Part shown: positions 1 to 64,000 of the stretch, one piece after another
Position numbering within the stretch: position 1 is the stretch's first letter
Layout of the letters: each line of letters opens with the position of its first letter
Assembly: GCA_964019135.1 (NCBI GenBank)
Contig: OZ025258.1
Span: 9,567,961 to 9,631,960 of the forward strand
DNA length: 64,000 nt
DNA from: Arenicola marina
Lineage: Eukaryota; Annelida; Polychaeta; Arenicolidae
Reading direction: 5' to 3'
The notes under the pieces: model-generated
Database searches by the model: none
What the model saw: the letters and a program-made list of their open reading frames with translations, nothing else
What the model was told of the DNA's origin: nothing
Made by a program: the position numbers and the translations under genes

Positions 1-95
1 TTAAAAGTGTTGTACTATTCAAAACTTTTACCTAGATGTAGGCTTTGATATCAGAGCTATTTCACATCTAGCCTGAAAATCAGACGTTACTGTTG

Positions 96-135
96 TGAGA
101 CAGTCTGAGGGGTCACCATCCCTCAGACTGTCTCA
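96..135. repeat. Perfect 16-bp inverted repeat (hairpin)
   Basis: TGAGACAGTCTGAGGG at 96-111 is mirrored exactly by 120-135 with an eight-base loop. It is probably the core of a MITE-like element. The rest of 1-1140 holds no recognisable gene. Confidence 0.7.
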
Positions 136-212
136 TGACATTATTATTATATGATATTCAGGCTATCTCTTGCCATGAATCCATGACTATGGTTGAAGAA
201 TCATTTATGTAT

Positions 213-262
213 TTCAGCCCACACAGCCTAGGGTTCTGGGCTAGGCTATCTCAGATCTAGTC
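213..262. repeat. Fragment of a dispersed repeat shared with 30.8 kb
   Basis: The stretch around CAGCCCACACAGCC and GGTTCTGGGCTA recurs at about 30812-30845 with small differences. Too short to classify. Confidence 0.4.
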
Positions 263-1140
263 TCTAAAGGCATTTCTTGTGGGATGGAGACAAGCCTGGT
301 AAACTGTAGCCCCAATCTATGCCACGAACAATGTTACAACAGAACTGTACTCGATGGATCTTAGTAAACTACCAGTTGTAGCTCACTGTAATGTTTGTTG
401 TTATTATGACAGATAGCTCACGAGCGATAATGAGGGAATCTGAGAAATTCTAAGCGATCTCGCCCAAAATGAAGTATTCTACTCACGTTCTGTTCTTACA
501 AAACCATTTTTTGGATACTAGTATGAAACGTCCATATATAATTATGCAAAAGTAAGCATAATAGTCCTCGTTTAATGAGTATTCGTAATCCAAACACTTT
601 CCACAGACGACAGTATAGTTTCCGTCCAGGGTCTCCCAAGCCCGCAGAACACCCCAGGTGCGCTGACCTCACTACCGCCAAGAAAGTAGTACTCTTTGTA
701 CTCTTCGTTTGCACATGTTATTAAACTTGTATGCACCATCTTGACATTGGTGTTACACAAAATTGACAAATATTTGAATTTGACTGTAAGAAAACAAATG
801 ACAATTCAAGATATAACAAAATTGAATTTTAAGCGGAAGGATACATTTTGATGGCGGTGTCATAACCACTATAGTTCCAGACTGTCAAGCAGTTAGCAGA
901 AGGAACTGTCAGTCGCTGGACTAGCATCAGATCGCTGCATCCAGTGGTATCGGTTTGGGGGAAGGACAAGATTAACTCCTAACTTCACTGTCAAATAATA
1001 AACGGGCGTGTTTTCCACATTATCTGAACTGCTTTAGAACTCTTCTTTGTATTTAGTAACTGGCTACAACGTGTTGTCAGCTGTGCATTAGTCTAGCGAC
1101 ACTTCTACCAGATGCAAGGCCAGCGAAAGGAGGACACTAT

Positions 1141-4100
1141 ATGATATCGTCTGATTTCCCGACCACAGCCATGACGTCTCTGGAAGAAAAGCTCGCGATT
1201 ATTGACCAAGAGATACGGACCTTACATCAGTTCTGTGTGAACCAAGGCTTCAATCCTCAGCAAGTGGAGAGATGTGCTGAGCCGTTGCTGAAGTCTGTCG
1301 CGGCTGCCCGGACCAAGCGACGCCTCACCGCCCTGTACAAGGTGTCTCTAGTCGTGGTGGTACTGGCAGCCCTCCTCTACTATGACCCAGTTCACAGGAC
1401 GCTGTGCTCGTACGGACGCCTGGCAGCTATACAGGTATTCTATCAATCACCAGATCACGGTTATAATTTTGTTAAAAACTGATAATGATAATACCAAATA
1501 ATAATAATTATAGTCCATACAACTCCTTTGGCAGCGGCGAAGAAAACATATGTTGACCTATTTGACGAGGTATCGAGGCCTATATACGTATATACCATAA
1601 TACAGTGGCGGCCTGATCCAGGGTGGGTTGGGGGGCGGCTGGGCCGCTAGCTAAGCTGCCCCTAGACGACCGGGGGCGAGTAGCTGGTACAGTTCAATTT
1701 ATTTCGGACCCCACCCCTCTCCTACCCTATGGGCATACACATGGATCCCTACAGCTGGGTTTAGTCGGCGGCGCTTCCTGGACGCAACGAGCGTTCATCG
1801 GGGGAAGGGGGCGGGGGAGGATTGTCCCCTAATTCCCCTGCATCCCCAATAGGCTATATGTCCTCTTATCGGCCAGCTGGTGAGGCAAGAAGAGGTGGAC
1901 AAAGCCAGTCTTGGCGACAGCAACTTTCGTATTATGGATCGTGGCACTCGATCTAGGGGGCGGGGGCGGCCCATGGGGGAGGGAGTCATCTCAAGGTAAT
2001 TGACTGCTGGGGACGTGCCGGTGGAAAGGGTGTCTTTTTCCTGCAGTTTGGTATGCCAGTTAATGGGTCCGTTTAAATGTCAAGCTGAAGAGAGTTCTCA
2101 TCTTAAGGATTTTCGTCATAGTAACGTTAGTTTTTGCCAAAGCCGCAACAACTTTTTTTCAGCTGGTACGCGGATGTCATGGGCCTTAATTTTACACCGT
2201 TTTGGGGTACTTGGATGAGTGAGATTTTGGGGCTCCCATGCAGAGGCGCCCCTTCATAATTGTTTGTATCTAGTTACTAACCCCCCCCCCCCCCCCGCCC
2301 CCTTTTCCACACACACCCCCGGGAGTGGGAGGCAGACACTGTCAGTGGCCACGGGCAATCCGTTCTGTATCATGCTGTCGTTAATTGCCTCCAGTTGAGG
2401 GCTGGCACAGGAGAAAGGACCTCATTACCTCGCCGTCATGAACCCATCCGCCGTGAAATGTAATCCCCGCAGACCATAGGAAATACGGTCGTGCGGGAGG
2501 CACGCGGCTCGCAGCCTGGGGTCCGCTGGGGCCATGACTTAGGCCTGGTACCATGATTCGGGCCTGGTACCATGACTCGGGCCTGTTACCATGGATACTG
2601 CAGACAGTGGGTGCTGCATACAGCATGTGGGTACAGGCTCGGGTCTTAACTTATGGCGAGCACAGGTTCGGGTCAGATACGGCGAGCACAGGTTCGGGTC
2701 AGATACGGCGAGCACAGGCTCGGGTCAGATACTGCGGGCACAGGCTCGGGTCAGATACTGCGGGCACAGGTTCGGGTCAGATACAGCAAGCACAGGCTCG
2801 GGTCAGATACTGCGGCAACACGCTCGGGTCTAATACTGCGGGCACAGGCCCGGGTCAGATACGGTGGGCACAGGCTCGGATCAGATACTGCGGGCATAGG
2901 CTCGGGTCAGATACTGCGGGCACAGGCCCGGGTCAGATACGATGGGCGCAGGCTCGGGTCAGATACTGCGGGCATAGGCTCGGGTCAGATACTGCGGGCA
3001 TAGGCTCGGGTCAGATACTACGGGCATAGGCTCGGGTCAGATACTGCGGGCATAGGCTCGGGTCAGATACTGCGGGCATAGGCTCGGGTCAGATACTGCG
3101 GGCATAGGCTCGGGTCAGATACTGCGGGCACAGGCCCGGGTCAGATACGATGGGCGCAGGCTCGGGTCAGATACTGCGGGCATAGGCTCGGGTCAGATAC
3201 TGCGGGCATAGGCTCGGGTCAGATACTACAGGCGCAGGCTCGGGTCTGATACTGCGGGCGCAGGCTCGGGTCAGATACTGCCGGCACAGGCTCGGGTCAG
3301 ATACTGCGGGCGCAGGCTCGGGTCAGATACTGCGGGCACAGGCTCGGGTCAGATACTGCCGGCACAGGCTCGGGTCAGATACTGCGAGCACAGGCTCGGG
3401 TCAGATACTACGGGCGCAGGCTCGGGTCAGATACTGCTGGCACAGGCTCGGGTCAGATACTGCGAGCACAGGCTCGGGTCAGATACTGCCGGCACATGCT
3501 CGGGTCAGATATTGCCGGCACAGGCTCGGGTCAGATACTGCAGACACAGACTACTCGTGTCTAACACTGCGAGCTCAGGCTCGGGTCAGATACTGCAGAC
3601 ACAGACAACTCGTGTCTAATACTGCGAGCACAGGCTCGGGTCAGATACTGCAGACACAGACAACTCGTGTCTAACACTGCGAGCACAGGCTCGGGTCAGA
3701 TACTGCAGACACAGACAACTCGTGTCTAATACTGCGAGCACAGGCTCGGGTCAGATACTGCAGACACAGACAACTCGTGTCTAACACTGCGAGCACAGGC
3801 TCGGGTCAGATACTGCAGACACAGACAACTCGTGTCTAACACTGCGAGCACAGGCTCGGGTCAGATACTGCGAGGCTAGTGTGAGCACAAGTTCGCGTGA
3901 GATACTGGGCATAGGCTCGGATCAGATACTGCAGGCACGGGCTCGGGTCAGATACTGCGGGCACAGGCTCGGGTCAGATACTGCGGGCATAGGCTCGTGT
4001 CAGATACTGCGGGCATAGGCTCGGGTCAGATACTGCGGGCACGGGCTCGGGTCAGATACTGCGGGCACATTTGAAACTACCTGCTGTGAATATTCTAAAG

Positions 4101-7100
4101 CATTGCTCGCGCCAGCATCGTTGGAACATGGGCCGAAATCAAATATTTGAATTTGGTGCTGTCACGGCCTTTTATTAACCCATATCTGTAGGATTACCAT
4201 AGATGGCCCATCTTATACTATATATCACCGCCCAATCCACATATGACATATACAGAATACCGGCCATACTTCCGCCAACCGGATCCGCTCGTCACTCGAC
4301 GGCATGTTTAAGATGTCGTGTGTTTGCAGGTGTTACCGCTGTGGGACTGGACGACTCTCCACGGGCGGGACTGCCTCGTGGAGAACCCCTACTTTGTCGG
4401 CAACAAACTCACCATGGACGACTGCGAGGTAACACTGGCACATCTTGGCTTTCCTTTACAACCATGTTACTATACCTTTGTACCGAGTCGGCCCCCGGGA
4501 TTCCGCCCCAGTGTGTGAATGTTTATGTATGCATGTATGGCGTGGAGGATTCCCCAGTCCTGATGTATATAAATGGCTCTCAGTATACGCTGGTAAACCC
4601 GCCTGCGGGAGAAACCTACACTTGCGGCCCTGTCTAGGTCATTGGGAAGAGACACATGAGGGTGAGAAAAGGAAAGCCTCCCTGTGAAATGAGATTGGGG
4701 TTCAGACGGCCCAGCCAGTGTTTAGCATGGTTGATGTCCTGTGTCTAACTGACTAGGGTGCATGTTGGCAGGTGTGTGAGCATCTGGAGAGCATACAGCG
4801 CATCCACAACGTCTCACATCCCATAATCACTGAGGACTTCCTGAAGAGGGACATCCCCGCCATTGTGACAGACGCGGTCGTCGACTGGCCCGCCCAGGAA
4901 CTCTTCTCCATCCCCTTCCTCAGCCAGGTACGTGTACCTTCACCATCCTCTTCCTCAGCCAGGTACGTGTACCTTCACTATCCCCTTCCTCAGCCAGGTA
5001 CGTGTACCTTCACCATCCTCTTCCTCAGCCTGGTACGTGTACCTTCACCATCCTCTTCCTCAGCCTGGTACGTGTACCTTCACCATCCCCTTCCTCAGCC
5101 TGGTACATGTATCTTCACCATCCTCTTCCTCAGCATGGTACGTGTACCTTCACCATCCCCTTCCTCAGTCAGGTACGTGTACCTTCACCATTCTCTTCCT
5201 CAGCCTGGTACGTGTACCTTCACCATTCTCTTCCTCAGCCTGGTACGTGTACCTTCACCATCCCCTTTCTCAGCCTGGTACGTGTATCTTCACCATCCCC
5301 TTCCTCAGCCAGGTACGTGTACCTTCACCATCCCCTTCCTCAGCCAGGTACGTGTACCTTCACCATTCTCTTCCTCAGCCTGGTACGTGTACCTTCACCA
5401 TCCTCTTCCTCAGCCTGGTACGTGTACCTTCACCATCCCCTTTCTCAGCCTGGTACATGTACCTTCACCATCCCCTTCCTCAGCCAGGTACGTGTACCTT
5501 CACCATCCCCTTCCCCAGCCAGGTACGTGTACCTTCACCATTCTCTTCCTCAGCCTGGTACGTGTACCTTCACCATCCTCTTCCTCAGCCTGGTACGTGT
5601 ACCTTCACCATCCCCTTCCTCAGCCTGGTACGTGTACCTTCACCATCCCCTTTCTCAGCCTGGTACGTGTATCTTCACCATCCCCTTCCTCAGCCAGGTA
5701 CGTGTACCTTCACCATCCCCTTCCTCAGCCGGGTACGTTTACCTTCACTATCGCCTTCCTCAGCCAGGTACGTGTACCTTCACGATCCCCTTCCTCACTC
5801 AGGTACATTTACCTGCTCCATCCCCTTTCTCAATATCCTTTTGCTATTTTTTACATGTATCAATGCCAAAACATATCATGTGACAATGATGACCTTGACC
5901 TTGACCTTGACCTTGTGTCTCCGCAGCTGTACGGCAATGAGGAGGCGCTTCAGGCGGTCATGCCCTGTATGTTCGCTAGCAACGTGCGGGTGAAGCAGGG
6001 CAACGCCAAGGCCATCCTGGCCAAAGCGGCGCGCGGCGAAATAACCAACTGGTACGCCCACTGGTAAGTGTTGTCATGGTCACCAACTGGTACGCCCATT
6101 GGTAAGTGTTGTCATGGTTAGCAACTGGTACGCCCATTGGTAAATGTTGTCATGGTCACCAACTGGTATGCCCACGGGTATGTGTTGTCATGGTCACCAA
6201 CTAGTACGCCCATTGGTAAGTGTTGTCATGGTCACCAACTGGTACGCCCACTGGTAAGTGTTGTCAGGGTCACCAAATGGTACGCCCACTGGTAAGTGTT
6301 GTCATGTTCACCGACTGGTACGCCCACTGGTAAGTGTTGTCATGTTCACCGACTGGTACGCCCACTGGTAAGTGTTGTCATGGTCACCAAATGGTACGCC
6401 CACTGGTAAGTGTTGCCATGGTCACGAACTGGTATGCCCACTGGTAAGTGTTGTCATGGTCACCAACTGGTACGCCCATTGGTAAATGTTGTCATGGTCA
6501 CCAACTGGTACGCCCATTGGTAAGTGTTGTCATGGTCACCAACTGGTATGCCCACTGGTAAGTGTTGTCATGGTCACCAACTAGTACGCCCATTGGTAAA
6601 TGTTGTCATGGTCACCAACTGGTACGCCCATTGGTAAGTGTTGTCATGGTCACCAACTGGTACGCCCATTGGTAAGTGTTGTCATGTTCACCAGCTGGTA
6701 CGCCCACTGGTAAGTGTTGTCATGGTCACCAAATGGTACGCCCACTGGTAAGTGTTGTCATGTTCACCGACAGGTACGCCCACTGGTAAGTGTTGTCATG
6801 TTCACCGACTGGTACGCCCATTGGTAAGTGTTGTCATGGTCACCAAATGGTACGCCCACTGGTAAGTGTAAGTGTCATGGTCACTGGTAAGTGTAAGTGT
6901 CATGGTCACGAACTGGTATGCCCACTGGTAAGTGTTGTCATGGTCACCAACTGGTACGCCCATTGGTAAATGTTGTCATGGTCACCAACTGGTACGCCCA
7001 TTGGTAAGTGTTGTCATGGTCACCAACTAGTATGCCCACTGGTAAGTGTTGTCATGGTCACCAACTAGTACGCCCATTGGTAAATGTTGTCATGGTCACC

Positions 7101-8834
7101 AACTGGTACGCCCATTGGTAAGTGTTGTCATGGTCACCAACTGGTACGCCCATTGGTAAGTGTTGTCATGTTCACCAGCTGGTACGCCCACTGGTAAGTG
7201 TTGTCATGGTCACCAAATGGTACGCCCACTGGTAAGTGTTGTCATGGTCACCAACTGGTACGCCCACTGGTAAGTGTTGTCATGGTCACCAACTGGTACG
7301 CCCACTGGTAAGTGTTGTCATGTTCACCGACCGGTACGCCCACTGGTAAGTGTTGTCATGGTCACCAAATGGTACGCCCACTGGTAAGTGTTGTCTTGGT
7401 CACCAACTGGTAAGCCTACTGATCAGTTTTGTTAATTTAAGTAGGCTATTTGTTTGACTCAAGTCATATTTGAAGACAGTAAGAGGGAAGTACAAGAAAG
7501 TAAGTTCCTTGGGACCTATACATGCTAAGTATAGTTCAGTTATAATTTTTGTTTTGGGCGCTATTCATGAGCATTTATGAGTAGTTCCGTTTCTCGTCGC
7601 CAGGGAGAACTGCGAGAAGAACGCTGCCAAGACCCTGCGGCAGTTCTACACGCGGCCCTACTTCATCCCCCCCATGGTGGAGATGGCCGAGCCCAACTGG
7701 GTCTTCGTCGCTTTTAAGTACAAGGGAAAGCGCAGCAAACCGGTATGACGGGAGACTAGTGGGGGAGTGAGCGGGAAGGGGGGGGGGGGGTCGAGACAGA
7801 AATCTCCGCCTGGGTCCTTCCTGTTCACCCACCTACATGAAGGCATACTTTAGCCGCAGCAAGCCGGTAGGACCGGAGACTAGTGGGGGAGTGAGCGGGG
7901 AGGGGAGGGGGGGGGGGGTGTCGAGACTTAAATCCTCACGTGGGCCTCGTAGGGGAGAGGCTGTGGAGATACATGGATACGAGCTGTGGGGTGGGGGGGG
8001 GGTGGAGAGTGAGTGATTTGGAACCGGATAGACCGGGATGGAAGGTAGCTGAGATGGGTAAGATATCGATAAAACTCCTGGTAAGTTAGCTCAAGTTGTT
8101 TATGTATTCATATCTAAAGGATATTTTCCTTTGAAGTCATGGAACCGTGGAAACTTCAATACTCACGATAGCTCGTATAGTATGTTAGACATCCTACCAC
8201 CCCCATGTGCTAGCTAGCTGCCAGCACAACAATTCCCAACAGGTATTATAGTAGGTTGTAGAAATAATCTAAGTGAAGTTATCTTCATCGTGATGCTATA
8301 ATGATGATATAAACATATTGTCACGTGTTGTTTGCAGGCTGATATAGCGCTTCCTCTCATGTGGATCGCCTTATTGAAGGGGCAAATGAAGGTGACCTTG
8401 GTCCCGAGGTCGCCGTGCAATAGCACGTGTTCCACGTTGTACAACACGCTTCACGAAGGAGAGACTTGTAAGTATAGTGAGCACTGTGACGTTTATATGC
8501 AGCGTATGTGATAATTCCATCATCTGCGCCATAGCTGGCCGTCTGGCCGTCGCGAATCCATTTTGTCTCCTTCATTTCGTTTTAAGCAAAACACCTACCG
8601 TGCCTGCGTCCCATCCAAGTAACTCCGCTTGGATGGGAGGTCATCGACATTACTGATAAAGTATCCTATATGCAAATGAATACCATATCGCCGTGTTTTA
8701 TTTGTATGAGCGTAACTGACCTTGACCCCGACTCTCCCACAGTGGTCGTCACCGACATGATGTGGCTTCTCGACTACATGCCGCAGGGAGAGGGAGAGAC
8801 AATCGCTATTGGCTCCGGGGGATTCTTCGACTGA
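1141..8834 (+). CDS. Single-pass membrane protein with cupin/JmjC-like segment, function unknown (7 exons)
   Basis: Exons 1141-1434, 4330-4428, 4772-4927, 5927-6063, 7604-7742, 8338-8467 and 8743-8834 join with matching phases (0,0,0,2,0,1) into 348 residues ending in GGFFD. All introns start with GT and end with AG. An alternative start at 1171 (GCCATGA) would give 338 residues. Seen: a cytosolic, partly helical N-terminus, a hydrophobic segment at about residues 68-81 (VSLVVVVLAALLYY) preceded by RTKRR, which suggests a type II membrane protein, then several Cys residues. Residues 147-173 (HPIITEDFLKRDIPA ... DWPA) look like the opening strand of Cupin_8/JmjC-like proteins. I do not see a clear HxD...H iron triad, so enzyme activity is not claimed. 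I cannot name the family. Introns 1, 3 and 4 are minisatellites; those in 3 and 4 include the splice donors. The gene itself is well supported by six phase-consistent joins. Confidence 0.82.
2632..4072. repeat. 26-bp minisatellite in intron 1 of the membrane-protein gene
   Basis: About 55 units built on CTCGGGTCAGATACTGCGGG plus CACAGG. Between about 3530 and 3870 a longer unit of about 54 bp (the basic unit plus CAGACACAGACAACTCGTGT) is itself repeated about six times. ORFs through it are repeat artefacts. It does not include a known exon edge. Confidence 0.95.
4908..5820. repeat. 35-bp minisatellite spanning the exon 3 splice donor
   Basis: About 25 units. Each holds the end of exon 3 and the donor: CTTCCTCAGCCAG|GTACGTG, then ACCTTCACCAT. 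The true exon ends at 4927. The repeat is open in all three frames, giving spurious ORFs of up to 431 residues. Confidence 0.95.
6044..7420. repeat. 38-bp minisatellite spanning the exon 4 splice donor
   Basis: About 36 units. The first lies inside exon 4 (TNWYAHW codons) and crosses the donor CCCACTG|GTAAGTG at 6063/6064. Later units keep both the coding bases and the donor, with sparse substitutions. Confidence 0.95.
7725..7920. repeat. Two-copy duplication of the exon 5 donor region
   Basis: Bases 7730-7785 (AGCAAACCG|GTATGACGG followed by GAGACTAGTGGGGGAGTGAG) recur at about 7850-7905 (AGCAAGCCG|GTAGGACCG and the same tail). The copies flank a stray fragment similar to a GH63 exon (7804-7847). 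Confidence 0.8.
7804..7847 (-). pseudogene. Ectopic fragment of GH63 exon 11 with its splice acceptor
   Basis: Bases 7812-7839 are identical for 28 bases to 17726-17753, which covers the start of GH63 exon 11 (WVNRKDP) and the last intron bases before it. Similarity extends weakly on both sides. The fragment sits in intron 5 of the neighbouring gene. Confidence 0.8.
8609..8638. repeat. 11-bp hairpin in intron 6
   Basis: TCCCATCCAAG at 8609-8619 pairs with CTTGGATGGGA at 8628-8638 across an eight-base loop. Confidence 0.6.
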
Positions 8835-9028
8835 TGACGTCATCACCAGCGACTAAATACCGAGTGACAATGTTTAACCCGCCGCTCCATAACGTGGAAT
8901 CATGTGGAGAGTAACAAAAGGTTACCGAATACTGTGGCGTGACGCGGTCATGATCCAAATTTTCGCCATCTTTGAAAGAGCGTATCTGGGAAATGTTTGT
9001 GTTTTTCTACTACGTAAAACATAGTAAC

Positions 9029-9038
9029 AATAAATAAA
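9029..9038 (+). terminator. Candidate poly(A) signal of the membrane-protein gene
   Basis: Two overlapping AATAAA hexamers lie about 195 bases after the stop codon at 8834. The position suits a 3' UTR end, but the hexamer alone is weak evidence. Confidence 0.45.
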
Positions 9039-11589
9039 CGAGATAAATATAATTTTCGGGCCAGTGGCACAGGATGTTTTAAATTAATGATAATGTCTAA
9101 CTTACAATCGAACATGCAATTTTTCATTCACGTGTATAACACTTTAAGGAGTTTATGTTCCAGAATATTTATCATTTAAAATGACGCCATTTGGACGTGG
9201 AGTAAAGATGATACTCAGATGAAGAATACTCAAATTAGTCGAATACGAGATTTTACGGCGACATTCCCCTCCAATGACTTTACGTCGAGATTGTATAAGG
9301 GTTCGCAATGATATATGTGTCGTCGTCAGATATTAAGAGGAGCAATAAGTCTGAATAAATGTGCAGCTGAAAACAAACTTTCGTAAGTTTTGTGATTTAT
9401 GGGGAAGGTATAGCCTCGACGCACAACCTCTAGCTGTATCCACTGTGCGTTTGAAGGCGTGTAGACACGTGACTCACTCTTACGCACCGGCATGGGTTAA
9501 TCATAATTGTCATCATTCAATTGTAATCGATTACATTGGAAATGTCATTGTAATCATGAATATTTTTGATGAGTACTTTAAAATGTTCACTAGGGCGGTT
9601 TGTGTCTCCAACTGAGCGTCCCACTTTTTTGTCTCCAACTGGGCGTCACACTGCGTATGGCGCCATAATCATACCTGGAAATTGGCCACCTGGATAACCG
9701 AAAGTGTGCCACCTTCTACTTCCATAATTATCTTGTTTGCATCGTGCAGCCAGCAATAATCCAGAGCCACGTGTATGTTGGGAGTGGATGGGGGGGGGTC
9801 TGTGACGGGAGGGTGACTCCTGAGTCGGTCAACCCGCCGAACATAAGACCAGTCGTGTTAACGTAACATTAAGGATTTATTAAATAAAGATTACATTTGA
9901 TTGATAGAAAAATATACATCGGAATGTAGAACCATTCAAGTGGCGAATCAGAAATATTTGGACGAATATAAAGAGTTGCCGAGGCACCTGGAACGCTTAC
10001 ATCACGCAACGAGATTTTTGTTCCATCACAGGACACAGGATAATTACGATATGGGTTTGATATCTGGAACCAAACAGTTATAAAATCACTTAAATAATAT
10101 TCTTAAATAGTCTTAAAACAAATCGGTGTACCTGGCTTATAACAGTCAATAGTTCAGAAAAAATTCCGATCGTAAGAATGCAAGTGAGATTCAGATTTGA
10201 GACAGCTGGTCTTGTGCGATTCCACATATGACACATTAAGGCTTTATACGAGATTACATGTAGAAAACAAATATTATCGAATAACAAGAAAAAACATCAT
10301 TACCTCCAGAATAACAGAGAATAATTATGCATCATCAATTCGTTGATATACAATCGATACATTAATATATATATAAAAGTAAACAGAGAAAACACAAAAT
10401 ATCTTAAATCATAACGTAACGATAAAGCTACTCAAACATATTTTCCTGCCAAAATCCTGTTACGGGTTCGGGCCTGATCTGTGCAAGAACAAAATGTTCT
10501 GGTCTCTAAAGATTAATTGTCTGGGACCTGCTTATCTCTAAAAGCTGACAATATATCTACCACAAACGTGACAATAACAAGTTTACATGGACTGTTCGGC
10601 AAACATTTCTGTGGGTCACTACATTAATGCCACAGGTGACACTTTCGTTATATCTGAATGTTAATCTTTAATTTCGGCCTAAATATATTATGTAGAACTT
10701 CTAAAAAAAATGCCTTGAATAGAACAATACACGTTTTGATAATAAATCCACATTGAAGAGAACACAAAGTACGACACTTCTAAAGACTAATCCGTCAGCA
10801 ATCTGAATGCTCGAAGTTATTAACTGATTTCCAAGTATATAACCCTGTATATAACATTGCTCCTGGCCGCGGCTGAACAGAAAGAAGGGTCTTTATTCTT
10901 CTTACAAATGACTTGCATATGACGTTAGTACAAGTCCCAGATGGGCTTATTCTGACCACAGGTCCCCAAAGCACCAGTCGGGAAGTTTGTGCGGATATAA
11001 AGTCATCTGCCACGAGAGGCAATCACGAGAGAGATTATCTCACCTGGAGACGTTACGAGTTTGTTGCCATAGGGACGGGTATTGCGGCCTGAATATCATT
11101 GCAAAGTGAGTGCGAGAAAACAGGCCAAAACAGTATCTGCATCATTAAGATCAAACACGATAATAACATTTGCAAAATTTCACCATTGGTGACTGCAGAA
11201 ATCCTTTGCATCCCGTCCAATATGGACCTGTTAATTGGCCGGACGTAGTAAGCTATACTATAAATATGATTACATATATCATCTCTGAGTAAATTGAACT
11301 TAGCGGTCATGGTCATTTGGTGGGCTGGATCGGTGCGTGTACCTGTTAATTTGCGTCGCACCGGACTTGCCGAGAGCAGATAACACCTCGAGGCAGATGT
11401 AGATTAAATGGATCCACCATACCCATATAATAGTCTACATCATCAGGTTTTGATTAGTTGTTAAACACAAGCTCACATCTATACACAAACAGTGTAAACT
11501 TTGATGTGAAGCTTCATCAAATACATGACAAACTGGTATGGCACATCGTGTGTGTGTGAGCCGATGGGTAGGTTCATGGCGCGGCTCCC
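9039..11589. other. Intergenic, AT-rich, no gene recognised
   Basis: Short ORFs here lack family resemblance and splice support. The interval separates the convergent 3' ends of the membrane-protein and GH63 genes. Confidence 0.6.
10892..10897 (-). terminator. Candidate poly(A) signal for the GH63 gene
   Basis: TTTATT on the plus strand reads AATAAA on the minus strand, about 690 bases past the GH63 stop. Other hexamers exist further on, near 9.87 kb, so the true end is uncertain. Confidence 0.25.
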
Positions 11590-14500
11590 TCACTGCTTCG
11601 CTGTCGCCCCTCCTCCCGCCGCCCCTCCCTGCTCCTCCATGGCGAGTTGTCTGAGGCAGGAGGCCACCACCGCAGTCCAGCCGGTCTGATGGCTGTCGGC
11701 AACAAACAGAACACGAGACACCTGATTAACAACAAACAGAAAACGAGACAACTGATTCTCAACAAACAGAAAACGAGACAACTGATTCACAACAACATTC
11801 AGAGGGCACTGATAATCACTGAGATCATTCATGCACTGGCGGGCAGGTCAGGTTGGTTGGTTATTCAGGACGCTTTAACCGCGCTTGGCCATATCGCGTC
11901 AATGGGGGGTGGCAGAGTGGAGCCATGTCGCCGGGGGTAATCCCCTACTCTTTGCGACGAAAGACATGGGATCATTATCCTGCGACCACACAGACATGGC
12001 CACAGCGGGGCGCGAACCACCGATCCAGAGCACTCAAGGCGAGCGCTCTAACCCACTGAGCTATCGGGCAGGCCCCGGGGCAAGTCACGAAGGGGGGATG
12101 GGGGTGGACTTACGGGAACGCCAGCCCCGCATGGAAGGCAAGTCTGAATAGGGCAACGTAAATGGAAGGCAACAGAAGAACTTAAACAATGTCTAAGCAA
12201 ATTTGCACGTCATCATATTGCAATAATGGTGAACAAATCGGTATAAGTTAAATAAATAGGACTATTTGATTCGTTCCTTAGCAACGAGACTCGCGCGAGA
12301 CGGGCACGTGACTGACCTGGCGCCGAGTCCTCGCCCCGAGTCTCCGTGGAAGTACTCGTAGAACAACACCAGGTCCTTCCAATGTTCATTCTCCGCGTAC
12401 TGGGGGGCGCCACCTATATTTAAAACAATGAAGAAGCCTTTTTATGGTTACCAATCGTAAAATTTATGGGAGCGTAATTATAAATAGCGTTGAGGTGAAC
12501 CTGCTCGCTGGCAATCACTTCCAGAGGAATTCCCTCGTTAAATATCATAATAATAATAAAATATTTCTTTAGGGACATAATTAAATATTTCTTTAATGAC
12601 GTAATTAAATATTTATTTAAGGACATAATTAAATATTTCTTTAATGACGTAATTAAATATTTCTTTAAGGACATAATTAAATATTTCTTTAAGGACATAA
12701 TTAAATATTTCTTTAATGACGTAATTAAATATTTCTTTAATGACATAATTAAATATGTCTCTAATGACATAATGAAATATGTCTTTAATGACATAATGAA
12801 ATATGTCTTTATTGACATAATGAAATATTTCTTTAATCCCATAATGAAATATTTCTTTAATGACATAATTAAATATTTCTGTAATTAAATAATAAATTGG
12901 TTTTTATTAAATCATTTCATCATGTAAGAGAAAAGAGCATCTTCCTTTGAAATAATAAATAATGAATATTAATAATAAAATATTTCTTTAATGACATTAT
13001 TAAATATTTCTTTAATTAAATAAAAAAATTGTTTTTATTAAATAATTTAATCATATAACAGATAGGAGCACCTTCCTTTGAAATACAGAAGATACAAAAA
13101 AGGTCATCCACGTAAACATTTCCGCCCGTTAACGAGTCTACGAGAAGTTGTTCTGTACCGTGGCAGGGTCGATTCCCCCGTGGGTCGGCCTGGAAGAGGC
13201 GGGTCATGCGTCGGCTCAGCTCGTCGGACACCTCCTTCAGGTTCATGCGGCGCCCTGACCCCTGGGGGCACTCCAGCGTGACGTCATCACCGTAGAAGTA
13301 GTGGTAGCGTTTCAGCACCGTCATAATCAGGAAGTTCACTAAAACATGAACGACGACATATATGTTGTCTGCTGGCGCGAACCACCGTGATAATAAATCC
13401 GGATTATAGGATCAAATACCTATGCCTGGTACCTGGAATAAATCAGCATTATGGGATCACTTTACAGTGCCTGGTGCTGCGTACCCCCTCCCCCACACAC
13501 TCTCCGATCGCCGGTCACCATCAGAAGGGGTTACATGTTGGTGGTGACAAGACTTCTCGCAATAGCCACCGGTGCCAGAAGAAACAAATGTGATTGTGAT
13601 TGGACGTGATATCATTGGAGATCTGTCACTAACCTCTATAGTGACATATAACACATACTGCGACGCAAAACAGTTTCATCTCAAAGCTCATATCTAATGT
13701 CTCATATCCAACATTATATAGAACAAGAATATTGGGAGCCGCCACAGTTCAGTTGGTAGCACGGTTAGCTCATTACCAGCGAGCCAGGTTCCACCATCGC
13801 ACGTTTTGTTGGGTAACTGAGAGGTGTGTCTGGTACTTTGTGTCGCACATCATTCATCTCTCATTATTTCAGGATAAGGTTATTTGCCAGGAAATGGAAA
13901 AAAACTACAAGAACTGATGTTTTAAGCCGTTGTTGTACACACCTTATGGCTAAACTGGGCCCTCCTTACCAGGTGTAACATGCGGAAGTGTCCCCCCCCC
14001 CCACGCGCAGCTGTCCCCCTTATATAAATTACATGATATTGAGACCCTCTCCGCTCCATGTGTTCGTACGGTGCCATTATGATAGATACAGGGGAGGCAT
14101 CTCCGCATGGGGGGGCAATCCCGCATAGCACACCGGTGTGGTTGGGGCATGTATACATAGTTGGTTGTATATTCAGGACGCTTTCACCACTTTTTGGTCA
14201 TATCGTCTCAATTGGAGAAAGAAGGGAGAGTGGAGCCATGTCCCGGGGGTAAGCCCCTAATCTTTGCGAAGGATGACATGGGATTTTTATCCTGCGACCA
14301 CACAGACATGGCCACAGCGGGGCGCGAACCACCGATCCACGTGTCGTTAGGCTCTCAGGTGGCCAGACCACTCAAGGCGAGCGCTCTAACCCACTGAGCT
14401 ACCGGGCCGGCCCCGCATGTATACATAAAGCTAGCACCAGTTCATTGGGGCACTGACGTGTCGGCCACTTACTGCACAGCCAGATGGGTCCCCTCCAGTT

Positions 14501-17500
14501 GCTGTTGCCCCCGAACAGGTAGGTGTCGGACTCGCCCGGGGTATACTGGACACGGTAGTTCTCTCCGCCCACGTCCATCTCAAAGGGGTGTTCAGCATGG
14601 TACTGCACGGCACAACGAGCAACACTGATACCGCAGGCAATGGCAATGTATACAGGATATGGCAGTAGAGCAGTGTTAATTAGATAATGGCGGCACTCCA
14701 GTTAAACCCAAATACAATGGAATAAACGCAATTTCTGCTTACTACATATCACTGTTGATAACACACCTTGGAGAGAGAACCGGTGCGCTGGTTGACAGAT
14801 ACTCATAGCTCACGTTGGACCAGGGCCCTATTTCACGAACATAGTTCAGCCGGATAAGGGGCTTAGTCGGCTAAACTGCGTTCGTGAAATCCGCCACAGA
14901 ACTGTTCGCTCACCTTGGAGAGGGAGCGGATGCCGTAGGGTGAGAGGAACTCTTCCTCATCCAGCATGCTCTGCAGCACCCTGACCAGCTGGTCCTTGGT
15001 GGGGATGGCTAGCATGAAGCGCTGGTCGTTCTCGCAGTCCATGAACGTAATCTGACAGGTGAAGAGCGGTGGTCAAGTCACTATACAATAGACGGATCCA
15101 CACTCCGACACTAAGCCCCGCCCACGCTCGAGTCCTTTCTCCATAATCGTGAGTATGAAATTGACAATCATAGCTGATGGTAGGTGCAAGTAAGAAGTAT
15201 TCATCTCTGAAACTGACAACGAAATGACATGCTGCTTTGTTTGACCTTTTTCCCCCACATAATTGGATAAAAGCAACAGTGACGTCCGTGAATGATTGAC
15301 AGCCTCGATCGGTCTATTCATCACTGGTCCGTGATAAGCAGCACATTCCAACACGTGGACAGCAGTGTCCTTCGTGAACGGTAGAGCTTTGGACCGTCAA
15401 AAGAAGACCAGGTCATCACGAGCCTTTCTATGAGAGGCTTCATGAAATAAACGATTGCAGAAATAAAAAGTATTCAAGTATATGGCATCAGTAATACCTA
15501 AAAACGTTTCTATTTCGTCAGTGGCTAAAAAAAGTATTTGTGCATCTTAAACACTTGGTGCCAAGCGAAAACTCCTTTAGCTCATTTTCTTCTTGTGTGT
15601 TTCCTCGCTTATATTATCGTGCCCATAAAGTAGAAGCGAATACTTGTTCCACTTATTTTCGCACCTACCAATTTAAATTCTGGAAGCGAGGAAAGTGACG
15701 TCAAGCGGGAATACAAACGCATGCGCTTTTACATTGTGACTAAGGCTCCCTCTGCTGATGTGCTTGACTAAAAAACCCTCAACCATGAGAACAATACACG
15801 CCCTCGACAACAAAAGTCTACGCATTTCATTAAAGATCAATTGTCAGTCGTGTGACATCAATGGGGAATTTTCAAATAACGGTCAGCTGCAATGATCCAA
15901 CAAAGAATCCCGTTTTGCGACTTTTGACGAACACATTTATAGTAAAACACATTCTCATTCGTTTATCTTCCATAAACAAAGTTAACTTTGAAATAAAAAC
16001 GTGTCACCAACACTTTAAACAGAAAATATGCGACCATAATGATCAGACACAATCAACATTTGACCACGTGAAATGACTCCATTAGTACACGTGTCATAGG
16101 CCAACATACGGGCACCACCCCACAATGCACTGGACGCATAATAAGATAAAACACTTCCGGATCCTGACCCTGTTGGCGAGGTCCTTCCGGTTCTCCAGGA
16201 ACCACATCGTCCGCTTGTAGAATCCGGGCAGCTTCTGGATGCTGGACTTCTCCAGAACGAGGCAGGAGAAGAGCGGCACCAGGCCGACCAGGGAGCGGAT
16301 CCGGAGAGGGCGGGACTGGCCGTCCGGGAGCTTCAGGTGGTCGTAGTAAAACCCGTCCTCCTCGTTCCACAGTCCTATACAGAACACAGAGTCACGTGGT
16401 CACCCCTCTACAACGCTAGATCATGGGATGTGAGCTAGGCGCTTGCTGGAGAAAGTAGATCCTAGATCGGTCAAGTGAATATATATATATATGACTCTTC
16501 AAACAGACCATCTTATGTCCAGCAATGTTATGAATAAGCCATTTGGGATCGCTCCATAACCTGAATTCTGACCCTATAATAAATGCCAAGGCCCCACGAC
16601 CCATCCATATTAACTATCGCGCGTCATATTTTACATTTTAGAATCAGGACTAAAAGTATCTCAAAATTATGATGCATATATGGTTTATATTTCGTTGAGT
16701 CTGTAAAATAACAGTTTCAACATAAAACTGCGCGGACTAGTTTATCGCACCCAGACGTCCTAGCGAGTCACGGTCGACATGACACAAAATACCGAACAGC
16801 GAATAGGCGCGCATGAATATAAAGCCGGCCACCAACTTCTGCTCCGGTGAACAAATTTGCTTCTCTCCGGATAGCCCACAGCCTTTGATGATTTAAACTC
16901 ACTACAGAATATACTTATTTGACATGGAAAAGAGATTGGTAATATAAAAATGACAGAACATAGTGCGTTAATACATGTATGTTTTTCGGTGTTGGATTCG
17001 ACTCCTCACCCTGGCCTCCCTGTTGGTTCATGGCGTCCACAATGGCGATGAAGTGCTCGAAGAACTTGCTGGCCATGTCCTCGTACACTGGGTCGGTCAG
17101 CGCCAGCTCCAGCGAGATGTTCAGCATGATGATAGCATAGAAGGCCATCCACGCCGTGCCGTCAGCCTGAGGACAGCCACAACAACACCGGGAATTCAAC
17201 GCTAGATTCAAGGCTACCAGGGCCACAAGGAATTATTGAAGGACCATAAGGCGTCATAGTTAAGAAATATATGCATATAGAAGAGAGAGAGACGACATTT
17301 CGCGACATAATTCCCGCGCCTTAAAACGACAGCAGACGACATTTCGCGACATATTTTCCGCGCATGAAAACGACAGCACGACACGTTTTACGATATATTT
17401 CCCGCGCCTTAAAACAAGAGCAGACGACATTTCTCGACATATTTCCCGCGCCCATTAGGCAAGAGCAGACGATATTTTTCAACATATTTCTCGAGCCTTA

Positions 17501-20500
17501 AAACAAGAGCGGACGACACTTTTCACGACTTTTTCCCGGGCCTTGAAACCAAAGCAGACGAAACTCCAGCGTTACTTCGCGCGCCTTAAGACGAGAGCAG
17601 ACGACATTTGTGACCGGGCGCTAACCTGTTGCAGGTACCCGCCTGTCGGTAGCGGCTTGGAACGGTCGAACAACCCGATGTTATCCAGCCCCAGGAAGCC
17701 GCCGGCGAAGATGTTCTTTCCCTCCGGGTCCTTCCTGTTCACCCACCTACATGGACGCATACATATATGATCGTACTACGAAAGATGGGTCTATGTAAAT
17801 AATTACGCATAAAATCGGATGTTAAAGACAATTCGGCGGAATTACGACGATACATGCGTATTCAAAGTTTAGGTTACGTTCAGAATAGCGTCCACATTTT
17901 CTCACATGTCCAAGGAATATTTCAATTTTCATGCAAGAACCATTTATTAATTTCAAATTTATAGCACCACGCAAAATTCGTAATTTCAAGGCATGTAACT
18001 TTGGGTAAATAATATAATAACAACATGCGTATTAAAAGTTACGGTTACGTTCAGAAAAGCGTCCACATTGCCTCACATGTCCAAGGAATATTTCAGCTTT
18101 TATACAAGAATAATTCATTTATTTCAAATTTATAGCACCAAGCAAATTTACTAGTAATTCTCTGGCACGCAATCGCAAGAGTCTTCATCGGCCATAGATA
18201 TGATAGATATCTGCCATGTCTATTCATGTTATTAATGTTAAGTAAAGATAAAATCTACTGATTCCAAGTACGTCCACGTGCTCTGAATCATTTAGATGCG
18301 GCAGTGCATAGGTATACGCTCAGTGTACTGTTACATGCTTCAACGTTTATCTGGGCATCGGACGCGGGCACCAGGACACAGTTACCATGGTTACCATGTG
18401 AAGTTGAGCAGTAGTTTCTGGAAGCAGCGCGCCAGGAAGACGTTGTCACGGCGACCACGTGGTCCAGTCAGTCGCCAGACCTCCAACACGGCCAGCGCGT
18501 GCACGGGGGGGTTCACGTCATCAAAGGCAAACTCGTAAGCCGGGATCTGGACAGTCCAGTATAATATGGGATGGGATGTGTGTGTGGGGGGGGGGGGGGG
18601 GGGGAGGGGGAGGAGAGATTCCATGCAGTAATTTATTTCATTCAAAATTGAAAATGGTTTAAGCGCGATTTTGTTTGTTAATATTAATGTAATCGAACGC
18701 AGTAGGGTTAAGCGCGATATTTTTGTTAATATTAATATAGCCAAAGACAATATTATAGGCCTAAACGCGATATTTTTCTTAATATTAAATTGGTCAAATG
18801 CATGAGTAATAACAAAATCATTTGTATGATATATGGGAAGTTAGTAGTTTGATATCGTAAATTGATGCAATGGGGAGCAGTGCGCATAACGTCCTACAGA
18901 AGGAATACCGACAACAAATTGTGCGCACAAACGCGAGAAAGTAACACGAGAAAACCTATTTCAGGATATACAGCGAGTGAGAGGATTGCAAGTGGTAGGA
19001 TGTAGATTGTTAATGTTACAAGCGATATGGACAGGGACGAGACAAAGATAATATAGGCAGATATTACAATGATATTACATAGGATGCGGTGTCGCCAAGG
19101 CTGGAGGAGAAGCAATGAAGCGGAAACAGGCGGGGTGGGAAAAACAGAAGCCGCGAGAGGCAATGACTGTAGAGACAGTGACTGTAGAGATAGTGACTGT
19201 AGAGACAGTGACTGTAGAGACAGTGACTGTAGAGACAGTGACTGTAGAGACAGTGACTGTAGAGACAGTGACTGTAGAGATAGTGACTGTAGAGACAGTG
19301 ACTGTAGAGACAGTGACTGTAGAGACAGTGACTGTAGAGATAGTGACTGTAGAGACAGTGACTGTAGTGACTTTAGGGACAGTGACTGTAGAGACAGTGA
19401 TTGTAGAGCCACTGACTGTAGAAACAATGACTATAAAGACAAAGTCTGTAGAGACTATAGGAGACCGTTTAAGCAGGTTGAGTGGTGTTGTACCTGGCCG
19501 TTCGGGTGCATGTACCACTCCCTCAGGAACAAGGTCAGCTGGTCCTTGGCGAAGTCAATGTCGATCTCCGCGAAGGGAATCATGTGGAACGCCAGGTCCC
19601 ACGAGGCGTACTGAAACCCAAAAAGGCGGCGTACTGAAGACATGGCGTACTGAACACAAGGCGTACTGAACGCATGGCGTCCTGAAGCATGGCGTACTAA
19701 ACACACGTCGTACTGAACACATGGCGTACTGAACGCAAGGCGTACTGAACGCAAAGCGTCCTGAACGCATGGCGTACTGAACACAAGGCGTACTGAACAC
19801 AAGGCGTACTGAATACAAGGCGTACTGAACACATGCGTAATAAACACGTGGCCTACGAAACTCATGGCGTACTGAACGCAGGTCCAACTGAACGCATGGC
19901 GTACGGCCCACATGGCGTTCTGCACACAAGGCGTACTGATCTCATGGCGTTCTGCACACACGGCGTTCTGCACACAAGGCGTACTGAACTCATGGCGTAC
20001 CGAACGCATGACGTACTGAACACATGGCGTACCGAACACATGGCGTACTGAACACATGGCGTACTGAACACATGGCGTAGGATCCTACACAACTACGGCA
20101 TACGGCACAACGAAAAAAACGAAAAAAACACTTACCCACGGATACTCCCACTTGTCCGGCATGGAGATGACGTCACGGTTGAAGAGGTGCATCCAGTCAT
20201 GGTTACGTCCCTCCTGGCGCTCCTCGGGAGGCTTGGGGGTGTCTGGATCGCCCTGTATCCAGTCCTTAATGATGTAGTGGTAGAACTGCTTGCTCCAGAG
20301 GAGGCCGGCGTACGCCTGGCGCGCCACCAACCGGTCATCTGGGCTGGCGTTCTTGATGATCTGCCATACACGATTTCGCAATATTATACGCCATCTTGGA
20401 AAAAGCATGACTGGCGCAAAGAGCTCTGGAAAATACTTTGGTGTCATCCTTTTCCACTGAGATAAATGCATGTACCACGTTCCCAGGTTATAGGGGAGGC

Positions 20501-23500
20501 ATGTCCAAAAATTAATGAGCATGTCTATATCCAGAACACATAACTTTTCACTACACTTTCATACACAATCTTATGTTTAATTGCGGACACCATATGTTGT
20601 CATGCGATGACGCCATCTTGACATCTCGCAAAGACAAAAATAATATCCAGAACGCATTGCACATGCAGTGGCGCCACACAGTGAAATAATCTGGACTATA
20701 ATTGGCAAAGTCGCCTTTGAAGAATTAGCTTTTATATATACCCCCCCCCCCCCGCCTTCCGCCTGGATCGGACTTTGTGACAACGAGCATAATTTTCTCC
20801 ACCCGTTGAAAAGTCCTAAACAAGTGTAAAATGTTGATTATCTGCATTTTTGCGTTGATTTAAATGGATCAAGTTTAATTCAAGTAGCCGTGGTGGTTTT
20901 GTCTGGGATTAAAGTTTACAATAAAGTGAAAACGAAACGACAGATTAATTACCTTCGAGTAGAAAACATCGGCCTCCACTTTCCGCAAGCGGAACACCTC
21001 ATCGAAAGCTGCCTTCCCGAAGCACTGGCCTGGTGCCTCTGCCTCGTGGTACAATCTACACCTGACGGAGACGCTACCGCCAGGGGGCACTGTCAGTTTG
21101 AAGTGGGCGCCGACCTTGGTGCCCACGGACTTCGGGTTGATGGCCGCAGTTTCTCCTATACACAGAGTTAGGGAGAGACGGAGGGAGGCGACTAACGTTA
21201 GGACGGTCAATGGACGCGATGGCCATGCAATGACGCAGTCTCTCAAATACACAGGGTGTGGCTGGAGGCAATTAGGACAAGTTGGGACTGGATGTACCGG
21301 CCATGCCTTCCACACCCGTCCACGACCAAGGCCAACCACATGTATTTATTAGTCACATGTCCTTCTCTTGTCCATTTTTTTTGCATTTCATTTATCGTCT
21401 CTCAAAAGCGGGATCAGTGTTTGACGTGGCATAACAAGCGATTTGTCTGACCGTTTTGCTCCAAAATTCCGTACTTAATGTACCATTACAGCATCACAAA
21501 TAACCAGAGAAAACACACCCACCATCAATGAGATATCGGTGGAAAGCATCCCGGGAATACTTGGTATCGCCGTCCCAGTTGTAAAGCTTCTTGGTGTTGG
21601 TTTCGTTTTCTGTGAACCAGAGTTCCGGATCCTGACCTTGAGGATCCTTGTCCACTTCCCAAAAGGTCACACCTGACAAGGATAATCCGGAAGAGTCGTG
21701 GTAAGACCTTGCCAACATGTCTTATCGAAGAAAGGTCAACTCTTTATGGTTACGGTTGGTTGTACATGTATATTCAGGACGCGTTTGGTCATACCGAGTC
21801 AATGGCAGAAGGAAGGGAGAGTGCATAGAGCCATGTCCCCAGGGGTAACCCCTACTCTTTGCGAAGAAAGACATGGGATCTTTATCATGCGACCACACAG
21901 ACATGGCCACAGCGGGGCGCGAACCTAGGTTTATACATTACTACTGACCTAGGCTCTCGTGACGTCCGCTCACTTTCCCCTTGTCCACTTTCCTCATCCG
22001 GGGCCTCATGGTACACCCCTGTAAAACGGACAGAATGTCCACATAAAGGCCATGAAAGACATTACCGTCAATAAATTTAGTTTGTAAAATTTAGTAAGTT
22101 TATTTTTTTAAGTTGTCCTTACAGTTTGCAGAAAAGTTGATGTCTTCTTACTTAACAAGTATATCTAACGACAGCTAGGTAGAGAAAGCAAATATATGCA
22201 ATGGCAAATAGAGACAATATAGTGCCGTATGTAATTATACAGCTGATACAGACTTACAGCTGCGCATTGGTAACATATTGTTAAATGCTGATGTATTCAC
22301 GTTCGCTCCGCCAAAGAGTGTTGGATAGTTCAGTAAGATGTGGTAACCTCTATACGTCATACCGCGACAAAGGGAAGGGTCAGGGCATACAGGAGCCAAG
22401 TCCATGGGAGTAACCTCTGCTCAGTCACGAAAAGTTTGCATCAGATTATTCTGTCGTCCCATAGTGTCTGAGTAAATATTATGGTTAGACCAACCCCTAC
22501 TCTTTGCGAAGTTGACGCTATCAGAGACCATGATTTCAATTGATAACCTTATGCACTTCAGAGGCGGATCCAGGAATTTGAAAAGGGGGGGGGGGTTTGG
22601 AACTCTTTGGAAAATTTGACGACCGGATGGGAGTGGGGTCCACTGAAAATTTCGCTTGAGGGGGGGGGGGGGTCCACGCAGCCTCAGATAGCGCTTTTTC
22701 TCCAAAAAATGGAGGGGGGTTCCACGTCTCAGATGGCCTAAATTTTGCATTGAAAAAACGGCATCATTCCTCAAAAGGGGGGGGCGGGGCCCTGAACGCG
22801 CCCTCTGGATCCGCCCTGCCACTTTATATGCCATGAAATAGTGAACTGCATAAGAAAGCTTAGCCGTACCTCGTGGCGACACCCCCAGCTCCAGGTGTTC
22901 CGGTACCAGACTGTCGGGATCACGTGGACCGTGGCGGTCTCGGGACCCCGGTTACACACGGTGTATTTACAGAGGACATCATTCGGGGACGCCTTGGCAT
23001 ACTCCGCGAATACGTCCCAGTAACGGCTCTCCGCAAAGGCCTCTGACGTCATCAATACCGGGGCAACCATTATTCACGTGACACGCCATGCTTCATACTT
23101 CATCTCACTCATTCATAGGCACTCGATCGGTACTTTTATAACTTAATACCCGGAAGGGTACAAGATATTTTTTGCTGTATTAAATACACAGAGCTCGTTA
23201 TTTTTAAGTTTTGTTCTTGCAAATGAGCAAGAAATTACAGTTGATTTGATCGTTTTTTAGGAATCTTGTAATTCGTCCCCGGCCCACAGCAGCGGTAAAA
23301 GCGGAACGTGCGTAGCGCCACCGTGCGGGGAGCTTGTACTCTTTTATGAACAGTTCTAAAAACGACTACATGATCATTTACATATTAAAATTGGCATCAG
23401 TGTGTCAGTCTTGCATAATTTACAGCTACCATAATTAATCTAACTAACATGTACTTGTTAACGTATCTAGGCACATTTACATCATGATATATATAGTAAA

Positions 23501-25865
23501 TTGTAAAATCACACTTAACAAAATGGTCAGCAGATACATCAAAATTAACAGCTACACTGTAAACTTACAACTTCCACTTGCAACATAATATGTGGCATTT
23601 GAGTACTTTAAATATAATATATCATATTTCAAAGCAAAATGCTGTCTGGCTCCCAGATATAATATATAGCACTCACTGGTGTCTTCAAGCTCATACTCTG
23701 GGCTGTGGACGTCTCTCTCCCCATTGACTGTCACCAGTTGACTGTAAGGATACTCTGTCTGGGGATACTTGTACAAGGCCTTCATGTAGGAATGTGTCGG
23801 GGTAGAGTCCAGGTAGTAGTAACATTCCTTTACATCTTCACCATGGTTACCCTGGTAGCACAAGACAATATGCTATCCCATGCATTTAAAGCCAGCGAAA
23901 CTTTATAATGTCAAAAAGTTATAACATAGCAGCACGTCAATAAAATATATGGCTACAGTAAAGCCATTTCACATCTTTGCTATACATCATCTCATGTTAA
24001 GTCTAGTTGCTTAGTGATACAAACAAATATAGAAATGATGTTTACATTGAATCTTTTTATTATCAATAATTATTATCAAAATATTCATAAGCCCACTTCA
24101 TTCTCCTAAGTTAAGCATTTGACAGCAACAAGCTGACTAATACCAAAAATATGATACAGCAAGCAACTAGCCTCACCCAGTTTGCTAAATTGATAGTTAA
24201 AAAGGGTTATTGTTTGTTACCCAGAGTAGTATTTTACCTGTGGTCCTGTCAACCCAAAGAGCCTTTCCTTTAGGATCGGGTCTTTGCCATTCCAGAGAGC
24301 AACTCCCACACAGAGACGGCATTGTCTATCCGTTATTCCCAGCAAGCCATCCTCACCCCAACGGTAGGCACGTGACCTTGCATGGTCATGAGGAAAATAT
24401 TCCCAGCTGCAATATAAAGATACCTTGGTATCGATTTACCGGTACTCATAACATGCATCATCAATGTTATCTTTTTTTTCAGTCCTATAGCAAACAGCAG
24501 TTTATCCTCAATATAAAAGCAGATAGTATTCCACTTTGAAAATTACATGTTCATATTTCTGCCTGCCAGTTAATAAGTTCATAATCCCTGGGATGCATAC
24601 ACAACATGAGGCACTGGAGAACATGGGAGTCTAAAATATATGGAAAGATACATAGTGGCACCTCAGAAGGGGTACCAGCTGGTATCTGTTTATAAAATGC
24701 CTAATGGACTTCTGTACATCAACAGATTTGAGTATCTCCTTCCAGTGTCACAATTGTCATATATATGTAGACATGCACATTTCATAGAACTAGCAATTGC
24801 CTTAAATTCGGATTAGGAGATCAAACTTGTATTTGCATATAAAATTTATCTTATTGTGATATTACATCTAATTGATCATATATGGTACAGCCTACTACAG
24901 AGCTAGTAGTAGGCATACAGCATAGGTACAGCAAGTCAGTAGAGAAGGGGGGGGTAATTTCATAGATGCAATACAGTTTACCCTGATATGAGTCGTCATA
25001 GCAGCCATAACAGTCACAGGACTATAGCTTGCCCACAAAGAGGAGTAGGGGCCCCCTACCTTCCCCCTGCCTCCCTTTCACTGATTTACTTGGCCTGTGG
25101 CCTACAGGCTCCTTACAGCCTAGCCCACCCTACACTGGCTAGCAACACTACATTGTTGTCCACTGGCATAGCAAATTCAGTGGAGTGAGGGGAGAGCTAG
25201 CTAAGGGGGGGGGGGGGGAGGGGAGAGAAGGGGGTCTTATAGAATATATAAAATTGTATATACTGTGAGGTCCCCTATCCCTCGTCTCTCCTCTCCACTG
25301 GTTTACTGTGCCTGTGGTGTAGTCCAGCTACACTAGACTCTGTGTAAGGTGCATGACATATCTAACTTGGGAGCTGACTGTATTTTAATTAGTTGAAATC
25401 ACAGGTACAGTAAATCAGTATAGATGGAGGGAGGGTAGGGGCCCCACAGCGTATACAAACACAGGTACAGTATACACTGTGGCCCAGTGTGGGGCCCCCT
25501 ACCACCCGCCCCCTCCACTGATTTACTGTGCCTATGTCTGTGCCACTGGACGCATTTCTTTGGGCCAGGTTCGGTATCCCGCCCCGGGGTACCAAAGAAA
25601 TGCGCCCACTGTCTATAGCATAGTACATGGGATTTGTCATTTAGTATGGGCGATAATATGTGATATTCTACTTTACACCAAAATCCACCGTCTCAGAAGC
25701 CGTGTCACGTGCTCACCAGGCCCCGTCCGCGGAGTAGTCTTCCCGCACGGTGCCCCACTGCCGCTCAGACAGGTAGGGACCCCAGCGCTTCCAGTTGCTG
25801 CTCCGACTTTGGTCCTTCTTCAGCCGATCCGCTTCCGCCATGACAGCCGACCCGGAAGCTTCCAT
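11590..25865 (-). CDS. GH63-family glycoside hydrolase (YMR196W/bacterial glucosidase-like), complete, 18 exons, 904 aa
   Basis: Exons in transcript order: 25717-25865, 24238-24406, 23677-23851, 22870-23042, 21949-22018, 21523-21672, 20953-21155, 20136-20360, 19494-19610, 18395-18546, 17626-17746, 17010-17166, 16169-16374, 14914-15051, 14473-14602, 13159-13338, 12317-12413, 11590-11692. They total 2715 bases and close in frame. Family landmarks in order: [77 protein letters not shown] (about 434-446), [38 protein letters not shown] (about 765-776), [19 protein letters not shown]. By analogy with GH63, Asp443 would be the catalytic acid and Glu858 a candidate base; this is inference. No signal peptide or membrane segment is evident, so a cytosolic enzyme is likely. 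Substrate unknown (an alpha-glucoside or mannosylglycerate-like compound). Three donors are weak (GTCAG). A second in-frame ATG lies at 25841. Minisatellites flank exon 9. Confidence 0.93.
11697..11795. repeat. Short tandem repeat beside the last GH63 splice acceptor
   Basis: Three copies of a unit of about 30 bp (AACAAACAGAAAACGAGACA plus ACTGATT) start five bases from the exon 18 boundary at 11692. Unlike the other boundary arrays, the unit does not include exon sequence. Confidence 0.8.
11850..12079 (-). mobile_element. tRNA-derived SINE, family 1 (copy A)
   Basis: The minus strand reads a tRNA-like head (GATAGCTCAGTGGGTTAGAG as box A; a box B-like region near CGGTGGTTCGCG), then a body with CAAAGAGTAGGGGATTACC, and the tail TCCTGAATAACCAACC. 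It lies in GH63 intron 17. Confidence 0.85.
12546..13020. repeat. 24-bp AT-rich tandem repeat in GH63 intron 16
   Basis: About 14 units of AAATATTTCTTTAAKGACRT plus AATT between 12546 and 12880, with a degenerate continuation near 12975-13020. The ORF through it is an artefact. Confidence 0.9.
14160..14414 (-). mobile_element. tRNA-derived SINE, family 1 (copy B)
   Basis: Same structure as the copy at 11850. The minus strand shows GGTAGCTCAGTGGGTTAGAG, the body, and the tail TCCTGAATATACAACCAA. Near full length, in GH63 intron 15. Confidence 0.88.
14829..14890. repeat. MITE-like hairpin in GH63 intron 14
   Basis: ATTTCACGAACATAGTTCAGCCG is mirrored by CGGCTAAACTGCGTTCGTGAAAT with a spacer of about 15 bases. 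A short foldback of this kind suggests a non-autonomous DNA element. Confidence 0.65.
15545..15905 (-). repeat. Dispersed repeat, inverted copy of 29.8-30.1 kb
   Basis: Shares a run of blocks with 29775-30120 in opposite orientation, such as GAGGAAAGTGACGTCAA, AATTTAAATTCTGG, and GAGAACAATACACGCCCTCG versus CGAGGGCGTGTATGGTTCTC. No coding capacity seen. Confidence 0.7.
17285..17625. repeat. 44-bp degenerate tandem repeat abutting the GH63 exon 11 donor
   Basis: About 7.5 diverged units with GACGACATTTCGCGACATAT, TTCCCGCGCCTTAAAACRA and GAGCA. The array ends next to the donor at 17625/17626. Confidence 0.85.
17854..18165. repeat. Two-copy direct repeat of about 171 bp in GH63 intron 10
   Basis: Blocks such as TCACATGTCCAAGGAATATT, TTACGTTCAGAA and CAAATTTATAGCACCA occur in the same order at about 17854-17995 and 18025-18165. 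Confidence 0.8.
18655..18800. repeat. Three-copy repeat of about 59 bp in GH63 intron 9
   Basis: Units contain TTAAGCGCGATATTTTTGTT and AATATTAA. It follows a run of about 16 G at 18587-18604. Confidence 0.75.
19163..19455. repeat. 15-bp minisatellite in GH63 intron 9
   Basis: About 18 units of GACTGTAGAGACAGT, ending about 40 bases from the exon 9 donor at 19494. It is frame-preserving, so long DCRDS- or VTVET-type ORFs appear; these are not genes. Confidence 0.95.
19603..20085. repeat. 16-bp minisatellite spanning the GH63 exon 9 acceptor
   Basis: About 29 units. On the coding strand each contains TTCAG|TACGCC, the acceptor and first two codons of exon 9, whose true boundary is 19610/19611. 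ORFs through it are artefacts. Confidence 0.95.
21757..21926 (-). mobile_element. tRNA-derived SINE, family 1 (copy C, head truncated)
   Basis: Carries the tail (TATATTCAGGACGCG on the plus strand) and body (CCCTACTCTTTGCGAAGAAA ... GGCCACAGCGGGGCGCGAACC) but stops at the box B region, lacking box A. It lies just before exon 5 in plus coordinates. Confidence 0.8.
22562..22815. mobile_element. G-rich MITE-like element with GGCGGATCCAG ends
   Basis: Begins AGGCGGATCCAGGAATTTG and ends CTCTGGATCCGCCCT, an inverted terminal match, with poly-G runs and CTTTTTCTCC blocks between. Related ends occur at 61121-61250 and, in part, near 50860-50920 and 61330-61385. Confidence 0.65.
23140..23340 (+). 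repeat. Dispersed repeat, copy of 52.5-52.7 kb in opposite orientation
   Basis: Shares GAAGGGTACAAGA, TAAATACACAGAGCTCGTTA, AAATTACAG.TGATTTGA and CCACCGTGCGGGGAGCTTG with the reverse strand of 52505-52735. No known family. Confidence 0.75.
24923..25536. mobile_element. Cluster of MITE-like elements with inverted ends
   Basis: At 25401-25536, CACAGGTACAGTAAATCAGT with a G-rich arm is mirrored by CCCCTCCACTGATTTACTGTG. Two looser copies with the same ends lie at about 24923-25100 and 25140-25325. All are in GH63 intron 1. Confidence 0.6.
25551..25604. repeat. 13-bp inverted repeat in GH63 intron 1
   Basis: CGCATTTCTTTGG at 25551-25563 pairs exactly with CCAAAGAAATGCG at 25592-25604. Confidence 0.6.
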
Positions 25866-25866
25866 T

Positions 25867-25893
25867 CGCTAGGTGGCGCTACGCAAGCTCCGC
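25867..25893. promoter_or_regulatory. CTCF-like motif just upstream of the GH63 start
   Basis: CTAGGTGGCGCTACGCAAGC matches the AGRTGGCGC core known for bilaterian CTCF and lies two bases from the ATG. Similar stretches occur at 23308, 31186, 52521, 52816 and 54137. At least two of those lie in a dispersed repeat, so function is uncertain. Confidence 0.3.
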
Positions 25894-25924
25894 TTAGAGC
25901 CCTAGCGGAAGGCAGTGAGCTGAC

Positions 25925-26030
25925 CCGGGGCGCGTTCAGTACCGGGTGGTGGGGGGAGGGGGCACTATCTATAGTTCGGTATATAGATCTATATATACAT
26001 ATGTGCCGCCCAAAATGACCTTTTTTCTCT
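25925..26030. repeat. Fragment of the dispersed element found whole at 62.4-62.8 kb
   Basis: GGGGGCACTATCTATAG and ATATACATATGTGCCGCCCA match, in inverted order, the end of the element at 62400-62766. Confidence 0.5.
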
Positions 26031-26375
26031 CAATCCTCGGAGCAGTAATCTACAATTTCATGATAATTTTTCCTTATTATCGTGGTAAAGCCTCACGTTC
26101 AGAAATCTTTGTATGGGCGCGTCATATTGTATTGAACCACGAATCATCTCATTCATGGGTATTATCCTTGCTGGGCAATTCTCGTGCAGCGTAGCGTTGT
26201 GTTATGCGCGAAGAACACCTTTTTCGACACGGCGACACGGCGATATTTTAAATCGACAACGCGACATTGGGGTTGTCTTAGAATCGACTATGAGACATAA
26301 GACTTAGCGACACACGAGATGGACCTTTTCTTAAAATCGACACGCGACATGGCTACCCCCCCTCAGGGGCCCTAA

Positions 26376-26528
26376 GCTCTGGGTCTGGGTGGTGGGCTAA
26401 TGGGAACACACATATAGGCAGCGATGGGGTCTGGGTGTGGGTGGTGGGCTAATGGGAACACACATATAGGCAGTGATGGAGTCTGAGTGTGGGTGATGGG
26501 CTAATGGGGACACATGCATATAGGCACA
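26376..26528. repeat. Three-copy repeat of about 54 bp
   Basis: Units contain GTGGTGGGCTAATGGGAACA and CACATATAGGCA, the third more diverged. Confidence 0.75.
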
Positions 26529-26841
26529 TTTTCCCCGGCAACCCGCTCTATGAACGCATATTTTTATAGCCCCCCCCCCCCCGCTCTATAGGGGCATCTG
26601 TATCATCATAAACGTCCACTCTGTAGGGATAGCTCAAATGTCCGTGTTCATTTTTGTAGTTTGTATGAAAATCTTCGATACACATGCGCCGAGGACTATT
26701 TATCTCACCAAAACTTCAAAGTTCTAGATTCGATCCACTAAGAACTGGTGTGTCGATTTTAGCAACGAGACAGGACTATAGTATAGTAATTGTTATAGAA
26801 TCCAGTGACGGACCGCGGGAGGGGGCACAGGGGGCAATATA

Positions 26842-26934
26842 GCCCCATTTCTGTGGCTGTAGGACGGGCAAAATTCTGACAGACGGGCCCTGTCAGATTT
26901 TTGCCCGTCCTATACAGTACAGAGCTGGGGCTGA
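26842..26934. mobile_element. Large hairpin, probable MITE core
   Basis: GCCCC...CTGTAGGACGGGCAAAATTCTGACAG folds onto CTGTCAGATTTTTGCCCGTCCTATACAG...GGGGC around a six-base loop. Flanking G/C-rich stretches to about 26800 and 27130 may be its outer parts. Confidence 0.6.
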
Positions 26935-27130
26935 AGGGGCACGTGCCTTCCATTTCGCTGGAAAATATGCCCAAAGAACACGTGCCCCCCCCACCCCACA
27001 CTTTCTCTGAAGAAGAGGGCACAGGGAGCACATTTACTATTCGTTCTGCACCTCACCAGCAGCCCCTCCCCCCCTCTGGTCGCAAATAATGATGCCCCCC
27101 GCCCCCTTTCGTACATTCCTGGATCCGGCA

Positions 27131-28224
27131 CAGGAATCTGTCCTGTTATAAGTGCCGCTAACGGCGTTTCTGATGTTATCGATAATTTAAAGACAGTTTA
27201 CTGTGATGACTTCTACAAGCTGAAAGTTCAATTTTTCTTGGTTCCTAATTGCTGCGGTGTGAAAAGAAAATGTAAAAAAGTGTTAGAAAATTGAGCTAGA
27301 GTTTAAACACACTTTTACTTGAATTATGCGAAAATATGTATGTAACTTCTAAACATAATTTTGTGTAAACAGTGATTATTTAGTTACTATTGGCAAACGG
27401 TACAAAATGCTATGTTAATGTATCTAGTGAACATGACATTTTAATCAGTGCACCTTTGCTATCATCTGGGTCTTCTTTAAGCACGCCTAGCATATCAAGA
27501 AAGAACAATTCGATTACAGATATTTCATTCTCGATTTATAATACTAATATGCATGCAACTTCTCCTGTCTGGCTGTTATTTCAGGTTGTTAAGGCGATAA
27601 CTCTATGTGCTATCTTGAACAAAAATTCCGTTTGTAAAGTGCTCACCTGAAGAAAGTAGATAAACTCTTCTGTAGCGCATATTTAAGCACAGAACAGAAC
27701 GACTTCCCAAAAGACAATAGCATCTTCCTTTGTGGCTTCCAATGAATGGCAACTACACGAGCTTTTTGGCTCCTTTGATAACGAATCAGCGTAAGTATTT
27801 TTTTATGAATAAGTTGTTGCAACATGATCATAAATGAGAGTTGTAGGAATGTGAACAATTATGTGAATAAATAACGGTCCAGTAAATGATTTTTTAATCT
27901 CATACTATATGAGGAGGAAATACACGCACGTTGTCTGCACCCCGCGGTTACAGTATATGAATGTTATGATCTATCAACCAGGTTCCTTTAAGATTTTATA
28001 TTAGAATAAAAAGCGAATATTTTAACCTGGCGTGATAATTGACGACCATGTTATATTTCTGCTAAAGCCGATGATACTAGAGTTCAAATATATTATTACT
28101 TGTCACTATAGGCCACATTAGGCCTAACTGCGTGGATTCTGCAGAGCATTCCTAAAGCTACAATGAAACCATAGACTACATGAAAATCGGGGTTATTTTG
28201 GCGGGCTATATCTCTATAAACAGC
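27131..28224. other. Intergenic, AT-rich, no feature seen
   Basis: Only short ORFs without resemblance to known proteins and no tandem structure. Confidence 0.5.
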
Positions 28225-28612
28225 GTTAGTAATGAGCCCCGCGGGGAGGGGCGGGGGGGGGGGCACTATTATACAAATCTGGTGGGGTTTTCCGCGGGTG
28301 CCTTGATGCATGAGAGAGCGGATATGTGGGATGAAAGATATACTCCTATAGAGCGGATATTTATGATGACAAAAATACCCCTAACTTGCGACCGGGAGGG
28401 GGGGGGGGGGGGAGGGGTTCTAAAAATGTGCTTTCATATAGCGGGTTGCCGCGAAAAAATACCCCTGCCGAGCGGATTTTGGAGTAAAACGCCCCGAACG
28501 AGCGTTGAAGGTGAAAAAGGGGCGGGGGGGGGGGGGCTTTTTATTTACCGCGAATCCCCCCCCCCCCATCCCCAACCCAGCAATGACCCCCCCCCCCCGC
28601 CGGGGTCATGAG
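28225..28612 (+). repeat. Dispersed G-rich repeat, copy 1
   Basis: Matches 54695-55060 block by block: TTCCGCGGGTGCC, GAGCGGATATTT, GCGACCGGG plus poly-G, AAAAAATACCCCT, GATTTTGG and AAAACGCCCCGA. The ORF reading it is not a gene. Confidence 0.8.
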
Positions 28613-28875
28613 GGCTCAAATGCGATGATTTACTCACTTGCACAATGACCGAGCGAAAAGTGTTCCACGCCGTACGTATTGGTCGTGCCCCCCGCCCCCC
28701 CCCCCCTCAATCCCAACAATCTTCCTACGCCTATGAATATGGAGCAGGTAACTTGTCTAACCGTTGTAAAAGCTTACCCAGCTGGTAGCTGGTACTGGTA
28801 CGACCAATCCCACCCCACCCCACCCAACCTATCAACCTATTCCCCAGGGAAAATACGAAATTCAATTGTTCAGTG

Positions 28876-29490
28876 ATGGTCCTTTAATCGTAAGATTGAA
28901 AAGATACAGGAGCGGGCATTGAGGTATGTGTTTAATGACTTTAGATCAGAATACGCAGAATTGAGGAAGAGAGCGGGTAGACCATTGCTATATGTTGAAC
29001 GATTGCGCTGTATATCATTAGAAGTTTACAAGAGTATCAACAAGATTGGGCCTAGTTATCTTCATGACATGTATAACGTGAAGGAAAACAATTACATTTT
29101 AAAAAATGGGCCAAATATATGTATGCCACGCGTTAAGACAACAGCTTATGGCCATAATTCATTGAAGTATCAAGGTAGCAAGCTATGGAACATGCTCAAC
29201 AAGGAAACGAAGTTAGCCAAATCTGCCAAGGAATTTAAAACAACGCTGTCAACCTCGGATGTGTTCTTGTGTCACTGTAATTCGTGCACATTATGTAACA
29301 TAGCTAATGGGTAAGGTTTTATGAGATGCAAAGGTTGTTATATTTTCATTGTCATATGTATATATATCTCATCCGCTCATGTCATTTTATCATTGTCGGT
29401 CAATAGCACGTGTGCTGATGTTTATTGTTGACTTTTACATACCGACGTTAAATAAAACTTTATCTTATCTTATCTTATCTTATCTTAATA
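28876..29490 (+). mobile_element. 3' fragment of a non-LTR retrotransposon (LINE, CR1/jockey-like)
   Basis: About 145 codons of the end of a reverse-transcriptase ORF. Landmarks are KIEKIQERALRYV, GRPLLYVERLR, LEVYKSINKIGPSYLHDMY, TTAYGHNSLKYQGSKLWN, and the closing HCNSCTLC Cys cluster. It ends in AATAAAACTTTATCTTATCT with a (TTATC)n tail, the short tandem 3' tail usual for CR1/L2-like LINEs. The catalytic part and 5' end are missing: 5' truncated, dead. The open reading frame to a stop near 29312 suggests moderate age. Confidence 0.85.
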
Positions 29491-29774
29491 CACCAATTTC
29501 ATACTCACGATTAGGGAAAAGGGACTCAAGCGTGGGCGCGGCTTATAGTGCCGGAGTATGGATCGGTCTATCAACTTGGATCTGGAGTTCAGCTTTCGAT
29601 CAATTAAAGTGTTTGTGCCACGATTTTGTTTAGCTCAGAGTTAACTTTGTTTAGGAAAGACCAACAGATAAAAATTTGTTTTAGTGGGAGTTCACAGTTT
29701 TTATTCTACGATATCACTGTAAACGCGTTCGTCAAAGTAGCAAAAGTGAGGTCCGGTGGGTTTAATTCTGGAAG

Positions 29775-30125
29775 AATTGCATCTGAGCGTTATTTAGAAA
29801 TTCCTCAATGATGTCACAAGATTGACAGGTGAGCTTTGATGCACTGCGTAAGCATCTGTTATCGAGGGCGTGTATGGTTCTCATGGTTGAGTGATTTCTG
29901 TTGAGTTTCAAGCCAATGAGCAGAGAGAATCTGCGTCCCAATGTAAAAACACATGCGTTTCTATTCCCCTTTGACGTCACTTTCCTCGCTCCCAGAATTT
30001 AAATCGACATGTGCGAAAACAAGTGGGAAAAGTATTTCCTTCTACTATTTGGGGCGTTATAACTCGATAATATAAGCGTGGAAGCAAAGAAGAGCTAAAG
30101 TTGTTTTGGCGTGGCACCAAAAGGT
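29775..30125 (+). repeat. Dispersed repeat, inverted copy of 15.5-15.9 kb
   Basis: See the copy at 15545; the shared blocks run in reverse order and orientation. Non-coding. Confidence 0.7.
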
Positions 30126-30289
30126 TAACTGTTTAAGTTTGTCGCTGCAATCGACTAGCTCTGGGTTTCATTTACAGGAAGCTAATAATATAGCTTATTT
30201 CAGCCAGTCAGGGTCTTACCAAGAGAAACATGTCAGGTAGCCCTAGCTGACCTGCCGGTTAAGCCGAGTTTCAGATCAGCTGCAGGTCG

Positions 30290-30435
30290 TCCGGCCATGG
30301 GTACGGACGGACCCTGGCACCTGTATCAGGACCAACTGTTATCCTGGCCCCTGTCATGGTCCCGGGATGTGTCTTGGCCCCTTTAACCTTCATATGCGCA
30401 AAAGCGGCTTAAAACACCAAACATTTTATTTTTCG
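30290..30435 (+). mobile_element. SINE family 2 tail fragment
   Basis: TTGGCCC..., ATATGCGCAAAAGCGGCTTA and AAACACCAAACATT match the tail of the SINE at 54482. The tRNA head is not seen. Confidence 0.5.
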
Positions 30436-30439
30436 GAAT

Positions 30440-31685
30440 AACTCCATTGACATGGGGGGGGGGGGGGTCTTAAATGCATGGATCACATGACTCCATCAGA
30501 CCCTAGCCATGAATCCATGGCATAAAAATGGGAAACATGCCACCATTTTTTTACAGGAAGTTAATCAATGCACATGTGCAAGGTCATCAGATGATCACAT
30601 AAGCCATGCTTATTGGTTTATTCTTAAGGGACCCAGTCATTGGGTCAGTGAAAACACATGTTTTCATATGAATTTCATATTAAGGTTTGTTTCTGTTATA
30701 AAACTTTGCCCACGGCAAAAGAGAATCAGGGCTACACTTGGTCAAAGTCAAGCAACCCTGAAATGGGGTTGTTCCAGACCAGAATTTTACTATGGAATGC
30801 GACTAGGCTGTGTCTCAGCCCACACATAGCCTGGGGTTCTGGGCTAATCAGACCCCTCCCTCTCATCGATGGATGCCACGGTAATTCATTAGTTATCGAA
30901 CATATATATATAAGCCCAAATCAACATACCGTGGTGCGATCCGCGACCGAGTTGTTCTGGCTGAGAACAAATCGCCTCTGTCAGTAGCCCAGGATACTTA
31001 TTGGCACGGTTTTGCCAGCCACTGCGAACACAAATATGGCTTTAAACGTTCTACCCATTATTCCATCCATCATCATAGAAAGCTGAGATACTCAGCGTTT
31101 ATATTCAAATGCACTTAGTGAAGTCAAGGACGTGACCTCTGAGCCTACTCCTAGCCCCGAGGCTGCACAGATAAGCTGACAGCCGTGGAGCTTGCGTAGC
31201 GCCACCTAGTGAATTGGAGCTTGAGATAAGCCATCTCGATGAGCGACGCTTATCCACCAGGGTGGAAGGCGGATGTCGCTACTAACCCTCCCCCCTCCCC
31301 CCACCCCTCTCGCCCCACGCCGACACAGACACATACCCCCTCATGTTAATTCATGTGTGTACATAAATTTTGAGTGACAGAATGTCGCCAACGTAAGGTT
31401 ACCGCTTCTAGCTCGGTGGAGAAAAAAAAGGTAATATTTTTGTCACAGAATTCGTGTTTGCTGTGCTACTATAGACATCCGTAGTAGAGGAATGTCAGCG
31501 TCGTAGCTTGTTAAATATTATATTCACGGGTTGGGGGACGGGACCAGGTCAACGGTCGACCCAGGGTGGGTCTGGGTGTGTGTGTGTGGGGGGGGGGGGC
31601 ACAGTATCTACGAGGGGTATTAAAATTGGGACCATGAGTGGTCTTACGTGGAACAAGATAAAGCCACACATGGGGGTCATGTCAT
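30440..31685. other. Intergenic, no gene recognised
   Basis: Contains a poly-G run at about 30456 and another near 31589, and a CTCF-like motif at 31186-31211. Nothing else could be supported. Confidence 0.45.
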
Positions 31686-31689
31686 GAAC

Positions 31690-32625
31690 TCAGCGCCTCC
31701 GTCCATGACACTGGACATGTGACGTCACTCAGCGCCTCCATCAGTGGCACTGGACATGTGACGTCACTCAGCGCCTCCATCAGTGGCACTGGACATGTGA
31801 CGTCACTCAGCGCCTCCGTCCTTGGCGCTGGACATGTGTCGTCACTCAGCGCCTCCGTCCATGGCGCTGGACATGTGACGTCACTCAGCGCCTCCGTCCA
31901 TGGGGCTGGACATGTGACGTCACTCAGTGCCTCCGTCCTTGGCGCTGGACATGTGACGTCACTCAGCGCCTCCATCAGTGGCACTGGACATGTGACGTCA
32001 CTCAGCGCCTCCGTCCTTGGCGCTGGACATGTGTCGTCACTCAGCGCCTCCGTCCATGGCGCTGGACATGTGACGTCACTCAGCGCCTCCGTCAGTGTCG
32101 CTGGACATGTTACGTCACTCAGCGCCTCCTTCAGTGGCGCTGGACATGTGACGTCACTCAGCGCCTCCATCAGTGGCACTGGACATGTGACGTCACTCAG
32201 CGCCTCCGTCCTTGGCGCTGGACATGTGACGTCACTCAGCGCCTCCGTCCTTGGTGCTGAACATGTGACGTAACTTAGCGCCTCCATTCATGGCACTGGA
32301 CAGGTGACGTCACTCAGCGCCTCCGTCCTTGGCGCTGGACATGTGACGCCACTCAGCGCCTCCGCCAGTGTCGCTGGACATGTGATCTCACTCAGCGCCT
32401 CCGTCCATGGCGCTGGACATGTGACGTCACTCAGCGCCTCCATCAGTGGCGCTGGACATGTGACCTCACTCAGCGCCTCCGTCCATGGCACTGGACATGT
32501 GACGTCACTCAGCGCCTCCGTCCATGGCGCTGGACGCGCGACGTCACTCAGCGCCTCTGTTCATGGCGCTGGGCATGTGACGTCACTCAGCGCCTTCGTT
32601 AATGGCTCTGGACACGTGACGTCAC
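31690..32625. repeat. 39-bp minisatellite with CRE-like sites
   Basis: About 24 units: CATGTGACGTCACTCAGCGC then CTCCRTCMRTGGCRCTGGA. Roughly 16 units keep a perfect TGACGTCA palindrome. Thirteen codons per unit keep both strands open, so the long ORFs are artefacts. It lies about 1 kb beyond the 3' end of the TGF-beta-like gene. Confidence 0.95.
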
Positions 32626-33633
32626 TATTTAATTGGAATTGATTAAAGTCGTAAATCGTTAATCGTTAGAAGTAAGAGCTCAGTTGACACACAAACACCA
32701 GGGGGTGGTGACATTGGCCCCCTCTATGCAAAGGCCACCCCTGTGAAACAACCAGTATGTGTTTATGAAGTGGTATGTGTGGTCTTTAAACCTTAAGGGC
32801 CGACACAGAGTCGGGGTTAGGGGTGGGGGGGGGGGGGTTCTCCAAGACCTGTCAGAGATAGAAAAATCTCAATATGGGGATGACGTGTGAGGAATAGAGC
32901 GGCGTGACAACAGAACACATGATAATTGGGTGACTGAGATAAAGGTGTTGAATTAGTACAGAGTGGGAAGGTCCGTATTGGGGGATGTAATGCATGGGTT
33001 CGGACAATTAAGTAATCCAGGCAATACAGTATCCTGGTGGGGGGTGGGGGTAGGGCATGTGGGTGGGGTGGGGGTGGGATGTGCGAGGCGTGTGCGGTGC
33101 GGGGGGGGGTAGGGGTTGTATGTGAGCTGTATGGGTAAGGGTGTGAGTGGTGAGTACAGATGATCAGACAACGTGCACGCCCCCCCCCCCCACCCCTCAC
33201 GCCCCTTCTCTCCAACCCTACCCCTGGCCTCCCCCCCCCCCCTCCCCTCCGCCCCCGCCATCCACCCACCCCCGTCACACATGTGAAGTGGTTCTAGAGT
33301 CCGCTAGTGTAGTGACAACCAACGACTGACTAGACGCACAGGGTGGGGGGAGGGGGGCGGGCGGAGGGGGGAGGGGGGGGGTCACTTGACCAGCCCCGAC
33401 CTCCCCCCTCCCTCCAGATGGTTGGTAAGTACGCGGCAACAGCGCGATATCAACCACCAAGCGAACATATAGTCAAGTTGACACCCATCATATCCAGCAG
33501 ATGTACACCTCGAGATATCCATGCTTGGTGCGCCGCCTGGCGTACAAGTAACACAACTCTCTCTATACATATGTATATATATATACATATAAATATGTAT
33601 ATCTATAATATGCATGTAATAATGGTATACGTA

Positions 33634-35497
33634 TCACGGCCACGATCTCAACATCCTGTTTAACTCCCGAACGCACGCATCCATATCCGGATCGACAGTG
33701 GGTGTATGTATCAGGATCTGGACGGGACCACAACAGGCAGTAGGATTGTGAGTGAGTGTGTTGTCCCCCGCGGGCCTGAACCACTCCATCAGCCCACGAC
33801 AGCCCGAACAACTCATCAGCCGGACCGGTTCAGGATATCTACACACAGACACACGTAAGCAAACCCCTCCCGGACCCCACCCATCTTACCTACCCACCCA
33901 CGTACCCAGCCTGAAAGATCCAGATGTCCCGGTCGTCACTGCCAGAAGAGTTCAGTGGGAAAAGAATCTGGCGATGATGACACTGCACCAGTCCGTGCGT
34001 ACGCAGCCTACATGTCTTATGGATCTTCGGGAAGATATGTTTTCCGACTTCCCGCGTGAAATCTGAGACGGACTCCTGAGTGGTAGTACATGCCAGCTGC
34101 TTAATGTTGGACGATACCGAAGACATTGTCGGTGTACCGTGACGGTGGGATTTCAACCACAGAGGCCACAACCATAAATCCGACACCAGGATTGTCTCCG
34201 TGTTGTGATCCAGAAGCCGAATCCCTGAATCATATAGACAGACGGTGAATAGTCCGGTAGGTATAACAGGTAAAATACACGAGGACCCGAGGCTGGGTGG
34301 GTGATAAGATGATTATCTGATGTTTGCGATAAATCATATCAACCAAACAGGTCCTGAGAGTTGCAAAGTGTTGTATGCATGTCAAATAGACACCGATCTC
34401 CTAATTTATCTGCGGCCGCCCCGGTAGCTCAGTGGGTTAGAGTGCTCTGGCCACCTGAGAGGCTGACGGCACATGGATCGATGGTTCGAGCCCCGCTGTG
34501 GACATGTCTGTGAGGTCGCAGGATAAATATCTCAGGTTCTTCTTCGCAAAGAGTAGGGGATACTTTACCCCCGGGGACATGGCTCCACCCTCCCCTCCTT
34601 CTCCCATTGACGTGGATTGGTCAAAACGTCCTGAATATACAACCAACCTAATTTCTCGCATGTAAAACATCTCACTAAACGACATATGTCAATGTTAGTA
34701 TAGGCCTCTATAGTATATATATCACATATGTCAATGTTAGTATAGACCTCTATAGTATATATATCACATAATTATGTCAATGTTAGTATAGGGCTGTATA
34801 GTATATATATTGGTTGCGAACCGGTGGTAATTGGCATCCCTTCTGTTGCCCGATGCATTTAGTGATCCAGATTAGCTAAGCAAATATATATCCCCCCCCC
34901 TCCCCCCACCGTCCACAGTGCATGCGTACATTTTATTGGTAGTCCGGGTATTTCCCCAAGGAATACCCAAAACGCACATACACATATCTAACTTCCCAAC
35001 ACTTCTTACACCCGGGTAATTTTGTCATATCAACAATTCAATTTTTGATATCAAGAAATGTTTGATATCAAGACATTTTCGATATCAAGAAATTGTTGAT
35101 ATCAAGAATTGTTTGATATCAAGAATTGTTTGATATCAAGAAATGCTTGATATCAAGACATTTGTGAAATCAAGAAATGTTTGATATCAAGAAATGTTTG
35201 ATATCAAGAAATGTTTGATATCTAGAAATGTTTGATATCAAGAAATGTTTGATATCAAGTACGTTCTGTATTCTTGATATCAAGAAATGATTTGTTGATA
35301 TAAAGAATTCAAGTGTTGATATCAAAAAGTGAATTGTTGATATCAATAATTGAATTCTTGATATAAAACAATATGGAATAAATGTTAGGATGGCCCGCCA
35401 TACACTTTTGTCCGTTCAGGGCAGGCAAGAGAAAGTTAGTGGAGTTGACATCAGTAATGTTGCCAGAATAATAGTCGTGTGGGCCGAAGCGCAAAAG
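33634..35497 (-). CDS. 3' part of an unrecognised gene; C-terminus faintly like a TGF-beta-family cystine-knot ligand (3 exons, 5' end missing)
   Basis: Exons 35404-35497, 33906-34224 and 33634-33838 join with exact phases (1 then 2), canonical acceptors and donors GTATGG and GTACGT, giving about 206 codons that end at a TGA. Early residues (LLRFGPHDYYSGNITDV...) contain N-glycosylation sequons. The stretch TETILVSDLWLW recalls the strand of TGF-beta propeptides that precedes the latency lasso. Later, CHHRQI..., DIWIFQAGY, SCSGC and TACCGPVQ fall in the order C, WI..GY, CxGC, CCxP seen in TGF-beta ligands. However, the loops are shorter, the final CxC is absent (only one Cys near the end), and no RxxR furin site was found. 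The protein could instead belong to another cystine-rich secreted family. Gene existence is fairly well supported; identity is a guess. The first exon(s) lie upstream, possibly beyond the 11-kb array. Confidence 0.55.
34411..34650 (+). mobile_element. tRNA-derived SINE, family 1 (copy D)
   Basis: GGTAGCTCAGTGGGTTAGAG head, GGTTCGAGCCC box B, body and ATATACAACCAACC tail. It lies in the intron between the two upstream exons of the TGF-beta-like gene. Confidence 0.88.
34685..34812. repeat. Three-copy repeat of about 45 bp
   Basis: Units carry ATGTCAATGTTAGTATAG, CTCTATAGTATATATAT and CACA. Confidence 0.8.
35035..35370. repeat. 17-bp tandem repeat in an intron
   Basis: About 18 units of GATATCAAGAAATGTTT with drift; each carries the EcoRV-type palindrome GATATC. 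Confidence 0.9.
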
Positions 35498-36020
35498 CTG
35501 CTATATACAGTCATATATAGGTGTTGTCATCAAACTACTTAATTGGACGTCAATTGGCGAACTCGATTTATACTTCCTTATATGGTAGGCGTATTTTAAT
35601 ATCTTAATACGTGACAGCACACATCATTCAGCTAGGCATGGACGGTATAGTCACCAAGGTTAATACCGGTTTGAGCCTGTGCGCTGCTAATCAGGCTGAG
35701 AGGAAAGACATGCGCCTGTAAAACATTCCGCACCTCACGCCGTGGGTCCAGGGGTGGCCACTGTGTAGACACATCAGTATGCGGCACACTTAGCGAGACA
35801 GCTTAATATATATATATATATATATATATATGACAAAACTATAGGGCTACCAGATGGTACGGTATCATAGGAGGGTGATGTGCTAACCCATATACCCATT
35901 TTGGGGACCCCGTCCGACAGAAATATGGTGCAGCGATTAACAGATTCATATCCCCTCCCACTTGTTTAACCTCCCCCCCCCCACCCACACACACACACCC
36001 CGCCACTTCCCACTCCATGA

Positions 36021-36220
36021 CGGGGCCGGCGTGATAGTTCAGTGGGCTAGAGCGCTCGCATTCAGTGCCCTGCTGTGGCCATGTCTGTGGTCGCAAGATA
36101 AAAATCCCATGTCTTCCTTCGCAAAGAGTAGGGGAGACATGGCTCCACTCTCCCTTCCTTCTCCCATTGTCGCGATATGACCAAAAGTGGTTAAAGCGTC
36201 CTGAATATACAACCGAACAA
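36021..36220 (+). mobile_element. tRNA-derived SINE, family 1 (copy E, internal deletion)
   Basis: Head GATAGTTCAGTGGGCTAGAG, then a jump past box B to the body (GCTGTGGCCATGTCTGTGGT) and the tail CCTGAATATACAACC. It ends about 40 bases before the 54-bp satellite. Confidence 0.82.
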
Positions 36221-36260
36221 CCCACTCCATAACGAGATTTCTCCATGAGAGGATCGACAT

Positions 36261-39200
36261 GTGTCTCTACCTGTGAGCCGTATGTCTCTGTATGTCCGTG
36301 TCTGACATACTTAGCGGTCTCTACCTGTGAGCCGTATGTCTCTGTATGTCTGTGTCTGACATACTTAGCGGTCTCTACCTGTGAGCCGTGTGTCTCTGTA
36401 TGTCTATGTCTGACATACTTAGCGGTCTCTACCTGTGAGCCGTATGTCTGTGTATGTCTGTGTCTGACATACTTAGCGGTCTCTACCTGTGCGCCGTATG
36501 TCTCTGTATGTCTGTGTCTGACATACTTAGCATTTTCTATCTGTGATCCGTATGTCTCTGTATGTCTGTGTTTGACATACTTAGCGGTCTCTACCTGTGA
36601 GCCGTATGTCTCTGTATGTCTGTGTCTGACATACTGAGCGGTCTCTACCTGTGAGCCGTATGTCTGTGTATGTCTGTGTCTGACATACTTAGCGGTCTCT
36701 ACCTGTGAGCCGTATGTCTGTGTATGTCTGTGTCTGACATACTTAGCGGTCTCTACCTGTGAGCCGTATGTCTGTGTATGTCTGTGTCTGACATACTTAG
36801 CGGTCTCTACCTGTGAGCCGTATGTCTCTGTATGTCTGTGTCTGACATACTTAGCGGTCTCTACCTGTGAGCCGTATGTCTCTGTATGTCTATGTCTGAC
36901 ATACTTAGCGGTCTCTACCTGTGAGCCGTATGTCTGTGTATGTCTGTGTCTGACATACTTAGCGGTCTCTACCTGTGAGCCGTATGTCTCTGTATGTCTG
37001 TGTCTGACATACTTAGCGGTCTCTACCTGTGAGCCGTATGTCTCTGTATGTCTGTGTCTGACATACTTAGCGGTCTCTACCTGTGAGCCGTATGTCTCCG
37101 TATGTCTATGTCTGACATACTTAGCGGTCTCTACCTGTGAGCCGTATGTCTCTGTATGTCTGTGTCTGACATACTTAGCGGTCTCTACCTGTGAGCCGTA
37201 TGTCTCTGTATGTCTGCGTCTGACATACTTAGCGGTCTCTACCTGTGAGCCGTGTGTCTCTGTATATCTGTGTCCGACATACTTAGCGGTCTCTACCTGT
37301 GAGCTGTATGTCTCTGTATGTCTGTGTCTGACATACTTAGCGGTCTCTACCTGTGAGCCGTATGTCTCTGTATGTCTGTGTCTGACATACTTAGCGGTCT
37401 CTACCTGTGAGCCGTATGTCTCTGTATGTCTGTGTCTGATATACTTAGCGGTCTCTACGTGTGAGCCGTATGTCTCCGTATGTCTATGTCTGACATACTT
37501 AGCAGTCTCTACCTGTGCGCCGTATGTCTCTGTATGTCTGTGTCCGACATACTTAGCGGTCTCTACCTGTGAGCCGTATGTCTCCGTATGTCTATGTCTG
37601 ACATACTTAGCGGTCTCTACCTGTGAGCCGTATGTCTCTGTATGTCTGTGTCTGACATACTTAGCGGTCTCTACCTGTGAGCCGTATGTCTCTGTATGTC
37701 TGTGTCCGACATACTTAGCGGTCTCTACCTGTGAGCCGTATGTCTCTGTATGTCTGTGTCTGACATACTTAGCGGTCTCTTCCTGTGAGTCGTATGTCTC
37801 TGTATGTCTGTGTCTGGCATACTTAGCGGTCTCTACCTGTGAGCCGTATGTCTCTGTATGTCTGTGTCTGACATACTTAGCGGTCTCTTCCTGTGAGTCG
37901 TATGTCTCTGTATGTCTGTGTCTGGCATACTTAGCGGTCTCTACCTGTGAGCCGTATGTCTCTGTATGTCTGTGTCTGACATACTTAGCGGTCTCTACCT
38001 GTGAGCCGTAGGTCTTTGTATGTCTGTGTCTGACATACTTAGCGGTCTCTACCTGTGAGCCGTATGTCTCTGTATGTCTGTGTCTGACATACTTAGCGGT
38101 CTCTTCCTGTGAGTCGTATGTCTCTGTATGTCTGTGTCTGACATACTTAGCGGTCTCTACCTGTGAGCCGTATGTCTCTGTATGTCTGTGTCTGACATAC
38201 TTAGCGGTCTCTTCCTGTGAGTCGTATGTCTCTGTATGTCTGTGTCCGACATACTTAGCGGTCTCTACCTGTGAGCCGTATGTCTCTGTATGTCTGTGTC
38301 TGACATACTTAGCGGTCTCTTCCTGTGAGTCGTATGTCTCTGTATGTCTGTGTCTGGCATACTTAGCGGTCTCTACCTGTGAGCCGTATGTCTCTGTATG
38401 TCTGTGTCCGACATACTTAGCGGTCTCTACCTGTGAGCCGTATGTCTCTGTATGTCTGTGTCTGACATACTTAGCGGTCTCTTCCTGTGAGTCGTATGTC
38501 TCTGTATGTCTGTGTCTGGCATACTTAGCGGTCTCTACCTGTGAGCCGTATGTCTCTGTATGTCTGTGTCTGACATACTTAGCGGTCTCTACCTGTGAGC
38601 CGTAGGTCTTTGTATGTCTGTGTCTGACATACTTAGCGGTCTCTACCTGTGAGCCGTATGTCTCTGTATGTCTGTGTCTGACATACTTAGCGGTCTCTAC
38701 CTGTGAGCAGTAGGTCTCTGTATGTCTGTTTCTGATATACTTAGCGGTCTCTACCTGTGAGCCGTATGTCTCTGTATGTCTGTGTCTGACATACTTAGCG
38801 GTCTCTACCTGTGAGCAGTAGGTCTCTGTATGTCTGTTTCTGATATACTTAGCGGTCTCTACCTGTGAGCCGTATGTCTCTGTATGTCTGTGTCTGACAT
38901 ACTTAGCGGTCTCTACCTGTGCGCCGTATGTCTCTGTATGTCTGTGTCTGACATACTTAGCGGTCTCTACCTGTGAGCCGTATGTCTCTGTATGTCTATG
39001 GCTGACATACTTAGCGGTCTCTACATGTGAGCCGTATGTCTCTGCATGTCTATGTCTGACATACTTAGCGGTCTCTACCTGTGAGCCGTATGTCTCTGTA
39101 TGTCTGTGTCCGACATACTTAGCGGTCTCTACTTCTGCGCCGAATGTCTCTGCATGACTGTGTCTGACATACTTAGCGGTCTCTACCTGTGCGCCGTATG

Positions 39201-42200
39201 TCTCTGTACGTCTGTGTCTGACATACTTAGCGGTCTCTATCTGTGAGCCGTATGTCTCTGTATGTCTGTGTCTGACATACTTAGCGGTCTCTACCTGTGT
39301 GCCGTATGTCTCTGTATGTCTGTGTCTGACATACTTAGCGGTCTCTACCTGTGAGCCGTATGTATCTGTATGTCTGTGTCTGACATACTTAGCGGTCTCT
39401 ACCTGTGAGCCGTATGTATCTGTATGTCTGTGTCTGACATACTTAGCGGTCTCTACCTGTGAGCCGTATGTCTCTGTATGTCTGTGTCTGACATACTTAG
39501 CGGTCTCTACCTGTGAGCCGTATGTATCTGTATGTCTGTGTCTGACATACTTAGCGGTCTCTACCTGTGAGCCGTATGTCTCTGTATGTCTGTGGCTGAC
39601 ATACTTAGCGGTCTCTACCTGTGAGCCGTATGTCTGTGTATGTCTGTGTCTGACATACTTAGCGGTCTCTACCTGTGAGCCGTATGTCTCTGTATGTCTG
39701 TGTCTGACATACTTAGCGGTCTCTACATGTGAGCCGTATGTCTCTGTATGTCTGTGTCTGACATACTTAGCGGTCTCTACCTGTGAGCCGTATGTCTCTG
39801 TATGTCTATGTCTGACATACTTAGCGGTCTCTACCTGTGAGCCGTATGTCTGTGTATGTCTGTGTCTGACATACTTAGCGGTCTCTACCTGTGCGCCGTA
39901 TGTCTCTGTATGTCTGTGTCTGACATACTTAGCATTTTCTATCTGTGACCCGTATGTCTCTGTATGTCTGTGTTTGACATACTTAGCGGTCTCTACCTGT
40001 GAGCCGTATGTCTCTGTATGTCTGTGTCTGACATACTGAGCGGTCTCTACCTGTGAGCCGTATGTCTGTGTATGTCTGTGTCTGACATACTTAGCGGTCT
40101 CTACCTGTGAGCCGTATGTCTGTGTATGTCTGTGTCTGACATACTTAGCGGTCTCTACCTGTGAGCCGTATGTCTGTGTATGTCTGTGTCTGACATACTT
40201 AGCGGTCTCTACCTGTGAGCCGTATGTCTCTGTATGTCTGTGTCTGACATACTTAGCGGTCTCTACCTGTGAGCCGTATGTCTCTGTATGTCTATGTCTG
40301 ACATACTTAGCGGTCTCTACCTGTGAGCCGTATGTCTGTGTATGTCTGTGTCTGACATACTTAGCGGTCTCTTCCTGTGAGCAGTGTGTCTCTGTATGTC
40401 TGTGTCTGACATACTTAGCGGTCTCTACCTGTGCGCCGTATGTCTCTGTATGTCTGTGTCTGACATACTTAGCGGTTTCTACCTGTGAGCCGTATGTCTC
40501 TGTATGTCTGTGTCTGACACACTTAGCGGTCTCTGCCTGTGAGCCGTATGTCTGTGTATGTCTGTGTCTGACATATTTAGCGGTCTCTACCTGTGCGCCG
40601 TATGTCTCTGTACGTCTGTGTCTGACATACTTAGCGGTCTCTACCTGTAAGCCGTATGTCTCTGAATGTCTGTGTCTGACATACTTAGCGGTCTCTACCT
40701 GTGTGCCGTATGTCTCTGTATGTCTGTGTCTGACATACTTAGCGGTCTCTACCTGTGAGCCGTGTGTCTCTGTATGTCTGTGTCCGACATACTTAGCGGT
40801 CTCTACCTGTGAGCCGTATGTCTGGGTATGTCTGTGTCTGACATACCTAGCGGTCTCTTCCTGTGAGCCGTATGCCTCTGTATGTCTGTGTCTGACATAC
40901 TTAGCGGTCTCTACCTGTGAGCCGTATGTCTCTGTGTGTCTGTGTCTGACATACTTAGCGGTCTCTACCTGTGAGCAGTAGGTCTCTGTATGTCTGTGTC
41001 TTATATACTTGACGGTCTCTTCCTTTGAGCCGTATGTCTCTGTATGTCTGTGTCTGACATACCTAGCGGTCTCTACCTGTGAGCCGTATATCTCTGTATG
41101 TCTGTGTCTGACATACTTAGCGGTCTCTACCTATGAGCCGTATGTCTCCGCATGTCTGGGTCCGACATACTTAGCGGTCTCTACCTCTGCGCCGAATGCC
41201 TCTGTATGACTGTGTCTGACATACTTAGCGGTCTCTACCTGTGCGCCGTATGTCTCTGTACGTCTGTGTCTGACATACTTAGCGGTCTCTACCTGTGAGC
41301 CGTATGTCTCTGTATGTCTGTGTCTGATATACTTAGCGGTCTCTTCCTGTGAGCCGTATGTCTCTGTATGTCTGTGTCTGACATACTTAGCGGTCTCTAC
41401 CTGTGCGCCGTATGTCTCTGTATGTCTGTGTCTGACATACTTAGCGGTTTCTACCTGTGAGCCGTATGTCTCTGTATGTCTGTGTCTGACACACTTAGCG
41501 GTCTCTGCCTGTGAGCCGTATGTCTGTGTATGTCTGTGTCTGACATATTTAGCGGTCTCTACCTGTGAGCCGTATGTCTCTGTATGTCTATGGCTGACAT
41601 ACTTAGCGGTCTCTACATGTGAGCCGTATGTCTCTGCATGTCTATGTCTGACATACTTAGCGGTTTCTACCTGTGAGCCGTATGTCTCCGCATGTCTGTG
41701 TCCGACATACTTAGCGGTCTCTACTTCTGCGCCGAATGTCTCTGCATGACTGTGTCTGACATACTTAGCGGTCTCTACCTGTGCGCCGTATGTCTCTGTA
41801 CGTCTGTGTCTGACATACTTAGCGGTCTCTACCTGTAAGCCGTATGTCTCTGAATGTCTGTGTCTGACATACTTAGCGGTCTCTACCTGTGTGCCGTATG
41901 TCTCTGTATGTCTGTGTCTGACATACTTAGCGGTCTCTACCTGTGAGCCGTGTGTCTCTGTATGTCTGTGTCCGACATACTTAGCGGTCTCTACCTGTGA
42001 GCCGTATGTCTGGGTATGTCTGTGTCTGACATACCTAGCGGTCTCTTCCTGTGAGCCGTATGCCTCTGTATGTCTGTGTCTGACATACTTAGCGGTCTCT
42101 ACCTGTGAGCCGTATGTCTCTGTGTGTCTGTGTCTGACATACTTAGCGGTCTCTACCTGTGAGCAGTAGGTCTCTGTATGTCTGTGTCTTATATACTTGA

Positions 42201-45200
42201 CGGTCTCTTCCTTTGAGCCGTATGTCTCTGTATGTCTGTGTCTGACATACCTAGCGGTCTCTACCTGTGAGCCGTATATCTCTGTATGTCTGTGTCTGAC
42301 ATACTTAGCGGTCTCTACCTATGAGCCGTATGTCTCCGCATGTCTGGGTCCGACATACTTAGCGGTCTCTACCTCTGCGCCGAATGCCTCTGTATGACTG
42401 TGTCTGACATACTTAGCGGTCTCTACCTGTGCGCCGTATGTCTCTGTACGTCTGTGTCTGACATACTTAGCGGTCTCTACCTGTGAGCCGTATGTCTCTG
42501 TATGTCTGTGTCTGATATACTTAGCGGTCTCTTCCTGTGAGCCGTATGTCTCTGTATGTCTGTGTCTGGCATACTTAGCGGTCTCTACCTCTGAGCCGTA
42601 TGTCTCTGTATGTCTATGGCTGACATACTTAGCGGTCTCTACCTGTGAGCCCTATGTCTCTGTATGTCTGTGTCTGACATACTTAGCGGTCTCTACCTGT
42701 GAACCGTGTGTCTCTGTACGTCTGTGTCTGACATACTTAGCGGTCTCTACCTGTAAGCCGTATGTCTCTGTATATCTGTATCTGACATACTTAGCGGTCT
42801 CTACCTGTGAGCCGTATGTCTCTGTACGTCTGTGTCTGACATACTTAGCGGTCTCTACTTGTAAGCCTTATGTCTCTGTATATCTGTATCTGACATACTT
42901 AGCGGTCTCTACCTGTGAGCCGTATATCTCTGTATGTCTGTGTCTGACATACTTAGCGGTCTCTACCTATGAGCCGTATGTCTCTGTATGTCTGCGTCTG
43001 ACATACTTAGCGGTCTCTACCTGTGAGCCGTATGTCTCCGTATGTCTGTGTCTGACATACTTAGCGGTCTCTACCTGTGAGCCGTATGTCTGTGTATGTC
43101 TGTGTCTGACATACTTAGCGGTCTCTACCTGTGAGCCGTATGTCTGTGTATGTCTATGTCTGATATACTTAGCGGTCTCTACCTGTGAGCCGTATGTCTC
43201 TGTATGTCTGTGTCTGACATACTTAGCGGTCTCTACCTGTGAGCCGTATGTCTGTGTATGTCTATGTCTGATATACTTAGCGGTCTCTACCTGTGAGCCG
43301 TATGTCTCTGTATGTCTGTGTCTGACATACTTAGCGGTCTCTACCTGTGAGCCGTATGTCTGTGTATGTCTATGTCTGATATACTTAGCGGTCTCTACCT
43401 GTGAGCCGTATGTCTCTGTATGTCTGTGTCTGACATACTTAGCGGTCTCTTCCTGTGAGTCGTATGTCTCTGTATGTCTGTATTTGACATACTTAGCGGT
43501 CTCTACCTGTGAGCCGTATATCTCTGTATGTCTGTGTCTGACATACTTAGCGGTCTCTACCTATGAGCCGTATGTCTCTGTATGTCTGCGTCTGACATAC
43601 TTAGCGGTCTCTACCTGTGAGCCGTATGTCTCTGTATGTCTGTATTTGACATACTTAGCGGTCTCTACCTGTGAGCCGTATATCTCTGTATGTCTGTGTC
43701 TGACATACTTAGCGGTCTCTACCTATGAGCCGTATGTCTCTGTATGTCTGTGTCTGACATACTTAGCGGTCTCTACCTATGAGCCGTATGTCTCTGTATG
43801 TCTGCGTCTGACATACTTAGCGGTCTCTACCTGTGAGCCGTATGTCTCTGTATGTCTGTGTCTGACATACTTAGCGGTCTCTACCTGTGAGCCGTATATC
43901 TCTGTATGTCTGTGTCTGACATACTTAGCGGTCTCTACCTATGAGCCGTATGTCTCTGTATGTCTGTGTCTGACATACTTAGCGGTCTCTACCTATGAGC
44001 CGTATGTCTCTGTATGTCTGCGTCTGACATACTTAGCGGTCTCTACCTATGAGCCGTATGTCTCTGTATGTCTGCGTCTGACATACTTAGCGGTCTCTAC
44101 CTATGAGCCGTATGTCTCTGTATGTCTGTGTCTGACATACTTAGCGGTCTCTACCTGTGAGCCGTATATCTCTGTATGTCTGTGTCTGACATACTTAGCG
44201 GTCTCTACCTGTGAGCCGTATATCTCTGTATGTCTGTGTCTGACATACTTAGCGGTCTCTACCTATGAGCCGTATGTCTCTGTATGTCTGCGTCTGACAT
44301 ACTTAGCGGTCTCTACCTGTGAGCCGTATGTCTCCGTATGTCTGTGTCTGACATACTTAGCGGTCTCTACCTGTGAGCCGTATGTCTGTGTATGTCTGTG
44401 TCTGACATACTTAGCGGTCTCTACCTGTGAGCCGTATATCTCTGTATGTCTGTGTCTGACATACTTAGCGGTCTCTACCTGTGAGCCGTATATCTCTGTA
44501 TGTCTGTGTCTGACATACTTAGCGGTCTCTACCTGTGAGCCGTATATCTCTGTATGTCTGTGTCTGACATACTTAGCGGTCTCTACCTATGAGCCGTATG
44601 TCTCTGTATGTCTGCGTCTGACATACTTAGCGGTCTCTACCTGTGAGCCGTATGTCTCCGTATGTCTGTGTCTGACATACTTAGCGGTCTCTACCTGTGA
44701 GCCGTATGTCTGTGTATGTCTGTGTCTGACATACTTAGCGGTCTCTACCTGTGAGCCGTATATCTCTGTATGTCTGTGTCTGACATACTTAGCGGTCTCT
44801 ACCTATGAGCCGTATGTCTCTGTATGTCTGCGTCTGACATACTTAGCGGTCTCTACCTGTGAGCCGTATGTCTCCGTATGTCTGTGTCTGACATACTTAG
44901 CGGTCTCTACCTGTGAGCCGTATGTCTGTGTATGTCTGTGTCTGACATACTTAGCGGTCTCTACCTGTGAGCCGTATGTCTCTGTATGTCTGCGTCTGAC
45001 ATACTTAGCGGTCTCTACCTATGAGCCGTATGTCTCTGTATGTCTGCGTCTGACATACTTAGCGGTCTCTACCTATGAGCCGTATGTCTCTGTATGTCTG
45101 TGTCTGACATACTTAGCGGTCTCTACCTGTGAGCCGTATATCTCTGTATGTCTGTGTCTGACATACTTAGCGGTCTCTACCTGTGAGCCGTATATCTCTG

Positions 45201-47202
45201 TATGTCTGTGTCTGACATACTTAGCGGTCTCTACCTATGAGCCGTATGTCTCTGTATGTCTGCGTCTGACATACTTAGCGGTCTCTACCTGTGAGCCGTA
45301 TGTCTCCGTATGTCTGTGTCTGACATACTTAGCGGTCTCTACCTGTGAGCCGTATGTCTGTGTATGTCTATGTCTGATATACTTAGCGGTCTCTACCTGT
45401 GAGCCGTATGTCTGTGTATGTCTGTGTCTGACATACTTAGCGGTCTCTACCTGTGAGCCGTATATCTCTGTATGTCTGTGTCTGACATACTTAGCGGTCT
45501 CTACCTGTGAGCCGTATGTATCTGTATGTCTGTGTCTGGCATACTTAGCGGTCTCTACCTGTGAGCCGTATGTCTGTGTATGTCTGCGTCTGACATACTT
45601 AGCGGTCTCTACCTATGAGCCGTATGTCTCTGTATGTCTGTGTCTGACATACTTAGCGGTCTCTACCTGTGAGCCGTATGTCTCTGTATGTCTGTGTCTG
45701 ACATACTTAGCGGTCTCTACCTATGAGCCGTATGTCTCTGTATGTCTGTGTCTGACATACTTAGCGGTCTCTACCTATGAGCCGTATGTCTCTGTATGTC
45801 TGTGTCTGACATACTTAGCGGTCTCTACCTGTGAGCCGTATATCTCTGTATGTCTGTGTCTGACATACTTAGCGGTCTCTACCTATGAGCCGTATGTCTC
45901 TGTATGTCTGCGTCTGACATACTTAGCGGTCTCTACCTGTGAGCCGTATGTCTCTGTATGTCTGTATTTGACATACTTAGCGGTCTCTACCTGTGAGCCG
46001 TATATCTCTGTATGTCTGTGTCTGACATACTTAGCGGCCGTATGTCTTTGTATGTCTGCGTCTGACATACTTAGCGGTCTCTACCTGTGAGCCGTATGTC
46101 TCCGTATGTCTGTGTCTGACATACTTAGCGGTCTCTACCTGTGAGCCGTATGGCTCTGTATGTCTGTGTCTGACATACTTAGCGGTCTCTTCCTGTGAGC
46201 CGTATGTCTCTGTATGTCTGTGTCTGGCATACTTAGCGGTCTCTACCTGTGAGCCGTATGTCTCTGTATGTCTGTGTCTGGCATACTTAGCGGTCTCTAC
46301 GTGTGAGCCGTATGTCTCTGTATGTCTGTGTCTGGCATACTTAGCGGTCTCTACCTGTGAGCCGTGTGTCTCTGTATGTCTGTGTCTGACATACTTAGCG
46401 GTCTCTACCTGTGAGCCGTATGTCTCTGTATGTCTGTGTCTGGCATACTTAGCGGTCTCTACCTGTGAGCCGTATGTCTCTGTATGTCTGTGTCTGACAT
46501 ACTTAGCGGTCTCTACGTGTGAGCCGTATGTCTCTGTATGTCTGTGTCTGACATACTTAGCGGTCTCTACCTGTGAGCCGTGTGTCTCTGTATGTCTGTG
46601 TCTGACATACTTAGCGGTCTCTACCTGTGAGCCGTATGTCTCCGTATGTCTGTGTCTGACATACTTAGCGTTCTCTACCTGTGATCCGTATGTCTCTGTA
46701 TGTCTCTGTCTGACATACTTAGCGGTCTCTACCTGTGAGCCGTATGTCTCTGTATGTCTGTGTCTGGCATACTTAGCGGTCTCTACCTGTGAGCCGTATG
46801 TCTCTGTATGTCTGTGTCTGACATACTTAGCGGTCTCTACCTGTGAGCCGTATGTCTCTGTATGTCTGTGTCTGACATACTTAGCGGTCTCTACCTGTGA
46901 GCCGTATGTCTCTGTATGTCTGTGTCTGGCATACTTAGCGGTCTCTACCTGTGAGCCGTATGTCTCTGTATGTCTGTGTCTGACATACTTAGCGGTCTCT
47001 ACCTGTGAGCCGTATGTCTCTGTATGTCTGTGTCTGACATACTTAGCGGTCTCTACCTGTGAGCCGTATGTCTCCGTATGTCTGTGTCTGACATACTTAG
47101 CGGTCTCTACCTGTGAGCCGTATGTCTCTGTATGTCTGTGTCTGACATACTTAGCGGTCTCTACCTGTGAGCCGTATGTCTCTGTATGTTGGTGTCTGGC
47201 AT
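36261..47202. repeat. 11-kb satellite-like array of a 54-bp unit
   Basis: About 203 units of CGGTCTCTACCTGTGAGCCG, TATGTCTCTGTATGTCTGTG and TCTGACATACTTAG. The unit is 18 codons, so it keeps frame and yields spurious ORFs of up to 868 residues (TYLAVSTCEPYVSVCLCL) on the plus strand and 397 on the minus strand. Higher-order copies exist: a 1188-bp shift (22 units) near 40.7/41.9 kb and a 3402-bp shift (63 units) between 36.5 and 39.9 kb. On the minus strand each unit contains CACAG|GTAGAG, a donor-like edge. Confidence 0.97.
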
Positions 47203-47263
47203 GGACCTTGGCCTTATTAACCACCTCTGGTTGTCCACGGCGGGTGAGGCAGGAGGCGCTGGC
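47165..47263 (-). CDS. Candidate upstream exon of the TGF-beta-like gene at the edge of the 54-bp satellite
   Basis: A 33-codon open stretch on the minus strand (ASASCLTRRGQPEVV ... TETYGSQ) begins after AACTTCAG and ends in a donor-like CACAG|GTAGAG. It starts and ends in phase 0, which fits the phase-0 acceptor at 35497. Its last 35 or so bases are the founder sequence of the satellite unit, as seen at better-supported exon edges in this window. The acceptor tract is pyrimidine-poor, and the exon would imply an intron of about 11.7 kb. This is an inference from pattern, not from homology. Confidence 0.25.
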
Positions 47264-49302
47264 CTGAAGTTCCTCTGATGGGTACTCGTGCCAAGCACTT
47301 TAAATTACAGCCAGCTACTTTGGGTGGCGTGCAATATTGATTAATGAGGCCACGAGAAGCAATGGTTGTTTGGTTGAATAGTTGAAGGCACCAAGGCCAA
47401 GCTAGGTGTTGTTTCTGTCCTGTGCAATCGTTGTTTTGCTTTGTGTGGTGGTGGAGCGGTAATTATTGGCCATATATCGGACCGAAGGTGTTGGTGGGAA
47501 AATGGGACCGGCCCGGCGAAATCGTAATGATTCCTCTGGTGTGGGAAGGACCCTTTAACCCCCAAGGCCAGAGTGAGATGCCCCTAGGGGTTAACCCTGG
47601 GCTCGAGAAAAACAATCTTTATATTGCTAAATATGTTATAATCCCTCTGCCACACGTTAAATTTAATCATCAGAATTGTCCTTCCTACGCGAAAATTCAA
47701 TACACTACTGTTTAGTGTCGGAGGAGTTTATTCGATTTTGATAGCCTCGAAGCAATATTCCGTTCGAAGCATGTATTTGAGTTCGATCAGGGTCAAAGGC
47801 GTGAAGCGCTTTGAAATTTGACCCCGTGTTATTTAGAAATATGGTTTCGCTTAATTCTTCCATTGTCATCATACGACAACAGAATGTCTATATTTTAAAA
47901 ATTCTGCATCGAAAATACAAATTTCAACATAAACAACCCTCTAAAATCATTCGTGACCCCAGCACCGTTGAGGTCAATCGTGAGGTTGGCGGTTACGTGC
48001 GGCAGAGGCTTATGTGAGGAACGAGCTCCCTCTGCTGTGCGGAGCGTGAATAAACCTGAGAGTTGAGACCGGCAGAGTCCGCCACAGTGATCATGGCAGC
48101 CCTGCCTATTAACGCGATGAGTTTCCCGGTCTGACGATTCGCCCGACACACCGAATCGAGCTAACCACCAAACCATTGCTGACTGCGCTTCGGGAGGTGC
48201 ATTGGTACCCGGATGTCCGCTAATTGTGTGCTAATGACTCAGTCTGATGAATACATCCAGCCGCCAGGCATACGTATATAGGAGTGTTTGTCATGCATGT
48301 GACGTGTTAAGTTTCATCGCATTCAGGTCTGCATACTAAGCGTACTGTACAACTTCCTGCTCTCCAGGTCGACCAGTAGCGTATGCCAAAGCCGACTCTC
48401 AACCTATTGTGTTGTACTTCTTTCACTTGCTTTCCTTCTCTCTCTCTCTCTGCTTCTCATGAATATCGAGTATCTATCTCTGTTTGATAATGTCTCCCTC
48501 GTAACTCGTTCTCTTTCCGTACAACTGTCTCTTTTTAGACATTCCCTCTCACTTTCACCTAAACTAAACTCCCCCCCTAAGTTTGAACACTCCCCTCCCC
48601 ACTATATTTCCGTGTAGTCTGTTATACTCTCCCCTGTCTGCCCCTCTTCTCCTATAGATTGCCCCCATTTCTCTCGTAGCGGTCCGTCAACCTCTCCCGC
48701 CCACTCTTTTTCTCTCTTTCCTTCGCCTCCTTTCGTTTTTCCCCTTGGATGACCTGTTTTTCGTTCTCTCTCTCGCCGTCGCTCCAGTCTCATGTTTGTT
48801 TGACGTGTTGTGGTGTATATAGATAGAGTTTATTCGTAACTTCAGGCCCCAGGCAAAAATAACATGCAACCGACCGACTAAGACAAACTTAGTTAACAAA
48901 CAAAGTTAATTAGAGAATTAGGCTAAACCTTTTATCATACATAGTAAATATTTTTTATATAGACCTTGCTAAGGACATTAGACATGTTTTTTCCTCGGAT
49001 GTCATAATGCATAAAAAAACTCATCATTTATATCTTTTATAGTTAAATATCTTGTGGGAAAATAATTATTGCGGATTTTGTCATACAATGGACATTTTGT
49101 TCAAATATGGAACTCGTCAAGAGAAAAAATAATTTCATGTTGTAAGCAATATTTACAGATGGAGTTGTGGTGTATATATATATCTGTAGTAACCCTATTA
49201 ATCTTGTGTTCTCACCCACACCAGGTATCCCAGCCTTGCGAGAACTGCCGTCCCATCCGCCCGATCTCTTCCCGCGAGTTGATCACATGACTGTGGCGGG
49301 CC
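47264..49302. other. Intergenic or 5' region of the NHL gene
   Basis: No coding region supported. It includes a pyrimidine-rich tract at about 48420-48780 (CTCTCTCTC) and an AT-rich stretch before an acceptor-like CCCACACCAG at about 49223. Confidence 0.4.
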
Positions 49303-50421
49303 ATGGCTGAGAAACGCAAGCACCGCGCCACCACCAGGCGGCGCCACGAAAGTTACATCCTGCGCACCAAACCCGTGTTTCTATGGCGACAGGAATCCGA
49401 GGACAACAGCGTCTCGTCCTCGCTTCTCAGCAGCGTCTCCAATGGCGACACGGACAGCGCGAGGCGACGCAGCGAGCCCCCACCCTCCACCCGCGCTCCT
49501 CTACTTCCGGTCGACATCACCTTCCTGCGCAAGCATTGCTTCATCGTCGCCGACTCCGAAGCGCACCACCTGGCTATATACGACCTGACACGTGACCAAC
49601 CGCAAGTGGGCGTCCTGGCGAGCGGGCGCGTGTGGCCGAACAGCGTGGCGCGGACCAGAGACGGCAACGGCGTCGTGGTGACAGACCGGAAGGATAACAT
49701 GATCAAGGTGCTGGACGCCGAGCGAGGCGCCGTGCTGCTGGGCATCGAGACCCCGTATGAGGACGAGGGCGAGGAGGAGACGCCCTTCCACCCGATGGGC
49801 GTGGCCGTCAACAGTCGCGGCGAGATCATCGTCACGGACACCGGCAAACATGTGGTGCACATCTACACGCCGCAGGGGGAGCTGCGCAAGACCTTCGGCT
49901 CCAAGGGGCGGGATACCCTGCAACAGCTGTGTCTGCCCTTCTACTGCGCCGTCGACAGTCGGGATCGGATCCTGGTGTCGGACAACATGAACTACTGCGT
50001 CAAGGTGTTCGACGCCAACGGCAACTTCGAGTCGCAGATAGGATCCGGAAAGCTGTGGGGCCAGAAGCACTTCCAATGCCCGTACGGCGTGTGTACGGAT
50101 CCCGATGATAACATCCTGGTAGCGGATCACGACACGCACCGCATAATTCTGATCGAGCATGACGGCGGGGGCGGGGGAGGGGGGCGGGGAGGGGGAGGGG
50201 GAGGCGGGGCGGTGGGGGGCGGCGGCAGCGGCCTGGGATTGCCGAGCCTCGGGGGGGAGTCCGGCTCCCGTGACGTCATGAACAAGATGAACCAATGCCG
50301 GTTCCCGATGGGCGTGGCGGTGGGGCCGTGCGGAACGCTAGCCTACACGGAGGCGAACAAGGACCACAACGTGCGAGACATCAAGGCCTACAACCTCTAC
50401 GATCTCGAGACTCACGTTTAA
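49303..50421 (+). CDS. NHL-repeat protein, single-exon, 372 aa (TRIM2/3/71-like beta-propeller without RING)
   Basis: One uninterrupted ORF. The start is well defined: GCCATGG context, with an in-frame TGA four codons upstream. Residues 1-65 are basic, Ser-rich and probably disordered. From about 68 onward there are NHL blades: WPNSVARTRDGNGVVVTDR, FHPMGVAVNSRGEIIVTDT plus HVVHIYTPQGELRKTFG, LPFYCAVDSRDRILVSDN plus CVKVFDANG, and QCPYGVCTDPDDNILVADH plus IILIE. The last blade (FPMGVAVGPCGTLAYTE) closes the propeller and is separated by a Gly-rich loop of about 30 residues (286-317). No RING, B-box, coiled coil or filamin domain is present, so it is not a full TRIM-NHL ligase. NHL propellers bind protein or RNA; the partner is unknown. 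An acceptor-like AG at about 49223 hints at a spliced 5' UTR. GC-rich coding sequence contrasts with AT-rich flanks. Confidence 0.9.
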   Translation: MAEKRKHRATTRRRHESYILRTKPVFLWRQESEDNSVSSSLLSSVSNGDTDSARRRSEPPPSTRAPLLPVDITFLRKHCFIVADSEAHHLAIYDLTRDQPQVGVLASGRVWPNSVARTRDGNGVVVTDRKDNMIKVLDAERGAVLLGIETPYEDEGEEETPFHPMGVAVNSRGEIIVTDTGKHVVHIYTPQGELRKTFGSKGRDTLQQLCLPFYCAVDSRDRILVSDNMNYCVKVFDANGNFESQIGSGKLWGQKHFQCPYGVCTDPDDNILVADHDTHRIILIEHDGGGGGGGRGGGGGGGAVGGGGSGLGLPSLGGESGSRDVMNKMNQCRFPMGVAVGPCGTLAYTEANKDHNVRDIKAYNLYDLETHV

Positions 50422-50854
50422 CTCCTCGAATCTTCCACTTCAGTTCTCAGATTATCGGTTTTATACCCGCTAATCTTATCGGAGACGTTACGCATCAAAA
50501 CGAAGTACCTTTCCGTCATGGCATTTCAAGCCCCTGGCGGTAGTAGTCAGAATCACAACGTGTCGTTGACCTAAAGTATAAGGACCTTTGGTGGCCTTTT
50601 GTGTTTTTTTCGCCGCTAACCATTTCTGTATATTTGGCGTTATGAAGCTTAATTTACGCATGGCTAGTCAGGATTCAGGCCCTGGAGACTGCTGGTATGT
50701 GGACTGGCGTGGAGGCATCCCAAGCCCCGATCCCTGTGGTGTCACGCCGTGTGCTGTGCACCAGACAGGAACCAACACCGCAGGAATTTGCAAATGGGGG
50801 GGGGGGGGAATGGTGCTCGGAGAACCCGACTTTTACAGTGTCTGGTCAAGTTCC

Positions 50855-50930
50855 CAAGGGGGGAAGGGGGTTGCAACCCTCCTAATCCCCCACCCCCACC
50901 CCCTAGATCCGCCCCTGCGGTCACCGGACT
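50855..50930. repeat. G/C-rich dispersed repeat fragment in the NHL 3' region
   Basis: CAAGGGGGGAAGGGGG ... CTAGATCCGCCCCTGCG resembles 61330-61385 and the ends of the element at 22562. Confidence 0.5.
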
Positions 50931-51562
50931 ACGAGGCCACATCACAATGCTATGTACAGGCTTTACAGAAACATAAGATATACGAGATTTCCGCCATATT
51001 ATTCGCCTCATGAGTGACACTGTGCAATATGGATGTACTGAGGCAGATACACGCGGCCTTTCAAACACGCACCGCACGCACCGCTGGGTACGCTATGACT
51101 TACGTGTTATGACGCGGGCGTTATGACGCACGCATTGTCTGATATTGATATATCACAGACGTTATGACTCGCTTTGCGGAGTGCCGATGGGGAGATGGAG
51201 AGGGTTGAGTGGGGGGGGGGGGGGTGTTACGATTAAACGAAACGCATGCTTCTATAGTTTGTCTGTTCCTTTGATCAGGCATGAGTCATCTAGTCTATGA
51301 CAGGTTTCGTTGAGAGCGCCTTGAGAAGGCTGTAGAACTGTAGACATGCTAGTATATGGTTGGCAGTCCCACTAGCATTATAGCAGTCACCTTTGTATTT
51401 TGTCATCAGGCGCAAACATCATTCTAATATAATTAAGGGTTCATTAAACAACGTTAAATATATTATAAATATTAAATGTATATGCAAAGCATATTATTGC
51501 CCTGTTTGTTATGACTTTTGTGTCATTTTCTTTTAGTACTACGGACAGGGCATATCTGACCA

Positions 51563-51568
51563 AATAAA
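51563..51568 (+). terminator. Candidate poly(A) signal of the NHL gene
   Basis: AATAAA lies about 1.1 kb after the stop, with a GT-rich stretch about 15-25 bases later (TTGTTGTTTGTG), as expected for a cleavage site. The intervening 3' region contains a G-rich dispersed repeat. Confidence 0.4.
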
Positions 51569-52064
51569 AGTTGATTTCCAATTGTTGTTTGTGACAAGTC
51601 ATAATATGTATATATATATATATTTATGCCAAAGACCTTTGGCCTAATTACTGCCTATTCTACTCACTTACAATGTAAATAGAATGTTGTCAACTTTTAT
51701 TCAATAAGTTAGAATGGTTACTGACATTTCATTAAGGCCTACATCGATAACAAAAAATTTGCGTATGGATGAACAATTGACATGGGTACTATATAGGTCG
51801 AACATATACAGGACCGGGCCAAAGTATTACTTGTCTGACGAGCATGGAATCGAAGAAAACAAATTTAAAATGCGTTCTTACTGCCGTGACGGATACAATC
51901 GGGAAGCGGGGAGGGGGAGGGTGCTAAATGGGCGCTGTCTTAGGTATGGACCGCACACCCTTTCAACACGACACCCCTGTCGCCCTTTACAAATATCGGA
52001 TCCGTGCTTAAACTATTAATAATAACAAAACAAATGGGGGGCGGGGAGGTGGGTACACATTACG

Positions 52065-52448
52065 TTAATAGACGAAGCCGTGCTTTGAGCGAGTTGTAGG
52101 CCTCCCAACATGCTTTGGGCTAGTTATTGGCATGGTTACAATGGGACGCTGGTGTCGTCTGCTGTCAAACCGCTCGTATGCCGTCTGCCGTCTTTTGGCG
52201 GGAACGTCCAAAGACTCGAGATAGAGACTCCGTCGCGTGATGCGCGTGCGCAGCTCAAGCCGGATCTGACCAATCAGATCGTCGTGTTGCTGAAGACGTA
52301 GATGTCGTTCTCTGTCAAGTCGTTTGGAGAATTCCTCCAGATGTCGCTGCTGTAGCTGGCATCGCTTGGTCACGTGATCAACCCATGATGACTTGCGGTT
52401 ATTGTATTTCCCGGTGGGCAAAACGACCAGCGTATAGTTAACGCTCAT
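52065..52448 (-). CDS. Possible small orphan protein, 127 aa
   Basis: Single-exon ORF starting MSVNYTLVVLPTGKYNN and ending SKHGFVY. The composition looks protein-like: a charged, Gln/Arg/Leu-rich helical middle (QLQQRHLEEFSKRL ... LRLQQHDDLI) that could form a coiled coil, followed by a basic tail with Pro. It has no low-complexity or repeat origin, unlike most ORFs here. No family is recognised. A dispersed repeat carrying a GTGGTGCTACGC-like motif lies about 75 bases upstream. The ORF may also be the first exon of a longer gene, or chance. Confidence 0.35.
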   Translation of the reverse strand: MSVNYTLVVLPTGKYNNRKSSWVDHVTKRCQLQQRHLEEFSKRLDRERHLRLQQHDDLIGQIRLELRTRITRRSLYLESLDVPAKRRQTAYERFDSRRHQRPIVTMPITSPKHVGRPTTRSKHGFVY

Positions 52449-52504
52449 CCTGGCTTACAGTCTGCAATGTTAAACATATCCAAAGGTGGATTCTCTGTTA
52501 CACA

Positions 52505-52735
52505 CTACGCTCCAAGCTCCCCGCACGGTGGTGCTACGCAAACTCCGATTTCACCGCTGCTGTCGGCCGGAGATTCTTGAAAAGCCGTCAAATCAGCTGT
52601 AATTTCTGGCATTATAATTTTCAAAAGAATAAAACATAACAATAACGAGCTCTGTGTATTTAATTCAGCAAACCAATTCTTGTACCCTTTCGAAAAAATT
52701 ACAATTGTGACTGAACTCTTTGTCTTCATCACCTG
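52505..52735 (-). repeat. Dispersed repeat, copy of 23.1-23.3 kb
   Basis: Reverse-strand match to 23140-23340, ending in the CCACCGTGCGGGGAGCTTG motif. A 77-codon ORF inside it is not conserved in the other copy. Confidence 0.75.
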
Positions 52736-53574
52736 CATGATACGGTATGTTATTAGGCTTAGGCTGGGTCCCCGGCACTAATTAATAGAAATGCGCGGCG
52801 CATTTTTCCTATCAATTTGCGTAGCGCCGCCCTGGCGAGCGAGTGTGAAAATGCATTGAGGAAGAGATACATACGTATGATTATATCAACAGAGATATAA
52901 TGGAGCCCTAGCGGAGTGAGTCATAGGCAGATAGTGATTAAGCGCTTGGGATGACTCCATCAAGAATTTAACCTGCGGAGTGTTTGGGAATGCCACGCCC
53001 TGGACCGGGGGGGGGGGGCGGGGGCGGAGGTCAACATTTCTTCCTTTAGTCTTTAGAGCTTTTCTTTAGTAGGATACGCGATTAGTGATGCAATTAGTAG
53101 CCAAATCATTTAAGTGATCAAGATTGTCGTGATCACAAGGTTTTCATGAAACTATACTTGTATAATACGTACATTAACTGACTGAATCATATAATCTAAC
53201 TAAATTGTGGATGATGGTCATGGTACTGCGATGAGGATTGAAACAAGTTTTCATTAACGCAGTCAACAAAGTAGATGGTATATCGTTTAATGGGCAGTTT
53301 TTACGCGTTTAGGATAATTTAATACCATTAATAGAAAAAAAAAATAATAATAAAAAACACGGCGTACGCCAGTCAAAGTTTAGGCCATTGATCGATTGGA
53401 GAAGTTAAAACCAGCTGGCGAACATTTCTGATCCGTTGTCTTGGAATCCACGGTCAGCAAGTAAGACGGTAAATGTTTGAATACCGAATAAGTAATGATA
53501 TGATATCCATAACTGTTTGCTCATTAACTCGGTGTGAAGGAGATGTTTCCGGTCGAATTGCGTTTCGGATATTA

Positions 53575-53950
53575 TAGAGGGGGGGGGGGGCAAGGAGGGG
53601 GGGGGGGGGCAAGAGGGGCGGGGTGCAGAGGAGGGCGGGGGGGGGAGCAAGGGGGTATCATGCTCTCAGATCACGAAGAATAAATGTCATTATTCCCAGA
53701 TCACGATAAATGAAAAGAAAGCGCCGGTATACAATGATATACAATGGAAGGGCGGATACATGATACTAAATTGAAGACTTCCCGACTCACGATTATTTAA
53801 TATGAAAATTCCCAGTTCACGGCAAATGAAAATCCTTGATCACGGCGGGTGGGCTCATATCCCATTCCCAGTTCAACTTGACGAAGAATTATTTTCCTCA
53901 TTCCCAGTTCACGGTGAATTGAAAAAGCCCATCCCCCTCGACCCATAGAG
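53575..53950. repeat. Dispersed repeat of the 'CCCAGTTCACG' family, copy 1
   Basis: Poly-G start, then TCCCAGATCACGA, AAGGGCGGATACA, ATACTAAATTGA and repeated TTCCCAGTTCACGG. Further copies lie at 57915-58300 and, inverted, at 60370-60520. Confidence 0.8.
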
Positions 53951-54481
53951 TTATATATCGTTGAACTGTAACGGAATCCTAACCCAAATATATAAAAGTA
54001 CATGTATCTCAGTGTATATGGGCAAGGTTTATTAAATATAGAGTAACATCAGTTGCGCTTACCCTTGGAGTGTATGGTAACACAGGATACCTGCTGGCGT
54101 CGGCTTTCTTCGTCCCACTCTCTATAGCAAGTCCCCCCGCACGGTGGCGCTCCGCAAGCTCTAAAGAAAACGCAGCTTGGTTCCGCGGCCCCAACTTCGC
54201 TCGCTCAGCAAGGAGTATGAGCGCTGAGCTTACAGCAACGCGCACCCGCTGGCGGAGCGTGACGCAGACAGATAACGAGAATGAATTGAGCACGCAATGC
54301 TGGTAAGATTTCAAGTCGTCTGGAGTTTACACGGCCGTCTCGCTTTTGACACGCGGGCGAGCACCCATAAATCCCACAGTTCTACGACGAACAACTTATC
54401 ATACAACTTCTGGCGGGGTTTCGCGGAACCTCTCCAAATCAAGCAATGTATTAAGTACCCATCTCCATCCCCCACACGGGG

Positions 54482-54675
54482 GGCCTGCCTGGTGTAGTGG
54501 TTAGCGCACTAGACCGCAGATCAATAGGTCCTGGGTTCGAATCCGGGCTCGGGCACCTAATCTGGGGCATGTTTCATTCCTTCATCCTTCATCGTCTCGG
54601 GAGGTTCCTTGGCCCAATTTAGCCTGTATGTGCACAAAAGTGGCCTAAAACACCAACATTCCATTCCATCCCCCA
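54482..54675 (+). mobile_element. tRNA-derived SINE, family 2 (intact-looking tRNA head)
   Basis: 54485-54557 resembles a tRNA: TGCCTGG/TCGGGCA acceptor ends pair with two wobbles, with box A TGGTGTAGTGGTTAGCGC and box B GGTTCGAATCC. The anticodon arm pairs poorly and there is no 3' T-run terminator. The sequence runs on into a SINE body (TTCATTCCTTCATCC) and the tail CCTAAAACACCAACATTCC, shared with 30.4 kb. It is therefore called a SINE, not a working tRNA gene. Confidence 0.75.
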
Positions 54676-54694
54676 CACGTAGAACAGTGCCCCC

Positions 54695-55110
54695 CCCCTC
54701 CGCTGGGGTGGGGGCACTATTTTACGAATATAATGGGGGGGGGGGTTCCGCGGGTGCCCCTTGATGCCTGAGGGAGCGGACATTTGCGATGAAAATGATA
54801 CCCATATAGAGCGGACGTATGATGAAAAATATACCCCTATAGAGCGGATATTTGAAAACTCGCGACCGGGGGGTGGGGGGGGGGCTCTGAAAATGTGCAT
54901 TCTAAGAGCGAAAAAATACCCCTTTCCAGTGGATTTTGGGCGTAAAACGCACCGAACGAGCGGGTTTGGGCGGCAAAACCTCGACCGAGCGGAATTTGAT
55001 GGTAAAACGCCCCGACCGAGCAGATTTTGGAGGTGCAAAAAGGGGGGCGTTACCGCGGGACCCTCTAGCCCGCAGCAATGTATAAAGTACCCCGGGGCCC
55101 CCTCCACCCC
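54695..55110 (+). repeat. Dispersed G-rich repeat, copy 2
   Basis: Long counterpart of 28225-28612, with four diverged internal units around GAGCGG.TTTTGG..GTAAAACGCCCCGACC. Confidence 0.8.
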
Positions 55111-55819
55111 CCACGGGTTATAGCTCCACGTACTTCGCAATGAAACACGCAGACCTGCTGACACCTATGTATATGACACTGGCAAACAGTGGGAAGACTT
55201 ATTGGGTTGGTGACAAGACGTGCGCCATGGGCCACTCAACACTGTCAGCAAGCTGACATCTCCACATTTATGGTGTATGGGTGGGGATGTCGATGTGGTG
55301 GTGTTTGTTGGCAACTCGACCAATACTAGTAGTACTAGTACTAGTAATAGTACTGAGGTCTACTCAATTCATATTAGTTTTCCTCACATGTTGACTTTAT
55401 GTAGTATCGCGAGAGAGAATCTGTCGTCAACCCAACGTTTACCCACGTTGTCTTTATAGTCTTGTTCTCCGCTGTGGCCACCATGCCAGCGACTCTATCG
55501 TAATGGTGGTCTCCTCGGCCAGGGATTGTAATCTTTTTTGTTGTTTTCCTGGTCGAAAGAAATAATGATTCTCTCGCAAAACGGGAGAAAGCGACATCTG
55601 GTGTCAATCGGTTATTTCATTTCGCAATGGCGGCTCGACGATTTTGAAAAAAAAGAGTTCTACTTCTTATAATTTGAATAATTTAAATACTCTTTGTGGT
55701 TTCTTTGTAGAGCCTCAATAAGACATGCTTTCTTGGGGGATGGTGGGGAAGAAATGTATCTTTTTAATTTAAAGTGTCATTAGGAAAACGATTGATCAGT
55801 CAACAGCGAGTGTCATGCA

Positions 55820-55825
55820 TTTATT
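55820..55825 (-). terminator. Candidate poly(A) signal of the Kazal gene
   Basis: Plus-strand TTTATT (AATAAA on the coding strand) lies about 80 bases beyond the stop codon, a typical distance for a short 3' UTR. Confidence 0.5.
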
Positions 55826-55902
55826 GAAGGCAACGCAAAATGTCACAGGCTCCTTGTATCGCAGTCAAGTTTTGCGTTGTTCTGCGAGATGTTGGTTGCG
55901 AC

Positions 55903-58900
55903 TCAACACTCCCCCTGGTGGGCAATCTTCAGGTCACTTCTTTCTCTGTGGGAGACACAGAAAACACATTCCAGATTAACTTACTGTTCGGTCGCTGAGG
56001 CCCTTTAACATGCATTAATTGTACAGTGTTGGGGCAAGATAATTTATTCATCAATCACTGCAGTGAGATAAACTGCAGAAATCAGCAAAACACCACAAAC
56101 TTTTGCGCTCACAGACGAGTAAACTACCAGCTCCAGAAGACATGGACTGTGGTACTCACTGACAGACCACCAGCTCCAGAAGACATGGACTGTGGTACTC
56201 ACTGACAGGCCACCAGCTCCAGAAGACATGGACTGTGGTACTCACTGACAGGCCACCAGCTCCAGAAGACATGGACTGTGGTACTCACTGACAGGCCACC
56301 AGCTCCAGAAGACATGGACTGTGGTACTCACTGACAGGCCACCAGCTCCAGAAGACATGGACTGTAGTACTCACTGACAGGCCACCAGCTCCAGAAGACA
56401 TGGACTGTGGCACTCACTTACAGGCCACCAGCTCCAGAAGACATGGACTGTGGTACTCACTGACAGACCACCAGCTCCAGAAGACATGGACTGTGGTACT
56501 CACTGACAGGCCACCAGCTCCAGAAGACATGGACTGTGGTACTCACTGACAGGCCACCAGCTCCAGAAGACATGGACTGTGGTACTCACTGACAGGCCAC
56601 CAGCTCCAGAAGACATGGACTGTGGTACTCACTGACAGGCCACCAGCTCCAGAAGACATGGACTGTAGTACTCACTGACAGGCCACCAGCTCCAGAAGAC
56701 ATGGACTGTGGCACTCACTTACAGGCCACCAGCTCCAGAAGACATGGACTGGGGTACTCACTGACAGACCACCAGCTCCAGAAGACATGGACTGTGGTAC
56801 TCACTGACAGGCCACCAACTCCAGAAGACATGGACTGTGGTACTCACTGCCAGGCCACCAGCTCCAGAAGACATGGACTGTGGTACTCACTGACAGGCCA
56901 CCAGCTCCAGAAGACATGGACTGTGGTACTCACTGACAGGCCACCAACTCCAGAAGACATGGACTGTGGTACTCACTGACAGGCCACCAGCTCCAGAAGA
57001 CATGGACTGTGGTACTCACTGACAGGCCACCAGCTCCAGAAGACATGGACTGTGGTACTCACTGACAGGCCACCAGGTCCGGAAGACATGGACTGTGGTA
57101 CTCACTGACAGACCACCAGCTCCAGAAGACATGGACTGTGGTACTCACTGACAGGCCACCAGCTCCAGAAAACATGGACTGTGGTACTCACTGACAGGCC
57201 ACCAGCTCCAGAAGACATGGACTGTGGTACTCACTGACAGGCCACCAGCTCCAGAAGACATGGACTGTGGTACTCACTGACAGACCACCAGCTCCAGGAG
57301 ACATGGACTGTGGCACTCACTTACAGGGCACCAGCTCCAGAAGACATGGACTGTGGTACTCACTGACAGGCCACCAGCTCCAGAAGACATGGACTGTGGT
57401 ACTCACTGACAGACCACCAGCTCCAGAAGACATGGACTGTGGTACTCACTGACAGGCCACCAGCTCCAGAAGACATGGACTGTGGTACTCACTGACAGGC
57501 CACCAGCTCCAGATGACATGTGTTGCTGTACGTCCGGCTATCTGTTCCGCACACTGGATCATACTTGCGGTCGCAGGCTGTTTTACATCCAGTTTCCGGT
57601 TCCTTGATTGGAGCGCTCCTCAGCGTCGCCCGGGCTGTAACAGAACTAGTTTATATGTATTTTATTTATGTAGAAAAACGACAATAGCCCGGAATTCCTC
57701 GTGTTGACAACGATTACAAAATAACCTAGTGCGTGGACCGATGAATCTACAGATCCCTGATGGTCTGCCGCTCATGAAAGGCTCCTTGTACAAACGCTTC
57801 TAGGCGGGTCAAAACAACTGGACTATTATTGGCCAATATCGCGAAAAACTTTTGTCTATTTAGTCGTGTATATACAATTTCGCAATAAAGCGAACTCTTA
57901 ATGCAACTTGCTGCCTACATGGGGGGGGGGGGGGGAGGGGGGGCAATGGGGCATCGGGTTCCCAGATCACGAAGAATACATTTCTTTATTCCCATGTCAC
58001 GATGAATTAAAAGCAGAACTCTCCGCATGCAATAGAAGGGCGGATACACGATACTAAATTGACGATTTTCCGATTCACGGTTATTCAAGCTTAAATTTCC
58101 CAGTTCACGATTAATGAAAATCCTTAATCACGGCGGTCGGCTAATACCCCATTCCCCGATCACGAAGAATTATTTTCCTCATTCCCAGTTCACGAAGAAT
58201 TATTTTCCTCAGTCCCAGTTCACGAAGAATTATTTTCTTCATTCCCGGTTCACGGTGAAATGAAAAGCCCAATCCCGAGGAAGAAAAATACCCCTAGCCT
58301 CCCCTCTACATACAAGAACAAAGGGATACTCGTCATCTACTAGACTACAAGTTACACATAACCTTTGCTCACGACGGAGTGGTTTGGGCTTGTGGCATCT
58401 TCCGGTTTCAGAACGCAAGCGATGACTGAAGAGTCGCAACTTTGTTAACGCATACATATTGTTCGCGGTTTGTAACAGAACATGACGACTGTCTGTTGAT
58501 GTTTTAAGGCGTCATACGAGATCCACATCCCGAATCCCGTTACATCACACAGATACAATACACTTGTAATGGTATACAGCGCATAGGTATATCCGTCTGT
58601 ATAATAGAGGCCGGCCCGGTAGCTCAGTGGGTTAGAGCGCTCGCCTTGAGTGCTCTGGCCACCTGAGAGCCTAACGGCACGTGGGTCGGTGGTTCGAACC
58701 CTGCTGTGGTCATGTCTGTTTGGTCGCAGGATAAAGATCCCATGTCCTTATTCGCAAAGAGTAGTGGGTTACCCCCGGGGACATGGCTCCCCTCTCTCTC
58801 CCTTCTCCCATTGACGCGATTTGACCAAATGTGGTTAAACTGTCCTGAATATATAACCAACCGTCTGTATAATAAAGATACAAGCCTCTTCTACTTCTCA

Positions 58901-61900
58901 GACCAGCTCCAGAACGTAACAGGATTAATCCGTAATCTAGTCCGAGGCTTGAGAGCACTCATATTATCCAGGACAGGCATGCTCTGTCAGCACGGTAACC
59001 ATGACGACCAACTCACGTTCTGTGCACGCCCCCTGGTGAGCTACTTCCAAAGTTGTCTTCAACCTGGAAATACAAGTGTCACCAAGGATAATGAATAGAA
59101 TTAATGCAATACATGCACAGCACTTGGCTCAATGTATGCCAAAGGCAAATCATAGCGGATTCATGCAGCCTGCCATACATGCATAGACTACTATAGGTTT
59201 TTAATGTGCATGAATATCTGAATGTGAACCCCCGATCGATTTCATCAAAGAGAAAGCAGTAAATAATATATATATATATGGCCGAAAAGGTGACTACTAT
59301 ACATGTCTATACAACGACGTAGGACACATTTGAGAATTTAGTTTATGTCCTACGGTGCATATGAATTTATCTTCTTATACTTGGCACTAATATACTGTTC
59401 CGGTCCACAAACACTATGGAATTTCCCGATTGGTTTACACCAGTGCGCTCTCTGTCTCGCCTGAATGCGTTTTCCATTAGCTGGTCATATCCCTCCCACC
59501 CGTTGCCATGGTAACGATATGGTTGGCAAGGTGACTGACCCGCAGGCGGCCGCCCTCATCATGCAGGGGTTGCTGTAGGTGAGGTGGTTGGTGGCGCACA
59601 CGGGGTCGTAGCTGGTGGGGCAGGTGCCCAGGCACCCCGCCACCCCCTCCACCCCCTCCACCCCCTCCTCACGCTCCTCGCCGTCTGCTCAGAGCAAAAA
59701 AAACACAGACGACATTATTACGAGAGGGGGAGGAGGGGGGGGGGGGGCAGGGGGAGGGTGGATACCCCCTCTGAATCTTCACGCTTGCAAGCATCCTTAA
59801 ACGGTGTGGGGGGGGGGGGGGTGGGGGGGGATGCGCCATGTGAATCGCGAATCCCCAAGAATTAGGGAGAGAAGTGTCGAAACTTCAATAAGAGGTGTGT
59901 TCAAGACCGGGCGCGAGGAAAACACATCGAGGAATTCACAGACTGCTATAACGGATCGCGGTAAATAGGGAAAGCATTGAACCAGGAATTGTACAGATAA
60001 CGATCCCACAAAATTGCCAACAGCTAATCGCGAATCTCCAATAATTTCTAGATGCCAATCATACCCCCCCCCCTCTATTATGTCTGTGTTTTACGGTGGT
60101 TGACTTTAGTTTATGCGATGATCCGTGACGATTAATCGCTATTACCCCCCCCCCCCCACCCCACACACCCTTTCCCCCGTCCTCACATCACGCCAAAGGA
60201 CCACACGAAAACGTATGATCTTTGGGGTCAAATAAGGGACAGGACGGGGAAGACAATAGCTATTAGTTAAAGCTGCTCGTGCAACAATCTTTACTCCCTA
60301 TGTAATGATGTCCACGAAGCTTGCTCATTGATGTTAACTATGTATGAGTTGTCTTTCTAACTTCATGCTTAAAGGGGGGGGGGGGGCAGGGGCAATGGTT
60401 ATTTCAGTTCCTCGGGAATGGGCTTTTCATTTCATCGTGAACTGGGAACGAGGAAAATACATTCTTCGTGAACTAGGAATGGGGTATTAGCCCACCGCCG
60501 TGATCCGCCCCTTCCATTGTTTGCGAGGAGTTCTCTATTTAAATCATGGTGATCCTGGGAATAGAGAAATTTATTCTTTGTGCTTTGGGAACACGACCAT
60601 TACTCCCACCCCCTTTAAAGGCAAAACACAAACGGCAGCGATAATAGAGTGTTTGATGGCGTTGTGGGAACACGACCCTCCATTACTCCCACCCTCCTTT
60701 AAAGGCAAAACACAAACGGCAGCGATAATAGAGTGTTTGATGGCGTAGTGGGAACACGACCCTCCATTACTCCCACCCCCTTTAAAGGCAAAACACAAAC
60801 GGCAGCGATAATAGAGTGTTTGATGGCGTAGTGGGAACACGACCCTCCATTACTCCCACCCCCTTTAAAGGCAAAACACAAACGGCAGCGATAATAGAGT
60901 GTTTGATGGCGTATTACACCCAAAAAGAGACATCAGGCATGAATGTGTCTCCAACAACATGGCATTTTTATTTATTCCACGCTGTCTTTTTGATGCAATT
61001 TCGACATAACTACAGCCTATATATATAATATATCTTCACGAATGTAAATTGTGTTCCAGGAAAACATTACTCTGTCAAAGAATGGGGGCTTGGATATAAT
61101 GCCTGTTGTACACGCACATCGGGCGGATCTAGGAATTTGGAAAGGGTGGGGGTGCAATTGGGGGGGAGGGGGGGGACTGTCCACCAATTTTTGTTTGCAA
61201 CCGGAGGTGGGGGTGGCCCAAAACAGCAACCCCTCTCCCTGGATCCGCCTGTGGCTTGCATCTACAATATATCACTTTCCGCTGTATTTCGTCAGAAAGC
61301 CCTACATCTACAGTGTAAGTTCCAGTTCTCAAGGAGGGTGCTAGCCCCGCCCCCCCCCATCCCCGCCCCCTAGACCCGCCCCTGCACATTACCCAATAAG
61401 GACCTGGCATGCCTTATGTTCTTTAACATGCAAAGAGTGTTGCTGTAGAGTTTACCGAGCGAATGGAATGTTCCTTACAAAGCTAACTGATATGTTATTA
61501 GATAAAAACTATTATATATTGCCTTTGTACGTGTATCACTATCAGATTGTATCGTACAAAGTCAGTACAGTGTGTAGGTTTACTCAAATTCGGTCATTTT
61601 TCTATGTAAAAAGATCAATCAAATTTCAGTTTGAGGGTCTACATTTATCTTGTCACGCACATATGCAGCACCGATGTTGTTTTGCGATAAAAAATTAAAT
61701 CACATGTGTCGCTTCCAGCTCACAGTCGGCATTGTAATGCCGTATGAAGCCCACTGAGTTTTGCTGCATACCAAGCATGTTTTATGCAAGTCGGTTGTAG
61801 GTGATGACGAGAGATGGGATGATGGCGATACGCTCTATACAGACAACGCAATAACACGGCTGGGGACATGCACACATCAACCAGAAAAAACCGGTATAGT

Positions 61901-63053
61901 CCAGGTCCAGGAGAGGTGGGGTGGGGGTGGGGGGGGGCAACAGTTTCTTGTTTGGGCTCGACGAGGGCTGATTTTTTTGGTTATTGTGATGGATTGATTT
62001 TTTTTTACATGCCAAACCAAATGTTTTCTGGCCTCGGCGAAGTCACTCACTATGCGACGGAATGTGGTGCAACCCGAAATTAGTTGACAAGGCACGTATG
62101 CCCCTCCATTGCAACTGTGGCGACCGTTGACTATAGCCATAGTGATATCCATTGCCGATAGCGACAGTAACACCCATTGCCTAAAGCAACGTGACACAAC
62201 ATTTCCTATAGCAACAGTGACACCCAATACCCAATTAGTAAGTAATTAAAGATTTATGAAGGAGCCAGCCCGGGGTACGGGTGTAGGTAGTAGGCCACTT
62301 ACTTATGCATGTTCCCATGTGCATGACGGTCAAGGGCGTTTTCTTCCTGCAACATTTTGAAGGTCACAATTAGGTGAATGAAACTTTCTGGTGTGTGATC
62401 CGGGGGGGAGGGAGGGGGAGGGGGGGGCACTATATTGCTACAGTGGTGGGGGTGTGCCGCCCATGCCATAGAAAGCATGTGGAGAGCGAGAGAAAAGTGC
62501 GCGATTTTGTGGTCATTAAGAGATAATTTTTGGGTTAAAAAAATGCATCTAAAATAGACCCTGACAGAAATTCGTAGTTATAAAAGGCATCAAAAATATC
62601 AACTGAATTGCATAGTCAAGAACCGCAATTTTATACAAAAAAAGTCATTCTCACATCGAGAGATATTGTTGATTTCCGCCTCGGGGAATGAGAGAAAAAA
62701 GGGGTAATTTGGGCGGCACATATGTATATACCTAACTATATATAGTACTCCCCCCCCCACCCCCGGATGTTTTATTTACCGCTGGCTGATGTAATATGAT
62801 CATAGCCCCCATTAACGCAACAACGAAGTCAAGAGAAAGATGAACGTGTTATGGTGGTATTAAATAAAGATCGTTACTGTTGCTATGTTGGCCATCACAA
62901 ATATCAACAAAATCTTGAATCAAACTTACAGACATCCCTGTGACGTCATCATGCAGAGGTTGCTGTAGGTGCGGTCGTCACTGGCGCAGACGGGGTCATA
63001 GTTCATCGGGCACAGCACCACACATTCGGGCTCTTCAGCCGCAAGAGCGACAC
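55903..63053 (-). CDS. Secreted three-domain Kazal serine protease inhibitor (first exon outside or unseen)
   Basis: Exons in transcript order: 62930-63053, 62303-62346, 59540-59684, 59017-59063, 57493-57634, 55903-55945. Every join is phase-consistent and the last exon ends HQGEC-stop. Each Kazal domain has six Cys and is split over two exons at the same place. Domain 1 contains CPMNYDPVC, SNLC and HMGTC; domain 2 CPTSYDPVC, SNPC and HQGAC; domain 3 CDRKYDPVC, SNTC and HQGEC. C1-C2 spacing is three residues in all. From the Kazal rule (second residue after C2), P1 is Met, Thr and Arg, so domain 3 should favour trypsin-like proteases. This is inferred from family knowledge. The first visible exon begins VALAAEEPEC, which looks like the end of a signal peptide whose start lies in a missing 5' exon. 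An EEGVEGVEGVAG linker (a 12-bp exonic repeat) joins domains 1 and 2. About 32 copies of the domain-3 splice donor follow its exon. Confidence 0.9.
56125..57515. repeat. 43-bp minisatellite spanning the Kazal domain-3 splice donor
   Basis: About 32 units. On the coding strand each carries the exon end and donor, GTGGCCTGTCA|GTGAGTACC, followed by ACAGTCCATGTCTTCTGGAG. The true boundary is 57492/57493. Units are nearly identical, with blocks of shared variants (GTAGTACTCAC; CTTACAGG) that mark recent multi-unit duplications. Confidence 0.96.
57915..58300. repeat. Dispersed repeat of the 'CCCAGTTCACG' family, copy 2
   Basis: Same order of blocks as 53575-53950, with three tandem CAGTTCACGAAGAATTATTT subunits near 58150-58240. 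Confidence 0.8.
58593..58874 (+). mobile_element. tRNA-derived SINE, family 1 (copy F) with target-site duplication
   Basis: Element 58607-58860: GGTAGCTCAGTGGGTTAGAG head, GGTTCGAACCC box B, body, and TATAACCAA tail. It is flanked by an exact 14-base direct repeat, CCGTCTGTATAATA (58593-58606 and 58861-58874), the mark of LINE-driven insertion. Youngest-looking copy. It lies in the last Kazal introns. Confidence 0.95.
60370..60520 (-). repeat. Dispersed repeat of the 'CCCAGTTCACG' family, inverted fragment
   Basis: CGTGAACTGGGAA, TTCTTCGTGAACTAGGAATG and GGTATTAGCCCACCGCCGTG are the reverse of blocks at 53.8 and 58.1 kb. Confidence 0.75.
60590..60915. repeat. Four-copy tandem repeat of about 83 bp
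   Basis: Units with CATTACTCCCACCCCCTTTA, AAGGCAAAACACAAACGGCA and GAGTGTTTGATGGCG in a Kazal intron. Nearly identical, hence young. Confidence 0.92.
61121..61388. mobile_element. G-rich MITE-like elements with GGCGGATC ends
   Basis: 61121-61250 begins GGGCGGATCTAGGAATTTGG and ends CCCTGGATCCGCCTG. A half-element follows at about 61325-61388, ending CTAGACCCGCCCCTGC. Same family as 22562-22815. Confidence 0.6.
62108..62235. repeat. Degenerate repeat of about 31-33 bp
   Basis: About four units around AGCAACAGTGACACCCATTG and CCTATAG, next to the second Kazal exon. Confidence 0.6.
62400..62766. mobile_element. MITE-like element with G-rich inverted ends
   Basis: Starts CCGGGGGGGAGGG...GGGCACTATAT and ends ATATATAGTACTCCCCCC...CCCCCGG. 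The interior is AT-rich with no ORF. It lies between Kazal exons 62303-62346 and 62930-63053. Confidence 0.55.
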
Positions 63054-63199
63054 CTGTCGGCGGAGAATGATACGATTTAAACACGTGGCGCACCCAGTGT
63101 ACTTAGCCAGTTCAATTAACGTGAGGCGTCGAACAAATTTTTACCACACTATTATGATTGGTATGTTTAGACGGGTGGTAAGATCTAGATAGGACATGG

Positions 63200-64000
63200 A
63201 TACGCAGTATAGTAGAGGTCTCAATGGGACCGCTTACTATAGACATGGAGTAGAGGTGTCAATGGGACCGCTTACTATAGACATGGAGTAGAGGTCTCAA
63301 TGAGACCGCTTACTATAGACATGGCGTAGAGGTCTCACTGGAACCGCTTACTATAGACATGGCGTAGAGGTCTCACTGGGACCTCTTACTATAAGCATGG
63401 AGCAGAGGTCTCAATGGGACCTCTTACTATAGACATGGAGTAGAGGTGTCAATGGGACAGCTTACTATAGACATGGAGTAGAGGTCTCAATGAGACCGCT
63501 TACTATAGACATGGAGTAGAGGTCTCAATGGGACCGCTTACTATAGACATGGAGTAGAGGTGTCAATGGGACCGCTTACTATAGACATGGAGTAGAGGTC
63601 TCAATGGGACCGCTTACTATAGACATGGAGTAGAGGTGTCAATGGGACCGCTTACTATAGACATGGAGTAGAGGTCTCAATGGGACCGCTTACTATAGAC
63701 ATGGAGTAGAGGTCTCAATGAGACCGCTTACTATAGACATGGAGTAGAGGTCTCAATGAGACCGCTTACTATAGACATGGAGTAGAGGTGTCAATGGGAC
63801 CGCTTACTATAGACATGGAGTAGAGGTGTCAATGGGACCGCTTACTATAGACATGGAGTAGAGGTCTCAATGGGACCGCTTACTATAGACATGGAGTAGA
63901 GGTGTCAATGGGACCGCTTACTATAGACATGGAGTAGAGGTCTCAATGGGACCGCTTACTATAGACATGGAGTAGAGGTCTCAATGGGACCGATTACTAT
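63200..64000. repeat. 38-bp minisatellite running off the window
   Basis: About 21 units of TAGAGGTCTCAATGGGACCG plus CTTACTATAGACATGGAG. On the minus (Kazal coding) strand each unit holds CTATA|GTAAGC, a donor-like sequence, just upstream of the first visible Kazal exon. It continues past position 64000. Confidence 0.95.

Follow-up and report, generated by a model that had tools for sequence, protein, structure and literature searches.

Introduction

Why do minisatellites in several unrelated genes, close together in the genome of Arenicola marina, carry a splice junction within their repeat unit, and which of the many copies of that junction is then used? A preliminary description of the 64,000-nucleotide stretch of DNA analyzed here (the window) reported four arrays of this kind, proposed that they nucleate at splice junctions, and pointed to a similarity to the boundary minisatellites called "mirages" in amphioxus. 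The similarity is borne out: mirages, some of them at acceptors, have been published for the Adh, globin, troponin C, and PGBD5 genes of amphioxus (PMC3087553, PMC3902484). The accompanying suggestion that involvement of acceptors was unreported has to be withdrawn, as the globin paper describes a duplication of the 3′ intron end and the 5′ part of exon 2 in BflGb6 and states that both exon–intron boundaries can be duplicated (PMC3087553). Globin RT-PCR and Adh3 data, presented or cited in the same paper, suggest that mirages leave regular splicing undisturbed, while the genomic mechanism generating these minisatellites is called unclear there (PMC3087553). The portion of the amphioxus huntingtin paper considered here mentions tandem repeats, with none noted at boundaries.

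Results

Gene models behind the junctions

Three genes were rebuilt in the window, with 7, 18, and 6 coding exons; all 28 introns are of the GT-AG type, and the reading frames contain no internal stops. The first, a JmjC-like membrane-protein gene (1171..8834, plus strand; 7 coding exons, 338 aa), encodes a hydrophobic segment close to the N terminus, recognized by eye. A 265-residue query covering its exons 1–5 matched JMJD7 weakly (E = 0.063), with the alignment ungapped over the exon 3/4 junction, and yielded no Pfam match. The second, a GH63-family gene (11590..25841, minus strand; 18 coding exons, 17 introns, 896 aa; start codon picked by eye), was identified through a 788-residue part of its protein, which matched PF22422 (8.2e-23) and PF03200 (3.4e-8) and had no match in the PDB at E 0.01. 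Its exon 8/9 junction is gapless in 80/80 retained intronless bacterial homologs, the best 80 of at least 589 confirmed stretches, with a mean identity of 0.90 over 16 residues. A start of exon 17 at 12399 breaks the frame; position 12413 restores it without internal stops. The third, a Kazal gene (55903..63053, minus strand; 6 exons seen, 180 aa) whose 5′ end may fall beyond the limits of the window, encodes three Kazal domains, all interrupted by an intron at an identical position. Joining its exon from 57493 to 55945 completes a domain, with a match to positions 7–49 of the 49 in the Kazal_1 profile (E 1.4e-13).

The exon edges initially proposed at 4927, 6063, 19610, and 57493 coincide with edges of these in-frame models. 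All three continuous models place the junctions at the exon-proximal copies of the arrays, and from the continuity of the proteins we infer that the outermost sites would be the ones used in this species.

A Pfam scan of eight strand-stretches in three frames each, covering the plus strand below 10000 and between 24300 and 57000 and the minus strand from 14000 upward, returned the NHL and Kazal families, with SGL, DUF5540, and DUF7402 below the cut-offs; the GH63 exons escaped this frame scan, and their families were recognized only once the exons had been joined into a protein. No match came from ARAGORN or from Rfam at gathering scores, and neither one array-unit pattern nor one pattern of a tRNA-like element had a match in viral contigs.

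Arrays and duplications across splice junctions

In the membrane-protein gene, a 35-bp array at the exon 3 donor (4903..5832, plus strand; 26.6 copies by TRF) includes 25 bp of exon (4903–4927), its remainder constituting 91% of intron 3 (4928–5926, 999 nt), and a 38-bp array at the exon 4 donor (6044..7432, plus strand; 36.8 TRF copies) includes 20 exonic bp (6044–6063) and takes up 89% of intron 4 (6064–7603). A 43-bp array in the Kazal gene (56126..57520, minus strand; 32.4 TRF copies) extends over the donor of the exon in which Kazal domain 3 begins, with 28 exonic bp (57493–57520) and 88% of intron 5 (55946–57492) taken up. In the GH63 gene, a 16-bp array (19628..20079, minus strand; 28.4 TRF copies) precedes the acceptor of exon 9, which starts at 19610, and fills 86% of intron 8 (19611–20135); the TRF array ends 17 bp before the acceptor, and one degenerate unit (19611–19627) bridges to the exon edge. 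The units are unrelated, and their occurrence at four junctions in three unrelated genes agrees with the original interpretation as a recurring process.

TRF arrays and unit alignment concur that the authentic exon–intron boundary is contained in the unit, clearly in the three donor arrays and less so in the acceptor array. The array consensus matches the exon-edge unit at 33/35 bases (exon 3), 38/38 (exon 4), and 42/43 (Kazal) in the unit alignment. At the GH63 acceptor, the exon edge has in common with the 16-bp unit only TTCAG/TACGCC (slash at the junction) plus GTG; its score of 22 against the unit tops the 28 acceptors, the runner-up reaching 7, while 3 of 20,000 random CAG acceptors score as high. 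When the 25 exonic bases at a junction were searched for in its own intron, with 100 nulls each, the three donors scored 40–45, with null maxima of 17–24 and 0/100 nulls reaching them in each case. The exonic bases of the GH63 acceptor alone scored 19, a value reached by 3/100 nulls and hence not clear, and this array is the weakest of the four.

Beyond the original four, two more duplications span junctions. The clear one lies at the exon 5 donor of the membrane-protein gene (7731..7914, plus strand), where the junction at 7742/7743 has a copy at 7866/7867, 124 bp on; the two copies share 12 exonic and 48 intronic bp without gaps, scoring 95 against a null maximum of 23 over all junctions. 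The other, at the exon 7 acceptor in the GH63 gene (21145..21257, minus strand; score 28), is a degenerate two-copy duplication in which the exon starts at 21155 and the copy lies 89 bp upstream. A 30-bp array of 3.2 TRF copies near the final acceptor of the GH63 gene at 11692 (11700..11795, minus strand) stops 7 bp short of that acceptor and repeats its pyrimidine tract without exon sequence; it was left out of the junction-spanning count.

Frequency of junction coverage

Duplicated segments (two or more copies) contain 6 of the 56 junctions, against 2.35 expected from the intron background (P = 0.029). At a stricter threshold the count is 5/56 (P = 0.06), with the GH63 exon-9 acceptor lost, and at the strictest it is 4/56 (P = 0.1), donors only. 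A score of 8 was required on each side of the junction; with no such per-side minimum, nine junctions are flagged at a score of at least 22. Three of these nine were rejected under this rule: the GH63 intron 17 acceptor (score 52, nearly all from the intronic side), the Kazal intron 2 acceptor (score 26, spacing 18), and the GH63 intron 14 donor (score 22, matched by a single CTCTCCAAG/GTG copy 147 bp further along). The GH63 donor at 14914, a candidate whose score exceeded its own nulls in the search with exonic bases, does not pass the rule. The preliminary proposal of nucleation at junctions is thus weakly supported: an excess is present at the loosest threshold and fades at the stricter ones, and tandem duplication is a general feature of these introns, where it accounts for 4.2% of array-collapsed positions when the loosest threshold is applied.

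Among 13 intronic arrays of three or more copies, four cross a junction (0.91 expected, P = 0.009), and at 20 or more copies, a cut set after the data were seen, four of six do so (0.36 expected, P = 0.00012); the trend with copy number depends on four arrays, and all tests are post hoc in one window chosen as striking. With the GH63 acceptor array not counted as crossing, the values become 3/13 (P = 0.055) and 3/6 (P = 0.003). The 13 arrays omit those with fewer than three copies or units below 10 bp, G-rich runs, sub-periods of larger arrays, and arrays outside the three gene spans, as well as two rows within 12841–13085 (131 bp × 1.9 and 24 bp × 3.2) belonging to the family of 12553–12897. 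Their distances to the nearest junction lean to zero when the junction arrays are included (KS P = 0.035). No attraction to junctions is seen for arrays lying farther than 17 bp away (KS P = 0.60, from seven of the nine non-crossing arrays, with the two closest, at 7 and 16 bp, filtered out), and TRF finds many further arrays away from junctions in the window.

Decoy splice sites and array growth

Many copies retain the splice signal. Besides the authentic site, the donor GT is kept in 25/25 scored exon-3 copies, 34/35 exon-4 copies, and 31/31 Kazal copies, or 90/91 together, with 1/27, 1/37, and 2/34 rows unscored as partial or gapped. The entire donor 9-mer is identical to the authentic one in 27/31 Kazal, 19/35 exon-4, and 9/25 exon-3 copies; why so many equivalent donors would be passed over is left unexplained by the mirage account. 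The exon-3 array also presents CAG/GT behind a pyrimidine run in 10/25 copies and at the authentic site. Substitutions per site in the donor 9-mer amount to 0.067, 0.069, and 0.014 (exon-3, exon-4, and Kazal arrays), compared with 0.045, 0.047, and 0.018 in the exonic and 0.050, 0.029, and 0.019 in the intronic remainder of the unit. Donor columns thus change about as fast as the rest, or faster, in two arrays and slightly more slowly in the Kazal array (0.014 versus 0.018–0.019), and the decoy donors are not clearly constrained.

Exact self-repeats in the three donor arrays (116 bp at a lag of 385, 217 bp at 484, and 325 bp at 301) point to growth by blocks, which is indirect evidence, from one sequence, for length instability. 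Outside the arrays, the four array introns retain 73, 94, 171, and 180 nt, against 135–2201 nt for the remaining 24 (Mann-Whitney P = 0.0002); this near-emptiness is not predicted by the mirage account. Intron 3 of the membrane-protein gene is alone among the 28 introns in lacking in-frame stops, and its length is a multiple of 3. Kazal introns 1 and 3, which interrupt domains 1 and 2 at the position that the array intron occupies in domain 3, contain none of the listed arrays; judged from this shared position, the array in the Kazal gene is younger than the intron that holds it.

Discussion

Based on the observed anatomy, gene frames, unit structure, and block duplications, we consider it likely that these are boundary minisatellites of the mirage kind, arising in the following manner. 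A short segment across a splice junction would be tandemly duplicated, and the duplicate amplified through multi-unit exchange or slippage. The spliceosome would keep to the exon-adjacent site, with further copies remaining intronic and the protein changed little or not at all. Selection on the protein would hold the exon-edge unit, while the other copies, decoy splice sites included, would drift and homogenize like any minisatellite. To this neutral course, which we infer together with the step that follows, we tentatively add the possibility of anchoring, in which an exon-fixed edge would let arrays grow or persist, instead of duplications starting more often at junctions. Since the excess lies mainly among large arrays, growth or persistence at such an edge is preferred to biased birth. 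The full proposition, that exon edges anchor minisatellites such that junction arrays become larger and longer-lived than other intronic arrays and come to form nearly the whole intron while the outermost of up to about 37 near-identical sites is still used, is speculative and, taken whole, rather unlikely.

Two explanations contest the anchoring step only. Duplication may start preferentially at junctions, through splice-motif sequence, R-loops, or a stalled polymerase, as the excess of covered junctions, the hits on three consecutive donors of the membrane-protein gene (exons 3, 4, and 5), and the lean of array distances to zero would suggest; we regard this as unlikely given how small the duplication-level excess is, the lack of attraction among arrays beyond 17 bp, and units that, by eye, have no common motif apart from the splice signal and vary in their overlap with the junction. 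Somewhat unlikely is a plain spill-over, in which minisatellites arise anywhere in non-coding DNA, some overlap junctions, and splicing renders them harmless. It predicts zero excess, at odds with the post hoc crossing counts for the 13 arrays and for the large ones, even though tandem duplications abound in introns, many arrays lie away from junctions, and the count falls to 3/13 (P = 0.055) once the GH63 acceptor array is set aside.

Other readings concern the arrays as a whole. In the Rogers and globin-mirage models, duplicated AG/GT segments become an intron, so that the arrays would be the origin of their introns. The array introns are indeed almost all array, and the CAG/GT copies of exon 3 could serve as donor and acceptor alike. 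The shared intron position rules out such a birth in the Kazal case, however, and by eye the units stop before the downstream exon, into which a simple AG/GT duplication would have to continue; neither such continuation (exon starts, by eye) nor a new intron position (checked for Kazal) was found, and we consider this origin very improbable. Still less probable is a function of the rows of decoy donors or acceptors in regulating splicing or expression of the host genes: the near-complete retention of GT and a stop-free intron 3 that could be retained would fit, but the donor columns evolve much like the rest of the unit, and a stop-free random 35-bp unit is presumably not rare. Minisatellite arrays of such size are difficult to assemble, and arrays or copy numbers could therefore be products of misassembly; the draft-genome version of one globin mirage, for example, appears aberrantly assembled, according to the globin paper (PMC3087553). 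We hold this to be the least probable explanation, as distinct unit variants occur in block patterns and the three unrelated donor arrays match exon edges, the acceptor array less closely.

What is the relevance of boundary minisatellites of the mirage kind in this window? Among 28 introns of three unrelated genes, six duplications span a junction, although two are weak or degenerate, and the published single-gene cases are therefore probably not oddities. The arrays constitute natural experiments on splice-site choice, with 26 to 36 consecutive scored units and many donors identical to the authentic one. A genome-wide excess of large arrays at junctions, if true, would separate biased birth from anchored persistence; anchoring, if true, would shape intron length throughout the genome and offer a clean test of splice-site choice.

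The kind of repeat is already known from amphioxus, and it is unusually dense and large here. Related tandem arrangements include dual-specific splice sites such as those of human UBC, where tandem units likewise carry splice signals and expansion has been proposed to be less harmful since it can be spliced out (PMC10809524). A single AGGT there fills both roles, donor and acceptor, and each intron comprises a whole number of units (PMC10809524), whereas units here bear one kind of authentic site, although the exon-3 array is partly CAG/GT. The lancelet PGBD5 repeats, of 60 and 108 bp, have longer units than the arrays here, in 2 to 7 imperfect copies, and vary in copy number between assemblies (PMC3902484). 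Splice signals persist in many copies of the globin mirages as well, AG/GT being kept in many but not all of them, and splicing there is reported to be regular (PMC3087553). The BflGb6 mirage has units of 150–160 bp, with 6 and 3 units in two haplotypes (PMC3087553), unlike the 16–43-bp units in 27–37 TRF copies described here, together with two-copy cases spaced 124 and 89 bp. In the Adh3 gene of B. floridae and B. lanceolatum, mirages lie at boundaries, have short units of 10–72 bp, and are unstable in length, with somatic instability as well (Canestro 2002, cited in PMC3087553 and PMC3902484). Those mirages belong to one gene, whereas the arrays described here occupy three unrelated genes within one 64-kb window.

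Results

Minisatellites with units crossing real exon–intron boundaries were claimed for four sites in the preliminary description, and all four are among the 101 rows that TRF returned for the whole window and lie at junctions of in-frame gene models. They comprise a 35-bp array at the exon 3 donor (4927) and a 38-bp array at the exon 4 donor (6063) of gene 1, a JmjC-like membrane-protein gene (1171-8834, + strand); a 16-bp array at the exon 9 acceptor (19610) of the GH63 gene (11590-25841, − strand); and a 43-bp array at donor 57493 of the Kazal gene (55903-63053, − strand).

Boundaries were judged from rebuilt gene models, not from splice motifs. Gene 1 encodes 338 aa in seven coding exons running from ATG to stop; the GH63 gene encodes 896 aa in 18 coding exons, and the Kazal gene, whose 5′ end possibly lies beyond the window, 180 aa in six exons. 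All 28 introns are GT-AG, and the three joined frames contain no internal stop. Pfam families PF22422 and PF03200 are recognised in a 788-residue part of the GH63 protein. Among the best 80 of at least 589 confirmed stretches from a prokaryote genome scan, all 80 are ungapped at the exon 8/9 junction (junction 7 of that comparison), with a mean identity of 0.90 over 16 residues; other GH63 junctions vary more (ungapped in 15/80 at junction 6 and 38/78 at junction 12), which leaves the exon 8/9 claim untouched. When Kazal exon end 57493 is joined to 55945, the resulting Kazal domain matches the Pfam profile through to its end. The exon 1–5 part of gene 1 has a weak ungapped match to JMJD7 (residues 143-194, E=0.063) that, judged by exon lengths, crosses the exon 3/4 junction; together with the continuous frame, it supports the gene 1 junctions.

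Over 296 residues, the GH63-family protein resembles the best 80 bacterial loci, from Acidobacteria, Planctomycetes and others, with 65-75% identity in the best segments; a PDB search at E 0.01 found no match for the GH63 part. The gene, with 17 introns today, is a possible ancient transfer from bacteria.

The first unit, described as the authentic exon edge, departs from consensus at only 2/35, 0/38 and 1/43 bases in the 35-, 38- and 43-bp donor arrays. The acceptor array is degenerate by the exon, with an insertion in its last unit and only TTCAG/TACGCC..GTG as the common sequence. Against the 16-bp unit, the exon 9 acceptor scores 22, a value reached by 3 of 20,000 random CAG acceptors, and the second best of the 28 acceptors scores 7; on exonic bases alone, 3 of 100 nulls match its score, which is unconvincing. 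Given this result and the degenerate edge, we accept the acceptor array with less weight than the donors.

When all 56 junctions were scanned for duplicated flanks, two cases absent from the preliminary description emerged. The gene 1 exon 5 donor showed a two-copy duplication, ungapped over 12 bases of exon and 48 of intron with the copy 124 bp downstream, scoring 95 against a top null value of 23 over all junctions, so that three consecutive donors of this gene (exons 3, 4 and 5) are affected. The GH63 exon 7 acceptor has a degenerate duplication (score 28, copy 89 bp upstream). A possible lone copy of the GH63 donor at 14914 (score 22) was rejected, a match being required on both sides of the junction. 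Three further GH63 intron arrays in the TRF rows (− strand), at 19156-19455, 17286-17609 and 11700-11795, end within the intron 38, 16 and 7 bp from a junction.

Other repeats were also observed. A 54-bp unit, whose reverse complement contains CACAG/GTAGAG, is present in about 200 copies over 11 kb at 36263-47202 (TRF), where there is no gene model. Upstream of the Kazal gene, a 38-bp array (63211-64000, TRF) continues past the window edge, with donor-like ATA/GTAAGC in most units seen on the Kazal gene strand; another boundary array beyond that edge is possible. A tRNA-like dispersed element (AGCTCAGTGGGTTAGAGCGCTCGCC...), found by eye in whole or partial copies near 12050, 14400, 21900 and 58600, is probably a SINE; ARAGORN reported no tRNA. 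An open frame at 49291-50418 (+) contains NHL repeats (PF01436, 9.5e-15).

Discussion

Do arrays nucleate at junctions, as proposed, or fall there by chance? For the background, every listed array was collapsed to one unit and the share of intron points within tandemly duplicated segments was taken (4.2% at scores of at least 22); low-complexity masking was applied to these points only, and the intronic parts of the junction arrays' first units were kept, which makes the background conservative. At this score, 6/56 junctions lie in duplicated segments against 2.35 expected (P=0.029), but the excess fades at scores of at least 28 (5/56 against 2.11, P=0.06) and at least 40 (4/56 against 1.78, P=0.1), so that nucleation is only weakly supported. 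Intronic arrays of at least three copies cross a junction in 4/13 cases (0.91 expected, P=0.009), and those of at least 20 copies in 4/6 (0.36 expected, P=0.00012), counting the GH63 acceptor array as crossing though its TRF row stops 17 bp before the junction; without it the values are 3/13 (P=0.055) and 3/6 (P=0.003). A KS test on how far the 13 arrays lie from their nearest junction gives P=0.035. The 20-copy cut was set post hoc and the window was picked for its striking look, which makes these P values too favourable. In the 35-bp array, a T at column 5 of the exon copy is absent from interior units and present in the most distal, partial unit, which fits the exon as source, at one site.

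Each of the three Kazal domains (63053-55903, −) is interrupted by an intron in the same place and phase, which points to duplication of the domain along with its intron. Only the third domain's intron carries the array, which argues against the array having created it.

Without their arrays, the array introns (4928-5926, 6064-7603, 19611-20135 and 55946-57492) would be 94, 171, 73 and 180 nt long and account for four of the five shortest among 28; the other 24 span 135-2201 nt (Mann-Whitney P=0.0002), and the introns holding the two-copy duplications are 595 and 367 nt long. This pattern, met while exploring and unpredicted, is expected neither from random placement nor from junction nucleation, since an intron of any length has two junctions. 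Growing arrays may displace the rest of the intron, or growth may be confined to short introns. Gene 1 intron 3 (4928-5926, +; 999 nt, a multiple of 3) is the sole intron of 28 without an in-frame stop, its 35-bp array being stop-free in every forward frame; if retained, it would add 333 codons.

Exact self-repeats of 116 bp at lag 385, 217 bp at 484 and 325 bp at 301 in the 35-, 38- and 43-bp arrays show block duplication at multi-unit lags, as in ordinary minisatellites; the longest in the 16-bp array is 31 bp. GT is retained in 90/91 scored donor copies. Compared with the other columns of the unit, the donor 9-mer changes at a similar or higher rate in two arrays and at a slightly lower rate in the Kazal array, so conservation of these decoys (intronic copies of the splice site) looks like recent homogenisation, not selection. 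In the 35-bp array, 11/25 copies carry CTG/GTACGT, weaker in U1 pairing energy (−4.4) than the authentic CAG/GTACGT (−7.4), and 9/25 are identical to the latter; the authentic 9-mer is kept in 19/35 copies of the 38-bp array and 27/31 of the Kazal array. Strength alone therefore does not explain the presumed use of the outermost site, for which exon definition is the natural candidate.

The proposed likeness to mirages, the boundary minisatellites of amphioxus genes, agrees with two papers: one reports such repeats in globin genes, citing Adh3 with two other amphioxus loci (PMC3087553), and the other in PGBD5, citing troponin C (PMC3902484). A full-text literature search found no genome-wide count of boundary arrays, though one may exist. 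Acceptor involvement, thought unreported, is not new: the globin study describes repeats at both boundary types, regards the mechanism that generates them as unclear and puts them forward as a route to intron gain (PMC3087553). Splicing is reported as regular in both papers (PMC3087553, PMC3902484), and PMC10809524 makes a comparable proposal for human tandem-repeat genes. The likeness to mirages, with general traits such as plentiful minisatellites, would make a lancelet the likely source of the window. In a host that is not a lancelet, the arrays described here would extend the range of mirages.
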